Shown one piece after another: positions 1 through 64,000 of a DNA stretch of 64,000 bases. The position numbers and the translations under genes were made by a program. Source of the DNA: Bdellovibrionales bacterium RIFCSPHIGHO2_01_FULL_40_29 (GTDB lineage: Bacteria > Bdellovibrionota > Bdellovibrionia > Bdellovibrionales > Bdellovibrionaceae); contig MEPU01000011.1 in the NCBI GenBank assembly GCA_001771815.1, positions 4,670-68,669 on the forward strand. Direction: 5' to 3'. How positions within the stretch are numbered: the first letter of the stretch is position 1; the number at the start of each line of letters is the position of its first letter. The notes under the pieces were generated by a model. The model was not told where the DNA came from, searched no databases, and worked only from the letters and a program-made list of their open reading frames with translations.

Positions 1-74
1 TCCTGAGAACCAAATGTTGTATTAGAAAAAATGAGACTTACAAGCCCTATCGAAAATAATTTTACTACAGTCAC
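1..74 (-). CDS. Exported protein, N-terminal part only
   Basis: The window begins inside this gene; only about 24 codons are visible. A GTG start (74-72) lies 7 bases after an AAGGAGT ribosome-binding site (82-88). The visible residues form a signal peptide: a short N-region with one Lys, then a hydrophobic stretch (LFSIGLVSLIF) and small polar residues. Function cannot be judged. The start is well supported by the ribosome-binding site; the rest lies outside the window. Confidence 0.6.
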   Translation of the reverse strand, partial: MTVVKLFSIGLVSLIFSNTTFGSQ

Positions 75-250
75 TTGTCCGACTCCTTAAATCTATACAC
101 ACATCAAATGAGTGAAGTTAATAGATTTATATATCGGACTGTTAAACAAAAACTTTATATAATTCTTTGCAAATATACTTTGGAATGTTCCAATCTGGGA
201 TAAACTCGACCACTGTCTATCTCAAAAGAAACACCAGATCTCTTGCCCCC

Positions 251-547
251 CTACTCACCCCCAACAGGAGTTGTAAAATAAGCTCTAACCACTCTAGTTA
301 AATTTTGCGCAAGATAATGCTTTGTGTGTGGCAAAGTAAAATGAAAATCTAAAGCGGCTTTATTTTTAAATTCTTCATGCAGAATAAAATGAGCAGGATC
401 ATTGTTATCCTGAAAACAATCAAAGCGGTAACAGTCATTTTCCAGTCTGGTTTTTTCACATAATAATTGAAGTTCTTTTTTTACCAGTTCTAAGTCTTTA
501 CCTTCTTCAGCTTGAATAAGAGCTGTTACATGTATTCTGTCTGTCAT
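251..547 (-). CDS. Antibiotic biosynthesis monooxygenase (ABM) family protein
   Basis: A 98-residue protein with the look of the ABM/YgiN ferredoxin-like fold: an N-terminal beta strand (IHVTALIQAEEG), a helix, the strand CYRFDCFQD, then ILHEEFKNKAALDFHFTLPHTKHY, which matches the family pattern E-x-W/F-x-s-x-x-a-x-x-x-H. Such proteins are small oxygenases or quinol monooxygenases that use no classical cofactor. I chose the internal ATG at 547 because AAGGAGGCTC sits just upstream; an earlier ATG-in-frame extension to 601 would run through the operator. It is divergent from a MarR regulator, which is the usual partner of such redox genes. Confidence 0.8.
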   Translation of the reverse strand: MTDRIHVTALIQAEEGKDLELVKKELQLLCEKTRLENDCYRFDCFQDNNDPAHFILHEEFKNKAALDFHFTLPHTKHYLAQNLTRVVRAYFTTPVGGE

Positions 548-588
548 AAATGAGCCTCCTTCAGAAAATTTATTGACCATCAAAACGC

Positions 589-612
589 AGATAGTTACCA
601 TGGGAACTATCT
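589..612. promoter_or_regulatory. Palindromic operator between the ABM and marR-type genes
   Basis: Arms AGATAGTT (589-596) and AACTATCT (605-612) are exact reverse complements around an 8-base centre that itself contains CCATGG. The palindrome ends one base before the GGAGG ribosome-binding site of the MarR gene. A TTGACC hexamer at 573-578, 17 bases before TACCAT, could be the rightward promoter, so a bound dimer would block it. MarR proteins bind palindromes of this size; binding here is inferred. Confidence 0.6.
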
Positions 613-627
613 GGAGGTCAACATCCT

Positions 628-1113
628 ATGTTTTTACTTGAAGATCTGCCCAGCGAAGCCATTTTAAAAACTTTTGCTAAAAAATTCCCCGAGATGGAAG
701 TCGACACGACAATGGCCTGTCTGAAAATTTTAAAAGTTGCAAGCCTCCTCTTGCGAGACTTAGAAAAGCATTTTTCTGAGTACGGCCTATCTCAAGCTAG
801 ATTCCTTGCTTTAATTATTCTTGAGCGAGAAAATATGAAACAGCAGATGCCCGTAGAAATCGCACGTAAAATGGGAACGACCAAAAAAAATACGGCGCGC
901 CTTCTTGCTTTTATGGAAGAAGATGGATTAATTACAATCAAACCTCATGAAATAGATGGACGGGCTACCATTGTTAAAATCACTCTCAAGGGAAGCAAAA
1001 GACTTAACGATGTTTTACCCAAATATTATAAAATAATGAATTCTATGATGAAAAACATCTCAGAAAAATCAAAATCCACCCTTATTCAAATTCTTAATCA
1101 AATTGAAACCTAA
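628..1113 (+). CDS. MarR-family transcriptional regulator
   Basis: A 161-residue winged-helix protein. Residues about 45-100 give the dimer helix and recognition helices (LSQARFLALIILERE, VEIARKMGTTKKNTARLLAFMEEDGLI), and the wing follows with the Asp-Gly-Arg signature (EIDGRATIVKITLKG), which is diagnostic of MarR proteins. It probably represses itself and the divergent ABM gene through the palindrome directly upstream. The Shine-Dalgarno GGAGG at 613-617 supports the ATG at 628. Its stop codon overlaps the end of the convergent beta-barrel gene. The ligand is unknown. Confidence 0.88.
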   Translation: MFLLEDLPSEAILKTFAKKFPEMEVDTTMACLKILKVASLLLRDLEKHFSEYGLSQARFLALIILERENMKQQMPVEIARKMGTTKKNTARLLAFMEEDGLITIKPHEIDGRATIVKITLKGSKRLNDVLPKYYKIMNSMMKNISEKSKSTLIQILNQIET

Positions 1114-1823
1114 AACAAATACTGAATTCCTAAATTTAAATTTGTACTCACGCGCATCGTTGTGCCGAAACTGGATTCAGCGGGCACTGGTAAAGCGGCT
1201 CTAAGGTCTGCAGAAAGTGGATCTAACACCTGACGTAAGTAAATTCGAATCCCAATATCAAAGCTCCAGTTTTTTGAAAAATACCAGGCATTACCAAGTC
1301 CCACGCCGCCAAATGGCAATGTCTTTCCACCATAATTGATCATTCCACCTTCGTAGATCGCGGATAGTGTAATCGGAGTAATCCAATTTTTTGAAAAGCT
1401 GACTTTACCGTAAAGAAAACGGTTATGATAAGCCAAAGAATATCCGGACTCGGGTCCATGTGAACGATCAAACTGCAATCGCGCATTTGTTGACGCAAAC
1501 TGATTCGAATAATCGGACAACCCTTTATTCCACGATAAATATCTGACTGTGATATTGTGAAATTCGGACCACGAATAACCTAAACCCGCCGCCACGTATC
1601 CACTTTGATAAAAGGGTTCATCTAAAAGCCATCCATAAGACACTTGCGGCTCGAACCTCTTAGTAAAAGTCAATTTTCGAGAAATTACAGCCTGAGGAGA
1701 ATCCAATTGAGGGGGAAATGATTCATTCGGCAACTCTTCTTGCGGAAACTGAATTTCAACCGCATTTGACGACAAAGAGAGCAACAACACCAGAATTGTA
1801 AATATTAACTTATTTTGAGCCAC
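1110..1823 (-). CDS. Outer-membrane beta-barrel protein
   Basis: About 237 residues from the GTG at 1823: a signal peptide (LIFTILVLLLSLSSNA) followed by alternating amphipathic strands rich in aromatic residues (YVAAGLGYSWSEFHNITVRYLSW, WYFSKNWSFDIGIRIYL) and a terminal aromatic residue (LGIQYLF), all typical of an outer-membrane barrel. The GTG has an AAGGA motif upstream and overlaps the stop of the preceding gene, indicating coupled translation; a GTG at 1868 is an alternative start. It is the last gene of a block with a TPR protein and another barrel, an arrangement like the gltA/B/C genes of gliding bacteria. That link is an inference. Confidence 0.72.
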   Translation of the reverse strand: MAQNKLIFTILVLLLSLSSNAVEIQFPQEELPNESFPPQLDSPQAVISRKLTFTKRFEPQVSYGWLLDEPFYQSGYVAAGLGYSWSEFHNITVRYLSWNKGLSDYSNQFASTNARLQFDRSHGPESGYSLAYHNRFLYGKVSFSKNWITPITLSAIYEGGMINYGGKTLPFGGVGLGNAWYFSKNWSFDIGIRIYLRQVLDPLSADLRAALPVPAESSFGTTMRVSTNLNLGIQYLF

Positions 1824-2097
1824 TGAAATCTCGTTTTCCTTTATGAACTTCAGGAATAAAATTTTCACGAAGTTTCATCATTTTTTTAAAGTTCGCCTGC
1901 TTACGAATAAAAATATAATCCATAGATGGCTGATTAAACTTGGCATCAACCAACTCATTGCCAAACTCGAGGTAAATCTTCTTTTTACCATCCTTCATCT
2001 TGGCTGAAGAGGCAGCTGATTTTTCATCAGCCGCAAATACCAAGATCGGCGTGAATAATAATATAAGGAAACATAAAGCAAATTGATTATTTTTCAC
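1810..2097 (-). CDS. Small exported protein of unknown function
   Basis: About 95 residues from a GTG at 2097, giving a signal peptide (FALCFLILLFTPILVFAADE) and then a charged, Lys-rich segment and the motif YLEFGNELVDAKFNQPSMDYIF. The start overlaps the stop of the TPR gene (GTGAAAAATAA) and has a GGGGG tract about 11 bases upstream; an ATG at 2115 is an alternative. Its stop overlaps the next gene. I do not recognise the family. Its place between a TPR protein and a beta-barrel protein suggests a periplasmic role in the same envelope assembly. Confidence 0.6.
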   Translation of the reverse strand: MKNNQFALCFLILLFTPILVFAADEKSAASSAKMKDGKKKIYLEFGNELVDAKFNQPSMDYIFIRKQANFKKMMKLRENFIPEVHKGKRDFSGSK

Positions 2098-3601
2098 AGC
2101 GATTAACCCCCACATACTGATAACTTCCAATCTCGTCGCGCCAGTACTCACCTTCAAATGGCCAGTAACGATAGCCATTCTGTGCATAATAATCTCGAGA
2201 AAAATCAGCCTCGACAGAATCCAATGGCCCTACAATTTTTACCTTCAACTGATTCTTCAAACCATCCAGGGCTTCATACTTAATAAAACTGATTTGATCG
2301 GCCATATTCATTGTTGTTGTTAAATAAGACTTTAAATAATATTGCACATCCGCTGCCAATTTCTTTTTTGCTGAAATAGCGCGTCCTTTAATAATTCTTT
2401 TCCCATAATTAATAAATTTGGTGCCTGCGAAATCCCGAGAAAGCATTGCCGATTCTTTCTCTAAACGCTTCAAGTATCTTAGACCACCTTGAATATCAGG
2501 TTCCGCAATAATTGAGCGCAATACAAAGAATGGCAATGAACCTTGAGACTCAATCACACCTGTTTTATTCATGTTATCTAATGATTTTTGAGCTTTTATA
2601 AGCTCATTGTAAGAATCCTCTTCTGTGCGGTGCCCTTTTAGCCAAGCATCAATCTGACCAATTGCCGGAAGATAGTTTTTTTCAAACACCTCGGCATCAC
2701 GCAAGCTTTCGTTGTGCTGACACGAAAATATATAAATACTGCTCGAAAGAACCATTGTCTCAGGATCAAAAAATTGACTGTAGAATGGCGTCATCAGTGT
2801 TTGCAATGGCGACAGTGCACTTCGAAGATTTCCACCTCGGAAAAGAGCCCATGATAATTCTTGAAGGGTATTTCGGTAATGACTGTGATCTCGTGGAACC
2901 TGCCGGTAAAATTCAACAGCCTTGTCCCACTCTTTCATTTGATAATAAGTTCGCGCGATATTCATTAATAAAAGTCCACGCTTTTTATCTGCAAGACTTT
3001 TGTTCTGATATCTTTCAAATAACTGAGAAAAATAAATAAGCGCATCCTGAGGCTTTTGTTTTTTCAAAGAGAGCGATGCCAACTGATATAAAGCTTCCTC
3101 ATTTTTAGGATTCGCTTCAAGACTCTTTTGAGCCCATTCAAATGATTTATCCAGCTCATTTTGACTATCGGAAATTTCGGATAGATTCAAATAAAATGCC
3201 GATTTAGACAATTCCGTCAGATCACCAGGAGTTAACTTACTTACGGTGTATTTCAAAAGAGCTTTTTCATCCAACCGATTGGCATACAAAGCCAACTGGT
3301 TCAGCGCACGACTGCGGTATTTTCCAGGACCAGAACGCACAACATCGATCAATGGAAATGTTGCCACTTGCAATAAATCTAACTTTGACAAGGCTATACC
3401 TAAATAAAATTTAGCCTCTTTTTTTTCGTCAAGATTTTTTGTTTGGCGGGACCAATTGTAAAAACTTAAAACGGCTTTAGGATAAAGTTTCTGCTGAAAG
3501 GCCTTAAGCCCTTCACCTCGAAGTGGATTGGCTCCAAAAGTCATAGAACTCAGCAGACTAAAAACAAAAAATGGAACGAGGATGTTTTTCTTTATTACCA
3601 T
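2087..3601 (-). CDS. Exported TPR-repeat protein (GltC-like candidate)
   Basis: A 504-residue protein with a signal peptide (ILVPFFVFSLLSSMTFGANP) followed by tandem helical repeats of TPR type, clearest at about residues 165-245 (NEEALYQLASLSLKKQKPQDALIYF, MNIARTYYQMKEWDKAVEFYRQVP). The C-terminal third is not obviously repetitive. TPR proteins of this layout act as periplasmic scaffolds. The start ATG overlaps the stop of the upstream beta-barrel gene by 7 bases and its own end overlaps the next gene, so the block is one operon. The resemblance in context to GltC, which lies beside gltA and gltB in Myxococcus and Bdellovibrio, is my inference. Confidence 0.78.
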   Translation of the reverse strand: MVIKKNILVPFFVFSLLSSMTFGANPLRGEGLKAFQQKLYPKAVLSFYNWSRQTKNLDEKKEAKFYLGIALSKLDLLQVATFPLIDVVRSGPGKYRSRALNQLALYANRLDEKALLKYTVSKLTPGDLTELSKSAFYLNLSEISDSQNELDKSFEWAQKSLEANPKNEEALYQLASLSLKKQKPQDALIYFSQLFERYQNKSLADKKRGLLLMNIARTYYQMKEWDKAVEFYRQVPRDHSHYRNTLQELSWALFRGGNLRSALSPLQTLMTPFYSQFFDPETMVLSSSIYIFSCQHNESLRDAEVFEKNYLPAIGQIDAWLKGHRTEEDSYNELIKAQKSLDNMNKTGVIESQGSLPFFVLRSIIAEPDIQGGLRYLKRLEKESAMLSRDFAGTKFINYGKRIIKGRAISAKKKLAADVQYYLKSYLTTTMNMADQISFIKYEALDGLKNQLKVKIVGPLDSVEADFSRDYYAQNGYRYWPFEGEYWRDEIGSYQYVGVNRCEK

Positions 3602-4386
3602 CGTTTACCTACCGTTGGAAAAAATGAGCTGTAACTCAGTGAAACCAATAATGACGTCGCAGCCTGTTGACCCGCACTGACTGTTTCTGTCTGATAAAAT
3701 AATACACTGAGATCAAAACGAAGAGCATCGTTTCGCGAAAGAGATAAAACTTGGCCCATCCCAAGGCTAAAGGCCGTGCCAGAGGACTTGTCTGTCGCCA
3801 CTTGACCTAAACCTACTGTTTGATAAATTTCAAATGGAAAAATTTTCCGATCATTCAGAGCATACTTGCCATACATGCTGCTGAAATAGAGATTCACTCC
3901 CAAATAGTTTTTTAATGTCGCTAAATTATGAGCCGTGACTCCTTGTTTGCTTTCCAAATCTTGAAGCTCAGTGCTCTTGGTCGAGGACAAAAGAATCCCA
4001 CTGATCTCGGCTCCCCACGTTTCATTCAAATAATAACTTCCCCGGATTTGGGCACCAAATGTTTTAAAAAAAACGTCAGAGGGAAATAGCGTCACCCCAC
4101 CAGAAAGTCCAAAACGATCCGTTTTGGGCATATAGTTTTTTTGAATAACCACACTCTGAAATTGATTTTGGACTGTATCGCCTTCAATGACTAATGTATT
4201 CTGCTTTTTCCCAGGGTTATGTGGCATCACGGAATCAATACTCGTCGGTGATGGAATATTCTTTTCAAGCTCTATTTCGACACCTTGGATTTCTTGATCT
4301 TCTTCGATATCTTGAGCCAGAGAGTAACTGCTGTAGAAAAAAACGAACCCTATTAAAACTTGAATACGTAATTTATTTAAAAGCAT
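3595..4386 (-). CDS. Outer-membrane beta-barrel protein
   Basis: About 263 residues from ATG 4386 with a signal peptide ending SLAQD, an acidic linker, then a conserved entry segment (VVIQKNYMPKTDRFGLSGGVTLFPSDVFF) and barrel strands (FGAQIRGSYYLNETWGAEISG, GVNLYFSSMYGKYAL, RFDLSVLFYQT). This matches the myxococcal-type outer-membrane beta-barrel domain in pattern and length. It starts the block of overlapping genes with the TPR protein. A TTG at 4422 with a nearby AAGG is an alternative start, but the ATG gives the better signal peptide. Confidence 0.72.
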   Translation of the reverse strand: MLLNKLRIQVLIGFVFFYSSYSLAQDIEEDQEIQGVEIELEKNIPSPTSIDSVMPHNPGKKQNTLVIEGDTVQNQFQSVVIQKNYMPKTDRFGLSGGVTLFPSDVFFKTFGAQIRGSYYLNETWGAEISGILLSSTKSTELQDLESKQGVTAHNLATLKNYLGVNLYFSSMYGKYALNDRKIFPFEIYQTVGLGQVATDKSSGTAFSLGMGQVLSLSRNDALRFDLSVLFYQTETVSAGQQAATSLLVSLSYSSFFPTVGKRW

Positions 4387-4425
4387 AAGGGCTATTATGT
4401 GCCACCTTATGCTTTCGATCAAAGA

Positions 4426-5217
4426 TTATTGCCGAAAGGTCTTACTTTTACCTTCAAATTTTTTGATGGTGCTGTGAATGCTCTTAACAATTCCTTTAAA
4501 ATTAGAAATTTCATCCACCGAAGAATCAATGAGAACTAAATTTCCGTGAAAACCATCAATAAGTCCTACATTCATTCCACAAACAACTAGTTTTCCACCA
4601 AAATTATCGACTCTATCAATTATCCCACCAAACTGAATTCTGGCCCCATCACTATCCGCAATCACTGAAATCCCGCCGGTCTGAATGCTTGCCCCATCAC
4701 TATCAGCATTCACCGAGGTGTCTCCGGCCCGAATGATGGCCTTACCATTGCTATCAGCAATCAACGAGATATTTTTGGATTCTATAACCACTTTGCCTTT
4801 CATAAAAAAGACAGACCCCGTCAAAGGCTCAGCTTCTTTCTTTTTTAGACACTCCGCTATTGCAACTGTTTCAGAATCATCTTCTTTGCTCTTATCTTTA
4901 TCTCTTTGGCAACTACTGCCACGATGGTCATCCTTTTTTTCCTCTGGCTTGACCTCGGCCTGAGCTTCGGCAGGTTCTCGCTCTGGAATGGTCTGGCGCT
5001 CTTCGTCTTGCACCACTTCAACTGGAGGAACATCGGAATCTATGACAACATAAGGTTCATCAGAGTTAGTTATTGTTTCTAGATCTGCATTGACCTTTTC
5101 ACCGTCAGCAGCTGCTGCGGCAAGATCTTCGGGATTAATTTTTGAACAATTCTGAAACGACCCAAAACTAAGCGCCAACGTGGCCATCACTAAAATTAAA
5201 CCTGAACTTCTTTTCAT
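4426..5217 (-). CDS. Lipoprotein with repeated beta-strand segments
   Basis: A 263-residue protein whose signal peptide ends in a lipobox-like FQNC at residues 22-25, a form frequent in Bdellovibrio lipoproteins. A highly acidic, Glu/Lys-rich linker (about residues 50-125) follows. The rest is a run of short repeats with the pattern I-s-v-x-A-D-S-x-G-x-x-I-x-x-G (about 150-190), going over into I-D-x-F-x-G-x-L-V motifs, suggesting a small beta-helix. A GGGGGC ribosome-binding site precedes the ATG. It lies just upstream of the barrel/TPR block on the same strand and may belong to it. Function unknown. Confidence 0.7.
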   Translation of the reverse strand: MKRSSGLILVMATLALSFGSFQNCSKINPEDLAAAAADGEKVNADLETITNSDEPYVVIDSDVPPVEVVQDEERQTIPEREPAEAQAEVKPEEKKDDHRGSSCQRDKDKSKEDDSETVAIAECLKKKEAEPLTGSVFFMKGKVVIESKNISLIADSNGKAIIRAGDTSVNADSDGASIQTGGISVIADSDGARIQFGGIIDRVDNFGGKLVVCGMNVGLIDGFHGNLVLIDSSVDEISNFKGIVKSIHSTIKKFEGKSKTFRQ

Positions 5218-5472
5218 TGTTGCCCCCTAGACTTTTGTTTAGCAATGGTTAGACCATGCTGAAATCAATCATAGAGCCTCAAGAGCGCCCATACTTTAAC
5301 ATCGTCAATAAGTTCACCAGACTCAATAGTCAGTTCCTTTAAACATCTGAATTAGTTTATGAATAATGATCTACTGATTCATTATGAAACGAAATAAGTT
5401 TTAGAGTGCAAGCAAATCGAAAACAAGTTCATCGTATTCTCAATTTAATCCACGACGAAATCTACAGATGCT

Positions 5473-6111
5473 TTAATTTTTAGTAAGACTTAAAAATCGG
5501 CTGCAATAGCTCTGAAGAACAAAATCAAACTCACCCAAATCTTTAACCACTGTGTGTGCATGTATCTTTGAAGGCTCCACAAACTGGTCGTGCATGGGCT
5601 TCACTTGCTTGAAAAATTGAGCGCGAACGCCTTCAGCATCGCGGCCACGCTCTTTGACATCACGTTCGAGCCTGCGCTTAAAACGCAGTTCTTCTGGAGT
5701 ATCAAAAAAAATCAATTCATCGAATAATGTCCGTACCTCATCCACATGGCCAATTAAAATACCATCGACAATAATCACAGGTTTGGGGCGTATCAAAACT
5801 GTCTGAAATGGGCGCGAATGCGTGACAAAATCATAGGTTGGAATTTCAGTTTCTATCCCCTGCTTGAGCTGACGCAAGTGTTTTGCCAAAAGTGAAAATT
5901 CAATACTGCTGGGATGATCAAAATTAACGGCGCCGCCGTCTTTATCAAAATTTTGTGATTGATCGAAGTAAAAATTATCTTGATAAATAATTTCACAGAG
6001 TTCTGGTCCCAGCATTTTTTGAATCTCGCGTGCAAAATAGGTTTTTCCAGAACCACTTCCACCCGCCACACCTAAGAAAAACGATTTACTTGGTTTGGAA
6101 TAATCGGTCAC
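5473..6111 (-). CDS. udk: Uridine kinase
   Basis: A 212-residue P-loop kinase: Walker A GGSGSGKT at residues 17-24, the substrate region YQDNFYFDQS and NFDHPSSIEF typical of uridine kinases, the PTYDFVTHSR segment, and the VIIVDGIL strand. It phosphorylates uridine and cytidine with ATP or GTP to give UMP and CMP. The GTG start at 6111 has AGGAG six bases upstream and overlaps the end of upp by 26 bases. It is last in the pyrimidine operon, where it can feed the same UMP pool as upp. Confidence 0.9.
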   Translation of the reverse strand: MTDYSKPSKSFFLGVAGGSGSGKTYFAREIQKMLGPELCEIIYQDNFYFDQSQNFDKDGGAVNFDHPSSIEFSLLAKHLRQLKQGIETEIPTYDFVTHSRPFQTVLIRPKPVIIVDGILIGHVDEVRTLFDELIFFDTPEELRFKRRLERDVKERGRDAEGVRAQFFKQVKPMHDQFVEPSKIHAHTVVKDLGEFDFVLQSYCSRFLSLTKN

Positions 6112-6724
6112 CCGCGTCTCCTAAACCAGGAACCAAATACCCCAGCTCATTGATCTCTGTTTCGATATTTAAAGTGATGATCTCCACATCCGGATGAAAA
6201 TGGTGAATCTTCTCAAGACCAAAATCACTGATCAATATATTCAAAATCTTGATCCGCTCCACTTCATAACTTTTCAAGCGATCAATGGCGGCAATCATCG
6301 TGTCAGCTGTTGAAATCAATGGATCACACAATATGGCCATACGGCCCTTGATATCCTCGGGCATTTTAAAGTAGTACTCGACGGTATTGTGAATAAACTT
6401 ATCTCGGTAAATGCCGATAAAACCTGCGGAAGCAAAAGGAATCACAGTTAATATCGAATCTAACATTCCATTTCCAGCACGCATCACAGACACCACAACT
6501 GGTGGATTAACAATGCGCTGAATTGTGGCTGGCGCAATAGGCGTCTCAATTTTAACTTCTTGCAGGTCTGACCAATCCCGCATGGCTTCGTAGGCTAACA
6601 ACGTACTGATTTCAGCAACCAGACGACGAAACTCGACTGAATTCGTATTCTTGTCTCGCAAGTACCCCAGTTTATGTTTTAAAAGAGGATGATCGATGAC
6701 TTTAACATTTGATTTTTTGCTCAC
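6086..6724 (-). CDS. upp: Uracil phosphoribosyltransferase
   Basis: About 212 residues. The PRPP loop reads ILCDPLISTADT (canonical enzymes have D-P-M-L-A-T-G-x-T/S) and the C-terminal uracil-binding signature is PGLGDAGDRLFQT. It converts uracil plus PRPP to UMP. I prefer the GTG at 6724 because GAGGT lies six bases upstream; an in-frame ATG at 6736 lacks a ribosome-binding site. Its position between udk and a URC4-type gene is the known bacterial arrangement for the URC uracil-degradation route, in which the uracil PRTase acts at the first step. Confidence 0.9.
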   Translation of the reverse strand: MSKKSNVKVIDHPLLKHKLGYLRDKNTNSVEFRRLVAEISTLLAYEAMRDWSDLQEVKIETPIAPATIQRIVNPPVVVSVMRAGNGMLDSILTVIPFASAGFIGIYRDKFIHNTVEYYFKMPEDIKGRMAILCDPLISTADTMIAAIDRLKSYEVERIKILNILISDFGLEKIHHFHPDVEIITLNIETEINELGYLVPGLGDAGDRLFQTK

Positions 6725-6774
6725 AATTGACCTCATTCATTGAATTTGAACTTAATTATACATTTAAACTAAAC

Positions 6775-7992
6775 TTAAAAAACTGTTCCATCACTTTGAA
6801 GTTGAACTGGTGGATCTCCACTGACACGTTTTTGTTGTGCTAAAAAACGTCCCGCCCACCAGGTGCCGCCCTCGAGAACTTTTGCTAATGGAAACTCATC
6901 TGATGTTTTCTTCAGTGCTCTCTGGATCCGAGCGCCAATGATATCTAAAAAATAAATCGTAAGGGCACGCCATTCAATTATAAAATCGGAACTGGGTAAC
7001 CATTTACTTTCAAGCTCTTTTTCATTTTTCACTGAAATCAAACCAATATCAATGAGAAGCCCGCCATTTCGATATTCTGCAAGACCCGTCAGTTGATCTA
7101 CACCCGTGACCACAATCCCCGCTTGCATAATAGGTTCAATCAAAGAATAGGTCATCCATTGAGACAACTTATGAAATGCGATCAACTCGCCAGTTCCTTG
7201 ATGCTGCCAAACATCACCGAGAGATACGCCCTGAGCCGACAGACGCCCTGGCCAAATTGGACCAAGTCCATCTAAAACGGCTCGTAAAATAGCCACCGCA
7301 GGAATTGTATTTCCATGCTTAGAAATTAAATAATCAATGATATTTCCAGGACGCCCATCTTTAAAAATTGTTTTAACCTCTAAGGCTTTTGCTAAATTAT
7401 TTAAAAGTTGCAATCGCCCGGACACCCCAAGAAGCGGATTTTTTTCAGACACTTGAAAATACTGATTGATGTGTTCTTCACTTAGACCACTTAAACCCGC
7501 AGCATCCACTCGGAGCGATTTTTTATCATGACTCATCAATCCCGAAAGAAATAAATAATAACTGGCCACACCAAGGCCTTCAGAACGAGAAAATACTTTT
7601 CCCGTGGATTCCTCAAGATAACTCCAGCCGGCACCGGCTCCAGCATCCAATAGAACCGATGTGATCACCAAATCTAATTTCACTCGGGCCATTTCCAGGG
7701 CATCACTATTTTGAGTTTTAAGTTTTTCTTCCAGCAGAGTCACACGGTCAACACCCCCCACACGAAAATGTCCCCAACGCGAATGAAAAGGAATATTCAG
7801 ATCTGGATAATTTTTTTGAATCACTTCCAAGACATAATCAACTGTCAAATCAAGTTTATCCAAATGCAATTGAAAATGGGATTTTCCACTTTCCACGTAG
7901 CGGTAAATTTTCGCTGCACTTTCACGAATTGCTTTAGGACTCAAGAAATAATCGACCTGTTCAGTCGTTAGATTTAAATTTGAATTATTCAT
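6775..7992 (-). CDS. URC4/Urg3-like protein (DUF1688)
   Basis: A 405-residue protein matching the DUF1688 family known from yeast URC4: the conserved segment FHSRWGHFRVGGVDR near residue 77, the Gly-rich LLDAGAGAGWSY, the region SEGLGVASYYLFLSG and the C-terminal GGTWWAGR. URC4 is required genetically for uracil catabolism in Lachancea, but its reaction is not settled. The ATG at 7992 overlaps the stop of the URC1-like gene (ATGAATAA), so the two are translated together. The family assignment is firm from pattern recognition; the chemistry is unknown. Confidence 0.85.
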   Translation of the reverse strand: MNNSNLNLTTEQVDYFLSPKAIRESAAKIYRYVESGKSHFQLHLDKLDLTVDYVLEVIQKNYPDLNIPFHSRWGHFRVGGVDRVTLLEEKLKTQNSDALEMARVKLDLVITSVLLDAGAGAGWSYLEESTGKVFSRSEGLGVASYYLFLSGLMSHDKKSLRVDAAGLSGLSEEHINQYFQVSEKNPLLGVSGRLQLLNNLAKALEVKTIFKDGRPGNIIDYLISKHGNTIPAVAILRAVLDGLGPIWPGRLSAQGVSLGDVWQHQGTGELIAFHKLSQWMTYSLIEPIMQAGIVVTGVDQLTGLAEYRNGGLLIDIGLISVKNEKELESKWLPSSDFIIEWRALTIYFLDIIGARIQRALKKTSDEFPLAKVLEGGTWWAGRFLAQQKRVSGDPPVQLQSDGTVF

Positions 7993-9241
7993 CAATTTTC
8001 CGACCTTTTACATTTTTTAACTCATCGATCGCCTTTGCAGGTTCTGTGTTAAAATAACCAGCCGCTTTCTTGGCTTCCATCTCGACTTGGGCATCATTCG
8101 GAATCAAATCGGCGGGGATTGAAATTCGGTTCACCACTTCAATTCCAGAACCTACTATAGCGTCGTATTTCATATTGCTCATGGAATGCAAGTTGTGGAT
8201 TTTTTGAATTCCAAAAAAATGCAAACAATCTGGCATTAATTCTTGAAAACGCGCATCCTCGACCCCTGCCACGCATTCCGTACGATGAAAATAAGTGGCG
8301 GCAGAATCGCCGCCTTCTTGACGTTTTCGTGCGTTGTAAACTAAAAATTTTGTCACTTCGCCTAAGGCACGACCCTCTTTACGATAATAAACAATAATTC
8401 CCACACCACCTTTTTGAGCCGTACGAGCCGCGTCTTCAATTCCATACATCAAATAAGGACGGCACGTGCAAATATCTGAACCAAAAACATCAGACCCATT
8501 GCACTCGTCATGCACACGGCACGTGAGTTCAATATTAGGGTTGGCTAAATCTTCAGGATTTCCAAAAATATATGCTGTTGTGCTTCCGATAGGTGGCAAA
8601 CAAACTTTTAAATCTCGGCGCGTGATCAACTCGGGAAACATTCCAGTCTCTTGAAACAAAATGCGACGAAGCTCACCTTCTTCAATTTTTAAACGTTTGG
8701 CAATTCCAGGTAAATGCCAAACGGGATCAATCGCCACCTTCGTCACGCGAACATCTTTATTTTCTTTGATAATTTTACCATCTGGAACGAGGCGCCCTTT
8801 GGCGATAGCCTCGTGAATTTCAGGCAATTGCAAATGCGCCTGAGTCACTGCAATCGTGGGACGGATATCATACCCCTGATCAAAAAGATCTTTGAAATTC
8901 TTTTTCGGATCTAAACCCCAAGGGTCCAATGCCACCAATTTTTCTGGATCAAACCAACTGGGATAGGGACCAATTTTGGCCGGACTTTCGGTGTTATGCA
9001 AATCTGGCTTGTGCTGTTGTGAAAACTTACCACTAGCAATCGAAAGAGCCCGGTAAACGGTGTAACTTCCACTATGAGTACCAATCGCATTACGCGCTTT
9101 AGAATTTGTACTTGAGGCCACTACAGGACCACGCTCTGCAGCTGATTTTGCTCCCCAATGAATTGGGAGCGTCTCTTTGTATTTTAAATTTGCATGCGAC
9201 GCTAAAATGATATGATTTGATCGTGTCTCTTTTTTTAACAT
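7985..9241 (-). CDS. URC1-like GTP cyclohydrolase II homologue
   Basis: A 418-residue protein with an N-terminal extension of about 210 residues and a C-terminal GTP cyclohydrolase II domain. The three zinc cysteines are present with RibA spacing (Cys247, Cys258, Cys260 in RVHDECNGSDVFGSDICTC). The following catalytic loop reads YYRKEGRALGEV rather than the RibA form Q-E-G-R-G-I-G. These features and the adjacent URC4-like and upp genes mark it as the URC1/Urg1 branch used in uracil degradation rather than riboflavin synthesis. GAGGTTTTT precedes the ATG at 9241. URC1 is thought to open the pyrimidine ring of a uracil-derived nucleotide. Confidence 0.88.
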   Translation of the reverse strand: MLKKETRSNHIILASHANLKYKETLPIHWGAKSAAERGPVVASSTNSKARNAIGTHSGSYTVYRALSIASGKFSQQHKPDLHNTESPAKIGPYPSWFDPEKLVALDPWGLDPKKNFKDLFDQGYDIRPTIAVTQAHLQLPEIHEAIAKGRLVPDGKIIKENKDVRVTKVAIDPVWHLPGIAKRLKIEEGELRRILFQETGMFPELITRRDLKVCLPPIGSTTAYIFGNPEDLANPNIELTCRVHDECNGSDVFGSDICTCRPYLMYGIEDAARTAQKGGVGIIVYYRKEGRALGEVTKFLVYNARKRQEGGDSAATYFHRTECVAGVEDARFQELMPDCLHFFGIQKIHNLHSMSNMKYDAIVGSGIEVVNRISIPADLIPNDAQVEMEAKKAAGYFNTEPAKAIDELKNVKGRKIDE

Positions 9242-9283
9242 AAAAACCTCGTTATTTAATTATACAGTTCAATTTATAGTTTA

Positions 9284-10735
9284 TTAACTCATCCAATTTG
9301 ATTCGCTTTGGGCTTCCCACTTTGTTGTGATCTTTTTGGTATTGGACCAAAAATCTAGACTCAGATGTCCCGTAATATCTCCATGCCCGAACTTAGAAGC
9401 ATTAATTCCACCAAAGGAAAAGGGTTCACGCGGAACTGGAACACCAATATTAACTCCAACCATTCCCGTGGAAGCTTCACGAACAACTCGATCAGCCATG
9501 GCCCCACTGGATGTAAAGACACTGCAGGCATTTCCATATTCGACACTGTTCTCTATTTCCAGGGCTTCTGATAAATCCTGACAACGAACAATACTTAATA
9601 TGGGCCCAAACAACTCATGTGTCGCGGTCTCGCTGCCAATAGCTGTATGATCTAAAATTGTAGGACCCAACCAATTCCCATCTGAAAAGTGAGCAGGTAC
9701 CTTTTGTTTGCGACCATCCAGGATTATTTTTGCTCCCGCTTTTTCTGCGCGATCAATGGCTCCTTTTAAAAATTCAACCTGAGATGCGGTGATGATGGCG
9801 CCCATTGTTTTTCCAAGTTCAAGCGATGACGCCCGTTGCACGATTTTCTGAATGTGCTGATCCACTTGACCAACGGCTAGCAAAACCGAAGCAGCCATAC
9901 AGCGCTGCCCTGCACACCCTGTAAAGGAATCAGATATTCCCATTCCACTCAATTCAGGATTGGCATCAGGTAATAAGATAATATGATTTTTTGCTCCACC
10001 CAGCGCCAGGACTCGCTTACCTAAATTGGTACCGCGTTGATAAACTATTTTTGCTATTTTAGTGGATCCCACAAATCCAATGGCTTTTACTAATGGATGA
10101 TCAATGATGGCGTTGACTGTGGATTCTCCACCATGAAGGATCGTCAGTAATCCCGCAGGAAGTCCGGCCTCTTTTAAGGCATTTCCAATAAGCATTGCCG
10201 TCAGAGGTGTTTTATCTGATGGCTTCCAAACGTAGGCATTCCCTAGTGCTAAAGCGATAGGGATTGTCCACATAGGAACCATCGCCGGAAAATTAAAGGG
10301 CGTGATATTGGCCACAACTCCTAATGGCTCCCTTTTAAATTCACCCGTAACTCCACGAGATACTTCGACTTTTCCACCCAAGTCCAAATTCTGAATGGCC
10401 AAAGCAAATTCGAGAACTTCGATCCCTTTCATCAATCCGGCACGGGCTTCTTCCATTGTCTTTCCACATTCAGAACTTTTTAATTCAGAAATTTTATCCT
10501 GATCACGCAACAATATCTGACGAAACTGAAATAATACTTTACTGCGTTCTTTGATCGGAAGCTTAGCCCATGATTTTTGAGCCAGACTAGCAGACACAAT
10601 AGCCTGTTCAATTTGCGCTGACTCGGGCACAGTTGCAAAACCCAACGTTTTTCCTGTAATTGGAGATTTGACTTCAATTTTTCCAGAACGACCATTGACC
10701 CATTCGCCGCCAATGAGATTTTCACATGTAATCAT
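9284..10735 (-). CDS. mmsA: CoA-acylating (methyl)malonate-semialdehyde dehydrogenase
   Basis: A 483-residue aldehyde dehydrogenase: NAD-binding TPFNFPAMVP at about 145-154, the FVGSTKIAK motif, the catalytic GCAGQRCMA with Cys279, and the MMSDH-specific end GVPVPREPFSFGG with SKFGHGDITG. This class oxidises malonate or methylmalonate semialdehyde to acetyl- or propionyl-CoA with release of CO2. It heads the pyrimidine operon, 42 bases before the URC1-like gene, so its likely substrate here is the C3 semialdehyde left after uracil breakdown. GAGGG precedes the ATG. Confidence 0.9.
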   Translation of the reverse strand: MITCENLIGGEWVNGRSGKIEVKSPITGKTLGFATVPESAQIEQAIVSASLAQKSWAKLPIKERSKVLFQFRQILLRDQDKISELKSSECGKTMEEARAGLMKGIEVLEFALAIQNLDLGGKVEVSRGVTGEFKREPLGVVANITPFNFPAMVPMWTIPIALALGNAYVWKPSDKTPLTAMLIGNALKEAGLPAGLLTILHGGESTVNAIIDHPLVKAIGFVGSTKIAKIVYQRGTNLGKRVLALGGAKNHIILLPDANPELSGMGISDSFTGCAGQRCMAASVLLAVGQVDQHIQKIVQRASSLELGKTMGAIITASQVEFLKGAIDRAEKAGAKIILDGRKQKVPAHFSDGNWLGPTILDHTAIGSETATHELFGPILSIVRCQDLSEALEIENSVEYGNACSVFTSSGAMADRVVREASTGMVGVNIGVPVPREPFSFGGINASKFGHGDITGHLSLDFWSNTKKITTKWEAQSESNWMS

Positions 10736-10881
10736 TTATTTTCCCTCGATAAACTAAGCTTATTACGATAGCCACTTGAAGCCAGAATGGCTACTAAACC
10801 ACTGCTGTTGACACAGCATGGTGCGCTGGCCATTTGACACATCAGCAATTAAATTCGACGATTTTTCATCAAGGAGATTCA

Positions 10882-11622
10882 ATGAAGTTGCTTGCATTTT
10901 TACTGTTCATAAGTTTCGCCAACCTCATCAGCTCAACGTCACAAGCCCAGACATTATCGATTGCTATGGATGAAAACTTTCCACCCTATTGTTATATAAA
11001 TGAATCCGGGAAACCTGCTGGAATTTATGTTGAGCTCTTATCTCAAATGCTTGAAACAAATGGAATCAAATTTCAATTTCGACCACTCCCTTGGGCCCGC
11101 CTGGTCTCTGAAACAGATCAAAATACAGTCGACATTTCGATTCCATGGCGCGCAACACCCGAACGTTTTGAGAAATACAAAATGCTTGGTCCATTCACCC
11201 ACGGTGCCGGGGATTACTATTTTTTCGCAAAAAAGACCTCAAAGGCAACATGGAACTCTTTGATCGATCTTAAAGGCAAATCCATTGGAGTTGTTCGAGG
11301 GTTTTCGTATCCAAAAGAATTTGACGAAACGACAGTACTTACCAAAGAAGCTAAAAATGACACCACCACATTGGTTAAAATGCTTGTCGGTGGACGCCTC
11401 GATTTTGCTTTTAGTGATGAGATTGTTTTTAAAGCTGAAATGGAAAAACAAAACATTCAATCTCAAATTATCAAAGTGGGACGACCTCTTGCAGGGACAG
11501 ATCGTTATTTTGTCGTTCCAAAAGAAAAATCTGAATTGGCAAACAAACTTTCCAAAATGTTCGAACTATTTTCAAAAACACCTGAATACGATCGTATTGT
11601 TCGACGCTATATTTCAAAATAA
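10882..11622 (+). CDS. Periplasmic amino-acid-type solute-binding protein (SBP_bac_3)
   Basis: About 246 residues from ATG 10882, which has AAGGAG eight bases upstream; the frame opens earlier but lacks a signal there. A signal peptide ending SQAQ precedes the family opening TLSIAMDENFPPYCYINESGKPAGIYVELL, and the second lobe has LKGKSIGVVRGFSYP, both typical of periplasmic binding-protein family 3. No permease or ATPase gene lies nearby, so it may serve a transporter elsewhere or act as a stand-alone sensor. Ligand unknown. Confidence 0.85.
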   Translation: MKLLAFLLFISFANLISSTSQAQTLSIAMDENFPPYCYINESGKPAGIYVELLSQMLETNGIKFQFRPLPWARLVSETDQNTVDISIPWRATPERFEKYKMLGPFTHGAGDYYFFAKKTSKATWNSLIDLKGKSIGVVRGFSYPKEFDETTVLTKEAKNDTTTLVKMLVGGRLDFAFSDEIVFKAEMEKQNIQSQIIKVGRPLAGTDRYFVVPKEKSELANKLSKMFELFSKTPEYDRIVRRYISK

Positions 11623-11646
11623 TCTCACGAAGAATCCTCGGTCTAT

Positions 11647-12573
11647 TTAATTCTCTAGTGACTTGAGATTCTTCATTAAACCCATCAGTACTTTATAATA
11701 GGCCTGAGGTTGCTCCATGGGTATATTATGTCCCGATCCAGAAACAACAATAGACTTGTCTGCTCGCTGCAAGACTTGATTTGAAATGGCTACAGCTTCA
11801 TCTTGCAATTGCCGACGAAATTCATCTTCATTCTCAGCCAACACCCAAATTCTGCGCGGTGATTTTAAAAAATCTTGAGTTCGTATATCATAATCTTCGA
11901 TCGCCCGAGCCATGGCCATGTAACCTTCTGTTAAAGCTGTCACATTGATTCCAGGATAATTCGCAGCACGCTCCGATGCTTCGACACTCCAATGATCGCG
12001 GTAAGCTTTGTCAGTCGCGGCTTGCACCCACAAATAATTTCCTGGCCACAACTTCAGCCAATCAGCCCACGCTTTTCGTTGAGCTGTTCCAACCGGATCT
12101 TCTTCACCAAAAGCACCCAACGGAGCCGTCTCTATCGCCACGGGAAAAACCTGTGGATCCAAATACTGAACCACTGTTGAACTATAAGACAGACTCACAA
12201 TGATAGGCCGTTTTATTTCTAAGACTCGGCTGACAGCAGCAACCTCGTCCGCCAGTATCTGTGAGGTCAAACCATTTCCAGATTTAAAAATAGCCGTCTC
12301 ATTTTTTTCAAGCTGCAGGACAGAACTTGGATGCCCTGAAAAATGAATCGCAACATAATTGACTTTATTTTTAATAAATAATTTGATGATTTTATCGTCT
12401 CGATCAAGACCGCGATAAATCCCTGGTAACATCAAAAAAGTTGCCGCTTTTGAATCAAAAATCTCAGAATGAAAATAAACTTTTTCACCTGTTCGAATAA
12501 GGACATACCCTTCTTCGGCGACAACAGAACAAACTGTTAAAAGAGCACATAATAGACCACTGATGATTTTCAT
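11647..12573 (-). CDS. Exported alpha/beta-hydrolase-like protein
   Basis: A 308-residue protein with a signal peptide (MKIISGLLCALLTVCSVVAEE). FLMLPGIYRGLDRDD and VNYVAIHFSGHPSS resemble the first strands of the alpha/beta-hydrolase fold. A nucleophile-elbow-like SLSYSS (Ser129) follows the strand PIIVS, and His282 in GSGHNIPMEQP sits where the catalytic histidine usually lies, before the last helix. The elbow lacks the usual Gly residues, so activity is uncertain. It is convergent with the binding-protein gene. Substrate unknown. Confidence 0.65.
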   Translation of the reverse strand: MKIISGLLCALLTVCSVVAEEGYVLIRTGEKVYFHSEIFDSKAATFLMLPGIYRGLDRDDKIIKLFIKNKVNYVAIHFSGHPSSVLQLEKNETAIFKSGNGLTSQILADEVAAVSRVLEIKRPIIVSLSYSSTVVQYLDPQVFPVAIETAPLGAFGEEDPVGTAQRKAWADWLKLWPGNYLWVQAATDKAYRDHWSVEASERAANYPGINVTALTEGYMAMARAIEDYDIRTQDFLKSPRRIWVLAENEDEFRRQLQDEAVAISNQVLQRADKSIVVSGSGHNIPMEQPQAYYKVLMGLMKNLKSLEN

Positions 12574-12607
12574 AGGACCTCGTAGGGAGTGATCCTACCA
12601 CCAGTTG

Positions 12608-12635
12608 CTCCAGGTTCCCAGATATGAACCTGGAG
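12608..12635. repeat. Perfect 10-bp inverted repeat between minus-strand genes
   Basis: Arms CTCCAGGTTC (12608-12617) and GAACCTGGAG (12626-12635) flank an 8-base loop. On the plus strand a six-T tract follows about five bases later; on the minus strand, the direction of both flanking genes, no T-run follows. It sits 17 bases after the stop of the upstream lipoprotein gene. It may be a terminator, an mRNA-stabilising hairpin or an operator; the sequence does not decide. Confidence 0.45.
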
Positions 12636-12652
12636 ATTATACTTTTTTCATA

Positions 12653-14377
12653 TCATCGAGGCAGCAGCACCTTGTCTTCGGCCAAATACAGAGCTTCTCG
12701 CGGCGAAACCCCTTGTTGCAACAAAGTCTCGTACTCCTTTTTTAATGATATAAAAAGTGGTTCCGTCATATTCAATGAATTCAGATAGACTTGGATCCTC
12801 ATTGTGGCTTCAGCTTTGGATAACGGCACCGTCACCGCCAGCCAAAAATACGCTTTTTTAAACAAATCTGCCCTGGCCCCATCTAATGGATATGTCACAG
12901 TTATATCTCGGATTAAATCCAAAGATTCTGAAAACGAAAAAAACATGTTGTCTTCAAGCCAATTAAAAAGATTTAAAAAAAGCTTTTGATTCTCAGAATT
13001 TAAACGCCCAGAAAGTACCAATTCATCACAAGCCCCCTCTGCCTGCAAGGCTGTTGATCGCACATTTGTTTTTAAGAAATCATAGGTTTTAAAATAAAGA
13101 TCCACATTCGCCTCATTGAGACCTGCCTGAATTTTTGTAAAAATAAGATCTATGCTTTCTAATTCTGGTGCCATTTTTCGCACGGACAAAGACATCGCAA
13201 CTTTTCCTGCAAACTGTGAAATCTCCGTGTCGTATTGAGCGCGTTCAGCAAGGCCAACTGCCCAGATCCAACTGCGTGTTGTCAACGCTGGATTCAGCCG
13301 CTGCGCCAGTTCAACCAAAAAATGAAACTGTTCCGAGGTCCACATTGCTTTCTGCGTATAATCCCAAGCCGTCTGAAGTCCTGATTTCACGGACTCCTGA
13401 AATCGAGAGATTTGCTCATAAGCCACAAACACAGAATATCGTGAATGTGATGGATCTTGTTGTGAAATATACTTTAGAAAAAACAGCAAACGCTTGGCAT
13501 TCACCTCAGTGATCACCGGATTATCCCACTGAGCAATTGCAAAGTTAAGAATCTCGGGTAATCGCTGATGAAGAATACTGGAGTTTACTTTCCATTCGTT
13601 CGCAAGATCTGTGATGTATTCAAATAGTGTCAGATCCATCACGTCGCTCATGTCAAAACGTAAAACTTCAAGTATAGACACAGCATCACTCCGACTCCAA
13701 GAAACTGACTGCACCTGTGATCCAATGGACTGCTGCGAAATAATACCTGACACTGGTAACCAAAGAATATCAACCGAGGCTTTTCCACTGGTGACAGGCG
13801 CAAGGTTCTGCCGAAATGAGCTGGCTTGATCTGGTGGGATTTTAATTTCAAAAACAACCACTCCGCCCTCTTCATTTTTGACTTTAGAAATTGGATAAAT
13901 CCAACTTTTTTCAAAATGAATATAGGCTGGGCTGGTCTGCTCAAAAGAAAAAATATCTCTGGACGAGCCTTTGAGATTTATTTTTGTTAGAATTCGCTGG
14001 AGCTCCTCGTCCGTTGGATTTTGAATCCTCATTTTTAAAAAAAAGGCACTGTTCGAATTCTCTGAAATCGTTATGAACTTGAAATTAGGGAGTAAACTCA
14101 CCGCTGAGTGACCAATCACTTCGACAGTCGCTGGCTGTCCATCCTGAATAGTATCTCGAATACAATGGCGATTGAATCCAGATGGTATCAACTGAAACTC
14201 CACCTGATTCTGATTGAAGGTTTCTATTTTTGAATCTGTAATAACATCCTGACAACTTGCCACCTCTTCAATTTTTGTAAAAACAGCCTGATCTGAAGTC
14301 TCTGAATCTGAATTCGTGCAACCGATTAAACTCAAAACACAAATCACTGAAATAGTCTGCAACTGAAAGGCATTCAT
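12653..14377 (-). CDS. Large lipoprotein of unknown function
   Basis: A 574-residue protein with a lipoprotein signal (ISVICVLSLIGC, lipid-modified Cys at about residue 20). Residues 35-215 look like beta-rich domains; from about 225 onward the protein is helical and Leu/Phe-rich with no recognisable catalytic motif. It stands alone, separated by a hairpin from the hydrolase-like gene downstream. I do not recognise the family. It is probably anchored to the outer membrane. Confidence 0.68.
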   Translation of the reverse strand: MNAFQLQTISVICVLSLIGCTNSDSETSDQAVFTKIEEVASCQDVITDSKIETFNQNQVEFQLIPSGFNRHCIRDTIQDGQPATVEVIGHSAVSLLPNFKFITISENSNSAFFLKMRIQNPTDEELQRILTKINLKGSSRDIFSFEQTSPAYIHFEKSWIYPISKVKNEEGGVVVFEIKIPPDQASSFRQNLAPVTSGKASVDILWLPVSGIISQQSIGSQVQSVSWSRSDAVSILEVLRFDMSDVMDLTLFEYITDLANEWKVNSSILHQRLPEILNFAIAQWDNPVITEVNAKRLLFFLKYISQQDPSHSRYSVFVAYEQISRFQESVKSGLQTAWDYTQKAMWTSEQFHFLVELAQRLNPALTTRSWIWAVGLAERAQYDTEISQFAGKVAMSLSVRKMAPELESIDLIFTKIQAGLNEANVDLYFKTYDFLKTNVRSTALQAEGACDELVLSGRLNSENQKLFLNLFNWLEDNMFFSFSESLDLIRDITVTYPLDGARADLFKKAYFWLAVTVPLSKAEATMRIQVYLNSLNMTEPLFISLKKEYETLLQQGVSPREALYLAEDKVLLPR

Positions 14378-14542
14378 TTTTTACTCCCATCACGAATTTT
14401 CAAAATCGTAGACGAGAGTCTTTCTGTGATTCAACAAAATTGAACAAATTAAGAAACCTCAACTCACATTAATGGCTGCATTTTTGCTTTACATTTATGA
14501 AGAGGATGTGGGGGCTCAGCACCACTCGCGCAGGAGGACTTT

Positions 14543-16207
14543 ATGACTGATGAATTCGATTCGACGAACACAAGCTCCGTGTCAACTCACAAAGGTGTTC
14601 ATCCCGGCGAGAGTCTCTCAGAATGGATGGATTCCGTGCAAATGCCGACATGCCCCGTATTGACCGAGGACCTCACCGTGGATGTTTGTGTCATTGGAGC
14701 TGGAATTGCGGGATTAACCACAGCCTATCTTTTACAGCAAGAAGGCAAAAAAGTTTGCGTCCTTGAAGATTTTGAAATTGGCAGTGGACAATCCGGACGA
14801 ACAACAGCTCACTTCACAACGGCGTTGGACGACCGCTATTTCAATCTCGAAAAACTTCATGGCGCTCGCGGAGCAAAGCTCGCTGCCGAAAGCCACTCGG
14901 CCGCCATTAAAAAAGTTGAAGAGATCGTCCACACCGAACAGATTGACTGCGATCTGATGCGATTAGATGGATACTTATTTGTAGCCGAAACAGATACAGA
15001 AGAAACTTTATTCAAAGAACTTGAGGCCACTCGCCGCGCCGGATTACTTGGAGTGAATTTAATGAGCCGCGCACCAATGGATGCATTTGAAACCGGCCCT
15101 GTACTGCAGTTTCCTCGTCAAATGAAACTGCATCCCACCAAATATATGCGTGGTCTTTCTGAAAGAATACTTGCCGGTGGTGGTAAAATTTTTACCAACA
15201 CACACATCACAGAAGTCAAAGGGGGAGACAAGGCTTATGCAAAATCACGTGAAGGTCACTTGGTGATGGCCACCTCTATTGTTGTTGCTACAAATACCCC
15301 CATCAATGATCTCTTCGCTATTCACACTAAACAAGCCCCGTACCGCACCTATGTGATTGCTGCTCAGATTCCAAAAAATAGCGTTCCTCAGTCCCTATTT
15401 TGGGACACTGGTGATCCGTATCACTACATTCGTGTCGAGCCGGGACTTCAGCATGATCTCTTAGTTGTTGGAGGCGAGGATCACAAGACAGGCCAAAGTG
15501 AAAAACCAAGTGACTGCTATTATCGTCTTGAAAAATGGATGCGTGATCGCTTCCATATGGCTCAAGAAATTATTTATCGCTGGTCTGGTCAAGTGATGGA
15601 ACCCGTTGATGGATTGGCATTCCTGGGCCACAACCCCATGGATAAAAATAATGTCTATATTATTACTGGCGACTCTGGAAATGGAATGACCCATTGTACG
15701 ATTGGCGCCATGCTCATCACAGATCAAATCATGACTCGGCCAAACTCTTGGGAAACACTGTACAATCCATCGCGCATCAGTCTGCGAGCAACAGCAACAT
15801 TTTTACGAGAAAATCTTAATGTGGCAGCACAATACAAAGATTGGTTTCAGGGGCGGACTTTTGAAGATGTCGAAGATTTACCCTGGGGTGAAGGAACTGT
15901 TTTTCGCAGTGGCCTTCGACAAGTTGCAGCCTATAAAAATCATGATGGCCGACTTGAATTTTTTTCTGCCGCCTGTCCCCATTTAAGTGGTGTTGTCCAC
16001 TGGAATACCGCTGAAAAATCTTGGGATTGCCCTTGTCATGGATCAAGGTTCGACTGTCATGGTCAAGTGATCGAAGGACCTGCTGTTGAAAATCTTCAGG
16101 AACTGAAAATTGAAAATGACCATGTCGACAGTGTCCGAGACTTGCAAACTCTAGAAAAAGGTGGTCCTGAAAATTTCTTATTTCCGCGCGGCCTGCCCAC
16201 GATATGA
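14543..16207 (+). CDS. FAD-dependent oxidoreductase fused to a Rieske [2Fe-2S] domain
   Basis: A 554-residue two-domain protein. The N-terminal part is a DAO-type flavoprotein with the dinucleotide fold VCVIGAGIAGLTTAYLLQQEG (Gly52-Gly57). The C-terminal part is a Rieske domain with both cluster motifs, Cys478-Pro-His480 and Cys496-Pro-Cys-His499 (CPCHGSRF). No signal peptide is visible, so it is probably cytoplasmic. Proteins of this layout are widespread but mostly uncharacterised; electrons would pass between the Rieske centre and FAD. AGGAGG precedes the ATG and a strong terminator follows. Confidence 0.9.
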   Translation: MTDEFDSTNTSSVSTHKGVHPGESLSEWMDSVQMPTCPVLTEDLTVDVCVIGAGIAGLTTAYLLQQEGKKVCVLEDFEIGSGQSGRTTAHFTTALDDRYFNLEKLHGARGAKLAAESHSAAIKKVEEIVHTEQIDCDLMRLDGYLFVAETDTEETLFKELEATRRAGLLGVNLMSRAPMDAFETGPVLQFPRQMKLHPTKYMRGLSERILAGGGKIFTNTHITEVKGGDKAYAKSREGHLVMATSIVVATNTPINDLFAIHTKQAPYRTYVIAAQIPKNSVPQSLFWDTGDPYHYIRVEPGLQHDLLVVGGEDHKTGQSEKPSDCYYRLEKWMRDRFHMAQEIIYRWSGQVMEPVDGLAFLGHNPMDKNNVYIITGDSGNGMTHCTIGAMLITDQIMTRPNSWETLYNPSRISLRATATFLRENLNVAAQYKDWFQGRTFEDVEDLPWGEGTVFRSGLRQVAAYKNHDGRLEFFSAACPHLSGVVHWNTAEKSWDCPCHGSRFDCHGQVIEGPAVENLQELKIENDHVDSVRDLQTLEKGGPENFLFPRGLPTI

Positions 16208-16241
16208 TTCTATGAATCTATTGTGGCAACTCGACCGGATA

Positions 16242-16267
16242 CGCGGGGCTTTCGGCCCCGCGTTTTT
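16242..16267 (+). terminator. Rho-independent terminator after the Rieske-FAD gene
   Basis: CGCGGGGC (16242-16249), loop TTTCG, and GCCCCGCG (16255-16262) form an eight-pair GC stem followed directly by TTTTT. It lies 35 bases after the Rieske-FAD stop and 27 bases before the next start. Confidence 0.9.
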
Positions 16268-16293
16268 GACAAAAACTAAAAAAAGAGGAGTTT

Positions 16294-16713
16294 ATGAAAT
16301 CACTGACCCTCGTTATCACATTAATCTCTGCTTTATGCCTGCGAGCTGGAGTCACAGCCAACACCATCGATTCCAAACTAGAAACAAATCGAAAAGACGA
16401 GCTCCCTTATGTGTATGAGCTTGAAGATGGCCCAATGCCAATAACTGACGTGCATGATCTCGAGAATGACTTCTACCGCACAACCTATCAACAAAAAACA
16501 AAAGGCTCCATCCAACGAATCATCGGCGCGATCGAGGCCGAACTGCTTGATCGCCGTGGCTTTAAATCGGAAGTGGCCTGCTATGCACAAAATTCAGATG
16601 ATCTGGTTTTTCGAGCCCTTGGCAATCACGCCCGCCACACTCAAAACCGAGCTTTCCAAAAATGTTTTCATTTCCGAAGCGTTTGCGAACCTCTCGGTTG
16701 CACAACCCGTTAG
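16294..16713 (+). CDS. Small exported protein of unknown function
   Basis: A 139-residue protein with a signal peptide (SLTLVITLISALCLRAGVTAN) and four Cys in the mature part (YAQNSDD preceded by Cys, then FQKCFHFRSVCEPLGC near the end), which could form disulphides in the periplasm. AGAGGAG lies upstream of the ATG. It precedes the M48 peptidase gene by 18 bases and is probably co-transcribed with it. Family not recognised. Confidence 0.65.
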   Translation: MKSLTLVITLISALCLRAGVTANTIDSKLETNRKDELPYVYELEDGPMPITDVHDLENDFYRTTYQQKTKGSIQRIIGAIEAELLDRRGFKSEVACYAQNSDDLVFRALGNHARHTQNRAFQKCFHFRSVCEPLGCTTR

Positions 16714-16731
16714 TATTGGAGTACGGCTACT

Positions 16732-17526
16732 ATGAAAAAAATTATTCTATTATTTTTGATTTTGGTCTCTTGCGCAAGTTCAACTAAAAAAGGTGAAGTT
16801 GGCGCAGAACGAAAACAACTGCTATTGGTTCCCAGCGAACAAATCACTCACCTTTCTGAACAAAGCTACGAACAAGTAAAATCTGATGCAACTGCAAAAG
16901 GACTTCTTGATAAAGACCCTTTGCAACTCAAAAGGGTCCAGACAATTGCCAGCAAACTTATTCCCCATACGGCTATTTTCCGAACTGATGCTCCGTCTTG
17001 GAAATGGGAAGTGCATGTTGTGAATTCAAAAGAACTCAACGCCTACTGCATGCCTGGAGGTAAAATCATTTTCTACTCGGGAATTATTGATCAGCTCAAA
17101 CTGACCGACGCTGAAATTGCCGCCATCATGGGTCACGAAATTGCCCATGCTCTTCGTGAACATGGGCGTGAACGCATGTCCGAAGAACTTGTGCGAACTC
17201 TGGGATTACAGCTGTTGTTGGCTTCAAATAAAATTGATGCTCAACAGGCCGGAGCTGCATCCGTTTTATCAACAGTCGTCATTACATTGCCACATAGTCG
17301 GGGGCAAGAATCTGAAGCAGATGCTATGGGTGTAGAGCTCATGGCCCGCGCTGGATATAATCCACAGGCTGCCGTTGAACTTTGGCGCAAGATGTCTGCC
17401 TCAGGAGGGAAAAAACCTCCGGAGATTTTAAGCTCACACCCCACTGATGAGCGCCGCATTCAGAATATTCAAGGACTAATTCCCAAAGTTATTTCTCTTT
17501 ATGAGCGAGCGAGTTCCACGCTATGA
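16732..17526 (+). CDS. M48-family metallopeptidase lipoprotein
   Basis: A 264-residue protein with a lipobox at residues 11-14 (LVSC). The zinc motif is MGHEIAHA (His135, Glu136, His139) and the third-ligand region is ESEAD at 193-197; the Gly-Gly sheet motif MPGGKI precedes them. M48 lipoproteins such as LoiP/BepA relatives act in periplasmic outer-membrane protein quality control. Its stop overlaps the start of the next small gene (TATGA), so both are translationally coupled. Substrate not known. Confidence 0.9.
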
Positions 17527-17786
17527 AAGACTCTGCAAAAGAAACTGTAAAAAAGTTCATTCAAAATATTTCTGAAATTACAGAGCTGGATTACGGAGAT
17601 TTTATGCGAAAAGCCAATCACTACTTAATGGAACTGCAAGAAAATATTCAAACTCCGACTGATCAAACGACTCAGTATATTCTAAATGATATGAAACAAC
17701 ATTTACAGTTCAACCCCAATTGGGATATCGAATCAACGCGACATTTTATTCTGAATGAGGCGCAGTTGATTAATCAGCAAACGTAG
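17523..17786 (+). CDS. Small helical protein coupled to the M48 peptidase
   Basis: An 87-residue, cytoplasmic-looking acidic and helical protein without a signal peptide. The start overlaps the peptidase stop by four bases, which is the main evidence that it is real. I do not recognise the family and propose no function. Confidence 0.6.
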
Positions 17787-17876
17787 CTTTCTGCCCCGCT
17801 TCTCTGAATAACAAAACAACAATGCTTCACAACATTGGCTCTTGTTTTGCTGAGAAATACAAAACGAGGTGTATCA

Positions 17877-18272
17877 ATGGAAGAAATGAATCTTGGAATG
17901 ATGATTGAAAATGGCGAGTATACTCTCAGTCATGTCTTGAATTCGCTTCAGCGACTGGGATACACGGAGGACTTCAATTTACCAACAAGTCATCCCGAGT
18001 TTCGCAAAAATCCGCACCTGTTCAAAATTGATGGAATCTTCCGGTTTGACTATCAATCCGATCCTGATGATCAATCCATTTTATATGCGGTGTCCTGTCA
18101 AGAATTGGGTATCAAGGGTGTTATCTTAAATAGTTATGGAATCTACTCAGATCCCGTCATTAGTAAAATTCTTGCTGACCTTGATACCGACTACAATAAG
18201 CGTGAAGCCTACTCGGAGCACATGAACACACGAAAAAAGCCTCCGGAAAAATCCTTAAACTTCCAGAAATAG
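17877..18272 (+). CDS. Conserved small protein of unknown function
   Basis: About 131 residues from ATG 17877, chosen because ACGAGGTG sits upstream. The core reads LGYTEDFNL, then FRFDYQSDPDDQSILYAVSC and KGVILNSYGIYSD. This pattern matches a small conserved family in Bacteroidota and other groups often labelled as related to phosphoribosylpyrophosphate synthetase, a label I cannot support from any catalytic motif here. The C-terminal 25 residues are basic and probably disordered. Confidence 0.65.
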   Translation: MEEMNLGMMIENGEYTLSHVLNSLQRLGYTEDFNLPTSHPEFRKNPHLFKIDGIFRFDYQSDPDDQSILYAVSCQELGIKGVILNSYGIYSDPVISKILADLDTDYNKREAYSEHMNTRKKPPEKSLNFQK

Positions 18273-18345
18273 GCAGTGCATCAAAATACACCAGCCCATT
18301 TGAAGAATGATGTCAAATTAACCAAGTTGTGTCTAAATTTAATCT

Positions 18346-19992
18346 ATGACAGATTTCATTCAAAAAACAACGCCACTTAAAAACACCTACTTATCAGACT
18401 CTCTACTGCAATCTTATCTCGCTCGAAAAATTGCGGAATCTCCGCACGGGCCATTATTATCTGAAATTATTCCTGGCCTAGAGGCCCTCGGAGAACGTGC
18501 GGTTTCTGAAATTCTCAATCTTGGATATCAAGCCGAGGCCGAGCAACCTGAGCACATTCCGTATTCTCCTTGGGGTGAACGCATTGATGAAATCAAAGTT
18601 TCAGATGCTTGGACTCATTTGGCACGCATTGCTGTTGAAGAAAAATTAATTGCAACGGCCTATGACCGTAAACACAAGTCATGGTCCCGAGTTCATCAAA
18701 TGATTCGCATTTATTTATTTGGCCCATCAGCAGCACTTTACACGTGTCCATTGGCTATGTCTGATGGGGCAGCTCGAGCTATCGAGCTGTATGGAAGCGA
18801 TGAATTAAAAAAAACGGCATTCCGTTATTTGACATCAAGTGATCCAACGTCTTTCTGGACTTCCGGTCAATGGATGACTGAAAAAACTGGGGGCTCTGAT
18901 GTGGCTCTTACAACAACTGAAGCCAAACTTGAAGATAACCAGTATCACTTGTATGGAACAAAGTGGTTTACATCCTCAACCACATCAGAAATGGCGATGA
19001 CTCTTGCTCGGACCCCAAATGCTCCAGCCGGAAGTAAAGGATTGAGTTTATTTTTTCTTCGCATGCGGGACTCGCAAAATAAATTGAATCATATTTTCAT
19101 TCACCGCTTGAAAGACAAACTCGGAACCAAAGCGCTGCCAACGGCCGAATTAACATTACAAGGCACTGTTGCTGAATTGGTCGGTAGCCAAGGTGATGGT
19201 ATTAAAAAAATTGCGTCGCTTTTTAATATCACTCGCATTTGGAATGCATGTACCGCGGTAAGCTTCATGCGCCGGGGGATCACTTTAGCTGAAGATTTTT
19301 CGAAACAACGTTTTGCCTTTGGAAAAAATTTAGATGAACACGCTCTTCATACAGAAACATTACTTGATTTGAATGCTGAATTTGTTGCGGGTTTTTTACT
19401 GGTTATGAAAGTCTCTGAACTTTTAGGCAAAGAAGAATGTAACGAAGATCTTCCTGGGGAATCAGCACTTCTTCGGATTTTAACACCACTTGCAAAACTT
19501 TATACTGCAAAACAGTCCATTGCCGTTTCCAGCGAAGTTTTAGAATCTTTTGGAGGCGCAGGTTATGTCGAGGACACTCACCTGCCTCGACTTCTACGAG
19601 ACAGCCAGGTTTTATCTATATGGGAAGGCACGACAAATGTTTTAAGCTTGGACACCTTACGTGCCATTCAAAAAGAAAATGCTTTGATTCCTTTTTTCAA
19701 AAGCTCTACAGAATTATTAAATTCCGTCACTCAACCCGATCTTGTACCTTTTAAAACGAAAACCGAAATAGCACTTCAAGAAATTAAAAGTTTTTTTGAA
19801 ACCACACAGAAAAATGAAACGCAACTTTTAAAGAAGTCCCGCTCAGCATCCTACGCCCTTGCTGAAACATACATGAGCGCGTTGATGCTGAATCATTGCC
19901 AATGGGCCTTGCAGAATAATGACACCAGTCTCATGGATCCTATCCACCGCTGGCATCAAAAGAATTTTATCCGTGGGATTTTGGATAATTAG
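18346..19992 (+). CDS. aidB: AidB-like acyl-CoA dehydrogenase family flavoprotein
   Basis: A 548-residue protein with the acyl-CoA dehydrogenase fold in its long AidB form: an N-terminal 150-residue extension, then CPLAMSDGAAR, the FAD motif SGQWMTEKTGGSDV, and the C-terminal SFGGAGYVEDTHLPRLLRDSQVLSIWEGTTNV with the Trp-Glu-Gly signature. AidB binds DNA and FAD and is linked to the response to alkylating agents in E. coli; true acyl-CoA activity is weak there. It is a single gene here. I am sure of the family, less of the physiological role. Confidence 0.85.
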   Translation: MTDFIQKTTPLKNTYLSDSLLQSYLARKIAESPHGPLLSEIIPGLEALGERAVSEILNLGYQAEAEQPEHIPYSPWGERIDEIKVSDAWTHLARIAVEEKLIATAYDRKHKSWSRVHQMIRIYLFGPSAALYTCPLAMSDGAARAIELYGSDELKKTAFRYLTSSDPTSFWTSGQWMTEKTGGSDVALTTTEAKLEDNQYHLYGTKWFTSSTTSEMAMTLARTPNAPAGSKGLSLFFLRMRDSQNKLNHIFIHRLKDKLGTKALPTAELTLQGTVAELVGSQGDGIKKIASLFNITRIWNACTAVSFMRRGITLAEDFSKQRFAFGKNLDEHALHTETLLDLNAEFVAGFLLVMKVSELLGKEECNEDLPGESALLRILTPLAKLYTAKQSIAVSSEVLESFGGAGYVEDTHLPRLLRDSQVLSIWEGTTNVLSLDTLRAIQKENALIPFFKSSTELLNSVTQPDLVPFKTKTEIALQEIKSFFETTQKNETQLLKKSRSASYALAETYMSALMLNHCQWALQNNDTSLMDPIHRWHQKNFIRGILDN

Positions 19993-20043
19993 AAATCCCT
20001 AGAAATCGACACGCCGCATACCAAAAAGTGAGCTGGTACCTTT

Positions 20044-20439
20044 TTAGCGGTCGAGTTTCATGACGACGGCTGAGTCTGAGGGAACGATGACTTCGGCATG
20101 AGCGATGGCGCCAAAAATTCCTTTTTCAACTGGAATTTCTAGCCTGATGCCGGCTTGTACTGTTTTTGACTCTGCATCTGGACAGGTAAACATGGGTTTG
20201 AGCAATATGGTTTTTGATACAATAAAGCGATTTTTACCGAGGGCCTTTGCTTCGTACAAATAATCCAACCCATGACAATTGGTTTGAACCAATTCATAGT
20301 CAATCAGAACAGAAACACTTTTTACATTGGATTCATAGATCTCATACGTATCGTATTTAATTCCGGAGGCTTCCAACTGATGAAGCTGTGCCCCCGCTGT
20401 TGATCCGATAAAAAATAATAAACTCATTAAAGATTTCAT
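20044..20439 (-). CDS. Exported protein of unknown function
   Basis: A 131-residue protein with a signal peptide (SLMSLLFFIGSTAGAQ). The mature part alternates beta strands (VSVLIDYELVQTNCHG, NRFIVSKTILLKPMFTC, AEVIVPSDSAVVMKL) and carries two Cys that could pair. GGGAG lies upstream of the ATG. It is convergent with the AidB-like gene. No family recognised. Confidence 0.6.
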   Translation of the reverse strand: MKSLMSLLFFIGSTAGAQLHQLEASGIKYDTYEIYESNVKSVSVLIDYELVQTNCHGLDYLYEAKALGKNRFIVSKTILLKPMFTCPDAESKTVQAGIRLEIPVEKGIFGAIAHAEVIVPSDSAVVMKLDR

Positions 20440-20534
20440 TGCGACTCCCAGCCATTTTTGTTGTTTGATTGAAAAAGATCATATCAATTCAATTTCAAAT
20501 TGCATGGGAAGAAAATTCTGTTAACAAAAATCAA

Positions 20535-20978
20535 TTACAAAATATTAAGTGCCCGATTCAATTCACGATTCCACGGAGAACTAACTCCCGCTTCAAGCGT
20601 GGCCTCATCCATCACAGAGTTATCTCTGAACAAACAAAGTCGAACTGTTGCGATATTTCCATTTAACTGACGACGACCAAGAATGCTTTGCCCTGAATGT
20701 CGCAAACAAGCACCAATCGTTTGATTACGTGTAGCTCGATAGGCCTGGTTGGCATCAGCTCCACCATAAAGATTGTTTCGTCCCGAAGATAAGGCTCGAG
20801 TCGACATACCGCCATACTCACCCCAGAAATAACACATCTCTAGCCTGGCAGGACGTGGAAATTGAATCTCAATGGCAACCACATGCCCAGAATATTGCAC
20901 ACAGTTCCGTTGATCAATCGTCACCGGAGCGGCGTTTGTCATGAGTATTCCAGAAAAAAACGCTAAAATTGATAGCAT
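20535..20978 (-). CDS. Exported protein of unknown function
   Basis: About 147 residues from ATG 20978, which has an AAGGGGG ribosome-binding site and opens a clean signal peptide (SILAFFSGILMTNAAP). The mature protein has four Cys and many Arg, with segments VVAIEIQFPRPARLEMCYFWGE and NIATVRLCLFRD suggesting a compact beta domain. Not recognised. Confidence 0.62.
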   Translation of the reverse strand: MLSILAFFSGILMTNAAPVTIDQRNCVQYSGHVVAIEIQFPRPARLEMCYFWGEYGGMSTRALSSGRNNLYGGADANQAYRATRNQTIGACLRHSGQSILGRRQLNGNIATVRLCLFRDNSVMDEATLEAGVSSPWNRELNRALNIL

Positions 20979-21162
20979 AGAAACCCCCTTTTTAAAGAAA
21001 TTAGCTGAATCTGTTGGCTGAATCAAACCAATAGCACTCAACATGTATTTAATTATTCTTTGCTTAACTTTCACTCACCGCAGAAAAAAAACCTAGCAGT
21101 TAACTTTTAACTTTTTTACCCAAGATATACCCAAGATGTAGAAATTAGCATACCTTTCGCTC

Positions 21163-22005
21163 ATGCAAAAACCGATGGAAGAAATCCGCGACGGCCAGTC
21201 TTTAGAACTTTTAAAAGAGCTTCATATCCTCACGCGAGAGGGAAAAATAAACCAAGACTCACGGCGCAAATTGAAACAAATCTACCATCTTTATAATTTT
21301 ATTGAGCCCCTCCTGAAAGATCTGTCCAACAAGAGCCCCTCGTTAAACCTTGTTGACCATGGTGCTGGTAAGTCCTACTTGGGGTTTATTATTTACGATT
21401 TATTTTTTAAATCACTGGGGCGAGGTCATGTTTATGGTATTGAAACACGTGAAGCGTTGATTCATAAGTCACTTGATTTACAGAAACGTCTAGGATTTTC
21501 CAACATGTCCTTTTTAAATCTCTCTGTTGCTGACTCCATTTCATCAGACAAAATTCCTGAAACTGTCGAGATGGTTACAGCTCTGCACGCTTGTGATACC
21601 GCCACAGACGATGCTATTGAGTTTGCCATTCAAAAAAAAGCAAACTCTGTTATTTTAATTCCCTGCTGCCAAGCTGAGGTGGCCGCAAGCCTCAAGAAGA
21701 ACAAAGCCCAGCGCCTCTCCAATCCCCTGACTGAAATTTGGCGCCATCCCATTCACACTCGAGAGTTCGGTAGCCATGTTACAAATGTTTTGCGCTGCTT
21801 ACGACTTGAAGCCTATGGCTACCAAGTAACGGTGACTGAGTTTGTAGGACTTGAGCACTCTCTGAAAAATGAGCTGATTATTGCCCGTAAACATGAACGC
21901 CCCAAAGCTCGACCAGCAGAGCGTTTAAAGTCCATTCTTTCTGAGCTTGGAATTGAAGAACTTCAGTTTCGCTTTAATACGGATTTTGAGAAATATGTTG
22001 AGTAA
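21163..22005 (+). CDS. SAM-dependent methyltransferase (Methyltransf_32 type)
   Basis: A 280-residue protein. The SAM-binding region LVDHGAGKSYLGFIIYDLF (from about residue 63), GIETREALI, and the characteristic TALHACDTATDDAIEFA with IPCCQAEVAA identify the Methyltransf_32 group, relatives of eukaryotic GSTCD/METTL25. The substrate in bacteria is not known; an RNA target is possible. It is followed after 17 bases by an S4-like RNA-binding protein, which fits an RNA-related job. Confidence 0.8.
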   Translation: MQKPMEEIRDGQSLELLKELHILTREGKINQDSRRKLKQIYHLYNFIEPLLKDLSNKSPSLNLVDHGAGKSYLGFIIYDLFFKSLGRGHVYGIETREALIHKSLDLQKRLGFSNMSFLNLSVADSISSDKIPETVEMVTALHACDTATDDAIEFAIQKKANSVILIPCCQAEVAASLKKNKAQRLSNPLTEIWRHPIHTREFGSHVTNVLRCLRLEAYGYQVTVTEFVGLEHSLKNELIIARKHERPKARPAERLKSILSELGIEELQFRFNTDFEKYVE

Positions 22006-22022
22006 TTCTGAGGTTTGCCTTA

Positions 22023-22298
22023 TTGCTTATAGCCATGAAAGATTATATTCCAGATCAGCCCCAAAATTCTTTCCGCATTATCGTTGAACTGAATAAGCGC
22101 GTGAGTCGCATGGATACAGTGCTTCTCAATGCCCTGAAAGAGCAAAAAGAAAATTTGGACTTACGAAATATTTCACGCGCTGGCCTGAAAGAACTTTTTT
22201 TAAAAGGCCAAATTCAAATCAAAGGTCAACGAGCAAAGCCATCCTCTGCATTAGCGGCGGGAACTACTTATATCGATATTTTAGGTTATACCTCATAA
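22023..22298 (+). CDS. S4-like RNA-binding small protein
   Basis: About 91 residues. The central part (VSRMDTVLLNALKEQ, ISRAGLKELFLKGQIQIKGQ, SSALAAGTTYIDI) follows the S4 fold: R-x-D-x-x-L, S-R-x-x-x-x-x-L-I-x-x-G-x-V and a closing G-x-x-I. A TTG at 22023 has GAGG nine bases upstream; the ATG at 22035 is the alternative start. S4 domains bind structured RNA. It probably forms an operon with the methyltransferase. Confidence 0.65.
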   Translation: MLIAMKDYIPDQPQNSFRIIVELNKRVSRMDTVLLNALKEQKENLDLRNISRAGLKELFLKGQIQIKGQRAKPSSALAAGTTYIDILGYTS

Positions 22299-22324
22299 GT
22301 TCCACTTGCAGTTGTAGCCAACTT

Positions 22325-23014
22325 TTAGCGAGCTCCGTTTGTAACATACTCTTGGCGTTCTATTTCAGATTCCATGATATTTTGAGTTTGAGCTTCAACC
22401 ACATTATTCAAAATTTTTTCACTGACAGGTCCTGGAAGAAATTTTTTAAAAGTTTCTGTTTCAATACTGCTCGCATGATACATCAGTTCGGCTTTAATCC
22501 CCGCCATACGCTCGCGGTACTCGAAATTAAGAGATTCATCCTCAATTTGGGGATCACCAATAATAGACAAGATCACTTGTTCCGCTAAATTTTTCTGATC
22601 CGACTTCAAGGCCTCCAATAAAAGATCAATTCCACCGTGAACTTGAGGAGCTGTCATTCTTTGAGGACTCAGGAAAATCGCAACTGCATTTTCGATCCAT
22701 TGGCTCTCTTTTAATATTTCGGCAATCACCCTTTCATCTTCTTCAGTCCTAAATGTTTTCTTTTGGATTTCATAGAATCGCTGAAATTTAAGCTCTGTCT
22801 CAAGTCTTTCTTCCGCTTGCACGGATTTCACCGCTAACGGCGTTGGCTTTTGAGGTGAAGTGATTTTTTGAACAGCATGAATCTCTGTAGATGCCGCAGC
22901 AACATTTCTAGAATTTGAAAAATGATCACTTGGAGAAATTGCTGTGGGGTGAAAAAACCCCCACCCCACAGCAACCATTGAAATTCCAAACGAAATTCTT
23001 AAGTAACGATTCAT
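22325..23014 (-). CDS. Membrane-anchored or exported protein coupled to the PKD/Hint lipoprotein
   Basis: About 229 residues from ATG 23014, one base after the stop of the large upstream gene, with GGAG about ten bases before it. A hydrophobic segment (ISFGISMVAVGWGFF) near the N-terminus is a signal peptide or anchor. The rest is charged and helical (ERLETELKFQRFYEIQKK, EDERVIAEILKES). No family recognised. The tight spacing suggests it works with, or is exported beside, the PKD/Hint lipoprotein. Confidence 0.65.
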   Translation of the reverse strand: MNRYLRISFGISMVAVGWGFFHPTAISPSDHFSNSRNVAAASTEIHAVQKITSPQKPTPLAVKSVQAEERLETELKFQRFYEIQKKTFRTEEDERVIAEILKESQWIENAVAIFLSPQRMTAPQVHGGIDLLLEALKSDQKNLAEQVILSIIGDPQIEDESLNFEYRERMAGIKAELMYHASSIETETFKKFLPGPVSEKILNNVVEAQTQNIMESEIERQEYVTNGAR

Positions 23015-23015
23015 T

Positions 23016-25796
23016 CTACTTTTTCTCCAAAACACCGCGGATCAAACGATTTTTAAAGAGATCCCGATTCAATTCTTGTGTTCCTTCGTTTTGATAGAAT
23101 GCCGTTCCTGCCATGTATCCATTCAAGAAAACCACATTCTTTTTCAAATCATTCGATTTCACAAAGACATTGTAAACCTTGCCAAAGTACTCTTCGTTAA
23201 CAATGGACACGATCGGATCACGTCGAGCTCCAAGTTGTAATAAATTGTCACCAACTTTGAATTCACTGGCCATCTTCATCATTCCAGATTCATGCAGAAC
23301 CGCATGATTAGGAGTGACTTTCAATTCTCCACCAGATTTCATTTTAAATATCAGGATGGGCTGTGTCGTATCCACTAACTCAGTCACCCACTTATCCACG
23401 GCTGTTTTTTGAACGGACTTGCTGCTCATGATGCTGTTGCTTTGCAATGTTCCAACCCATGGCATTTCCTGAGTCAGAGCATCAATAAATTTCACTGGTG
23501 CCAAGTTACGATCATGCTTTGCCTTAGCAATAATTGTTTGCTCCGGAGTCGCACAAGACGATACACACACCGCTGCGATATACACTGTTGCCGGCACATT
23601 ACAGCTTGCATTCACATTTATTGGCGCAATCCATGGTTTTTTACTTTTTGAATTCATAAACGTTGGATACAAATGACGTGAAGTATTATTCAGTCCAATA
23701 TTTTTATAGCTAGTATCTTCAAAGTTTACCAAAAATTCTTTGATCAATGGATTCTGATCCTGGCACTTCACCATCCAATCGAATCGACCAGCAGCGTGAG
23801 CATTACTCAGACTGTCATGTGAACATCGTGACGTGACAAGATTTCGACAGTATGTGTTTGTCACCCACTCTGTTGCCGTTATGACACGACTTTCCTCTTG
23901 AACTTTGTGATCGATACAAGCCAGTGTCACTGTTGTTGTGACTGTGCGCTCTTTTGTGATCACACCAATTTGATTTTTAGGACACACGGCCGAGCTTCCG
24001 ATTTCTTCTTCAGTTGTTGTTGATGAACTTGATCGAACCGCTTCGGGATTACCATCACACAGACGTGTTTCGATGGGCGCTGCTCCACATCGATCGGCAG
24101 GAGCGATGTTTCCGCTGCTATCGCGACATTCATAAATTCGGGTTTGCGAACCACCGCAATCAGCTGAACACGCACCCCAATTGTCTGTTGGAGTATTGGA
24201 GTAAACAGGGCACTGACCTGCTAAAATCACATCGCCTAATCGTGAGTTCGATGAAATCACGCTGCCGTTCACACACGATTGATCCACAAGCTGTTGAACA
24301 GTATTTGTAATACCCTCTTCGCCGTACTGACATGTTACTGGTAGACTGACTGACCCCGTAACCACTCCCACTTGAACAGTTCCATTGGGTCCAAACTCAC
24401 CGCAACCATTTTGACATGATGTTTGAGTGGCTGTTGTTGAGCCTGAAATAATTCCGTTATTACAAGTGATGGTCTCTTTGACAGAATCACATGACCCAAC
24501 AGGTTGGCTTGAACTGTAAAGAACGATGGATTGGCCATCACTCAAACTTTGACTACCCTCTGCTGTTGAAACTTGACACGATTGATGTAAACACTCACCT
24601 TCACTCACGAGAACTTGCGAGCGCGATGTTTCAACCCATACCAATGAATCTGCAGAGGCCTGACAAGTTTGGGTGATTTGCTCACGGTACACATTTTCAC
24701 GACTACCATTCACTCCACACGCAACCGTTTGTGTATTTGTTGTTCCGTCAAGTAAACGAGTCTCTCCCACTTCAGCACAGACATTTGGATCTACCGGTGG
24801 TGGTGGCTCTACCGGACCTGGGATATCTTCCAAATAATCCACGGCTCTTACTTGGCGAGTTAATGTGATGGTGTTTGAATCTAATGCTCCCAAGCGCACA
24901 GTGACTGTGATGGTATAATTTCCCGGAAGATCATAAGTATGATTCACGGTCGATGTGGTCGCCACAGGCGTACCATCACCAAAGTTCCAAGAAATCTGAG
25001 TGCCTTCATATGCTAAACACGAAAGTTCACTCAAAGAAAATGTTGAGCGCGCCTCGATAGACACCTCTGTTGGCCCGACGATATCTAAATTTTCAATTGG
25101 ACAATCAATTCCACTGGTGAGTGGCAAAATTGTAATATGATGATTTAACACGGTGGTTTGATTATTTGAATCCACAGTGGTGACAACTAAATTGTGCTCA
25201 CCCACCATAAAACTATGAGATACAGGGCCCACTGAACTCACGACAGCCGTACCATCATTAAAATTCCATTGCGCACTTTGCAATTGAATGGTGTTTGGAA
25301 TAGCTAACGAAAACTCATACAGATTAAACTCTGTTCCAATCTGAGGCCCTACGACAAGAACATCCGAGTTTGTCACACCAACTCGCACCGAGGTCGTCAC
25401 TGCTGTCTCTTCTTGAATTTTTGAATACGCGCCATCCACTATACTTTTTGATGAGCTCACCTGAATGACATAGATTCCTGTCCCTTTGATTTTAGCAGAG
25501 ACACTCGAACCCTGACCTAAAACAACCCCTGATGCGGTCCAGGTGGCTTTTTCAGCTTGGGCGCAATCAACGGAACTACCTAAACTGAGCTCCGCGCTCT
25601 GTCCAGATACCAAAGAGTCTGCGCCTTGAATCTCGGCGTTCTCTAAAGATGTTCCGTTAGCCTGACAATTTGTCAGGCCAGAGACAGAATCTGAAATTCC
25701 AACAGCCCCATCGGCGGAACCTGAAGGTTGACACGATGTGATCGCTAAAACTCCAATGACAGCCAAAGACATTTTCAGGTGATTTGTGATTTTCAT
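23016..25796 (-). CDS. Large lipoprotein with PKD domains, a thrombospondin-like repeat and a C-terminal Hint-like domain
   Basis: About 926 residues from ATG 25796 (GGAGAG upstream). Lipobox AITSC at residues 18-22. Two PKD-type beta domains are marked by WNFNDGTAVV and SWNFGDGTPVA with HSFMVGEHNL and HTYDLPGNYTITVTV. A Cys-rich middle section ends in a thrombospondin-1-like WGACSADCGGSQTR. The last 179 residues look like a Hint (Hedgehog/intein) module: a candidate nucleophile Cys748 (CATPEQTII), PVKFIDAL, the TPNH block at 828-831, VGDNLL, and VYNVFV before FLNGYMAG. The terminal His-Asn of splicing inteins is absent. It would sit on the cell surface and may cleave itself. Confidence 0.8.
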   Translation of the reverse strand: MKITNHLKMSLAVIGVLAITSCQPSGSADGAVGISDSVSGLTNCQANGTSLENAEIQGADSLVSGQSAELSLGSSVDCAQAEKATWTASGVVLGQGSSVSAKIKGTGIYVIQVSSSKSIVDGAYSKIQEETAVTTSVRVGVTNSDVLVVGPQIGTEFNLYEFSLAIPNTIQLQSAQWNFNDGTAVVSSVGPVSHSFMVGEHNLVVTTVDSNNQTTVLNHHITILPLTSGIDCPIENLDIVGPTEVSIEARSTFSLSELSCLAYEGTQISWNFGDGTPVATTSTVNHTYDLPGNYTITVTVRLGALDSNTITLTRQVRAVDYLEDIPGPVEPPPPVDPNVCAEVGETRLLDGTTNTQTVACGVNGSRENVYREQITQTCQASADSLVWVETSRSQVLVSEGECLHQSCQVSTAEGSQSLSDGQSIVLYSSSQPVGSCDSVKETITCNNGIISGSTTATQTSCQNGCGEFGPNGTVQVGVVTGSVSLPVTCQYGEEGITNTVQQLVDQSCVNGSVISSNSRLGDVILAGQCPVYSNTPTDNWGACSADCGGSQTRIYECRDSSGNIAPADRCGAAPIETRLCDGNPEAVRSSSSTTTEEEIGSSAVCPKNQIGVITKERTVTTTVTLACIDHKVQEESRVITATEWVTNTYCRNLVTSRCSHDSLSNAHAAGRFDWMVKCQDQNPLIKEFLVNFEDTSYKNIGLNNTSRHLYPTFMNSKSKKPWIAPINVNASCNVPATVYIAAVCVSSCATPEQTIIAKAKHDRNLAPVKFIDALTQEMPWVGTLQSNSIMSSKSVQKTAVDKWVTELVDTTQPILIFKMKSGGELKVTPNHAVLHESGMMKMASEFKVGDNLLQLGARRDPIVSIVNEEYFGKVYNVFVKSNDLKKNVVFLNGYMAGTAFYQNEGTQELNRDLFKNRLIRGVLEKK

Positions 25797-26054
25797 TTTA
25801 CTCTCCATGTATAAATTTAAACCCATGAAGACAGACTACGAGAAAATATTCCAGAATACTGTTTTCACTGCAACCCATTGAAATATCTGAATAAAACCTC
25901 GTAATGATTTGAATTGATCCGCACTAACCTATTGAAACAACTGAAAAACAAAAAGAAAGAAGAATTTTATTTTTTAAAATCGAAAAAAACCTAAACACAA
26001 TGATGAAAAATAAGCGGCTGAAATTCTTTTTTTTTGGTCAACACTTTGACAGTG

Positions 26055-27029
26055 CTATCGATTCACGCGACGAACCGTAAATCCGTTCATTCTCAAAAGC
26101 TCAAGTACCCCTTCGGGGCCAATCAAGTGGCCAGCACCAAAGGCATAAAATGGAGGAGTTAAATTTTTCTGATTTGCTTCACGAACCTCGGATTCAATAA
26201 CAGTCACCCACTTTTTATTACGTTCACTCAGCAAGCACTGCAAAAGTGGCTGGGACAATTGAAACTCGAGTTCGGCTTTGAGGCGCTCCTCGCGCCCCGT
26301 TCGATACGCTGATCGCATTGAATTCATATGACTGGACATGTTTTTCCCTCGGTAGCGAATCCAGTCCGTCATATACTGCTCATACAGATGATCTCGGCAG
26401 TTCTCCGACAGCAAGTTTCCGCTGCCATCTAAAAATGTGATTTTCTTTTCTTGTTGACGTGCGCGTTCTAAAAGATTCAGATCCATCGAGCTTTCAATAT
26501 CTCCAACATCATCGAAAACAGAAAAAATTTCAGTCTCAGGAGGCTGCAAAACCACCAGCAAGTAGAATGCTGTGGCTGGAGAAAAGGATTGAATGATACT
26601 TTCTTCTTTAAAAAAGGGAAGAAACAAATCTTTAATATAATTCCAATTCTCGCTCGAAATACGCTGACTGAGCCTAAGATTATTCTTGCTGTGATTGTTC
26701 CCTAGGGATTTGTTATTTTGAGCCAACACATTCCGTGCTGCTTTTTGAACGATACTGTACTCGGCTTGATTGAGTCTCATTTCTTTTTTTAAACTTTGCG
26801 GATCAAAGGGATCCACTTCAATCCCTATTTGGCTGGATTCATCAAATTTTTCCAAAACAACAGATGGAAAAACGTCCAATGGCACGCCGATATGAATCGT
26901 CCCCAGAAGATAAGCTCGCTCCGTATTTCGAGAAATTTCATAAAAAAAAGGTTTTCGCAGCGATGCACAACCCCCAACGAAAAAAGACAATAAAAAAATA
27001 AGATTTAATTTTAAAAAAAAATGAGCCAT
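26055..27029 (-). CDS. TraB/GumN-family lipoprotein
   Basis: About 324 residues from ATG 27029. Lipobox VGGC (Cys21). Two hallmark motifs of the TraB/GumN family are present: LLGTIHIGVP at 41-50 and GAGHLIGPEGVLELL from residue 298, with IGIEVDPFD between them. Members are proposed metalloproteases of the Tiki/TraB superfamily, with the GxxH motifs as metal ligands. A TTG at 27065 is an alternative start without a better ribosome-binding site. Substrate unknown. Confidence 0.82.
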   Translation of the reverse strand: MAHFFLKLNLIFLLSFFVGGCASLRKPFFYEISRNTERAYLLGTIHIGVPLDVFPSVVLEKFDESSQIGIEVDPFDPQSLKKEMRLNQAEYSIVQKAARNVLAQNNKSLGNNHSKNNLRLSQRISSENWNYIKDLFLPFFKEESIIQSFSPATAFYLLVVLQPPETEIFSVFDDVGDIESSMDLNLLERARQQEKKITFLDGSGNLLSENCRDHLYEQYMTDWIRYRGKNMSSHMNSMRSAYRTGREERLKAELEFQLSQPLLQCLLSERNKKWVTVIESEVREANQKNLTPPFYAFGAGHLIGPEGVLELLRMNGFTVRRVNR

Positions 27030-27085
27030 CTCAATTAAACTGAGAGAACTTCGACTCAAAAACAAGATCTTATCGCAACGTTAAT

Positions 27086-27676
27086 TCATCTCAGTAAAAC
27101 TGGATTCAATGGCACTTGTGAGATCACTTGATCTTCGATTTGAGGTTTAAAATGCAGACGGCATCGCGCTTCGTAGTTATCCTGAGAACCAATTTCAATT
27201 TGCGAACCACTTCCCCGTAATTTTTGAGTGTAGGATGCTAAATTTCCACACGTCGTACAAATAGCTCGTGGTTTAGAAACATCTTCTGCAATAGCCATCA
27301 AAGTGGGAATGGGTTCAAAAGGTTGTCCCTTCCAATCCATATCAAGTCCTGCAACAATGACTCGCAACCCGCGAGCTGCTAAATCACGGCATACTTGAAC
27401 CAATTCAAAAGTAAAAAACTGACCTTCATCAAATCCAATCACTTGGGTGTCATGATTTAAAAAATCCCAAACATCTGTAATATGTTCTAAAGGTATGGCT
27501 TGAATTTGATTTTGATCATGAGACGCCACTTTGGTTTCATGGTACCGATTATCTAATTTTGGCTTGAACACTTGAGTCTTTAATTTGGCAAACTCGGAGC
27601 GACGCACTCGCTTGATCAATTCTTCTGTTTTCCCACTGTACATGGAACCGGCAATAACTTCGATCCAACCTGACAT
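27086..27676 (-). CDS. tdk: Thymidine kinase (type II)
   Basis: A 196-residue enzyme: P-loop GSMYSGKT at 10-17, catalytic DEGQFF (Asp83, Glu84), and a zinc site from Cys140, Cys143, Cys172 and His175. The lasso region with YTQKLRGSGSQIEIGSQDNYEARCR binds the thymine base. It phosphorylates thymidine to dTMP in salvage. GAGGGG upstream supports the ATG. It is the expected length for bacterial TK1-type enzymes. Confidence 0.95.
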   Translation of the reverse strand: MSGWIEVIAGSMYSGKTEELIKRVRRSEFAKLKTQVFKPKLDNRYHETKVASHDQNQIQAIPLEHITDVWDFLNHDTQVIGFDEGQFFTFELVQVCRDLAARGLRVIVAGLDMDWKGQPFEPIPTLMAIAEDVSKPRAICTTCGNLASYTQKLRGSGSQIEIGSQDNYEARCRLHFKPQIEDQVISQVPLNPVLLR

Positions 27677-27706
27677 CTCAAACCCCTCAACAAAAACTTA
27701 ATGACT

Positions 27707-28825
27707 CTATCGCTTCAGCTCATACTCGCTCATTGCATTGATGATATGATACAATGAACTTGCCTTAGCAGCCTGCGGGATAAAAATCCCGTCAGCATCT
27801 CTGGTATCCTGCCACAGGCCTTTTTGGGGTACAGCAAAAAATTGATGAAGCGCTAACATTGCTTGATCTGCAATCAACTCATGCTTTAATTCAACTGCAA
27901 TTTTAATACGCTCACATTGTGGCCAAAAACGAGAACTGCTTTTTTTAACAGTAAAATCGCTCCACATTTCATCAAAAGCTAATTGTCGATGGGTGTTTAT
28001 TCCATACTTCTCGGCAGTCAAAAAAAGGTGCTCAGAAATTGGCTGAAAAGACTGACCCGTCAAGTCCCCATATTGTTGGAATAACCAGGCCCATTCAAAT
28101 TGATGGCCGGGTTCAAAAATAAATCGCCCCTGCTCAAGATGTGGCTGCCAAGATTCTGAAAAGTATTCCGCAACAACTCGCGGCCCATTATTCATAAATT
28201 GTTTTAAACATAAATCGGATAAATCGGTTGCCAAAGATTTCCACTGCGAAGACTGAGGAGAGGCCCTATCCACTCGCATCCATTCAATGGCCGCTTCGAA
28301 CAAATGCATATGAGGATTAGATTGAAACAAGACTTCACTATTTTTTAATTCTGTATATCCCCCCTGTGGGGCTCGACGCTCGGTTTGCAAGTATTTTAAA
28401 AGTTGAAGAGCGCGTTCTTTAATTTCAACATTTTGCAAAAGTTCAAAAGCTCTGGCCAAACCAAAAAGTAAAAACGCCTGTGTGTACAATTCATTTTGCA
28501 ATTGAATGGCCTGACCATTTCGGTCAACGGCATGAAGATAAGATCCATTCGGCAAGGAATATCGTTCTAAAAATTTTAAATTGTTTATCAGAATCGGACG
28601 AACTTGATTTGCAGTTAAAATCTTTAATTTTACAGCTTCGGTGAACGCATAAATTTGTCGTGCTTGCACCATAGCTCGACGAGGCACATCTTGGGGGGAG
28701 CCATTATGTTCAATGCTCTCAATAAAACCACCATTTTGTGAGTCAACTCCTTTTTCCATCCACAATGGAAAAACATACTGACTCAGCCATTGATTATTTT
28801 GTGTCTTAATTTTAGCGCTGCTCAT
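27707..28825 (-). CDS. AGE-family sugar epimerase/isomerase
   Basis: A 372-residue protein of the N-acylglucosamine 2-epimerase / mannose isomerase fold (alpha6-alpha6 barrel): WMEKGVDSQNGGFIESI, RRAMVQARQIYAFTEA, QNPHMHLFEAAIEW-like SNPHMHLFEAA, and FIFEPGHQFEWAWLF with the conserved His that acts in catalysis, then a C-terminal LWQDTRDADG. These enzymes interconvert aldoses and ketoses or epimers. The exact sugar cannot be read from the sequence. It lies 30 bases downstream... of no obvious sugar operon; its neighbours are tdk and slyX. Confidence 0.85.
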   Translation of the reverse strand: MSSAKIKTQNNQWLSQYVFPLWMEKGVDSQNGGFIESIEHNGSPQDVPRRAMVQARQIYAFTEAVKLKILTANQVRPILINNLKFLERYSLPNGSYLHAVDRNGQAIQLQNELYTQAFLLFGLARAFELLQNVEIKERALQLLKYLQTERRAPQGGYTELKNSEVLFQSNPHMHLFEAAIEWMRVDRASPQSSQWKSLATDLSDLCLKQFMNNGPRVVAEYFSESWQPHLEQGRFIFEPGHQFEWAWLFQQYGDLTGQSFQPISEHLFLTAEKYGINTHRQLAFDEMWSDFTVKKSSSRFWPQCERIKIAVELKHELIADQAMLALHQFFAVPQKGLWQDTRDADGIFIPQAAKASSLYHIINAMSEYELKR

Positions 28826-28895
28826 GAGCTTATCTTACGAAGTAAATTTAAACATTCCAAGTCAGAATTCAGTCTTGCATTGTGTAAACTTAACT

Positions 28896-29081
28896 TTAGT
28901 AATGAGGTGGGACAACGTGGGCACCATTGATGTCATCACCAATTTTTTTTTGAAGCTCTTTAACCATCTTCTCAAGTTCGTCAACCTTAATTTGTTGTTG
29001 GTAAACAACACCATTTAACTCTTCGAGAAGCTTATCTTGATAAGCAATTTTAGTTTCAATTTCAATCAAACGCTGATCCAT
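28896..29081 (-). CDS. slyX: SlyX-like protein
   Basis: A 61-residue coiled-coil protein with Leu/Ile heptads (IEIETKIAYQDKLLEELNGVVYQQQ) and the C-terminal signature VVPPHY shared by SlyX proteins (usually P-P-H-Y). The family is short, helical and of unknown function. Length and ending fit well. It lies upstream of the AGE gene on the same strand. Confidence 0.82.
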   Translation of the reverse strand: MDQRLIEIETKIAYQDKLLEELNGVVYQQQIKVDELEKMVKELQKKIGDDINGAHVVPPHY

Positions 29082-29241
29082 TAAGAAAGGATTTACCTCT
29101 ATTTCCAGAGACGTTCAAGTGAAACAAGCCCTTATTGACTCGATTTACAGAACACATGAGGATTATTGGATAGTTTCAGCAATCGAAAAGCCAGAAGGTG
29201 CTTAAAAAAGCCTGGCCCTGGTCTTGTAACAACTCAATCAG

Positions 29242-30924
29242 ATGACTCAGAAAACCACTCATTTAGATCGATCTCATGTGGCAAAAATCCTGGCCACACT
29301 TAAACCCAAAATCCTTGTCGAATGGGAGAGCTTGGCACGACTACAAGTTCCTGCGTCAAAACACAAAAGCCATTATGCCCTTCTGAATTCACTGCCTCAA
29401 TTGATAGATCAGCTCGTCGAAAAATTAGCCAGCTTAAATCCATCACTTTCAAATTCTGAAACGACTGAAATCATTCACACACATGCAGAAACACGAGCTT
29501 CCTTAACCGACTACAATTTAGATCAAGTGATTGCCGAGTATCGCCTTTTTCGTCTGGCTATAATGAATAATCTGGAATCTCAAGTGGATTTTAATTTGGA
29601 TTCTGCAATTCTCAAAATAATTCACGAATTTATTGATAGCGCCATTCAGAAAGCTGCCGTTTGGTACACGGAACTGGATTCAGTCCGACAGGCCAAGAAT
29701 AAAGAAATTGAAAATGCAAAAAATGAAGCTGAGCGAGCTAACGAAGAAAAATCAGCTTTTCTGGCCAACATGTCACACGAAATCCGCACCCCCCTGGGAT
29801 CCATCATGGGATTCATTGATCTGCTTCAAGAACCAGACATTTCTGCTGCTGAAAGCAAAAATTATTTATCCATTATCAAGCGAAATTCGCGCCATCTATT
29901 GCGCATTATTGATGATATTCTCGATCTGTCAAAAGTGGAATCAGGAAAAATGTCGATTGAAAATGTAGAATTCTCACTGATGGAGCTTCTGGCTGATTTT
30001 TCATCGCTGGCTGGCCTTCGCGCCCGCGAGAAAGGGATTGAGTTTGAATTTAAAGCCGAGTCACTTCTTCCAGAATTTGTTATTTCTGACCCCACTCGGA
30101 TTCGACAAATTCTGACGAATGTTGTGGGCAATGCTCTGAAGTTCACAAGTGAAGGAAAGGTTCAACTGCGTGTTTCTTTCAAAGAGCATCGACTTATCTT
30201 TAGGGTTATTGATACCGGGCGAGGCATCTCAGCCCATCAACGACCCAAACTTTTTCAGGCTTTTTCTCAGGGGGACTCTGCAACATCACGAAAGTTTGGC
30301 GGAACGGGGTTGGGCTTGGTGTTAACTAAAAAAATGTGTCAAGCCCTAGGTGGTGATTTCCTTCTTATCGAAAGCAAATTGGGAAAAGGCAGTACTTTTG
30401 AATCGCAAATCGTAATTGATGTGCCTGAAAAAGTAAAAATGATTCAAGTGACGCAGTTACAGTCTCCGACGATAAATACTCCTGACATGCAGTCCTCTCA
30501 AAAAATTTTAGATGGAATGCGCGTCTTGGTTGTCGACGACTCTCCGGACAATCAAATGCTGATTCAAATGATTCTGAATAAATCCGGGGCCAATGTATCT
30601 GTGGCCAATGACGGGCTCGAGGGTATCAATAAAGCCATATCCCAAGATTTTGATATCGTCTTGATGGATATCCAGATGCCTAACATTGACGGATACGAAG
30701 CCGTACGCATTCTGCGTGAAAAAAATTACCGCGTACCCATCGTTGCCCTGACCGCTCATGCCATGAAAGAAGAACGCAGCCGCGCTATCAAAGCAGGTTT
30801 TTCACATTTTTTGACAAAACCCATCGAGCGCACTTCTTTGATTGAGCTGCTGATTGAAGTTCATTCGAGTCGGGGTGAGAATATTTCGACAGCAGGTGCT
30901 GATGAGCTTTCTGTTGAGCGTTAA
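29242..30924 (+). CDS. Hybrid histidine kinase with RsbRD-like N-terminal domain
   Basis: A 560-residue, soluble signalling protein. Residues 1-145 form a helical domain like the N-terminus of RsbR-type sensors (ILVEWESLAR, HAETRASLTDYNLDQVIAEYRLFR). A coiled coil leads into HisKA (SHEIRTPLGSIMGF, phospho-His179), then HATPase with the N, G1 and G2 boxes (VVGNALKF, IDTGRGIS, FGGTGLGL). A receiver domain ends the protein with VLVVDDSPDN, Asp476 in VLMDIQMP and Lys in LTKPI. No membrane segment is seen, so it senses an internal signal. Its output partner is not adjacent. Confidence 0.92.
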   Translation: MTQKTTHLDRSHVAKILATLKPKILVEWESLARLQVPASKHKSHYALLNSLPQLIDQLVEKLASLNPSLSNSETTEIIHTHAETRASLTDYNLDQVIAEYRLFRLAIMNNLESQVDFNLDSAILKIIHEFIDSAIQKAAVWYTELDSVRQAKNKEIENAKNEAERANEEKSAFLANMSHEIRTPLGSIMGFIDLLQEPDISAAESKNYLSIIKRNSRHLLRIIDDILDLSKVESGKMSIENVEFSLMELLADFSSLAGLRAREKGIEFEFKAESLLPEFVISDPTRIRQILTNVVGNALKFTSEGKVQLRVSFKEHRLIFRVIDTGRGISAHQRPKLFQAFSQGDSATSRKFGGTGLGLVLTKKMCQALGGDFLLIESKLGKGSTFESQIVIDVPEKVKMIQVTQLQSPTINTPDMQSSQKILDGMRVLVVDDSPDNQMLIQMILNKSGANVSVANDGLEGINKAISQDFDIVLMDIQMPNIDGYEAVRILREKNYRVPIVALTAHAMKEERSRAIKAGFSHFLTKPIERTSLIELLIEVHSSRGENISTAGADELSVER

Positions 30925-31031
30925 GATTTATTGAATTGATTAATGCACTCCTCACAGACCTTCGTATTGAAATCAAACGCTCATTCATTTATTCAATATC
31001 ACAGCTAATTCAATAACCCTATGATACCCCT

Positions 31032-32111
31032 ATGGCCCATATTCGACATCTGAAGTATTTCCTGCCACTTCTATTCTTTACCCATTCAAGCTCTTATGCA
31101 GACACCTGTAACACAGAATCTGTGATTAAATTTTTGGACCTCAACTGCAATGCCATTAGCACTCTCAGTAAAGAACAATTGATCACCCCCTCTGATGTCC
31201 TTGCCAATTCACTGACTTCAGATATCTGTGGAATTAGTAATGTTGTTATTTATGACACGGAGCCACCGCATACAATCTACAAATATCCATTAAAGAATCG
31301 CTTAGTTAATGGAACGCTCAACAACTTTACCGATTCGGAAGGCAATCATGTCTTTCAAGATATTGCGACTCAGTTAAAAACATCACCTCGATATGAACTC
31401 AAATACACTTATTTTTTAAACTCGATCGAATTGACAAGACAGATTTTTGGCTTAGCATGCACAACAAAAGCAGATAATAAAAAATATATTCTGATATCTG
31501 GATTAGATCAAAAAGATAACGCTTATTATAATTCTTTTACCCTAGCCCCCGAGAAGAGTATTATACTTAAAGACGACTTTTCAAAAATAGCTACAATAAC
31601 AAATAGCGCCGAAAAAAGTGCCGCTATCACTAAAATTATTTCCAATTTTTCATTCGATCATGCTTCCAAAAAATTAAATCTTCCGATTGCGCTTATTAAA
31701 GGAGCCGCCCTGCACCACTCCACTATAAATCGAATCAACGAGAACATGGAAAATATCAAAGATTCTCCAGGATCAGTTCAGTACAACCTGACTGCACTCG
31801 GTATTATTCTTGACGCCATTGATATCGCCATAGACATATCAAATCCTATCAGGACTCATTTAATGGCGGATAAAATAAATAAAAACACCAATAAAATTGA
31901 AATAGAGCAAATCAACACCCAAATAGAAACTCTCAAACAAAAAACTCTAGATCTAGAGACTTCCGTCACTGATCTTAAAACAAGAATGACACAAATTGAA
32001 CCTGATCTACTTTTTAATTATAAAAAAGAAACCTTGGCCCTAATGGCTTCATTTATATCATTGGTATTGGTCAGTATTTCGCTGATTTTATTTTTCATAA
32101 AAAATAAGTAA
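31032..32111 (+). CDS. Exported, C-terminally membrane-anchored coiled-coil protein
   Basis: A 359-residue protein with a cleavable-type signal (FLPLLFFTHSSSYADTC), several Cys in the first 60 residues, a coiled coil at about 270-320 (IEIEQINTQIETLKQKTLDLETSVTD as short heptads) and a hydrophobic C-terminal segment (FISLVLVSISLILFFIKNK). This places most of the protein in the periplasm with a stalk leading to the inner membrane. No family recognised. It ends three bases before the convergent deiminase-like gene. Confidence 0.65.
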   Translation: MAHIRHLKYFLPLLFFTHSSSYADTCNTESVIKFLDLNCNAISTLSKEQLITPSDVLANSLTSDICGISNVVIYDTEPPHTIYKYPLKNRLVNGTLNNFTDSEGNHVFQDIATQLKTSPRYELKYTYFLNSIELTRQIFGLACTTKADNKKYILISGLDQKDNAYYNSFTLAPEKSIILKDDFSKIATITNSAEKSAAITKIISNFSFDHASKKLNLPIALIKGAALHHSTINRINENMENIKDSPGSVQYNLTALGIILDAIDIAIDISNPIRTHLMADKINKNTNKIEIEQINTQIETLKQKTLDLETSVTDLKTRMTQIEPDLLFNYKKETLALMASFISLVLVSISLILFFIKNK

Positions 32112-32114
32112 ACC

Positions 32115-33419
32115 CTATTTGTAACTTAATATTCCTGAGGAACATCGCAGTTGCCCGTTCAGTTCGATAAAATTTTTACTTCCACGCACGAAATACGATT
32201 GAAGTTGATAATCAAGTAGCACCTTTGAAATAGATTTTTCTAATACTTTCGAGTGAATATCGATCTCTGTTCCCTCGTATGACGGAATATAAAGTGCGGG
32301 CCTTCCGCGACGATCCAGCGACTGCAAAACATTATTATAGGTGAATGTTTTCACCCCCACATTGGAATTAAGGAATAGAATAGGAACTCGAATCACCGTG
32401 AAGTTTTTTTGAATCAATTCAGCCTCGATTCGATTGGCTTGAGTTGTTTTTTCCATCCAAAGAGACTGAGAAAACCCTTTCAAGCCCTGAATGGCATCTG
32501 ATCCCAAAATCTTTACAGCCTCTGTTGGATGCCCTAAAAAAATAATACTCTTTCCGTTGGGGGATTCCATAGGTGTCATGAACATATCAATATGGTAACT
32601 GTAGAATTCATCCGATTTAAGAGTTTCTCCGATTAAAATAATCTCCTTCTGAAAAACAGATTCAAAATAGCTTTTAGCAGTTCTTAATTCCTGCTGAGAG
32701 TCCACCATCAGTCTGTACTGACTCTCAATTTTTTGCCAATCTGTGCGCTCTATGAAAAGATATTTCTCTGTCAGCAAACGCATCCCACCCTCGCCCTGAA
32801 ATAACTTAAGAGTTTTTACCGGAAAAAGTTTTTGGTAAGCACTGTGGTTTGAATAAAGCTCACCATTTTTTCTATCAACTCGTCTCAGGTCATACTGAGA
32901 CGAGGAACTGAGGCCACTATCATATGAAACCGAATCAATATCTGCAAACTGAAGGGGGTTCTTTTTTAATAATAAATCTGCAATTCCCAACTCATATGGT
33001 CGGCATTCATTCATTTGCAAAGACGTCGAATACGTTGGCAGTAAGAAACTTTTAGCCCCATTGGTCATTCGTAGAAAAAAATCCTGAACCCAGGGCGTAA
33101 AACAGTTATCAAAATCATAAAAATGCAGATCATTTTTGTTGATTTCGCTACTCAGCTTTTCAATCAACTTAATCGCAGAGATACTTGGTGCTTTCACAAT
33201 ATGATACTGGACACCAGGGCCAAGCTGATTGATCAGCGAGCTTTGCATTTCGATATTATCAACGCTTGATAAAAACAAAAGAAGACTTTGAATTCTTTGG
33301 TTTGGATTATCGCTCACAAGGCTCAGCTTGTTTTCAAGAATAGCTTTCTCTAACTCAAACTGGACAGCTCCAGAAACAGACACATGTATCAAAATGAGAA
33401 AGCACAAAATCAACTTCAT
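32115..33419 (-). CDS. Exported peptidylarginine-deiminase/agmatine-deiminase-like enzyme
   Basis: About 434 residues from ATG 33419 (AAAGGGAG upstream). After a signal peptide (LILCFLILIHVSVSGAVQ) the guanidino-modifying-enzyme landmarks occur in the correct order: Trp110-Val-Gln-Asp113, Glu-Gly-Gly at 210-212, His276-Ile-Asp278 and a C-terminal nucleophile candidate Cys426 in NGQLRCSSG. Family enzymes use Asp, His, Asp and Cys to hydrolyse the guanidine of arginine, agmatine or peptidyl-arginine. A secreted form would act in the periplasm or outside. The order and spacing are observed; the substrate is unknown. Confidence 0.72.
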   Translation of the reverse strand: MKLILCFLILIHVSVSGAVQFELEKAILENKLSLVSDNPNQRIQSLLLFLSSVDNIEMQSSLINQLGPGVQYHIVKAPSISAIKLIEKLSSEINKNDLHFYDFDNCFTPWVQDFFLRMTNGAKSFLLPTYSTSLQMNECRPYELGIADLLLKKNPLQFADIDSVSYDSGLSSSSQYDLRRVDRKNGELYSNHSAYQKLFPVKTLKLFQGEGGMRLLTEKYLFIERTDWQKIESQYRLMVDSQQELRTAKSYFESVFQKEIILIGETLKSDEFYSYHIDMFMTPMESPNGKSIIFLGHPTEAVKILGSDAIQGLKGFSQSLWMEKTTQANRIEAELIQKNFTVIRVPILFLNSNVGVKTFTYNNVLQSLDRRGRPALYIPSYEGTEIDIHSKVLEKSISKVLLDYQLQSYFVRGSKNFIELNGQLRCSSGILSYK

Positions 33420-33555
33420 AGCGAACTCCCTTTGTTTTATCCTTTGCAATATAAATGCCTGGCATTGATAAAATCACTAGACCTCATTAATAACTTTGAA
33501 AAAATGCAATTCCAGTATAGACTAGATTTTTATACATTCTTTGAATAGGCGGATT

Positions 33556-34056
33556 ATGAGTGGGTCTAAGTACACTCGAAAAGATCTCTTTAGGTTTTTG
33601 TTGGGATCAGGAGTTCTTCTAAGCTCACAGAAGTTATTTTTTAATAATTGGTCCTTTTTACTGAATACACCAAAGGAAAGCACCCCTGTATTTTCTATTT
33701 TTATTGCCACATTTCAACAAGAGCAGATTGCGATCAATGATGACACCCGACTTATAGATCTAGTTAAAGACTGGAGTGAGAAAAAACAGTGGGTCTCTAA
33801 TTACACTTCTGTTCGAAATTATTTTATCGACTCATTCAAACTTCAAAAATCAGTCAAATTTTCAGAACATGGGCAATCACTTTATATAATAAACCAGTGG
33901 GCCAGCCGAGATGATTTCAATGACTTTTGCCAAAGCACCAGAATCACAAGTCTGCTTGAAAAACTAAGCCCATTTTTAACTTATAAGTATGAGTTGCGCA
34001 CAAACTTTCCAGACGAACTGAAAATCAAAAAAATGGGCGCGAACATCTTAACGTAG
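33556..34056 (+). CDS. ABM-like small protein with RK-type Tat-like N-terminus
   Basis: About 166 residues from ATG 33556 (a TTG at 33541 is possible). The N-terminus TRKDLFRFLLGSGVLLSS resembles a twin-arginine signal with Arg-Lys. The body (FSIFIATFQQEQ, FSEHGQSLYIINQWASRDDFNDF, YKYELRTNFPDE) follows a ferredoxin-like pattern like ABM or dimeric alpha-beta barrel proteins, and resembles the protein at 34851-35357. The two flank the first oxygenase gene on the opposite strand. Function not known. Confidence 0.6.
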   Translation: MSGSKYTRKDLFRFLLGSGVLLSSQKLFFNNWSFLLNTPKESTPVFSIFIATFQQEQIAINDDTRLIDLVKDWSEKKQWVSNYTSVRNYFIDSFKLQKSVKFSEHGQSLYIINQWASRDDFNDFCQSTRITSLLEKLSPFLTYKYELRTNFPDELKIKKMGANILT

Positions 34057-34073
34057 ATTGAAATTAATCCCTG

Positions 34074-34784
34074 CTAATCGCTTATTCTATCTTGAATTGC
34101 ATTAACGTCTAAGTTTAGCTGTATAAAATAATCTTTCATTTTTTCGTATTGTCGCCTTGTTATTGATTTAAAACAAAGAGGGTTCAATGGAAATGTGATA
34201 TGTACCCTATCCATTTTGGATTGATTCTCTATCCAGTGATTTTTAGCTGTATTCACCAAATAAAACTTTCCGCTTTCTGGAATATGATACTTTCGACCTT
34301 CAATATACACATGAGATTGCTGATTAGTTTTAACAGCATAGTGCAAGGTCCCCGTAGACGCTCCATCCGTATGTGGCTTCATACAAAAGCCTGGCTCTGC
34401 TATTAAAATTCGCCCACGTCTAAGCTCTATCTCCTTGCGAAAAAAGCTAAAAAAATCTTCGAACAAAACTCCGATTTCATTTTTTTTAGTATAGTTTACA
34501 ATTTTATCTTTCGTATAAATGATTTTGCCATTTGCATCCAAATAACTCACTTGATTGACGACATCATACAACTTATTCTTTTCATCAAAGTATTGAAGTC
34601 CAATCCCTTTATAACCAGCATACCCATCTTTGTATTGTAATTTATAATGAATTAGAATTTTCTCAATCAACGACTGATAGTACTCTATGTTTGAAAAATA
34701 CTTAATTTCCAAAACATCAAAATCACTGTCTGCGACACGATCCCCAATCTGCGACAGCTCGATTGATTCAAACATCTCTGCCAT
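34074..34784 (-). CDS. Asp/Asn beta-hydroxylase-like Fe(II)/2-oxoglutarate oxygenase 1
   Basis: A 236-residue protein. The metal triad is His138-Thr-Asp140 and His183, with Arg193 (MDRVHITFP) placed to bind the 2-oxoglutarate carboxylate. The frame RGRILIAEPGFCMKPHTDG, the PESGKFYLVNTAKNHWIENQS block and the C-terminal tail match the protein at 39776-40453 along most of the length, so the two are paralogues. It lies alone on the minus strand, convergent with one ABM-like gene and divergent from the other. The substrate is unknown; free or carrier-bound amino acids are possible. Confidence 0.75.
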   Translation of the reverse strand: MAEMFESIELSQIGDRVADSDFDVLEIKYFSNIEYYQSLIEKILIHYKLQYKDGYAGYKGIGLQYFDEKNKLYDVVNQVSYLDANGKIIYTKDKIVNYTKKNEIGVLFEDFFSFFRKEIELRRGRILIAEPGFCMKPHTDGASTGTLHYAVKTNQQSHVYIEGRKYHIPESGKFYLVNTAKNHWIENQSKMDRVHITFPLNPLCFKSITRRQYEKMKDYFIQLNLDVNAIQDRISD

Positions 34785-34850
34785 AAAACGCCCCCGAGAA
34801 ATAAATTAATACTACAATAACTAATGAAATCATATTAAAATTAGAACCAC

Positions 34851-35357
34851 ATGAAAAAATATGAACAAGATAAAGACTGGTACTTTATATCAAAAATATA
34901 CTTTACTTCAACAAATCCATCCTGGGCAAAAGAATACCTGCATGAAAGATCATACCGATTGACCTCAATTTTAAGCGACATGCTAGGCAATATTTTTTGG
35001 CAGACGTATGCTGATAGTTTAGTTGAAAAATTTAATTCTGGAGATTTGTTGTTAAGAGCAAAGTATACAGAATCAAATACAGTTATTTTGCTTCAGATTT
35101 GGAAATCAGAAAGAATTTTTCATGATTATAAAAAAAATGCATTACAAAATTTTAATCTGAAAGAATTATTATCCGAACGCAATATTCAGACCTGCGAAGT
35201 TGAATATAATACCTGCGAAAATCCAGAAAACATCATATTAACTGTACAAAAATACCCCCATTTATTTCAATTCCTAAATAGAAAAATAAATTCTACTGGC
35301 ATTAAAACTGGTGACCCCCTAAAAGAAGGTAATAGTTTTCTACCGTTCCCCAAATAA
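34851..35357 (+). CDS. ABM-like small protein
   Basis: A 168-residue protein without a signal peptide: WYFISKIYFTSTNPSWAKEYL, then VILLQIWKSERIFHDYKKNAL and a terminal strand CEVEYNT. The pattern follows the protein at 33556-34056 (both have a strand, then W-x-S-x-x-x-F-x-D-F/Y), so they are likely distant paralogues with a ferredoxin-like fold. Whether it is an oxygenase, a dimerisation partner or a carrier cannot be told. The region is very AT-rich. Confidence 0.6.
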   Translation: MKKYEQDKDWYFISKIYFTSTNPSWAKEYLHERSYRLTSILSDMLGNIFWQTYADSLVEKFNSGDLLLRAKYTESNTVILLQIWKSERIFHDYKKNALQNFNLKELLSERNIQTCEVEYNTCENPENIILTVQKYPHLFQFLNRKINSTGIKTGDPLKEGNSFLPFPK

Positions 35358-35391
35358 CAATAGAAAAGTATTGCATCTCATCTGCATCAAA

Positions 35392-36039
35392 CTAGTTCCG
35401 AATAAAATATTTTTCCCATCCATCAGAGCGCTTAAAATTATTCTTTAAAATTATCTGGTCAAACTCGGGATATTTTTTAGAACCTCGCCATGGCGACCCT
35501 AAGCAGATTGTTATTTTCTCGAAAGGCTCCATGTTTTTCATTCCATGCGCCCAACTACCATCCATCAAAAATGGCTTATCTGTTTGAGGTAAAAATAAAC
35601 AGCCAACATCCGTTAAATAATACAAAGAATCCGTTCGCCCCTGAATCACATATCTCAATTTCAATGAAAAATCTTCTAATTCGCACGGCAAGCAATCAAT
35701 ATGAACAGCATTACTTGTTTTTGCTGACGTTTTTAGGATCACTATACGCACATTCGGATCAATCCATGAAAAAATATGTTCTTCAAAATAATCCTTAATG
35801 ACCTCTGGACATTCTTTTGACCATTCATAACTCTGCCCCTCTAGATTAATAGCAGAATTTTCCAAATCAGCTCGAGTACCCACCCCCGCCAATGTCCGTA
35901 CAGGCAGAAGATGCGTGTTTCTGTAACTATCAAATAGCCACTTACTTTCAGGGATTTCTAATATCTCCTTAGCCGCAACCACTTTATTCATGTCAGCCAA
36001 GTTTAAACTGGCAAATAAAAGTGTTTCTGGATTGACCAT
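35392..36039 (-). CDS. Asp/Asn hydroxylase-like oxygenase 2 (divergent)
   Basis: A 215-residue protein with His113-Ile-Asp115 and His165 in GSWAHGMKNMEPFEKITICLGSPW. The expected Arg ten residues after the distal His is Lys175 here, a change that may alter co-substrate binding. The strand before the first His (VRIVILKTSAKTSNAVHID) fits the double-stranded beta-helix. It is more divergent than the other five oxygenases in this region. Orientation is opposite to the operon that begins at 36147, with a 107-base promoter gap between them. Confidence 0.65.
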   Translation of the reverse strand: MVNPETLLFASLNLADMNKVVAAKEILEIPESKWLFDSYRNTHLLPVRTLAGVGTRADLENSAINLEGQSYEWSKECPEVIKDYFEEHIFSWIDPNVRIVILKTSAKTSNAVHIDCLPCELEDFSLKLRYVIQGRTDSLYYLTDVGCLFLPQTDKPFLMDGSWAHGMKNMEPFEKITICLGSPWRGSKKYPEFDQIILKNNFKRSDGWEKYFIRN

Positions 36040-36146
36040 AGTGAATCCTTTATTTTTTAAAAAATTTCACAGCTGATTTATGACTCTAGCTCTATATATA
36101 CTATTTTGAATTTCTTGTTGTTATCAACATAATAAAACGACATACT

Positions 36147-36917
36147 ATGATTGTGGCTGATTATACATTTTATGATAAATTCTACGCCCCTCACACTCAT
36201 TTTCCAAAGTTACGTAAATCTTATCATAAATTACCATCACTTTATTCTTTTGATCTCGAACAAGCACGGCTTGAGTATTTAAATATATGTAAAGTTACTC
36301 CCCTAAAGCCATTTGAATTCTTGGGGAACAATGGCAACCTGAGAAAACGCATCAGCTACCAAGGACTTGGCTTATCCTCACGGGTTTCAAAAGAAAGCTG
36401 CTATGACGCGCTATCGCTATATAATCCACAGGGCCATATAGATATTTTCAAAACTTTTGCAAAATCGTCCGACACCCTCCCCCCTGAAAATCGCGAAATT
36501 GAGAAACTTGATGAATCAGGGTTTTCTATACTAACTTCAGCATGCAATAGTTTTTATTCCAATATCATAGGTCGCTTTAAATCACCTTTTACCAAAGTTA
36601 GATTCTTAGAATTAAAACCTGGAGGCATGATTCCAAATCATTTTGATTTTCCTTATTATCAGGGAATCCGAATTCATGCCTGTCTGCATTCAAATCAAAA
36701 TGTAATCTGGAATGTTGAGGGGGAAGAGTTTAGCATCCCCAGCGATGGACATTTTTATTGGTTTGACACGGGAAAATACCATTCCGTAGTAAATAATAGC
36801 AATGAAAGTCGTATCGTACTCAGCATCAATCTGTCTGTCTATTTTGATAGATCTGGGAATCCACTGCATGATGCAAACACTGACTTATTTCAATTAATAG
36901 ACCAAGGCTTAATATGA
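36147..36917 (+). CDS. Asp/Asn hydroxylase-like Fe(II)/2-oxoglutarate oxygenase 3
   Basis: A 256-residue protein with His165-Phe-Asp167, His212 and Arg222 (SRIVLSINLSVYF). The segment VRFLELKPGGMIPNHFD and the PSDGHFYWFDTGKYHSVVNNSNES block are the same as in the sister enzymes. It is the first gene of a plus-strand operon: its TGA overlaps the ATG of the radical SAM gene by four bases. The N-terminal 140 residues are specific to this copy and may bind the substrate. Confidence 0.75.
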   Translation: MIVADYTFYDKFYAPHTHFPKLRKSYHKLPSLYSFDLEQARLEYLNICKVTPLKPFEFLGNNGNLRKRISYQGLGLSSRVSKESCYDALSLYNPQGHIDIFKTFAKSSDTLPPENREIEKLDESGFSILTSACNSFYSNIIGRFKSPFTKVRFLELKPGGMIPNHFDFPYYQGIRIHACLHSNQNVIWNVEGEEFSIPSDGHFYWFDTGKYHSVVNNSNESRIVLSINLSVYFDRSGNPLHDANTDLFQLIDQGLI

Positions 36918-37786
36918 GCATTTATTACGAAGTCAAACCAGAAGATAGCGATTTTTATACGATTGGCATCGATGTTACGCATAGATGCAATATGAACTGC
37001 AAGAACTGCTATAGCCCTGAAAGATTAGTTGAAGACTTCAAAAAAAATGACCTTATCTCTGTATTTAATAATTTAAAAAAACGCACTGAAATCAGATTTA
37101 CTGGGGGCGAGCCTACCTTAAGACAAGATTTGCCTGAGCTGATCATGGCTGCAAAAAAAGCAAAGCACCGTGTTGCCATTATGACCAATGGAATAAAGTT
37201 ATCTGATCTTGAATATTGTAAAAATTTATATGACGCTGGCTTGAGGTTTGTTTGTATATCCTTAAATGGCGCAGATGATGATCGCATCTACACACTTATT
37301 GATAATCAAAAATGCGCTTTTAAAAAAATGACAGCCCTTGATAATTGCATCAAAACAGGTTTTTTTATTAATATTAACCTGATTGTCGTTAAGGGTATAA
37401 ATGAACATTGCGTTTCTCGAATAATCGACATAGTTAAAAGATATAATATCAAATGCACAATTCGTTTTAGAAATATTGGACAAATTGGCAATCACATGAA
37501 ACAAGAAAACTATACCTTTCAAGAGTTACTTGATTTAATACCTAACTTGCTAAATATACAAAAACCAAACTACCAGGCTTATCATAAAGTTAATGGCCAC
37601 GATGAAGATCATAATGTATTATTCCCTTTATCCAACGAACCAAGTAATAAAATATGGATAAAAATTACCGACTGGGCTCCAGTCAATTCAAATATCCCAG
37701 ACCCTGGGAGCAAGCGCCGAGGACGTCTCACGCAAAATTTAATGATTGCACCATTCTTTGAAAATGTAGAATTAAATGGATATTAA
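36914..37786 (+). CDS. MoaA-like radical SAM enzyme
   Basis: A 290-residue protein with the [4Fe-4S] motif Cys25-x3-Cys29-x2-Cys32 (RCNMNCKNCY), the GGEP loop at 64-67 (FTGGEPTLR), and IMTNGI and ISLNG strands of the TIM barrel. The C-terminal 90 residues contain no Cys, so the auxiliary cluster of SPASM or MoaA proteins is missing, although GSKRRGRLTQN recalls the Arg-rich tail of MoaA. It generates a 5'-deoxyadenosyl radical; the substrate is unknown. Overlaps both neighbours, so it is part of a translationally coupled operon. Confidence 0.85.
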   Translation: MSIYYEVKPEDSDFYTIGIDVTHRCNMNCKNCYSPERLVEDFKKNDLISVFNNLKKRTEIRFTGGEPTLRQDLPELIMAAKKAKHRVAIMTNGIKLSDLEYCKNLYDAGLRFVCISLNGADDDRIYTLIDNQKCAFKKMTALDNCIKTGFFININLIVVKGINEHCVSRIIDIVKRYNIKCTIRFRNIGQIGNHMKQENYTFQELLDLIPNLLNIQKPNYQAYHKVNGHDEDHNVLFPLSNEPSNKIWIKITDWAPVNSNIPDPGSKRRGRLTQNLMIAPFFENVELNGY

Positions 37787-38348
37787 GGTTTTCAACAAAA
37801 CAATATTCGACGATCTCCATTTATTTTTAAAAGGTAGAAAAGTTTGGAAGCAGCTTGAAATGACTGACTCCGAAATTATCGATACCCTAAGTAGCTATTT
37901 AAATAGCCAAAACAAAAAATTGTATGTCTTGTTTCAAAATAATAAAATAAAAGCCACTCTCGGCGTTTTTGAATGGATGCGATTACCTTACTACACAATT
38001 ATAGATTATTATTGTGATTACGAAGGGAAACTGTCTAACTACAAAATATATAATGAAAAGCTATGGACCCATGTTATCTCAAGCATGGAAGATGTCGGAA
38101 GACACAGTTTTTACTGGTGCATAAAATCATATCCCCTTGCTAATTTAAAAAAAAGAGAAGAGCCTCAATTAGTCAAAATTATTCCTATTTTAAAAAAATA
38201 TCAGTTTAACATCGAAGCAATTGTTGAAAGCAACGATTCCAGTAAGTTTGAAATTTACAACAGCTTTGTCACAAAAAAATTTAATGGAGTATATCAAATT
38301 AAGCGCGCAACATTAAAATCTAAGTACTTTAACTATGGAAAAAATTAA
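37776..38348 (+). CDS. Putative acyltransferase-like protein, family uncertain
   Basis: A 190-residue soluble protein. KLYVLFQNNKIKATLGVFEWM followed by YYTIIDYYCDYEG resembles the central strands of a GNAT fold, and IPILKKYQFNIEAIVE resembles the closing helix-strand, but the acetyl-CoA loop (R/Q-x-x-G-x-G/A) is not recognisable. It overlaps the radical SAM gene by 11 bases and the desaturase by 14, so it belongs to the pathway. Treat the acyltransferase idea as weak. Confidence 0.6.
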   Translation: MDIKVFNKTIFDDLHLFLKGRKVWKQLEMTDSEIIDTLSSYLNSQNKKLYVLFQNNKIKATLGVFEWMRLPYYTIIDYYCDYEGKLSNYKIYNEKLWTHVISSMEDVGRHSFYWCIKSYPLANLKKREEPQLVKIIPILKKYQFNIEAIVESNDSSKFEIYNSFVTKKFNGVYQIKRATLKSKYFNYGKN

Positions 38349-39150
38349 TTTAAAAAAAATTTCAATAATACTAACAATGCATGGACTTGCTCTTGCTTCT
38401 TTTGGTGAGATCAATAAGTTGAATTTCACATCATGGTTCATAGCTCATATTTTATTTGCAACTTTAGGTGTTTCAGTCGGCTATCACAGATACTTTTCAC
38501 ATAAATCCTTTACCCCCCATCAAATGACTGAAAAAATCATTGCCCTTGTAAGCACACTTTGCTTTCAAGGAGGAATTATAACCTGGGCTGCACAGCACAG
38601 GGCCCATCACCTATATTCAGACAATCATGGTGACCCGCACAGCGCCAATCGTGGTTTCTTTTGGTCTCATATGAAGTGGATGTTTTATGACAATCCAAAC
38701 GGATTCACTATGGCTGCACACACAAAGCGAATCCGAGATTTAACTAAAAATAATTTCCTGGTCTCTTTAAATAAAAAATCAAACCTCATAAATATCTTAT
38801 TCTTAATGTCACTACTGGTCTTTTGTTTTCTTATCAACAGACCGTACTTATTTTTTTGGATAGGCCCTTTACGTATTGTCACCGTCTGGCATTTAACTTG
38901 GCTTACAAACAGCTACGTGCACAATGCGCATAACCAATCTCATTTAAAAAAGCCTTATAAAAAATCTTTATTTTTAAAAATATTTATGGGAGGTGAAGGT
39001 GATCACGAACATCACCATAATTTTCAATATCTAGCAACCAATTCTTACAAGATATCAAATTTTGACATGGGGTTTTATCTCATAGAATTACTCTACAAAT
39101 TGAATCTAATCTCTAGTTTTAAATTGACGATTATTACTGATGATAAATAA
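38335..39150 (+). CDS. Membrane fatty-acid (acyl-CoA/acyl-lipid) desaturase
   Basis: A 271-residue integral membrane di-iron enzyme of the delta-9 desaturase class. The three His boxes are HRYFSH at 51-56, HRAHH at 88-92 and the third as GDHEHHHNF at 222-230, with NAHNQSH at 198-203 giving the extra ligand. Hydrophobic spans flank them (about 12-45, 65-85, 150-200). It places a double bond in an acyl chain. Its location in an operon with a FeeM-like N-acyltransferase suggests that it shapes the acyl group of the pathway product; this is inference. Confidence 0.88.
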   Translation: MEKINLKKISIILTMHGLALASFGEINKLNFTSWFIAHILFATLGVSVGYHRYFSHKSFTPHQMTEKIIALVSTLCFQGGIITWAAQHRAHHLYSDNHGDPHSANRGFFWSHMKWMFYDNPNGFTMAAHTKRIRDLTKNNFLVSLNKKSNLINILFLMSLLVFCFLINRPYLFFWIGPLRIVTVWHLTWLTNSYVHNAHNQSHLKKPYKKSLFLKIFMGGEGDHEHHHNFQYLATNSYKISNFDMGFYLIELLYKLNLISSFKLTIITDDK

Positions 39151-39769
39151 TTTTGAATTTAAAATTATAGAGACAATGGAAGAGCAAGTTGTAGATCTAT
39201 TTAAGAATAGCTACACTGCAAAATATAATAAAAACTTCAAATTCAACAAAATTATCTGGTCTCATCTGGAAAGACAATCATTACACCTTGGCCTATATAA
39301 CAAGAAAAATTTAGTATCTTACCTACGACTCAGCCTAATTCATGACTTCTATTCTTTGCATTACGAAGTTCAATTAAATCTAAACAAGAATATGGACTTA
39401 GTCCCCTGCGCCCTAACTACTCGCGCCTGCACTGATTTAAAGTTTCAAAATCTTAATTTACATAAAATTCTTAGATTACGCGCTCTTGAAATTATTAATT
39501 TTTTAAATATAGATAATCTTTTTTGCACATTAGAAAAAAAATCAAATCAATACAGTAATTTAATTAAACTAGGTTACAAACCCGTTATTTCAAGTAAAAG
39601 TTGGAACGATAGTTATATTGAAAATAATTCCGATGTCGTACTTATGAATTTAAAGGGACATATGAATATTCAAGCGGCTATTGAAAACTTAACACACCAA
39701 TTAAAAATTGAAAACCTAAGATTCGACAGTAAAACGGCAGAAATCATCAAGAATACTTTAAATATGTAA
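39140..39769 (+). CDS. FeeM-like N-acyltransferase candidate 1
   Basis: A 209-residue protein with a pattern like N-acyl amino acid synthases of the GNAT/autoinducer-synthase type: LVSYLRLSL, the TTRACTDLKFQNLNLHKILRLRALEI core and LEKKSNQYSNLIKLGYKPV. Along its length it resembles the protein at 45784-46398 (shared T/A-R-A-x-T, L-H-x-x-L-R-x-R-A-L-E-I, S/C-x-L-E-K-K/R-S-x-x). It overlaps the desaturase gene by 11 bases. Likely reaction: transfer of an acyl chain from an acyl carrier or CoA to an amine, inferred from fold only. Confidence 0.62.
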   Translation: MINNFEFKIIETMEEQVVDLFKNSYTAKYNKNFKFNKIIWSHLERQSLHLGLYNKKNLVSYLRLSLIHDFYSLHYEVQLNLNKNMDLVPCALTTRACTDLKFQNLNLHKILRLRALEIINFLNIDNLFCTLEKKSNQYSNLIKLGYKPVISSKSWNDSYIENNSDVVLMNLKGHMNIQAAIENLTHQLKIENLRFDSKTAEIIKNTLNM

Positions 39770-39775
39770 AAGGAA

Positions 39776-40453
39776 TTGCTTATCGAAACAATTAATATCT
39801 GTGAAATTCAAAATAAATACTTTCAAGCAAACTTTGAAATAATCAAAATATCCTGCCAGATTGATGTTGAAAAATCTTATTCCATCATACAAAAATATAT
39901 TTCAAAGTTTGGCTTGATGAAAAAAGATGGGTACTCAACTTATGAAGGAATTGGATTGCAGTATCATGATTCACATAATATTTATTTTGACTCAATAATG
40001 TCTTCAGATTACACGAACTCCAAAAAAGTCATATATAATAAAATTAATCCACTAGGTGAAGACTTAGTCGATATCTACAATACATTTTCTAATATTAGAT
40101 TATCTCGAGGAAGGGTGATTATAGCCAAGCCGGGATTTAGAATGGCAAGTCATACCGATGGAGCCCATATAAATACACTGCACATTCCGATATTAAGTAG
40201 TCCTGATTCAATTATTGTCATTAATAATACTTCTTATCATCTTCCTGCAGATGGTTCTGCTTATCTAGTCAATGCAACAATGCCTCACTATGCTTATAAC
40301 AATTCTGCCGAAAGCGATAGAGTACATATAACGTTTCCCATTGGGCCGCCGTCTTTTAAATCTTGGAAAAGAGCTGATCTTGCCAAGTATGATGATTATT
40401 TTAGAATGATGAATATTGATATCACAGCGTTTAAACTTGAAATTAGCGATTAA
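39776..40453 (+). CDS. Asp/Asn hydroxylase-like Fe(II)/2-oxoglutarate oxygenase 4
   Basis: A 225-residue paralogue of the protein at 34074-34784. Iron ligands His126-Thr-Asp128 and His171, co-substrate Arg182 (SDRVHITFPIGPPSFKSW). The block LPADGSAYLVNATMPHYAYNN is shared almost word for word with oxygenase 5. It starts at a TTG only a base or two after AAAAGGA, an unusually short spacing; no ATG lies near and the alignment with oxygenase 1 supports the start. Six bases separate it from the N-acyltransferase gene. Confidence 0.75.
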   Translation: MLIETINICEIQNKYFQANFEIIKISCQIDVEKSYSIIQKYISKFGLMKKDGYSTYEGIGLQYHDSHNIYFDSIMSSDYTNSKKVIYNKINPLGEDLVDIYNTFSNIRLSRGRVIIAKPGFRMASHTDGAHINTLHIPILSSPDSIIVINNTSYHLPADGSAYLVNATMPHYAYNNSAESDRVHITFPIGPPSFKSWKRADLAKYDDYFRMMNIDITAFKLEISD

Positions 40454-40471
40454 TCCTGCAACAGTATTTGC

Positions 40472-41089
40472 ATGATCTCAGAAAAATGGAACATTAAATT
40501 TGATATCAATAGATTGCAAGAACACCTGAAACAATTTGTCATAAATAAAGAGATCACGCGGCAATCTTCGGCATTTGGTGGTTGGTCCGTTCTGTCCTCA
40601 GACGGAGACTATAAAGATGGGTGGCAACAGGGACACCTGCTTTATCGCAAAGGCGTCAGTGAAGAACAAAAAAAAATAACTCGCTCACAAATGAACAAAA
40701 AATTTTCTGAATACACCATTGAAACAGAAATATGCCACGGCTATCTTCTAGAGGTAATTAATACAATCCGCACTCACAAATTGCATCCGGCGCGTGCCCG
40801 AATTATTTGCCTGACAGCCGGAATGAGCTGTAGTTGGCACCGCGACGCCGCCGAAGGCATCTATGCTGTGCGACTGCATATTCCCATCATAACCAACGAC
40901 GGTTGTTTTTTCGAAACAGAAACCGAATCTGAACATTTACCAGCGGATGGATCCGCTTATTTTATTCATGTTAATCGAGAACATCGGGTCGTCAATAAGG
41001 GAAATGAAGATCGCTATCATTTGGTGATGGATGTATTTGATAAGAATAATATAACTCAGTTTCATCACTATGCAAAATCCAACTCATGA
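40472..41089 (+). CDS. Asp/Asn hydroxylase-like Fe(II)/2-oxoglutarate oxygenase 5
   Basis: A 205-residue protein with His123-Arg-Asp125, His171 and Arg181 (NEDRYHLVMDVFD). The core RARIICLTAGMSCSWHRD and LPADGSAYFIHVNREHRVVNKG match its sisters. Base composition is less AT-rich than in genes 34-40 kb and closer to the rest of the window. It is the last plus-strand gene before the convergent minus-strand operon at 41107. Substrate unknown. Confidence 0.75.
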   Translation: MISEKWNIKFDINRLQEHLKQFVINKEITRQSSAFGGWSVLSSDGDYKDGWQQGHLLYRKGVSEEQKKITRSQMNKKFSEYTIETEICHGYLLEVINTIRTHKLHPARARIICLTAGMSCSWHRDAAEGIYAVRLHIPIITNDGCFFETETESEHLPADGSAYFIHVNREHRVVNKGNEDRYHLVMDVFDKNNITQFHHYAKSNS

Positions 41090-41106
41090 TATTGAATTAA
41101 AATGGA

Positions 41107-41763
41107 TCACACATGAGGCTGGTGACGTCTGAAATGATTACTAACACGAATGAGTCCGATATTTAAATCAAACGGCTGCATAACGAGATAATCAAATATC
41201 GAAACGATCGATTCTAAACTCATAGGTTGAGGAAATCCTTCGACTCCAAAAATATCTGATTTTTGTTTTGCACGTTCACGAATATTTGCAAAATCAGTAT
41301 CGACATAACCCAATTCCACTGCAGACATTTTCACTTTATTTTTCATTCCAGACAAAGAATAAGTTTCAGTAAAATCCGACAGTGCATTTTTTTGAGTCTT
41401 ATAATGAAGCTCAGCCCAACTCAGATTCCAGGATTTATAAAGACCCGATACAGAAGAAATATTAATAACATGCTCGGTGGTTTCTTTTTTAGCAAATCCT
41501 TCAGCAAGATAAATTGCGGCCAAAAGATTAGTTTCATAAGAATGACCATTAATTTTATCTGGATACAATGCCGCGTTATTAATGACAATATGAGGGGTTA
41601 GTTCCAAAAGCTTTTGGCGGAAGTGAATATCACTAATATCACCTACCATTTCTCCTGCTGATCTGGAAACTCGAATCACATTAAACTTTTTAGAAAAATG
41701 CTGACTGAGGGCTTCCCCAACTCCCCTACTGGCACCCGTAATTAAAATCGTTTTTGCTTTCAC
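41107..41763 (-). CDS. Short-chain dehydrogenase/reductase
   Basis: A 218-residue Rossmann protein: NAD(P) motif TGASRGVG (residues about 9-16), INNAA, the catalytic Ser in NISSVSG, and Tyr-x3-Lys in HYKTQK. It would oxidise an alcohol or reduce a ketone, for example one made by the oxygenases nearby. The GTG start at 41763 overlaps the stop of the B12-type radical SAM gene by four bases, which ties it to that operon. It is slightly shorter than classical SDRs of about 250 residues. Confidence 0.88.
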   Translation of the reverse strand: MKAKTILITGASRGVGEALSQHFSKKFNVIRVSRSAGEMVGDISDIHFRQKLLELTPHIVINNAALYPDKINGHSYETNLLAAIYLAEGFAKKETTEHVINISSVSGLYKSWNLSWAELHYKTQKNALSDFTETYSLSGMKNKVKMSAVELGYVDTDFANIRERAKQKSDIFGVEGFPQPMSLESIVSIFDYLVMQPFDLNIGLIRVSNHFRRHQPHV

Positions 41764-43304
41764 ATCATGTCCTTTTTAATATCTTGAAAATACGTCTCTA
41801 GATACCCATCAAATCTTCGCACAATCTCTCTACGATTTTTTTCAATATCAACTGGTTGATTCAAAAAACTAATAATTTGTTCATGCGTGTACCCCAGTGT
41901 GCGCAGATGCGGATACATCCAAATGGTTCCAAAAATATTTGCTCGCTGTGTGTGATTTCTGTATGCTCCACTAAACTGCGTGGCTATCCGGTGGGCTTGT
42001 TCACTGTTCATTGACTGATGCTCCCAATAGCGCTTGGGCGAAAATTCAATTTTAGTAAAACCATATTTTTCAGGATTTCTAGAGTAATCTGCATAATCAA
42101 AGATTAGCTTGTCAAAATTTTCAGTATAGGGCATCAACCCCAATGCACCAAAAGTTACAAAATCAAAAACATCATTTTCGACAAGCCACTTATATGTTCC
42201 ATTGAGACTGGCCTCATCATCGCCCGGAAGGCCTATAATAAAAGACGCCTCAGCCAGACATTGATTCTTAAATCGAGAACGATATCTGATGAATAAGTCC
42301 TTCACTAAATCCGGATGGGTTCCTTTTCCTGCAGCCAGCGCGGCTTCATATTTGAAGGATTCTATCCCCCAGTACAGACCACGAGCTCCTGAGGCCAACA
42401 TCAAATCCAAGGTTTCGTTGAATTTAACGGCAACGTCGACTCGGGCATAAGAAACCCAATCAATTTTAAATGGTAATGACAGAAACATCTGACACACATC
42501 TTCAACTTTTTTTCGAGTGTCATTAAAACAATCATCACAAAAATGATACACTGTTGTTCCAAACAATTCATAATTACGAATCATTTCATTTTTTAATTGC
42601 GAAATGTCTTTTTTATCACTTTTCTTTTTTTCATAATGACAAAACTTACAATTATAAAGACACCCTCGACTGATTTCAATCGGAAGAGATTCTTTGACCT
42701 GAATACCCCATTTATTTTGAAAATGGCACACAGGACATAAATTTTGATTCTTCATTGGTTCTGATTGATAGATAAATCGTTCTGTCGATTCTATTTTTAA
42801 ATTTTTACTTTTATTGCTCTGACAGTATTCAATAAACGATTGATCCGCGGCTCCAAAAAAAACATGATCAAAATGCTGATAATATTCAGGTCGCCAATGC
42901 GCAAACTGAGCCTTAACACCACCTAAAACCAATTTACAATCTGGACTGATAGCCGTTATTTTATTTTTTAACTCTTGGGTCCAACGGAGCAATTCATCAC
43001 CGGAATTGAACCACAGATCTCCAGAATAATAATTAGTAACGCCATCCGATCTATTACCCTTGGAGGCTTTCGCCTTTTCTGCAGGGAATAAGAATGTTGA
43101 TGAAATCCCCACAACTTTAAGATCTGGAGACAAAAATTGATCGATGTAACTGAAAAAATCAGAATGTCGTGTAAAAAAATCAATCACCTGGCAACTGATT
43201 CCAGCCGTTTCCAGCTGACTCGCTAGCACATAAGGACCTATATAGCGGGTGGCACCGTAATTACCAAAAACAAAGTTATCAGACAGCAATAAAACTTCAC
43301 TCAT
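41760..43304 (-). CDS. B12-binding-type radical SAM enzyme
   Basis: A 514-residue protein. Residues 1-160 form a cobalamin-binding-like Rossmann domain (GATRYIGPYVLASQLETAGISCQVIDFF, VVGISSTF, LVLGGVKAQF). An extra Cys190-x2-Cys193 pair lies before the radical SAM cluster Cys215-x3-Cys219-x2-Cys222 (SRGCLYNCKFCHYE). The later strands ASFIIGLPGDDEASLNGT and the C-terminal helices fit the BchE/TIGR-type family. No DxHxxG motif is visible, so cobalamin may be bound base-off or not at all. Many relatives methylate unreactive carbons; the reaction here is unknown. Confidence 0.82.
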   Translation of the reverse strand: MSEVLLLSDNFVFGNYGATRYIGPYVLASQLETAGISCQVIDFFTRHSDFFSYIDQFLSPDLKVVGISSTFLFPAEKAKASKGNRSDGVTNYYSGDLWFNSGDELLRWTQELKNKITAISPDCKLVLGGVKAQFAHWRPEYYQHFDHVFFGAADQSFIEYCQSNKSKNLKIESTERFIYQSEPMKNQNLCPVCHFQNKWGIQVKESLPIEISRGCLYNCKFCHYEKKKSDKKDISQLKNEMIRNYELFGTTVYHFCDDCFNDTRKKVEDVCQMFLSLPFKIDWVSYARVDVAVKFNETLDLMLASGARGLYWGIESFKYEAALAAGKGTHPDLVKDLFIRYRSRFKNQCLAEASFIIGLPGDDEASLNGTYKWLVENDVFDFVTFGALGLMPYTENFDKLIFDYADYSRNPEKYGFTKIEFSPKRYWEHQSMNSEQAHRIATQFSGAYRNHTQRANIFGTIWMYPHLRTLGYTHEQIISFLNQPVDIEKNRREIVRRFDGYLETYFQDIKKDMM

Positions 43305-43315
43305 GACATTTTCAG

Positions 43316-43990
43316 CTACTTAACTAAAAAGCTCTGGATGGCTTTTTGAATATTTTTTTGGTTGAGCTGCAAGCTTATAGCAAACGTATAGGCATCCTTG
43401 GTGAAGGAAAAAACGGAATGCGGTTTCAGGGCATTAAATAAATAGGCCCGTCCCACCTCATATTTAATTTTTTTATCGTCATAAATAAAGTACAAATCAT
43501 TTTCTCCGCAGTTATTTAGAGCAATAAAAATTCTAAAATAATCTGGAACCTGATACTTGATGGATTGATCTCTATGAGGTGGAAAAAAACCACCCGCAGA
43601 AAATTTCACAATTCGACACCTACCAAGACCATCCTCAAAAGTTGTTAAAATATTTTGAATAGCTGTTACTTTTTTAAAAACCTCCGTCGGACGACAAAAA
43701 TCATTTTCAGAATAGACCTTTCCGGTTCTTTGACTAAACTCATAAAGGCTTTGCAAATCGGGCTCGCCGGAAAGACCACCATCTAATGATGTTACACTTA
43801 AACCCATTCTTCCGGTGTCACCCTTGTGCTTATTGTAAACGACCCAGTCATTGTCAAACTGTTTGATTTCATTTAAAAATAAATCTGTATCAATTTTAAA
43901 GTTCAGGGGAATAAAGTCACCATAGATGAATAATTGCTGATACAGAGAAAGTCGACTTGTGTTTACTTTTTCAATGATTTCTTGCGACAT
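43316..43990 (-). CDS. Asp/Asn hydroxylase-like oxygenase 6 (lacks the usual Arg)
   Basis: A 224-residue protein with His139-Arg-Asp141 in SAGGFFPPHRDQS and His191 in EVGRAYLFNALKPHSVF. After the distal His the sister enzymes have an Arg about ten residues on; here the stretch reads FTKDAYTFAISLQL with no Arg, so co-substrate binding must differ or activity may be changed. It overlaps the HTTM gene by 28 bases and precedes the radical SAM gene by 11, all on one operon. Confidence 0.7.
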   Translation of the reverse strand: MSQEIIEKVNTSRLSLYQQLFIYGDFIPLNFKIDTDLFLNEIKQFDNDWVVYNKHKGDTGRMGLSVTSLDGGLSGEPDLQSLYEFSQRTGKVYSENDFCRPTEVFKKVTAIQNILTTFEDGLGRCRIVKFSAGGFFPPHRDQSIKYQVPDYFRIFIALNNCGENDLYFIYDDKKIKYEVGRAYLFNALKPHSVFSFTKDAYTFAISLQLNQKNIQKAIQSFLVK

Positions 43991-44841
43991 ATATCCTCAC
44001 CAATTGGAATGATCCATGGAAAATACAGTATCATCCATGGAGTGAAACTAATATACATTAAAATCTTAATTCCTATTTGCATCAAGGCCAAACTCATCAC
44101 AATGTAAATACCATTCTTTTTTAAAAAAATTGTCAGCAGAGCCATAATTTCGACAAGAACAACTAGAAAAGCCAGGATCTTAATACTGGTTGGATATCCC
44201 AAAACAAACTGATTGATCTGGCTAAATCTATTGTAGTCCAGATGTCCCTCGTGCATATAATTTTGAATAGCCATCATGTTCTGCAAACTATTTTCAGTAA
44301 ACCACGCCGTTCCTGAATTCATCAGCTTTGATAGCCCTGCAAAAAAGAAAGCCAATGCAAAATAAATTTTTAAAAAAGTAAAAATATAGCTTTTAGAAAC
44401 AATTTTTGTTTTTCTGAAATAATTATCCACCGAGTATCGGCCCGGGCTTCCATTGATCACCCATAATAACAAGACCAAACCTATCGGATAAATATAATGA
44501 TTGCTATAACATGATCCCAGAGCATGCAGTATCAGTATAGAAAAAGAAATAAAAGTCATGAAGGCTGAAAATCGAAATAAAAAACCCACTGCCGAAAAAA
44601 TTGAAAACACGACCATGACTGACGAAATCCAACGGATCGAGTCAGCTGTTAAACGGAACGGCAATGAATAAAAAACATAATCACTACACTGGGAAAGTTG
44701 ATTGATTTCAATAAACTTAATAAAATACTCTTTTGATGGCATAACAAAAATCAGCACCAGAAAAGTTGCCATCCTTAATAAGGCATGACTGATGTCTAGC
44801 TCGCTATCTTCAATTTTAAAACTAAGGTAGCGCTTGAACAT
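43963..44841 (-). CDS. HTTM-like integral membrane protein
   Basis: A 292-residue polytopic protein with about six to seven hydrophobic spans. It has the HTTM/vitamin K gamma-carboxylase-like pattern: RWISSVMVVFSIFSAVGFLFRFSAF, LHALGSCYSNHYIYPIGLVLLLW, INGSPGRYSVDNYF, LKIYFALAFFFAGLSKLMNSGTAWF, and ILAFLVVLVEIMALL. Gamma-carboxylases of this superfamily use reduced quinone, but the catalytic Lys cannot be assigned here. It overlaps both neighbours, including a small membrane protein that may be its subunit. Confidence 0.72.
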   Translation of the reverse strand: MFKRYLSFKIEDSELDISHALLRMATFLVLIFVMPSKEYFIKFIEINQLSQCSDYVFYSLPFRLTADSIRWISSVMVVFSIFSAVGFLFRFSAFMTFISFSILILHALGSCYSNHYIYPIGLVLLLWVINGSPGRYSVDNYFRKTKIVSKSYIFTFLKIYFALAFFFAGLSKLMNSGTAWFTENSLQNMMAIQNYMHEGHLDYNRFSQINQFVLGYPTSIKILAFLVVLVEIMALLTIFLKKNGIYIVMSLALMQIGIKILMYISFTPWMILYFPWIIPIGEDICRKKSLKK

Positions 44842-45223
44842 AAAATTCTTCTACTATTTGAGTTTCTAATTGTGTGATATCAAATCGGGCTTTAACTACC
44901 AAAACCTGACTGTAATTCGATCTGTCTTTAACTCTATTCACAAAAATAGAAATCCAATCAAAATTTTTTGACTTCATATTTGAATAACACATCTGATGCA
45001 AATGAAGTCTGGACATTGGAAAAACATCCCTCACTTTTATAAATTCAATGCCCCCCTGCTTGTCTTTAAATGCCAGTGTGCAAAAAGTTGGCTCTAGTCT
45101 TAAAAAAGAAAACATATAAAAATCAGAAAAAGGATAGATTCTTTCGTGAATAAAAAAATTAACAAACAAGGCTAAAATTAAACAGATCATGACTGCAAGT
45201 TTGAAATCAATTCGACGTCTCAT
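44822..45223 (-). CDS. Small single-span membrane protein, likely partner of the HTTM protein
   Basis: A 133-residue protein with an N-terminal anchor (FKLAVMICLILALFVNFFI) and a periplasmic-side domain containing YMFSFLRLEPTFCTLAFKD and VVKARFDITQLE. It overlaps the HTTM gene by 20 bases and starts two bases after the GNAT gene ends. Membrane partners of this size commonly accompany HTTM proteins, which is the basis for the guess. Family not recognised. Confidence 0.62.
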   Translation of the reverse strand: MRRRIDFKLAVMICLILALFVNFFIHERIYPFSDFYMFSFLRLEPTFCTLAFKDKQGGIEFIKVRDVFPMSRLHLHQMCYSNMKSKNFDWISIFVNRVKDRSNYSQVLVVKARFDITQLETQIVEEFYVQALP

Positions 45224-45224
45224 T

Positions 45225-45686
45225 TTATGATAAAATCCTTTTCATCACATAATGCGGACCAAACTCGAATTTTTCAGTTCGATAATCTTCTCTAAATCCT
45301 ATTTTTTTATAAAAATCTATATTGTGAAGTCGAGCCATGGTCCAAACACAGTCTCCAGTTTTAAAAGGAATAGCCGCCATTAATTGATTGATTACACTTT
45401 TCCCATAACCTTGACCGCGGTGCTGTTCACTGACCCAGTTGCCACGCAGTCTGAATTCAGAAAAACTCGTTTGATGAATTGAGCTGACCGCAAGAATTCG
45501 ATTCTCTGAAGTTATTTTTGCAAAAACTGGAGAATAGGACATGATACTGATGTCAATCTCGCTATTCGACTTGATGCAACTGACGGACTCAATAGGACTT
45601 GTACGCCCTGGCCACAACTGATGACTCCATATAGGTAAAATTTCACTGAATGTGCTCAGACTAAAAAGAGGCTCCATATATGACAT
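45225..45686 (-). CDS. GNAT-family acyltransferase A
   Basis: A 153-residue GNAT protein with the acetyl-CoA loop EQHRGQGYGKSVI (R-G-Q-G-Y-G) and the closing NIDFYKKIGFRED. Its opening EPLFSLST is repeated as EMLFSLST in the protein at 47286-47789, so these are paralogues. It heads the minus-strand operon that runs to the SDR. The amine acceptor is not known. Confidence 0.82.
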   Translation of the reverse strand: MSYMEPLFSLSTFSEILPIWSHQLWPGRTSPIESVSCIKSNSEIDISIMSYSPVFAKITSENRILAVSSIHQTSFSEFRLRGNWVSEQHRGQGYGKSVINQLMAAIPFKTGDCVWTMARLHNIDFYKKIGFREDYRTEKFEFGPHYVMKRILS

Positions 45687-45783
45687 AACACGCTAGTTTT
45701 TAAACTTTGGCAATACCTAGTCATCCCTCTTCCTTGGCAAAAAATGACTTTCTTAAAGTAATGGATTTATATAGCATATCTCT

Positions 45784-46398
45784 ATGCCCTATTCTTTTTG
45801 CATTAAACCCTCCATCGACGAAATTACACAACTTCGTAAAGAATCTTTTGTAAATTTTTACTGTGAAAAAGTAAGGCCACAAGGACTTGAATGGAATAGC
45901 ACAGATGAGCAATCTATTCATATTGGAATCAGACACCAAGATCAACTCATTAGCTGTCTCAGAATAACGGCCCTCAATGATTTATCAGAGCTCAGAGATA
46001 GAATAAAAATCCCTCTGACGTTGAATCAACCACCTCCGTATATTCTGCTTGCTCGCGCCGCCACCAGTCCCTTGTTTTTAAATAAAGGCCTGCACTCGCT
46101 CTTGCGCATCAGAGCTTTAGAAATTAGCTTACAGCAAAACTACACTCAGATCTTTGGCTCACTTGAAAAACGATCAACCCGCTTAAATCAGCTTTTAGAT
46201 ATTGGTTATGAAATTATCGGCGAAGCCTCTCATTGGCCCAACAGTTTCCTTGAAAATCAGGGGTCTGTCGTAGCAATTCAATTAAGTTCGAAAAACAAAA
46301 TTGAAAAAGCACTTGGAAAATTATATACTATTTATCAAATTAAACCCATGATTCACACCATTGAGACTTTTAAATTTTATGAACCAACTCACCTCTAA
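45784..46398 (+). CDS. FeeM-like N-acyltransferase candidate 2
   Basis: A 204-residue paralogue of the protein at 39140-39769: LARAATSPLFLNKGLHSLLRIRALEI, GSLEKRSTRLNQLLDIGYEIIGEAS. It resembles N-acyl amino acid synthase/LuxI-type acyltransferases in pattern, with the R-x-A-T-S-P core. It is divergent from GNAT A with a 97-base gap and its end overlaps the start of the first PP-loop gene by 20 bases. Substrates are unknown. Confidence 0.62.
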   Translation: MPYSFCIKPSIDEITQLRKESFVNFYCEKVRPQGLEWNSTDEQSIHIGIRHQDQLISCLRITALNDLSELRDRIKIPLTLNQPPPYILLARAATSPLFLNKGLHSLLRIRALEISLQQNYTQIFGSLEKRSTRLNQLLDIGYEIIGEASHWPNSFLENQGSVVAIQLSSKNKIEKALGKLYTIYQIKPMIHTIETFKFYEPTHL

Positions 46399-47317
46399 CA
46401 ATCACTTTAAATTTGGTTATGATCACGACTGGTTTCAGCCGCGAAAGTCTCCTCACCAAACCTGGACTGTTCAATATGGTTCGTGCGAACGTCCTGTGGG
46501 AAATTTTCAAAACGAATGTCTCAATGCAGCTCGTAAAATTCAAGACAATGCTCGTCAAAAAATGACGGTGCTGTTTTCCGGAGGCGTTGATTCAGAAGTC
46601 GCACTTCAATCCTTTGTTCTAGCAAAGGTCCCTGTCACCGCCGCAATCTTAAGATTTAAAAATGATTTGAATATTCATGACATCTCTTACGCGATTATCA
46701 CATGTGACAGATTGGGCGTAAAATACAAAATCTTTGACCTGGATATCATTCATTTCTGGGAAAATCAGTTGCTTGAGTATGCGGACCCCACTTATTGTAT
46801 CTCACCCCAACTTCTATCAACGATGTGGCTTGCAGATCAAATTGACGAGTATCCGGTCCTAGGTAGCGGAGAATGTCTGTTAGTTAAAGATTATGCTGAT
46901 TCCTATCAGCCTGGGATTTCACCTTATATTCACAGTGAATGGTCACTTTGGGAAAAAGAAAAAATTGCCGCCTGGTACAGGCATTTTATTGTTAAAAATC
47001 GCCCCGCCTGTCCCGGTTTTTTTCAATACACTCCGGAAGTTATTCTATCTTACATTCTAGACCCTTTTGTTCAAAAACTGACTCGAAGCGAAATTATCGG
47101 AAAACTTTCTACTGAATCTTCAAAGCTTCAAATCTATCAGCAACACTTTAATTTGATTGATCGTCCCAAGTTTACAGGATTTGAACATGTTCAAGCGGCC
47201 GATTCTTATTTTAGAAAAATACTGACTGATCGATTTCCTGAAACCAATCAAATCTTCAAAAGTAACGTCACTGATTTAATAAAATCTATGACTTATAATC
47301 AAAATACATCAGTCTGA
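46379..47317 (+). CDS. PP-loop ATPase (asparagine-synthetase-like), copy 1, without glutaminase domain
   Basis: A 312-residue protein from ATG 46379. The PP-loop is LFSGGVDSE at 65-73, where asparagine synthetases have S-G-G-L-D-S-S. There is no N-terminal Cys nucleophile domain, so ammonia from glutamine is not made in this chain. It matches the protein at 48540-49478 throughout (NNHFKFGY start, KSPY, PGFFQYxPE, KLxT). PP-loop enzymes adenylate a carboxyl or carbonyl group and let an amine or sulphur attack. Its 3' end overlaps the convergent GNAT B gene. Confidence 0.78.
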   Translation: MNQLTSNNHFKFGYDHDWFQPRKSPHQTWTVQYGSCERPVGNFQNECLNAARKIQDNARQKMTVLFSGGVDSEVALQSFVLAKVPVTAAILRFKNDLNIHDISYAIITCDRLGVKYKIFDLDIIHFWENQLLEYADPTYCISPQLLSTMWLADQIDEYPVLGSGECLLVKDYADSYQPGISPYIHSEWSLWEKEKIAAWYRHFIVKNRPACPGFFQYTPEVILSYILDPFVQKLTRSEIIGKLSTESSKLQIYQQHFNLIDRPKFTGFEHVQAADSYFRKILTDRFPETNQIFKSNVTDLIKSMTYNQNTSV

Positions 47318-47789
47318 TTTTTTCCAAATCTTGATATATTGGTTTACCGGTTTCAGGACAAAAAACAATTGCTTTCCGAGGCACAAATTTTGGCTCAATT
47401 CTAAACTGATTTTTTTCATGAAATGCAACTGAACTTTCTTTTGCAAAAGAAATAATTCTTCGGACTTTCCCCGCATACAGGATTTTAATTTGATCAATTA
47501 AAAAACTCATGACTCCGAGATTTCTAAATTCAGCTTTAACAAAAAGACCGCGAATACGAATGATTTCAGGTGAAATATAATAAACAGCCATCCATGCGAT
47601 TTCTACTGAAAGCACTTTAATACTGTAAACTTTTAATTTTTGCTTATCAAAATCCTCATCATCAATGTATTGCCTGCTCGAAAAAGTGTTTGCGTTCACA
47701 TAATTTTCAAAAGGTACTTTTTGCTCAAACATGGACTGACTCTGCTCAGCCCAAACCTCAACGGTCGACAGACTGAACAACATCTCCAT
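47286..47789 (-). CDS. GNAT-family acyltransferase B
   Basis: A 167-residue protein from ATG 47789 (AAAGG upstream). It shares the MLFSLST opening and the strand-helix RIRGLFVKAEFRNLGVMSFLIDQI with GNAT A (RLRGNWVSEQHRGQGYGKSVINQL), but the acetyl-CoA loop is weaker (R-N-L-G-V-M). It ends with FHEKNQFRIEPKFV, the usual GNAT closing helix and strand. The start lies 32 bases inside the end of the upstream gene, so the two are coupled. Confidence 0.7.
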   Translation of the reverse strand: MEMLFSLSTVEVWAEQSQSMFEQKVPFENYVNANTFSSRQYIDDEDFDKQKLKVYSIKVLSVEIAWMAVYYISPEIIRIRGLFVKAEFRNLGVMSFLIDQIKILYAGKVRRIISFAKESSVAFHEKNQFRIEPKFVPRKAIVFCPETGKPIYQDLEKIRLMYFDYKS

Positions 47790-48513
47790 AGAATTGCCTT
47801 TCATTGAGATTGATCGGTAAATTTTTACTTAAACTCAATTCATAGATCCTATGCACCGGATAGTGTCTGTGCTGTATGACTGATTCTTCTTTCGAAAAAA
47901 TGGCAGAACACCACATCAGTAAATTTTCTCCCTGCATAATTTTTACCCGATGATATGGATCCTCATTGGATGGAGATAACTCTTTTAAAATAATACTTCG
48001 ATCAATTTGATCATTATGAAATCCAGCTGATTGAGTTAAATGAAGCCAATTCATCAACTCAGCAGATTCTAAGTAAGTTTTAAAAAAATGAGGGAAAATC
48101 AGCGTTGGCTCAGTAATTACATGTGCTGTTTTACTTTTTAAAGTCTGCTCAATAATTTGCGAATGATTCGTTGTTATGTGAACAAAATAAGGAACGCCTA
48201 AATCTATTTTTTCAATTTGGTCAAAATTAATATTAAAAATTCTGATACCAAATGTCGGAAAAAAGACTGTTTTATGGAGATAAGATTCCAGGGTCATCAA
48301 ATCATTGATTTGCTCACAATCAATGATTTCAAATTGAACTCCCGTAATTTGAAAGGCATTCCTATAAAACTTAAAAAAAATACTTTCATCGTTTACCAAC
48401 ACGACGTTGTCCAATTGCTTTCTTATTAAATCAAAAGCCAGGGCATCAAGTAAGCAGGAAAACCTCTGTCCGGTGGATTCAGAATTTATAGACTTAATTT
48501 TATTTAACAACAT
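47758..48513 (-). CDS. Protein of unknown function in the island
   Basis: A 251-residue soluble protein. VVLVNDESIFFKFYRNAF and VPYFVHITTNHSQIIEQTLKS could be parts of an alpha/beta fold; there is no recognisable nucleotide, metal or catalytic motif apart from scattered His (HRHYPVHR near the C-terminus). It overlaps GNAT B by 32 bases and lies back to back with the second PP-loop gene 26 bases away, so the two may share a bidirectional promoter. Confidence 0.62.
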   Translation of the reverse strand: MLLNKIKSINSESTGQRFSCLLDALAFDLIRKQLDNVVLVNDESIFFKFYRNAFQITGVQFEIIDCEQINDLMTLESYLHKTVFFPTFGIRIFNINFDQIEKIDLGVPYFVHITTNHSQIIEQTLKSKTAHVITEPTLIFPHFFKTYLESAELMNWLHLTQSAGFHNDQIDRSIILKELSPSNEDPYHRVKIMQGENLLMWCSAIFSKEESVIQHRHYPVHRIYELSLSKNLPINLNERQFYGDVVQSVDR

Positions 48514-48539
48514 GCTATCACTATGCTACTTTAATTTCT

Positions 48540-49478
48540 GTGTTTGAGTATACTAAAAATAATCACTTCAAATTTGGCTATAATGATTTAAATCACTATC
48601 AGCCACGTGAAAATGCAAATGACAGGTTTAGCTTCGAGTACGGCTGTGTTGAACAACCCCAACTGACTTGGCGCCAATCCAACGAACTTGCGGCTTTGGA
48701 TATTTTTTCAAAGCGCAGTGGGGATATCACGATTCTGCTTTCCGGCGGAACGGATAGCGAAATTTGCCTGCGGAGTTTTTTAGATCAAAAATTGCCCGTG
48801 AAAACGATCTCGTTGCGTTATCTTGATTTAAATCAAGACTCAGAACTTTTTTATATTCATAAGTTGAAAGCAGACTATTCCCTGGACCACACCTTTGTCG
48901 ATTTAGCAGTTAAAGATTTCACCTTGAGTGATGATTTTTTTAAAATTGCTGATCCCATTAAATGCGTGAGTCCCATTATTGTGAGCCATCTTTGGTTGGC
49001 CAACCAAGTTCCCGGTACTCCCATTATTGCTCAAGGAGAGCTTCATCTGAAGAAAAGAATACCTGCAGATTATATCCCCGGGAAAAGCCCTTATTTAAAA
49101 AGCCCTTGGTCTGTTTTTGAAAGCGAACGACTTTGCAGTATTTATACAAATTTTATGCTCCGTAAAAAGCCAGCTATCCCTGGTTTTTTCCAATATCTGC
49201 CGGAACAAATCTATAGTTATTTAACAAAGAATCCGTACCTGACTCAACTTGTGACAAATTCCATTCCTGGAAAATTGGGAACCCGCACCAGTAAAAACAT
49301 CATGTCGCACCAATTTTATCCAGAAATCCCCATTCGAAATAAATTGCATGGCTGGGAATCTGAGCAAGATTTTCATGATCACACTCGCGCCTTATTGGCT
49401 CAACGATTTCCGGACTCAGATCAATCTGCCGCTGTTGAGTACGATGAGATCATCCAAAGGTGCGTCAATATTAAATGA
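48540..49478 (+). CDS. PP-loop ATPase (asparagine-synthetase-like), copy 2
   Basis: A 312-residue paralogue of the protein at 46379-47317 with the PP-loop LLSGGTDSE at 66-74 and no glutaminase domain. Shared landmarks are NNHFKFGY, the FEYG strand, DYIPGKSPY, KKPAIPGFFQYLPE and the terminal W-E-x-E/V segment. It starts at GTG 48540 without an obvious ribosome-binding site. Two closely related PP-loop enzymes in one pathway suggest two successive activations or two substrates. This is the last gene of the island. Confidence 0.78.
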   Translation: MFEYTKNNHFKFGYNDLNHYQPRENANDRFSFEYGCVEQPQLTWRQSNELAALDIFSKRSGDITILLSGGTDSEICLRSFLDQKLPVKTISLRYLDLNQDSELFYIHKLKADYSLDHTFVDLAVKDFTLSDDFFKIADPIKCVSPIIVSHLWLANQVPGTPIIAQGELHLKKRIPADYIPGKSPYLKSPWSVFESERLCSIYTNFMLRKKPAIPGFFQYLPEQIYSYLTKNPYLTQLVTNSIPGKLGTRTSKNIMSHQFYPEIPIRNKLHGWESEQDFHDHTRALLAQRFPDSDQSAAVEYDEIIQRCVNIK

Positions 49479-49526
49479 TTGATATTCTTAATTGCCGTCT
49501 ATTAAAAATCAGTTTAGAACCATCGG

Positions 49527-49892
49527 GTGTTAAGACGAAAACGATTTATCAGTTATCTGCTGCTTTTTTTATTTGGGCTTTTGTTCCTTAAGAACTTGCT
49601 TCCCAATGCGGCTGATCAGAACCATAATAATCATGATGAAATCGGCCATATTCATTTCTATCACAGCCATCATCATGCAGAAAACCAGCAACAACAGCAA
49701 AATGACGATGAAGATGAGGACGAAAACTGTCCTTCCAGCAAATCCGTTTTTGCCTACTCAAACCTTCCAAATGAAGTTTACACACTGACTATTCCCAGTC
49801 TGGTTATAGCTTTTGATCTTGTTTTCATTCTTAAGAATAATTTCAAAACTCCCTATCTAGAACCAAGAAAAAAACCACCTAAGTTCGCTTAA
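49527..49892 (+). CDS. His-rich membrane-anchored protein of the zinc locus
   Basis: A 121-residue protein with an N-terminal anchor (FISYLLLFLFGLLFLKNLL), then a metal-binding-like stretch with eight or more His (NHNNHDEIGHIHFYHSHHH), a Gln/Asp/Glu run, and a second hydrophobic segment near residue 90 (IPSLVIAFDLVFIL). It directly precedes the metal-uptake genes, which suggests a periplasmic zinc chaperone or sensor. The GTG start at 49527 is weakly supported; no clear ribosome-binding site is seen. Confidence 0.62.
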   Translation: MLRRKRFISYLLLFLFGLLFLKNLLPNAADQNHNNHDEIGHIHFYHSHHHAENQQQQQNDDEDEDENCPSSKSVFAYSNLPNEVYTLTIPSLVIAFDLVFILKNNFKTPYLEPRKKPPKFA

Positions 49893-49919
49893 TTTTTTCC
49901 AAACATTTTTTCAGTTCTC

Positions 49920-49940
49920 GAGACTCGTCTGACGAGTCTC
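49920..49940. promoter_or_regulatory. Perfect 21-bp palindrome upstream of the porin-like gene
   Basis: Arms GAGACTCGTC (49920-49929) and GACGAGTCTC (49931-49940) are exact complements around one T. No T-run follows on either strand, so a terminator is unlikely. It lies 39 bases before the start of the porin-like gene, where a dimeric repressor would sit. It does not resemble the classical Zur box. Operator function for metal control is inferred. Confidence 0.55.
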
Positions 49941-49979
49941 ATCAAGTTATAAACTTTAAACTCAAGTTAAGGATTCCCT

Positions 49980-51086
49980 ATGCCATTAAGCATTTTTTTA
50001 CTTTTATTTTCGATGACTGTTTCTGCCTTCGCGCAAAACTTAAAAACTCCAAACATCAGTGCCAATGCGCTTTTTTTGTACCGCAACTCCAATTTTCACA
50101 GAGAAGATCTGGATCCTGTAAATCCTGATCAGGACCGCAATGGTTTTAATCTTCGTGAGGCCGAATTCCAGTTTGATGCCGATGTTGATCCCTACACACG
50201 CATGACCCTGTTGCTTGCGATTCATTCCAGCTATGACGCCAGCGGCGGTGCTGTTGAAGAGGTTTGGACTATTGAACCCGAAGAAGGTTTTGTTGAATCC
50301 AATACCATCCCCAACACCACACTCAAATTTGGTAAATTCAAAGCAACCATGGGTAAACACAATACCCTACACACACATGCTTATCCGTTTATTGATGCTC
50401 CACTGGCTCATGTGAACTTGCTTGGCGATGAAGGATTGGTTGATGTCGGGCTTTCCAGCGCCATTCTGTTACCAATTCCATGGTTTAGTGAAGTCACTCT
50501 TCAATATTTAAGAGGCGAAGGCGAAAATTCTGAGTTCAGTTCACCCACCACAAGCGATGGAGTTGGTTTGGCTCATTGGAAAAATCTTTTTGATTTAACA
50601 GATGCTTTAACGTTTGAGATTGGCGCATCTTATGCCCGTGGAGAAAACTCTTTAGCCGGAACAACAACGCTCACAGGAGCGGATCTCACTTTTAAATGGC
50701 GTCCAACCGAGGGCGGAAAGTATCACTCTTTATCGTGGACAACAGAGTATTTAGCTCGAAATCAATCTCAACCAGGCGTCTCAGATGAAATTGGAAATGG
50801 ATTGGCAACATGGGTGCAATATCAATTTGCCGAACGCTGGGCCACAACATATCGATACGATAATTTGATAGTTGAGAATTCTTTTGATCCCATCAATTTA
50901 CCCAATGACACATGGAGCAGAAACTCAGTTGGTTTAAATTACATACCCACAGAATTCTCGTCTTATAAGCTAGAGTTTAATCAAAGAACTGGCGGTATTG
51001 CGAGCTCGACTGGCGAAACCACAGAAAATGCGCTCTTCTTGCAAGCCAACTTTACGATTGGTGCTCATCCATCACACGCTTACTAG
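49980..51086 (+). CDS. Porin-like outer-membrane protein of the metal locus
   Basis: A 368-residue protein with a signal peptide (SIFLLLFSMTVSAFAQ) and barrel strands throughout (NLREAEFQFDADVDPYTRMTLLLAI, VDVGLSSAIL, FEIGASYARG, WVQYQFAERWATTYRYDNL). FGKFKATMGKHNTLHTHAYPF has several His that may bind metal near the pore mouth. AAGGA precedes the ATG at 49980. It is followed by zinc-type ABC genes, so it probably lets metal pass the outer membrane. Confidence 0.75.
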   Translation: MPLSIFLLLFSMTVSAFAQNLKTPNISANALFLYRNSNFHREDLDPVNPDQDRNGFNLREAEFQFDADVDPYTRMTLLLAIHSSYDASGGAVEEVWTIEPEEGFVESNTIPNTTLKFGKFKATMGKHNTLHTHAYPFIDAPLAHVNLLGDEGLVDVGLSSAILLPIPWFSEVTLQYLRGEGENSEFSSPTTSDGVGLAHWKNLFDLTDALTFEIGASYARGENSLAGTTTLTGADLTFKWRPTEGGKYHSLSWTTEYLARNQSQPGVSDEIGNGLATWVQYQFAERWATTYRYDNLIVENSFDPINLPNDTWSRNSVGLNYIPTEFSSYKLEFNQRTGGIASSTGETTENALFLQANFTIGAHPSHAY

Positions 51087-51111
51087 ACTCATTTCACAAA
51101 GGGACAAGTCA

Positions 51112-52005
51112 ATGAAAATATTTATTTCTGCTTTCATGATTTTCAGTTTTCCATGGATCGTTTTTGCAAAGTTGCAAGTAGCCACATCCACTCCTGATCT
51201 TGCAGCCATTGTTAAAAAGGTTGGTCAAGACCACGTCGATGTTTTCTCAATTGCAAAAGGCACGCAAGACCCACATCAAATCGAAGCCAAACCCTCGTTT
51301 ATGATCAAGTTACGCCGTGTTGATCTTGTCGTTGAACACGGCTTAGATCTTGAGTCAGCGTGGATGAATCCACTGATTCAAGGATCTCGCAACTTAAAAC
51401 TTGCCAGTCAAAAGGCTGTCCTTGAATTGGCAGCAGAGCTTGTCCCTTTAGAAGTTCCAAAAGAAAACCTCACGCGGGCACAAGGTGATGTTCACCCCGG
51501 AGGCAATCCCCATTTTCAATTGGATCCGATTCGCATTGGACAGGCTTCTTTGCTGATTGCAAAACGTTTGGGTGAAATCGATCCTTCACAAAAAGAGTTT
51601 TATCTTAAGAATGCTGAAAGCTTTAATCAGCACTTACATGAAAAAGCAAATCTCTGGAAAGAGCGACTTCAAAAAACAGGAATCACCGAGGTGGTGACCT
51701 ACCACAAAACATTTGTTTATTTTTGCGAAAGGTTTCAAATTCAGTGTCTTGTTCAACTGGAACCAAAACCTGGAATTCCACCCACAGCAAACCACTTGCT
51801 TTCAGTGATTGATCAAATGAAAAAAAGGAAACTTCATGTCGTGCTGATTGAAAATATTTACAGTGATTCAATAAAATCAAAACTCGAACAAGCTGTCTCG
51901 GCAAAAGTGGCTCATGTTCCTGTGTACGTAGAGGGCGAGCCTGAAATCACAACGAACGAACAGCTTATTGAACGACTTGTTTCTGCGATCGAGAGTCTTA
52001 AATAA
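51112..52005 (+). CDS. znuA: Metal (zinc-type) ABC substrate-binding protein, ZnuA-like
   Basis: About 297 residues from ATG 51112 (AAAGGGA upstream). Signal peptide to about residue 19. The cluster A-I features are present: VATSTPDLAAIVKKVG, His55 (DPHQIEAKPS), His76 in VVEHGLDLE, His134 (NPHFQLDP), and the second-lobe VLIENIYSD acidic ligand. The His-rich loop found in many ZnuA proteins is short here (GDVHPGGNPH). Manganese cannot be excluded, though His ligands favour zinc. The permease follows two bases later. Confidence 0.88.
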   Translation: MKIFISAFMIFSFPWIVFAKLQVATSTPDLAAIVKKVGQDHVDVFSIAKGTQDPHQIEAKPSFMIKLRRVDLVVEHGLDLESAWMNPLIQGSRNLKLASQKAVLELAAELVPLEVPKENLTRAQGDVHPGGNPHFQLDPIRIGQASLLIAKRLGEIDPSQKEFYLKNAESFNQHLHEKANLWKERLQKTGITEVVTYHKTFVYFCERFQIQCLVQLEPKPGIPPTANHLLSVIDQMKKRKLHVVLIENIYSDSIKSKLEQAVSAKVAHVPVYVEGEPEITTNEQLIERLVSAIESLK

Positions 52006-52007
52006 TT

Positions 52008-52826
52008 ATGGAAATCATAGAATTGCTTGCAGCGCCATTTGTGTTAGCCGTCCTCTTGGTGGGGATTCATGCGTACCTTGGGTTTCATGTCTTGGAGCGA
52101 GAGGTTATTTTCGTCGACATCAGTCTTTCCCAAGTGGCGGCGCTCGGAAGCGCTGCAAGCCTTTTCTTTATCAATACGAAAAATGGATCTGTTTTAGCTC
52201 TTATGCTGCCACTCACGCTCTGTTTGTTGGTGGCATTTGCGCTGGCGCTATTCAAACGATATGAAAAATCTGTTTCACAGGAGGCCCTGATCGGCATGAC
52301 CTATGCTTTAGCCAGTGGGGCTTTGATTCTAATAGCTGACAAACTTCCTCATGGTGCAGAACATTTAAAAGAAGCACTGATCGGTAATATTTTATTTGTG
52401 ACGTGGTCACAGGTCTTGGAAACATTTCTTATTTACACTGTAATTGGAATTATACATTGGGTTTATCGAAAACAATTTTGGCAAGCCTCAAGAGGTGATT
52501 CAAAATTGTTCTGGTGGGATTTTCTTTTTTATTTCTTATTTGGCATTGTTATTACTTTTTCAACCCGCCATGCAGGCGTCTTGGTTGTGTTTTCAATACT
52601 GGTCGCTCCAGCAGCACTTGCAACACGATTCTCTAACAAGATATTACCACGTTTGCTTTTAGCCTGGGGTCTGGGGCTTGTTGGAATTTTTGTGGCTTTT
52701 TTTATGAGTTATAAACTGGATTTGCCGTCCGGAGCAACGATCGTTTGCACACTCACCAGCTTGTTTTTTTTGACACTATTTCTGAGGAAATTCATAATCC
52801 CGCAAGTCTCGCTACAGAATGAATAA
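52008..52826 (+). CDS. znuB: Metal ABC transporter permease, ZnuB-like
   Basis: A 272-residue membrane protein with about eight hydrophobic spans and the ABC-3 family opening APFVLAVLLVGIHAYLGFHVLEREVIFVDISLSQVAALG, then SQEALIGMTYALASGALIL and VVFSILVAPAALATRFS. It forms the transmembrane channel for the ZnuA-like protein. No ATP-binding subunit (ZnuC) gene is found beside it, which is unusual; one from elsewhere must be used. Its end overlaps the convergent kinase gene. Confidence 0.88.
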   Translation: MEIIELLAAPFVLAVLLVGIHAYLGFHVLEREVIFVDISLSQVAALGSAASLFFINTKNGSVLALMLPLTLCLLVAFALALFKRYEKSVSQEALIGMTYALASGALILIADKLPHGAEHLKEALIGNILFVTWSQVLETFLIYTVIGIIHWVYRKQFWQASRGDSKLFWWDFLFYFLFGIVITFSTRHAGVLVVFSILVAPAALATRFSNKILPRLLLAWGLGLVGIFVAFFMSYKLDLPSGATIVCTLTSLFFLTLFLRKFIIPQVSLQNE

Positions 52827-54360
52827 GCAGTGCTTCTTGAATAGGTTTTGACAAGTGAACTTGAAATCCAGATTTAAAGGCCTCTTGTTTTTCTTCTTCT
52901 CTTGTGTAGGCAGTTAATGCCGCAGCAGGAATGTGAGACTTTCCCTCGGAAGTTTCAATTTTGCGAAGTCTCTGCAAAAAAGAATATCCATCTTCTCCGG
53001 GCATTCCAATATCACAGATAATAATATCTGGAGTTGTACTCTTAAGAATATCCAGAGCTTCAGCAGCCGAAGCCGCTGCAACAACAGATGCTCCATTGCG
53101 CTTGAGTAAAAGTCGAAGAACCTGTAAGGAATCCGGAGAATCATCAATGGCTAGAATTTGAAGTCCTTCGAGCCGACGTGATCCTGCTCCCATAACAAGA
53201 GATGGCTCTGAATGAGGCAATTCAAGTGTTTTTGGCTCTTGAATCACGGTCTCAGATATCTGATTTCGCACGGCCATCAACGGAAGTGAAATTGTGAATA
53301 CTGAACCCTTGCCACGACCATTACTTTTAGCAGAGGCTTTTCCACCATGAAGTTCAACCAAATACCTGACAATTGCAAGACCAAGTCCAAGTCCTCCATG
53401 ATGACGTCTTTTACTGCTATCTTGTTGACGGAATCGATCAAAAACGAAGGGCAAAAACTCAGGACTAATGCCCTCACCGGTGTCTTCAACCTCAATCTCC
53501 ACCTGAGTTCCCACACGTCGAAGTCGAACTTCAATACGTCCGCCAGTTGGTGTGAACTTGATGGCATTAGACAGGAGATTCCACATGATTTGGTGAAGTC
53601 GAACTTGATCACCCAGCACCGTAACCGCCGATGGATCCAAAGTCGTTTTTATTTCAATTTGTTTACTTTGTGCTGCTAAGCTAACAGCCTCAACAGCATC
53701 GTTAATAATAGGAACCATATTTTGAACTTTACTTTCCAGCGAAAATTTTCCGGTGATGATTCTCGACATATCTAGCAGATCATTGATTAATCGCACCTGC
53801 AGTTCGGCATTCCGAAGAATAGCATCTAAGGCCTGTTTTTTTTCTTCTTCAGTTTGCTCTTCATGATGAAGGATTTCTGCAAATCCCTGAATCACGCCGA
53901 TCGGTGTTCGCAATTCATGTGAAAGAGTTGCTAAAAATTCATCTTTTGCCTGGTTCACCTGTCTCAATTCTTCTTCGATAACTTTGCGTTCAATGGCATA
54001 TCGAAGCGCTCTGAAAAGAACTTCTCCATCCATCCATCCTTTGCAAATATAATCCTGAGCGCCCTCGTGCACAGCCTTAAGTCCAAACTCTTCATCTTCT
54101 AAAGCTGATAAAACAACAACCGGAACTCCGTGAGCTTTCGACAACACCGTTCCAAGTGTTTTATCCACAGTGCTATCCGGAAGTCCAAGATCAAGCAAAA
54201 TAACATTCACGTTATCACGGGCCAGTTGTTCTAAGCCTTTCGTTAATCGATCAGCCCATTGAATATTGACGGCAGCACTGTGCTTTCGAGAAATATGGGA
54301 ACGAATAAGATCCGCATGTTCGGGATCATCTTCAATCAACAGCACTTGTATGAGCGACAT
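52792..54360 (-). CDS. Receiver-kinase-receiver hybrid protein
   Basis: About 522 residues from ATG 54360 (AGGAGT upstream). Domain order: receiver with VLLIEDD and Asp57 (VILLDLGLP); HisKA with phospho-His148 (LSHELRTPIGVIQGF); HATPase with NLLSNAIKF, VEDTGEGIS and GLGLGLAIVRYL; and a C-terminal receiver with ILAIDDSPDS, Asp450 (IICDIGMP) and Lys in LSKPIQ. No membrane span. The first receiver's phospho-acceptor region and the Lys (ICKG) are intact. It is last in a three-gene operon and probably takes phosphate from the upstream kinase or receiver. Confidence 0.92.
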   Translation of the reverse strand: MSLIQVLLIEDDPEHADLIRSHISRKHSAAVNIQWADRLTKGLEQLARDNVNVILLDLGLPDSTVDKTLGTVLSKAHGVPVVVLSALEDEEFGLKAVHEGAQDYICKGWMDGEVLFRALRYAIERKVIEEELRQVNQAKDEFLATLSHELRTPIGVIQGFAEILHHEEQTEEEKKQALDAILRNAELQVRLINDLLDMSRIITGKFSLESKVQNMVPIINDAVEAVSLAAQSKQIEIKTTLDPSAVTVLGDQVRLHQIMWNLLSNAIKFTPTGGRIEVRLRRVGTQVEIEVEDTGEGISPEFLPFVFDRFRQQDSSKRRHHGGLGLGLAIVRYLVELHGGKASAKSNGRGKGSVFTISLPLMAVRNQISETVIQEPKTLELPHSEPSLVMGAGSRRLEGLQILAIDDSPDSLQVLRLLLKRNGASVVAAASAAEALDILKSTTPDIIICDIGMPGEDGYSFLQRLRKIETSEGKSHIPAAALTAYTREEEKQEAFKSGFQVHLSKPIQEALLIHSVARLAGL

Positions 54361-54368
54361 CATGACTC

Positions 54369-54827
54369 CTATTTTATGGCATGAGTTGGCTGATTCCAAA
54401 TACTCCAATACAGGTTCAAATCTTCAGCCATTTTACGAAAATTATTAAAATCCAGAGGCTTCACCAGATAACTATTAGCGTGTTCCTCATAGGCCATTTC
54501 TTTATCGGCCTCGGCCGTGGACGTCGTCAGAATAACAATCGGAATCACCTTAAGACGGGGATCACTTTTGACTTTTCTTAAGACCTCATGACCATCCACT
54601 TTTGGAAGCTTCAGATCCAGCAAAATGATATCTGGATGCGGTTGATTTTTATACTTACCACGTTGAAAAAGATAATCCAACGCCTCAGCACCGTCTTTAA
54701 CATGATGAATTCCATTGGTGACGCGGTTATTTTCAAGACTTCGAATAACAAGTTGAGCATGATCATCATCATCTTCCACCAATAAAAAAGAAGTCAATTT
54801 TGGTTCTTTTATTTCATTAGAGTTCAT
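54369..54827 (-). CDS. Stand-alone response regulator (Rcp1-like receiver)
   Basis: About 152 residues from ATG 54827, nine bases after AAGGAG; ATG 54833 is too close to it. A single receiver domain: FLLVEDDDDHAQL, Asp in PDIILLDLKLPKVDG, Thr in VILTTSTAEADK and Lys in LVKPLDF. No output domain. This subclass, typified by Rcp1, passes phosphate between sensor kinases. It overlaps the end of the MHYT kinase gene by 11 bases. Confidence 0.9.
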   Translation of the reverse strand: MNSNEIKEPKLTSFLLVEDDDDHAQLVIRSLENNRVTNGIHHVKDGAEALDYLFQRGKYKNQPHPDIILLDLKLPKVDGHEVLRKVKSDPRLKVIPIVILTTSTAEADKEMAYEEHANSYLVKPLDFNNFRKMAEDLNLYWSIWNQPTHAIK

Positions 54828-57084
54828 AGTCATAGTCTCCTTGGAGAATAAAATTTTTAGGAAAAGCCACCCAAAAAGTAGCCCCTTGTCCAATCTCTGA
54901 TTCGACCCAAACTCTTCCGCCATGAAGTTGCATAATTCTTGAAACGATCGTAAGTCCGACCCCTGTTCCACGATTATCACTCACAAGGCGCTGAAAAAGC
55001 CCAAATATTTTTTTATGATACTCTTTCGAAATTCCTGGTCCGTTATCACGTACAAAAAAACGGATTTCATCATCTGCTAATTCTGAACCAATGGTGATCA
55101 ATGGATTAGATCCTTCCACACCATACTTTAGAGCATTGATGATCAAATTTTCAAAAACTTGATAAATACGTTTGCGATCTCCCCTAACAGAAGGCAAATT
55201 ATCCATCACGCTCGTGGTTACTGATTTTTCTTGAATCTGTGCCGAAAGATTTTCAATAATTGCTTTAATAAGTGACGATATGGCGACATCTTCAACTTCA
55301 AGTTTTATACGACCAACTCGACTCAATTGCAGAAGGTCATCAATCAACTGGTTCATGCGGCTATTTGCTCGCTCAAGTCGCCCTACAGAATCAGCGACTT
55401 TATCATATCGCTGAGCCGCAATGTCTTCTTTTAGTAATCCCAAAAAACCAGAACTTGTTACAAGAGGTGATTTTAAATCATGGGATACTGTATACACAAA
55501 TTGTTCCATCTCGAGATTCTTTTGTTGAATATGATTTGTTGAATGGCGAATGCGATCTTCAAGCGCTTTTCTTTTTGTGATATCAACAATAGAGGCCAGA
55601 ACAAATGTTCCCTCATCTGTAATCAACGGGTTCAGACCAATTTCAACGGGGATCTCCGTACCATCTTTACGTAGACCATACAGATCTCGCCCTTCCCCCA
55701 TTTGTCGCGCTACTGGAGTTTTCATAAATGCAGAACGCTGTTCAGGATGACTTTGTCTGTACTTTTTCGGCACTAAAAATTCCATTCTTTGGCCTATAAC
55801 TTCATCGCGATGATACCCAAACTGATTCTCGAACTGCGAATTGCACAAAACAATTTTTCCAACTTGATCAACCATCAGTAAGCCATTTGGCGTGGCATCA
55901 ATAACATTTCGAAATCTTTCTTCATTTTTTCGAAGAGTATCCGCCGTGCGCACTCGGTCTGTGATATCACGTGCAGATGCTGTGAACAGGGGGGGCTCAT
56001 CGCCCGTTCCGGGAATCACTCCAATCGAAAGCTCCAGCGGGAATTCTTCTCCGTTCGCTCGCAGCGCCTGCATCACGCTCCGCTTTCCTATCACCGAACC
56101 AATGCCCTTTGCCAAGTACCGCGCAAGTCCATCGGCATGAGCTTTTCGGTACCGCTGAGGGATGATCAATTGAGCTAACTCACGACCAATAACTTCTGCA
56201 CGACTAAAACCAAATGTTTTTTCTGCAGTCTCATTCCATTCTAAAATATTTCCGGTATGATCTATGGTGATAATAGCTTCCAGTGAAGAGTTCAGGATGG
56301 CTGTTTTTCGCGCCTCACTTCTTTTTAAATCATTAGCGCGCTTTTGCTGTTGCATCCAAATTCTTTGACCGACAGATCCGGTCAAAGCCAATCCCAAAAT
56401 CAAAAGTGTTGCCACAATCACAGCTGAAGCAAGACCTGACGATACAAGAAGATTTTTTTCATCAATTATAAATCCTTCTTTATGAGTAAATGTTGCCGCG
56501 ATCATTCCCGTATAATGCATTCCAGAAATCGCAAGGCCCATGATCATGGACGCCAGCGTGAGTTGCAAAATTTGATCTGATATACTTTTCAATCGCCGAA
56601 AAACAAATAAAGCCACAAACGAGGCCACCAGCGCAATAACAACGGACAAAAAGACAAGTCCATAATTCCAATGAATCTGAGCTGCCATTCTCATCGAGTA
56701 CATGCCGATGTAATGCATGCCCGCAATGGCCGCAGCCATTGCAACACCACTAAAAATCAGTGCTCCTGTGGAAACTGCAGGGCGACTTGCAATAAATAAA
56801 GCCAGCGCCGAGGCTCCAATGGCCACAACGACTGATAAAATCATCAGTGGAACATCATAGCCCATTTCCATTCCAGGCATTTCAAAGGCCAGCATACCGA
56901 CAAAATGCATGCTCCAGATTCCAAATCCCATGGCTAAAGCACCACACACCAACCACACCGTTTGGGCTCGGCCTTTTGCATGAGTCACACTATGAGATAA
57001 ATTCAAGGCGACATACGATGCAAAGACAGCCACCAAAATAGATAGAATGACAAGAGTCATGTTGTATTTGATTTCCATCACCAT
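54817..57084 (-). CDS. MHYT-PAS-PAS histidine kinase
   Basis: A 755-residue membrane sensor. Residues 10-235 carry seven spans with three MHYT motifs (WSMHFVGM, AGMHYIGM, SGMHYTGM; His60, His124, His190), a domain thought to sense O2, CO or NO through bound copper. Two PAS domains follow (about 262-375 and 385-500), then HisKA with His535 (VSHDLKSPLVTSS) and an HATPase with NLIINALKYG, VRDNGPGIS and RGTGVGLTIVSRI. It is first in an operon with a receiver and a hybrid kinase, so the three probably form one relay. Confidence 0.92.
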   Translation of the reverse strand: MVMEIKYNMTLVILSILVAVFASYVALNLSHSVTHAKGRAQTVWLVCGALAMGFGIWSMHFVGMLAFEMPGMEMGYDVPLMILSVVVAIGASALALFIASRPAVSTGALIFSGVAMAAAIAGMHYIGMYSMRMAAQIHWNYGLVFLSVVIALVASFVALFVFRRLKSISDQILQLTLASMIMGLAISGMHYTGMIAATFTHKEGFIIDEKNLLVSSGLASAVIVATLLILGLALTGSVGQRIWMQQQKRANDLKRSEARKTAILNSSLEAIITIDHTGNILEWNETAEKTFGFSRAEVIGRELAQLIIPQRYRKAHADGLARYLAKGIGSVIGKRSVMQALRANGEEFPLELSIGVIPGTGDEPPLFTASARDITDRVRTADTLRKNEERFRNVIDATPNGLLMVDQVGKIVLCNSQFENQFGYHRDEVIGQRMEFLVPKKYRQSHPEQRSAFMKTPVARQMGEGRDLYGLRKDGTEIPVEIGLNPLITDEGTFVLASIVDITKRKALEDRIRHSTNHIQQKNLEMEQFVYTVSHDLKSPLVTSSGFLGLLKEDIAAQRYDKVADSVGRLERANSRMNQLIDDLLQLSRVGRIKLEVEDVAISSLIKAIIENLSAQIQEKSVTTSVMDNLPSVRGDRKRIYQVFENLIINALKYGVEGSNPLITIGSELADDEIRFFVRDNGPGISKEYHKKIFGLFQRLVSDNRGTGVGLTIVSRIMQLHGGRVWVESEIGQGATFWVAFPKNFILQGDYDYEL

Positions 57085-57298
57085 ATGGCATTAACTTTAA
57101 TGCAAGAATGAGACACATCATAAAAAAACGATAAAAATCAAACCACTTTACTTGAGAAAAATATTTGATGACGATGGGGCAATAGGACTCATTTCAATGG
57201 GGCCAAAATCCCAAATTGCTTCCATATCTGCGATATTTCATGCTTTTTTCTCAAATTGATACAGTGATTTGGTTTGCAAATTGCATAAAATTTAAGAA

Positions 57299-57928
57299 AT
57301 GAAATCCTTCATCACAACCTTATTCTTCGCAATCTTAACGAGCCCTCCTGCTTTTTCTCTAGAATGGGATACAAGAATTCCTGCGACGTTCAAGATTTTC
57401 ATGGAAAATACCTTGCATGAGCTTTACACGATGGAGGGGCGCCAAAATTCTCCGCTGCATCAGGCAATTTTTCAAGGACCAAGCCACGGAAAAACCTATC
57501 AAAAATGGCTCAATAAAAGAATTCAAAAAATTTCGCTTTCCACAAATTGCAATGTCGCGGCCCACATTGATTCCGAAGGACCTCCGGGGATCCTATATAT
57601 TTCAAAATGCAGTAATTTGAATCCAACCTCAGATGACAAAGCCTATTGGCTTTCCATTTTTATTCATGAAGCTCGTCATCTTGAATCTCATCAACAGTTT
57701 TGGAAACATTCTGTATGCACCGATGACTTGGGATCAATAATGGCTTGCGATCATTCACCTTTAGGCGCGTTTGGAGCTGAAAAAGTTTGGGCCAAAAATT
57801 TACTGATGTCCTGTCATAACTGCTCTCCGGAAATTCTCACTCAACTCGAAAAGATTTATGAAGACCAAACGGTCTGGAATAAACTAATGCCCCCAGCTCA
57901 GAGCCAACTTCGATCCGATGCGAAGTAA
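57299..57928 (+). CDS. Exported protein with a HExxH motif
   Basis: A 209-residue protein with a signal peptide (ITTLFFAILTSPPAFSLEW). The helix IFIHEARHLESH carries His123-Glu124-x2-His127, a gluzincin-type metal motif; a downstream acid (Glu near FGAEKVWA, residue about 160) could be the third ligand. Six Cys in the mature part suggest disulphides. I do not recognise the family, so peptidase activity is only a possibility. Confidence 0.65.
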   Translation: MKSFITTLFFAILTSPPAFSLEWDTRIPATFKIFMENTLHELYTMEGRQNSPLHQAIFQGPSHGKTYQKWLNKRIQKISLSTNCNVAAHIDSEGPPGILYISKCSNLNPTSDDKAYWLSIFIHEARHLESHQQFWKHSVCTDDLGSIMACDHSPLGAFGAEKVWAKNLLMSCHNCSPEILTQLEKIYEDQTVWNKLMPPAQSQLRSDAK

Positions 57929-58018
57929 ATCTTATTCCTTTTCACATCGACTCACGTAGCATTGATTCTCATTGGTTCTTCAGATAGTCTCTCTTTTTCT
58001 GATAAAACGGAGGATACT

Positions 58019-58387
58019 TTGAAACCCTTAGAAACCCGCGCCGACATTGAACTGCTTGTTAACGAATTTTATGCAAAAGTTCGCAAGGATGCCTCCATCG
58101 GCCCTATTTTTGATGACGTCGCCAAAGTTAACTGGGAAGAACATCTTCCGAAGATCACCAATTTTTGGTGTGATCTGATACTCGGAGAAAACAATTACCA
58201 CGGTCGGCCCTTCCCCCCGCATATCCCTTTAAATTTAAAACTGGAGCATTTTGAGAAATGGCTTGGTTTATTTATTGAAACGGTTAACGAACACTTCAAT
58301 GGTCTTAAAGCAGAAGAAATAAAAAATCGCGCTTTGGGAATTGCGCGTAATTTTTTAAGTAATATTACTTATTTGGAAAAAGCATAA
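58019..58387 (+). CDS. Group III truncated haemoglobin
   Basis: About 122 residues from a TTG at 58019 with GGAGG five bases upstream. The globin pattern fits group III: INELLVNEFYAKVRKDASIGPIFDD-like start, NWEEHLPKITNFWCDLILG, PHIPLNLKLEHFEKWLGLF with the proximal His in helix F, and LGIARNFL at the end. Such proteins bind O2 or NO; the cellular role is often unclear. It precedes the SRAP gene by 13 bases on the same strand. Confidence 0.88.
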   Translation: MKPLETRADIELLVNEFYAKVRKDASIGPIFDDVAKVNWEEHLPKITNFWCDLILGENNYHGRPFPPHIPLNLKLEHFEKWLGLFIETVNEHFNGLKAEEIKNRALGIARNFLSNITYLEKA

Positions 58388-58400
58388 TAGGGTCTTCATT

Positions 58401-59063
58401 GTGTGTGCACAGTTCGCATTAAAAATCGAAGCTAACAAATTAAGTCTGAAATATAGAATTAAAATTTCAGATCAGTTGTCTTCTATCGACAGTCGTTTTT
58501 TACCGCTCAGTTCGGCTCCAGTTATTGTGACGAAAAATTCTGATCGGCTCCTCACTCCAATGCGATTTTCTTTAATCCCTAGTTGGTCAACTGAACCAAA
58601 AGTTAAATTTGCCACTCACAATGCCAGAATTGAAACTGTTATTGAAAAACCAACTTGGCGGACACCTTTTCAATCTCAACATTGCCTGATCCCACTGACT
58701 TCATTTTTTGAATCTGTCTACACCGGTCCAGAAGCTGGTCATATTATCAGATTTTCTGAAGTGGATAATGATTTGCTTTTCGCTGCTGGAATTTTTGATT
58801 TTTGGAAAGACAACTCAACACCTGAAAAAAGTTTTTTTTCATTTTCGATTTTAACTCGAGAGCCATCAAAATATATTGAAGAGCATGGTCACGACAGAAC
58901 TCCGATTTTTGTTAAGGATGATTTTGCTTTTGACTGGTTAAACCTGACAAAAAAAGAGAGCACATCCATCAAAGATGAGCTTTTAAAAAATGCCTATCAC
59001 CCGACTTTAAAAGTAGAAATCGATAGACCACTCAAAGCCGGCTGGGAAAAAAGGAAAACATAA
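58401..59063 (+). CDS. yedK: SRAP-domain protein (YedK/HMCES-like)
   Basis: A 220-residue protein that begins Met-Cys2, the cysteine that forms the thiazolidine crosslink to abasic sites in single-stranded DNA. Other active-site residues are in place: NARIET (Asn74, Arg76, Glu78), Glu104 in SFFES, and His164 in HDRTP. It shields abasic sites from cleavage and, by reversal, lets repair proceed. The GTG at 58401 is the start, because Cys2 must follow it. It stands directly before umuDC, which supports a DNA-damage function. Confidence 0.92.
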   Translation: MCAQFALKIEANKLSLKYRIKISDQLSSIDSRFLPLSSAPVIVTKNSDRLLTPMRFSLIPSWSTEPKVKFATHNARIETVIEKPTWRTPFQSQHCLIPLTSFFESVYTGPEAGHIIRFSEVDNDLLFAAGIFDFWKDNSTPEKSFFSFSILTREPSKYIEEHGHDRTPIFVKDDFAFDWLNLTKKESTSIKDELLKNAYHPTLKVEIDRPLKAGWEKRKT

Positions 59064-59076
59064 CCTCAGTCTGTAT

Positions 59077-59095
59077 TTACATATAAATTACATAT
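59077..59095 (+). promoter_or_regulatory. Direct repeat upstream of umuD
   Basis: TTACATAT occurs at 59077-59084 and again at 59088-59095, an 11-base period, so both copies face the same side of the helix. The second ends 30 bases before the umuD start. A regulator that binds as tandem monomers or dimers could use it. It does not fit the inverted TTAC-N3-GTAA LexA box reported for Bdellovibrio, so the protein is unknown. Confidence 0.35.
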
Positions 59096-59125
59096 TTTAG
59101 TTGCCACAGTCAAGCACCTTATTTT

Positions 59126-59572
59126 ATGTCTAGATTCATGGAAATACTTAAAATCGATCCTACTGATAATATAAGTCTCCCCCTGTTCGCCAATCGGATC
59201 AGTTGCGGTTTCCCCTCGCCCGCTGATGATTACGTCGAGGGGCTCTTAAACCTGAATGAAAAACTTATTCCTCGCCCATCTTCAACATTCTTAATCAAAG
59301 CCGAGGGCGATTCCATGAATGGAGTCGGAATTTATGAAGGTGATCTTCTTATTGTCGATAAATCGATCACAGCAGCACACAACCAAATTGTAGTTGCTAT
59401 TATTAATAGTGAATTCACAATCAAACGATTAGTTTTTCGTTTTCCAAAAACATTTCTTCAACCCGAAAATCCAAAATACAAACCCATTGAAATCACTCCT
59501 GAAATGGATTTTCACGTTTGGGGTGTTGTTACTTTTACAATTCATGGTTTTCTCAAACGGGCCACAAAATGA
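59126..59572 (+). CDS. umuD: UmuD-like S24 peptidase of translesion synthesis
   Basis: A 148-residue protein with the self-cleavage site Cys27-Gly28 (SCGFPSPADDY), catalytic Ser63 in GDSMNGVGI and Lys100 in FTIKRLVF. RecA-stimulated cleavage trims the N-terminus and UmuD' then pairs with UmuC to form Pol V. Length matches E. coli UmuD (139) closely. The stop overlaps the umuC start (ATGA), the classical arrangement. Confidence 0.95.
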   Translation: MSRFMEILKIDPTDNISLPLFANRISCGFPSPADDYVEGLLNLNEKLIPRPSSTFLIKAEGDSMNGVGIYEGDLLIVDKSITAAHNQIVVAIINSEFTIKRLVFRFPKTFLQPENPKYKPIEITPEMDFHVWGVVTFTIHGFLKRATK

Positions 59573-60843
59573 ACCCACAACCTATTTTTGCATTAGTCGA
59601 CTGCAATTCTTTTTACTGTTCTTGCGAACGAGTCTTCAGACCTGATTTGCTCAATAAACCCATCGTGGTTCTGTCGAATAACGACGGATGCATTGTTGCC
59701 CGAACGGACGAAGTCAAAGCACTCAATATCCCCTCATGGGCCCCCTATTTCAAAGTCAAAGATCAAATCAAAAAACATAACGTCACTGTTTTTTCATCTA
59801 ATTATACGCTTTATGGCGACATGAGCGGACGCGTGATGAAAACACTCAGTCAGTTTGCTCCTGAGATGGAAGTTTATTCGATTGATGAGGCTTTTCTATC
59901 TTTTACGGGAATGAAAAATTTAAATCTCACGGAGTACAGCAAAAATATTCGAAGAACAGTTCTTCAGAATACAGGCATACCCACATGTATCGGTATTGGA
60001 CCAACAAAAGTTCTGGCAAAAATCGCCAATAGAGTCGCAAAAAAAGATAAAACCAAGACAGAGGGCGTCTTTGATCTATGCGATACTAAGCTTAGAGATC
60101 ATGTTTTAAAAAATTTTCCCGTTGAAGACATCTGGGGCATCGGAAAACAATCCGCTAAAAAACTTTACGAACACAACATTAAAACCGCATGGCAGTTAAA
60201 AAATTCAGATCCCTCGCATATCCAAAAATTTTTAACCGTGGCCGGAGCCAGAATAGTTAAAGAATTAGATGGCATTTCCTGTCTTGATCTTGGAACAGAT
60301 GGCGAAGATAGAAAACAAGTCATCTCATCACGATCATTTGGTCGCCCCGTCACAGCACTCAGCGAATTGGAAGAGTCTATTGCTAATCATGTGACAAGTT
60401 CCTGTGAGAAATTACGAAAACAAGACTTAAAATGTAAAAACATGATTGTCTTTATTCAAACCGATCCCTTTAAGAACACGTCTCAGTATCACAAATCTGC
60501 CAGTATGGATTTGCTCTCAAGCACCTCTGCAACTCCAAAACTAATTAAACATGCTTTTTCACTATTAAAGACGATTTATCAAAAAGATTATAACTATAAA
60601 AAATGTGGAATCATTCTGAATGGATTACATAAAAGCACATCTCAGCAAATGGATTTTTTTGATCGTCATGACAGTATAGTCGACGATCATCTTATGAAAA
60701 CCATTGATGCTATAAATTCATTTCATGGAAAAGGTTCTGTTAAATTTGCAGCTTGCGGAATTGATCAGTTTTGGAAAATGCTCTCTGAGATGAAATCACC
60801 TTGCTACACGACCCGGTGGAGCGAACTTCTTCGGGTTAAATGA
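59569..60843 (+). CDS. umuC: UmuC-like Y-family DNA polymerase V subunit
   Basis: A 424-residue polymerase starting at ATG 59569 within the umuD stop. Conserved motifs: FALVDCNSFYCSCERVF (catalytic Asp near residue 10), VLSNNDGCIVARTDEVK, and YSIDEAFLSF with the Asp-Glu pair; then GIGPTKVLAKIANRVAKK (helix-hairpin-helix) and the little-finger region. The C-terminal tail (CGIILNGLH, QMDFFD) includes a beta-clamp-type binding peptide, Gln-x-x-Phe-Phe. It copies damaged DNA with UmuD'. Confidence 0.95.
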   Translation: MNPQPIFALVDCNSFYCSCERVFRPDLLNKPIVVLSNNDGCIVARTDEVKALNIPSWAPYFKVKDQIKKHNVTVFSSNYTLYGDMSGRVMKTLSQFAPEMEVYSIDEAFLSFTGMKNLNLTEYSKNIRRTVLQNTGIPTCIGIGPTKVLAKIANRVAKKDKTKTEGVFDLCDTKLRDHVLKNFPVEDIWGIGKQSAKKLYEHNIKTAWQLKNSDPSHIQKFLTVAGARIVKELDGISCLDLGTDGEDRKQVISSRSFGRPVTALSELEESIANHVTSSCEKLRKQDLKCKNMIVFIQTDPFKNTSQYHKSASMDLLSSTSATPKLIKHAFSLLKTIYQKDYNYKKCGIILNGLHKSTSQQMDFFDRHDSIVDDHLMKTIDAINSFHGKGSVKFAACGIDQFWKMLSEMKSPCYTTRWSELLRVK

Positions 60844-60869
60844 CTGGCTTGAAAAACACATGCGCGCTG

Positions 60870-61619
60870 TTACGCCGGCAAAGTCATAATCAAGGGCTTA
60901 CCCTTTGTGATCACCAATGTGTGTTCATACTGAGCCGTAAAAAACTTTTTATCCGTAGATAACGTCCAACCATCTCCAGCGTCAAAAACCTCTGTAGCCC
61001 CCGTTGAAAGAAAAGGTTCGATGGTGATGACCTGATTTTCTTTCAGAATGCGCTTATCTTTGGGGTCATAGTAACCAGGAATAAATTCGGGATTCTCATG
61101 AAGAGCTCGCCCCACGCCATGGCTGCCTAAATTCTCAATAACCGTTAAGTTATTCCGAGCAGCTTCATTTTCAATAGCACGACCAATGCCATTCAAAGGC
61201 TGACCAGCCCTTGTTGACCGAAGCGCCATGTCCAAAGCCCTCTTCGCCACAAGACAAAGATTTCTTTTTAAATTCGACTCCGGAGGAATAATAAAAGACC
61301 CGCCAGTATCTGCAAAATAACCATCTAATTCCGCAGAGACATCGATATTCACCAAGTCCCCTGCACCAAGTATTCTTGTCCCAGGAATGCCATGAGCAGC
61401 CTCTTCATTGACACTGATACAAGTGGTTCCTGGGAAATTGTAAACAAGTTTCGGAGCGGACCTGGCACCATATTTTTCTAAGAATGCGTGCCCCAACTGA
61501 TCAAGCTCAAGCGTCGTGATTCCCGGTTCAAGTTTTGATCCCATATACTGAAGACACTGGGCCACTATTTTTCCAATTTTCCGAAGAGCAATCAGATCAT
61601 TTTCATTTTCTATAGACAT
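60870..61619 (-). CDS. map: Methionine aminopeptidase, type I
   Basis: A 249-residue enzyme close to the bacterial norm. Metal ligands are recognisable: two Asp in NIDVSAELDGYFADTGGSF, His in GSHGVGRALHENP, Glu in TIEPFLS and Glu in QYEHTLVIT. It removes the initiator Met from new proteins. It is monocistronic here, transcribed towards umuC, with which it is convergent. Confidence 0.95.
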   Translation of the reverse strand: MSIENENDLIALRKIGKIVAQCLQYMGSKLEPGITTLELDQLGHAFLEKYGARSAPKLVYNFPGTTCISVNEEAAHGIPGTRILGAGDLVNIDVSAELDGYFADTGGSFIIPPESNLKRNLCLVAKRALDMALRSTRAGQPLNGIGRAIENEAARNNLTVIENLGSHGVGRALHENPEFIPGYYDPKDKRILKENQVITIEPFLSTGATEVFDAGDGWTLSTDKKFFTAQYEHTLVITKGKPLIMTLPA

Positions 61620-61668
61620 AGGTGAATACTATCACAGGGCAGAACAAATGTCATTTTTTAACTAGACA

Positions 61669-62109
61669 TCAAAGAATAGCGACAAATTCACCTTCAAAAA
61701 TACAGACCACATCAGATTTTACTTTAATTTCCGATCGCAAAGAAATTTGGCCTCTTTGCTTACGTTCCAAAGTGAGTAAAAATTTTTCAAAATCATTTTC
61801 AGCCGGAGAAAAACAAACACAAGAAAAATCTCCGTTTACCGGACGAATATATTTTATTTGTCCACTTTTAATAACAACGTGACACTCTAGATTTCTATTT
61901 TTCAAAACATTATACAACCACGCATAACAAGCCAAAACTGCAGTTGAATAAATGCTTCCACCAAAGACGGTTCCTAAATGATTTCGATTAGGCTCCAAAG
62001 GCGCACGCAGCTCAACTAAATCATCATTGGCCTGAATGACCCGAACACCTAAAGTTGCTACGAGTGGTATTTGAGTCTGAAGAAATTTTTCCAATTCATG
62101 TGTTTGCAT
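61669..62109 (-). CDS. Thioesterase-like hotdog protein (YiiD C-terminal type)
   Basis: A 146-residue hotdog-fold protein: LVELRAPLEPNRNHLGTVFGGSIYSTAVLACYAWLY, with the N-H-x-G-T-x-F-G-G pattern of the YiiD/PaaI group, then IKSGQIKYIRPVNGDFSC. The family hydrolyses acyl-thioesters; the acyl group is unknown. It is 49 bases upstream of map on the same strand. Confidence 0.82.
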   Translation of the reverse strand: MQTHELEKFLQTQIPLVATLGVRVIQANDDLVELRAPLEPNRNHLGTVFGGSIYSTAVLACYAWLYNVLKNRNLECHVVIKSGQIKYIRPVNGDFSCVCFSPAENDFEKFLLTLERKQRGQISLRSEIKVKSDVVCIFEGEFVAIL

Positions 62110-62165
62110 AGTCCCATTTTGCCAGCTAACAGTTTTTTTGGGTATATTTTTCCATCAAAGCGGAC

Positions 62166-62525
62166 TTATGACAACCAATCCGACGTCTGAAGCGGTTTTA
62201 ATCCTTTACTAAGTCTGGCCTTATCACAACTTTCATTTCGAGATCCATCCTCGAAGCTGGCTTTAAAAATACGACAACAGTTGGGTCGATATTCATAAAT
62301 ACCACAGGACGTGGATTCCCCGACCGTCCCCTTTAATGCCACACAGTTTGGTTTTACCTGATCCGTTCCGTTCATCGCATTCATGTAAGGAGAAATCTGC
62401 TTAGTCAAAGCAATCGGCACGCCGTGGCTTTCTACAGAGGTCTCGGTCCAATGAAAAGACACTCGAAAAAATGCGCAACAGGCACCGCAAGACAAGCACG
62501 GATTTGGATTCGACACTTTTGCCAT
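62166..62525 (-). CDS. YkgJ-family cysteine cluster protein
   Basis: About 119 residues from ATG 62525; a TTG at 62558 is also possible. The Cys pattern is NPCLSCGACCAFFRVSF, TSCGIYEYRPNCCRIF and a last NESC, which fits the YkgJ zinc or iron-sulphur binding family. Its role is not known. It has a Cys-rich layout but no signal peptide, so it is probably cytoplasmic. Confidence 0.8.
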   Translation of the reverse strand: MAKVSNPNPCLSCGACCAFFRVSFHWTETSVESHGVPIALTKQISPYMNAMNGTDQVKPNCVALKGTVGESTSCGIYEYRPNCCRIFKASFEDGSRNESCDKARLSKGLKPLQTSDWLS

Positions 62526-62592
62526 TCCCAAACGTAGGCCTATTGCCAACCAATACAAGCACTAATCCGTAAGGATCATTGAGAGAGCTTAA

Positions 62593-63156
62593 TCAGACTT
62601 TCAGGATACCGCGAAAACCTCTTGCTGCGTAATAGGACTCGGCTCCGTTATGATATGTAAACACACGATTAAAGCGACGATCACAAAAAATCGCACCGCC
62701 AAGCTTTCGAATGGCCGGCGGAGCCTGAACCCAACTTGAAGTCTTCACATCGAATTCTCCTAAAGTTTGCAATTCTCGGTATTGATCTTCTGTTAAGATT
62801 TCTATATTCATTTCTTCCGCCAGGTCCATGGCGCTATTTTTTGGCTTATGCTCTTTCCTTGAATTAAGCGCCTGACGATCATAACAAACGCTGCGGCGCT
62901 CTTTAGGACTTTCAGGCGAGCAGTCACAAAAAATAAACGTATTCGACTTCTTATCGTAACCAATAACATCGGGCTCGCCTCCGGTGTTCTCCATCTCGTT
63001 AAGCGACCAGAGCTTTTCTGGATGCTTTTCGAGTTTGGTTTGCACGCTAGACCATTTAAGACCTTTATGCCGATTCATATTTTTTTCAAAACGTTCTTTT
63101 AAAACTTTGAAAAAACTTTCACTTTGTTTTGAGGATAATTTCGTCTTATTGCTCAT
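62593..63156 (-). CDS. DUF4256 family protein
   Basis: A 187-residue protein with the family pattern: ERFEKNMNRHKGLKW, LWSLNEMENTGGEPDVIGYD, FCDCSPESPKERRSVCYDRQAL, and a C-terminal GGAIFCDRRFNRVFTYHNGAESYYAARGFRG. The high conservation of Glu, Asp and Cys suggests an enzyme, but no function is established. It is a single gene. Confidence 0.82.
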   Translation of the reverse strand: MSNKTKLSSKQSESFFKVLKERFEKNMNRHKGLKWSSVQTKLEKHPEKLWSLNEMENTGGEPDVIGYDKKSNTFIFCDCSPESPKERRSVCYDRQALNSRKEHKPKNSAMDLAEEMNIEILTEDQYRELQTLGEFDVKTSSWVQAPPAIRKLGGAIFCDRRFNRVFTYHNGAESYYAARGFRGILKV

Positions 63157-63290
63157 ATCTTAATTATAGATTTAATTTTTTAACCTTGTAAATAAGCCTC
63201 GCACTATAAAAATTAACCAGTTTCCGATTAAAATAGCTGGCAAAGCTAAATTCTGGTTCCTTAACTCAGTTTCTATGGTAGCCCTACCCC

Positions 63291-63467
63291 ATGAAAAAAA
63301 CTCCTCCAAAGCCCAATCTTCTCGTTGAATTGACCAACCGTAAAATGGAAGCGCAAAAGTCTGGGACGACAACCACAGAGTCTTTTCGCAAGTTTCAACC
63401 CAACAAAACACGTAATGAGAATAGATCGTCCGTAGGCCCACACTGGGGTCCTCGAAAAGGAAACTAG
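63291..63467 (+). CDS. Small basic protein, 58 residues, uncertain
   Basis: A plus-strand frame with ATG 63291 encodes a Lys/Arg/Asn/Thr-rich, probably disordered 58-residue protein ending PHWGPRKGN. It has many basic residues and codon use like the neighbours, and it fills the gap between the DUF4256 and cytochrome genes. No ribosome-binding site is visible. A minus-strand frame over the same bases is less convincing because its residues (Trp, Cys, aromatic run) look random. Confidence 0.4.
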   Translation: MKKTPPKPNLLVELTNRKMEAQKSGTTTTESFRKFQPNKTRNENRSSVGPHWGPRKGN

Positions 63468-63510
63468 TTACTTCACATTGGAATTGAAATCGTCTTCAGG
63501 GCCACGATTC

Positions 63511-63822
63511 TTACTTTAATGAAGAAAAATACTGCCCCAATGCCTCAATATCAGCTTCGGATAAATTGACCACCATGGGATTCATCATAGGGTCTTTACG
63601 AAGTCCTTTTTTAAAATCATTTAATTGCTTGATTAAGTAATCTTTTTTTTGACCCGCTAAATTGGGCCATAATGGTGAATTGCTTATTCCTTGCGGACCA
63701 TGACAACCAATGCATGTTGCCGCGGCTCCAGGCATGACAATAGGAGTCTCTTGAGCTTGAACACTGCTCCAGATAAACATCCCCAATAGAATTCCAAATT
63801 TTAAGTTATTCATTTTTTTCAT
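63511..63822 (-). CDS. Periplasmic monohaem cytochrome c (c553-like)
   Basis: A 103-residue protein with a signal peptide (FGILLGMFIWSSVQAQ) and one haem site Cys37-x2-Cys40-His41 in ATCIGCHGPQG. LWPNLAGQKKDYLIKQLNDFK and IEALGQYFSSL are the family's downstream helices; the axial Met is likely in DPMMNPM. It carries electrons in the periplasm. GGAG lies just before ATG 63822, which overlaps the previous stop by four bases. Confidence 0.9.
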   Translation of the reverse strand: MKKMNNLKFGILLGMFIWSSVQAQETPIVMPGAAATCIGCHGPQGISNSPLWPNLAGQKKDYLIKQLNDFKKGLRKDPMMNPMVVNLSEADIEALGQYFSSLK

Positions 63823-64000
63823 TCAAGCTCCTTTGGCGCAACGTCATCAAGCCAGTTTTTAATTATATCAAGATCAGATGGCTGCATCGGTCCCGAATAA
63901 GGCATGTCTTTTGTTACAAAAAGTCTATTCCGTATTTCAGAAAACTTGGATTCAACAACGGCATAATCAGACCAATTCGGTAGCCCTGAATCTGCATTAT
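63819..64000 (-). CDS. Cytochrome c-like protein, C-terminal part only
   Basis: The window ends inside this gene; 59 codons and the stop are visible. The end NRLFVTKDMPYSGP...DLDIIKNWLDDVAPKE is typical of the C-terminal helix of c-type cytochromes (axial Met in DMP, then I-x-x-W-L-x-x-x-A-P). The haem motif would be upstream of the window. The TGA overlaps the ATG of the c553-like gene, so the two form an operon. Confidence 0.62.
   Translation of the reverse strand, partial: NADSGLPNWSDYAVVESKFSEIRNRLFVTKDMPYSGPMQPSDLDIIKNWLDDVAPKELE

Follow-up and report, generated by a model that had tools for sequence, protein, structure and literature searches.

Organization of the gene island

The window considered here is the whole 64,000-nucleotide stretch analyzed from contig MEPU01000011.1 of a Bdellovibrionales bacterium, and all positions refer to it. 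At 33541-49478 it contains a block of about 16 kb in which the coordinates of 22 open reading frames were verified:

A1, 33541..34056, + strand: small protein with a Tat/signal-like N-terminus, no family match
A2, 34074..34784, - strand: PF05118 hydroxylase, HTD...H, paralogue of A10
A3, 34851..35357, + strand: small protein, no family match
A4, 35392..36039, - strand: probable 2OG oxygenase, HID...H, no Pfam match
A5, 36147..36917, + strand: PF05118 hydroxylase (42.7 bits), in the five-gene module
A6, 36914..37786, + strand: radical SAM protein, MoaA/tetraether-lipid-synthase-like, in the five-gene module
A7, 37776..38348, + strand: GNAT-like family common to viral clusters (f1), in the five-gene module
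A8, 38335..39150, + strand: membrane di-iron desaturase-like protein, three His boxes, in the five-gene module
A9, 39140..39769, + strand: GNAT-fold N-acyltransferase-like (weakly 'FeeM-like'), in the five-gene module
A10, 39776..40453, + strand: PF05118 hydroxylase (23.3 bits)
A11, 40472..41089, + strand: PF05118 hydroxylase (42.2 bits)
A12, 41107..41763, - strand: short-chain dehydrogenase (SDR)
A13, 41760..43304, - strand: B12-type radical SAM protein, best match (below cut-off) to the PhpK methyltransferase family
A14, 43316..43990, - strand: PF05118-like hydroxylase below cut-off, HRD...H
A15, 43963..44841, - strand: HTTM membrane protein
A16, 44822..45223, - strand: small membrane protein preceding the HTTM gene
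A17, 45225..45686, - strand: GNAT, above cut-off
A18, 45784..46398, + strand: GNAT-fold N-acyltransferase-like, paralogue of A9
A19 (PP1), 46379..47317, + strand: glutaminase-less asparagine-synthetase-type ligase (modelled)
A20 (GNAT2), 47286..47804, - strand: GNAT-like
A21, 47758..48513, - strand: no family match
A22 (PP2), 48540..49478, + strand: PP-loop paralogue of A19 from a separate, ancient subfamily

The start codon of A19 is most likely the ATG at 46379 rather than the TTG at 46361. The first-pass annotation had described about 22 genes in tight, overlapping operons, and this organization was confirmed: most adjacent genes inside operons overlap by 4-47 bp, as seen at 36914/36917, 37776/37786, 38335/38348, 39140/39150, 41760/41763, 43963/43990, 44822/44841 and 47758/47804. 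Domain searches of the island revealed no NRPS or PKS (condensation, ketosynthase) or carrier protein domain, and the intergenic gaps leave too little room for a conventional precursor gene, in agreement with the earlier statement that no NRPS, PKS or peptide precursor is present.

The island is AT-rich, with a GC content of 0.354 vs 0.403-0.425 in segments of equal length taken from the remaining stretch. Its right boundary is sharp and adjoins a zinc-uptake block (49527-52826), which recurs with three to four genes in genomes of the same genus without an adjoining island. The left flank (32115-33449) produced a single marginal match among 29 other genomes. The island was probably acquired horizontally.

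Assignment of the enzyme families

Six Asp/Asn hydroxylase-like oxygenases had been announced. The HxD...H iron site is indeed kept in all six, but the gathering score of PF05118 is passed by A2, A5, A10 and A11 only, with A14 below it and A4 devoid of any match. The solved structures closest to A11 are the caprazamycin-pathway beta-hydroxylase entries 7v4f and 7v4m (E 2e-6), the former being Cpz10 (PMC9814697); the superfamily is common to both, but caprazamycin is a nucleoside antibiotic and the island showed no nucleoside-specific feature. The two radical SAM enzymes, the SDR and the HTTM protein all score above cut-off. The desaturase assignment of A8 is carried by its three histidine boxes and a weak match to the DesA model, a Pfam match being absent.

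Among the two GNATs initially proposed, A17 was upheld, and A20 matches GNAT models below cut-off only. A7, formerly listed as unknown (37776-38348), could be placed in a GNAT-like family through its similarity to viral family f1 (E 2e-16; 95.5%). The label of FeeM-like acyltransferases given to A9 and A18 was not confirmed: neither has a Pfam match, their family profile retrieves weak GNAT matches alone in the PDB, and A18 matches the exosortase-associated acyltransferase model TIGR03694 with 18.9 bits vs 111.95 (E 8e-4). The OlsB-type Acetyltransf_5 domain (PF13444) is absent from the island.

The description of A1 and A3 as ABM-like found no support, as no ABM or other family model was matched in Pfam and PHROGs by A1, or in Pfam, PHROGs and NCBIfam by A3. 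A small viral family (f22) considered as ABM/A1-like ranked first among the viral families, yet with a probability of 13.8%. A21 was considered as a degenerate PP-loop paralogue on account of a motif order similar by eye, but the idea was rejected after comparison by hhalign (2% with the PP family, 10% with true degenerate PP-loops); the middle domain of a PP2-GNAT fusion was likewise unsupported as an A21 homologue. The AlphaFold2 (AF2) model of A21, built from an alignment of two sequences, has a pLDDT of 30.

The PP-loop motif SGGxDS is found in both of the announced PP-loop ATPases, A19 and A22. PP1 is modelled as an asparagine-/beta-lactam-synthetase-type ligase without a glutaminase domain. 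Its AF2 model (pLDDT 93.5) displays the synthetase-domain fold over residues 1-292, and the nearest folds are asparagine, beta-lactam and carbapenam synthetases (Z 13.4-16.5, about 245-264 residues aligned), with Z values of 15.7-16.5 for asparagine synthetases. Unlike these enzymes, with which it has the motif and the fold in common, PP1 lacks the N-terminal Ntn glutaminase domain (it has 312 residues, and the AsnB alignment begins at about residue 73) and its sequence similarity to them is near or below noise. The island further differs from these systems in containing two paralogues, accompanied in some related clusters by a degenerate relative, and in GNATs that are often adjoining or fused. 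The asparagine synthase model PF00733 is matched by A22 with 16.5 bits vs a cut-off of 21, and not by A19. The region of the catalytic Glu of asparagine synthetase was not reliably aligned onto PP1 by profile alignment, and a broad PP alignment gave no usable pattern.

Recurrence in other Bdellovibrionota

Homologues that never occur together elsewhere had been named beforehand as a refutation of the first-pass reading. Joint occurrence was counted over 100 relatives, with values also calculated at genus level, and this refutation failed. The families are found together in other Bdellovibrionota beyond chance: PP-loop and A11 relatives co-occur in 9 of 10/10 genomes (p 5e-11; genus level 3e-5) and PP-loop and A13 relatives in 7/7 (p 7e-9; genus level 6e-4). 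A scan of genome contigs with A22 alone as query returned no match. The five families of module A5-A9 (36147-39769) all occur at a single locus of genome G071 (L145). The A15, A14 and A11 families occur together (G080; L138), and at L138 a gene also occupies the position of A16 ahead of HTTM. Relatives of the PP pair, A20 and A21 are together in G039, where one A21 relative adjoins PP2/GNAT2.

A13 relatives adjoin an A11 relative with one PF13444 gene nearby (L101), an A9/A18 relative (L100), a single 652-aa ORF with A9-like and A11-like parts (L102), or an A2-type hydroxylase fused to a PF04116 fatty-acid hydroxylase and accompanied by two desaturases (L105). The cluster at L026 combines PP2, A13-type and A11-type genes with two desaturases, a carrier protein (PF00550), SDRs and transketolase parts. 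Elsewhere an A18 relative adjoins a PP1 orthologue (L027) and an A20 relative is fused C-terminally to a PP2 relative (L033). The fusions join A22 to GNAT, FeeM-like to A11, and fatty-acid hydroxylase to A2. The earlier assertion that the island has no known counterpart consequently stands in part: no described cluster or assigned product was found in the literature on this enzyme combination, but partial clusters exist in Bdellovibrionota, as do viral ones.

Relatives in uncultured viruses

Desaturases, 2OG oxygenases and GNATs of viruses are usually read as scattered 'auxiliary genes'. In uncultured T4-like viruses, about nine of the island genes have relatives that recur as clusters. A PP-loop gene is present on 21 uncultured-virus contigs, together with a desaturase on 20 of the 21 and an A11-type hydroxylase-family gene on 19, and is absent from 50,697 isolate phage records and 72,556 plasmids. 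The occurrence of this PP-loop/desaturase/A11-type set on uncultured-virus contigs is newly seen here. At least some of the 21 contigs are T4-like: gp23 and prohead protease are encoded on the L046 and L058 records, and terminase- and portal-like genes were recognized by reading on L052, most other viral records being short fragments without hallmark genes. A relative of the SDR A12 comes after the PP-loop gene at five viral loci, and an A17 relative adjoins the PP-loop gene in L046, L047 and L064. The multi-enzyme set has a cellular counterpart with the same families in operons; the viral genes therefore probably act jointly as a pathway.

Proposed pathway and alternative explanations

That a biosynthetic pathway is encoded here is well supported, and from its enzymes we infer a product that appears to be a small, oxidized, amino-acid-type molecule, probably acylated. 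As to the hydroxylated, possibly N-acylated product suggested previously, hydroxylation is plausible in view of the six iron motifs, but acylation rests on weakly identified acyltransferases. We tentatively favor a reading, somewhat short of an even chance, in which the island is a concentrated assembly of a modular pathway scattered elsewhere in Bdellovibrionota and yields an N-acyl amino-acid amide (lipoamide) that is hydroxylated and desaturated. The GNAT-fold acyltransferases A9 and A18, and perhaps A7, A17 and A20, would acylate an amino group, the donor probably being a carrier-bound acyl chain. Desaturase A8 and perhaps the radical SAM enzyme A6 would alter the acyl part, PP1 and PP2 would adenylate a carboxylate and couple it to an amine to give the amide, and the PF05118 hydroxylases would install several hydroxyls. 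The B12-radical SAM enzyme A13 could methylate or rearrange the scaffold, the SDR would set an alcohol or ketone, and HTTM A15/A16 may handle a membrane-bound form.

The lipoamide reading is supported by the A5-A9 module at L145, the A15-A14-A11 group at L138, the A13 neighbourhoods, the L026 cluster, the co-occurrence statistics, the PP1 model, the proximity of A11 to caprazamycin beta-hydroxylases, and the precedent of stieleriacine, in whose proposed cluster N-acyl amino acid synthesis is paired with a desaturase (BGC0002080, PMC7293339). In such FeeM-type N-acyl amino acid clusters, as in the island, an acyltransferase-like gene adjoins a fatty acid desaturase; the island goes beyond them with PP-loop ligases, six hydroxylases, two radical SAM enzymes and HTTM, and its acyltransferase is unconfirmed as FeeM. 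The ornithine lipid pathway (OlsB/OlsC/OlsD/OlsE, PMC3972451) is alike by its logic of N-acylation followed by several separate hydroxylases, and by the PF04116 fusion to an A2-type hydroxylase at L105. It differs in that the island has no OlsA/OlsB-type gene and that the ornithine lipid route includes no step for PP-loop ligases or radical SAM enzymes. Against the lipoamide reading, the island itself holds no acyl carrier protein and shows no evident exporter or regulator, and A9/A18 are weakly placed among N-acyltransferases and lack a viral counterpart. In the f10 genomes the genes are spread over several loci, so that the set need not serve a single product.

Bdellovibrionota comprise many predatory bacteria and few assigned metabolites. 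The island provides this phylum with a conserved, testable set of genes whose pathway is undescribed and probably forms an amide. A broader proposal, which we regard as doubtful, is that the paired glutaminase-less asparagine-synthetase-type ligases are the core of a new class of specialized-metabolite pathway in bacteria of predatory lineage, and that uncultured T4-like phages carry part of it and employ its product, or a molecule related to it, in infection.

The enzymes could instead make or modify a residue on a surface glycan, a lipid A-like lipid, or a phage tail or host surface, after the manner of the host recognition cluster of marine T4-like phages; we hold this to be rather unlikely. 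The viral clusters do sit among tail-fibre/structural genes, with a glycosyltransferase-like family (phrog_1962 match) and a putative methyltransferase family, and A5 weakly matches the model of the lipid A hydroxylase LpxO (E 1e-4). Hypervariable host recognition clusters with glycosyltransferases have been described in pelagimyophages, whose freshwater members encode a 2OGFeDO protein along with a stearoyl-CoA desaturase (PMC7029224). The viral PP-loop clusters resemble these pelagi-/cyanomyophage regions by their location and by the desaturase and 2OG oxygenase, but a term search of that article found no mention of asparagine-synthase-type genes. Domain searches detected no glycosyltransferase, flippase or ligase in the bacterial island, and the bacterial loci compared hold no relatives of the glycosyltransferase-like viral families f5/f8 or of f3.

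Modification of a secreted protein or peptide, such as the Tat-signal proteins A1/A3, by the hydroxylases, GNATs, PP-loop ligases and radical SAM enzymes appears improbable. Small proteins with Tat-like signals adjoin A7-type GNAT genes at L145 and L105 and also occur in the L026 and L036 clusters, and Tat-signal proteins, one of them bearing a Peptidase_S74 domain, are encoded next to more distant PP-loop genes. However, kinship of A1 or A3 to the Tat proteins of these four loci, or to each other, was unsupported by shuffles, neither a recognition domain nor a typical RiPP precursor was seen, and the solved relative nearest A11 works on a small molecule. The Tat proteins of L036, L145 and L105 resemble each other.

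Equally improbable is a hot spot gathering phage-derived or exchanged auxiliary genes with no single pathway. The low GC content, the sharp right edge, the viral relatives of about nine families and the patchy distribution in the genus, where only two of 14 genomes (G000 and G001) have both strong PP-loop and strong A11 relatives, would fit such cargo. Signatures of phage structural genes, integrases or tRNAs were not seen in the island, though, and the viral loci lack the A9/A18 (FeeM-like), A13 and A15 families. In the tree, viral PP-loops form one group (84% support) and bacterial PP1 and PP2 are separate, so a recent insertion from a virus does not account for the island copy.

A last alternative, in which PP1 and PP2 act on nucleobases/tRNA or 7-deazaguanine (QueC/MnmA/TilS-like) and their neighbours are unrelated, is very improbable. 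Weak QueC, MnmA and NAD-synthase HMM matches speak for it, and A22 narrowly passes the QueC Pfam model PF06508 (23.5/22) across 63 residues. Scores remain far under the NCBIfam equivalog cut-offs, however (A22 has 17.9 bits vs 150.3 required for QueC, TIGR00364), the full-length structural match to asparagine/beta-lactam synthetases has clearly higher Z, and oxygenases and GNATs are tightly linked to the PP-loop genes.

Extent and composition of the gene set

The island proves to be a real gene set for biosynthesis, conserved and for the most part undescribed, and it has an unexpected viral connection. The 22 ORFs (A1 to A22) placed there by the first-pass annotation are present from 33541 to 49478, their ends mostly overlapping, in a window originating from contig C11 of a 2.93 Mb genome. 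The block is AT-rich, with a GC content of 0.354 versus 0.403-0.425 in equal-length windows of the remainder. On the right it is bounded by a zinc-uptake block, which three genomes of the same genus also have, there without the island. The left boundary is less distinct. An orphan protein with a signal-like N-terminus lies directly to the left (32115-33449); as it has one marginal match only among 29 related genomes, it may be part of the inserted block. The island is flanked, one per side, by two hybrid histidine kinases that are paralogues of each other (29242-30924 and 52792-54408; HisKA, HATPase, receiver).

Pfam bore out several of the initial labels, namely four PF05118 hydroxylases, two radical SAM enzymes, the SDR, a GNAT and the HTTM protein, while 'ABM' (A1, A3) was unsupported and 'FeeM' (A9, A18) weak. 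All six announced hydroxylases keep the HxD...H motif, A14 and A4 being the weaker matches. In the desaturase-like A8, three histidine boxes are present, and the DesA model matches weakly. A7, unnamed by Pfam, is a member of a GNAT-like family abundant in viral clusters (E 2e-16; hhalign 95.5%). The best model for the radical SAM protein A13 is the PhpK P-methyltransferase family, at a score far below that model's cut-off, and the likeness of A6 to MoaA and tetraether lipid synthase is not diagnostic.

Recurrence in related genomes

The gene set had been presented as one pathway without known counterpart. Family matches and literature searches found no assigned product, and the families do occur together in Bdellovibrionota relatives. 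In a search of 100 related genomes they recur, often dispersed. Strong relatives of the PP-loop proteins and of the hydroxylase A11 coincide in 9 genomes (of 10 and 10; p 5e-11) and those of the PP-loop proteins and A13 in 7/7 (p 7e-9), or p 3e-5 to 6e-4 for the three counted by genus; these values are indicative, since the cut-offs were set after the score tables were seen and genera are not independent. The five families of the A5-A9 operon are all present at one locus (L145, G071), and the A15-A14-A11 families at another (L138, G080). The neighbours of A13 relatives differ between loci: a relative of A9/A18 in L100, one of A11 in L101, and in L102 a single ORF of uncertain start with A9-like and A11-like parts. 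In L105 the neighbourhood comprises a fusion of an A2-type hydroxylase with a Pfam fatty-acid hydroxylase, two desaturases and a relative of A7. A sister cluster (L026, G034) combines PP2 and an A11-type protein with two A13-type proteins and two desaturases; it also has a carrier protein, an A7-type GNAT and transketolase parts. ORFs of the fetched loci were called mechanically, with uncertain starts and unreliable calls on high-GC contigs; contig and viral scans were keyed on short conserved patterns, so that some members will have escaped them.

The PP-loop pair

The paralogues A19 (PP1) and A22 (PP2) each have orthologues in other genera, and the tree thus places them in two ancient subfamilies. 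Close PP1 relatives were found in Bdellovibrionales/Bdellovibrionota assemblies, one 'Alphaproteobacteria' and one Kofleriaceae MAG contig. In genomes of family f10, PP1 adjoins an ORF of about 700-825 aa that starts as PP2 and whose C-terminal part matches the GNAT A20 in L033; in G039, PP1 and PP2 lie together with relatives of both A20 and A21. Outside Bdellovibrionota, three consecutive genes of the Kofleriaceae MAG (L075, 5858-8305) encode PP1, a PP-loop protein that is degenerate (lacking SGGxDS) and a GNAT; the same three families are present in viral locus L047.

The AlphaFold2 model of PP1, built from 23 sequences, has a pLDDT of 93.5. Residues 1-292 best match human and E. coli asparagine synthetase and beta-lactam synthetase (Z 14.5-16.5), followed by carbapenam synthetase (13.4-13.5), hydroxyamidotransferase (11.4) and then sulfur transferases and NAD synthetases (9-11). 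Judging by this predicted fold, PP1 would function in the manner of an adenylating ligase that forms amides. It falls outside the classical asparagine synthetase family, because the glutaminase domain is absent and the Pfam score fails as well.

Proposed pathway and viral relatives

The gene set is best read as a modular pathway whose product would be an amino-acid amide, N-acylated, desaturated and bearing several hydroxyl groups. The analysis shows co-occurring families, conserved modules, gene fusions, retained motifs and a predicted fold; we infer every reaction, the reaction order and the product. Three features suggest that the chemistry would be lipid-like: the presence of desaturases, the fusion to a fatty-acid hydroxylase and, in the sister cluster, a carrier protein. 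The nearest solved relatives of A11 are caprazamycin beta-hydroxylase entries, which suggests that its step would be a small-molecule beta-hydroxylation. The proposed stieleriacine cluster, with an acyltransferase and a desaturase, is a precedent for that pairing in the island.

The main rival is surface decoration, since viral versions of the cluster adjoin tail-fibre and glycosyltransferase-like genes. A pattern-based IMG/VR scan with the PP alignment yielded 21 loci, perhaps about ten independent ones as several are near-duplicates. Family profiles detected a desaturase in 20 of the 21, the A7 family in 10 (26 members are counted in the linked viral family) and a PP-SDR-A2/A10-type-A11-type run in 5; the A11-type was the best profile for a gene in 19, some at E 1e-7 to 1e-9 only. 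These loci yielded no member of the A9/A18, A13 or A15 families. Genes for the T4 major capsid and prohead protease are present in two parent records; in L052 the cluster is flanked by genes that, read by eye, are terminase- and portal-like. Viral PP-loops form one tree group with modest support (84/80). PP1 was found in none of 50,697 phage records and 72,556 plasmids; among the phage records, 3 have a desaturase relative and 1 an A11 relative, and Pelagibacter phage Mosig has both, at separate places. In pelagimyophages, tail fibres and glycosyltransferases are described as parts of a hypervariable host recognition cluster; freshwater members carry a desaturase and a 2OG protein (PMC7029224).

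Other loci

A second locus of the source genome (L042, G000:C13:381001-401000, 6336-13622) encodes a carbamoyltransferase (PF02543/PF16861) and a cupin-like protein as well as asparagine-synthase-like and PP-loop proteins. It shares synteny with L041 (G034:C3) over part of its length, and viral clusters (e.g. L048, L050) also contain two of its families. Distant PP-loop relatives adjoin or bear Tat-signal-like sequences (L037 10608-11099, L039 11651-11998, L042 12615-13622), the neighbour in L037 being cysteine-rich with a Peptidase_S74 (tail-fibre chaperone) domain. A second A11-type hydroxylase of the source genome lies apart from the island, near a contig end (L043 16926-17618, G000:C3).
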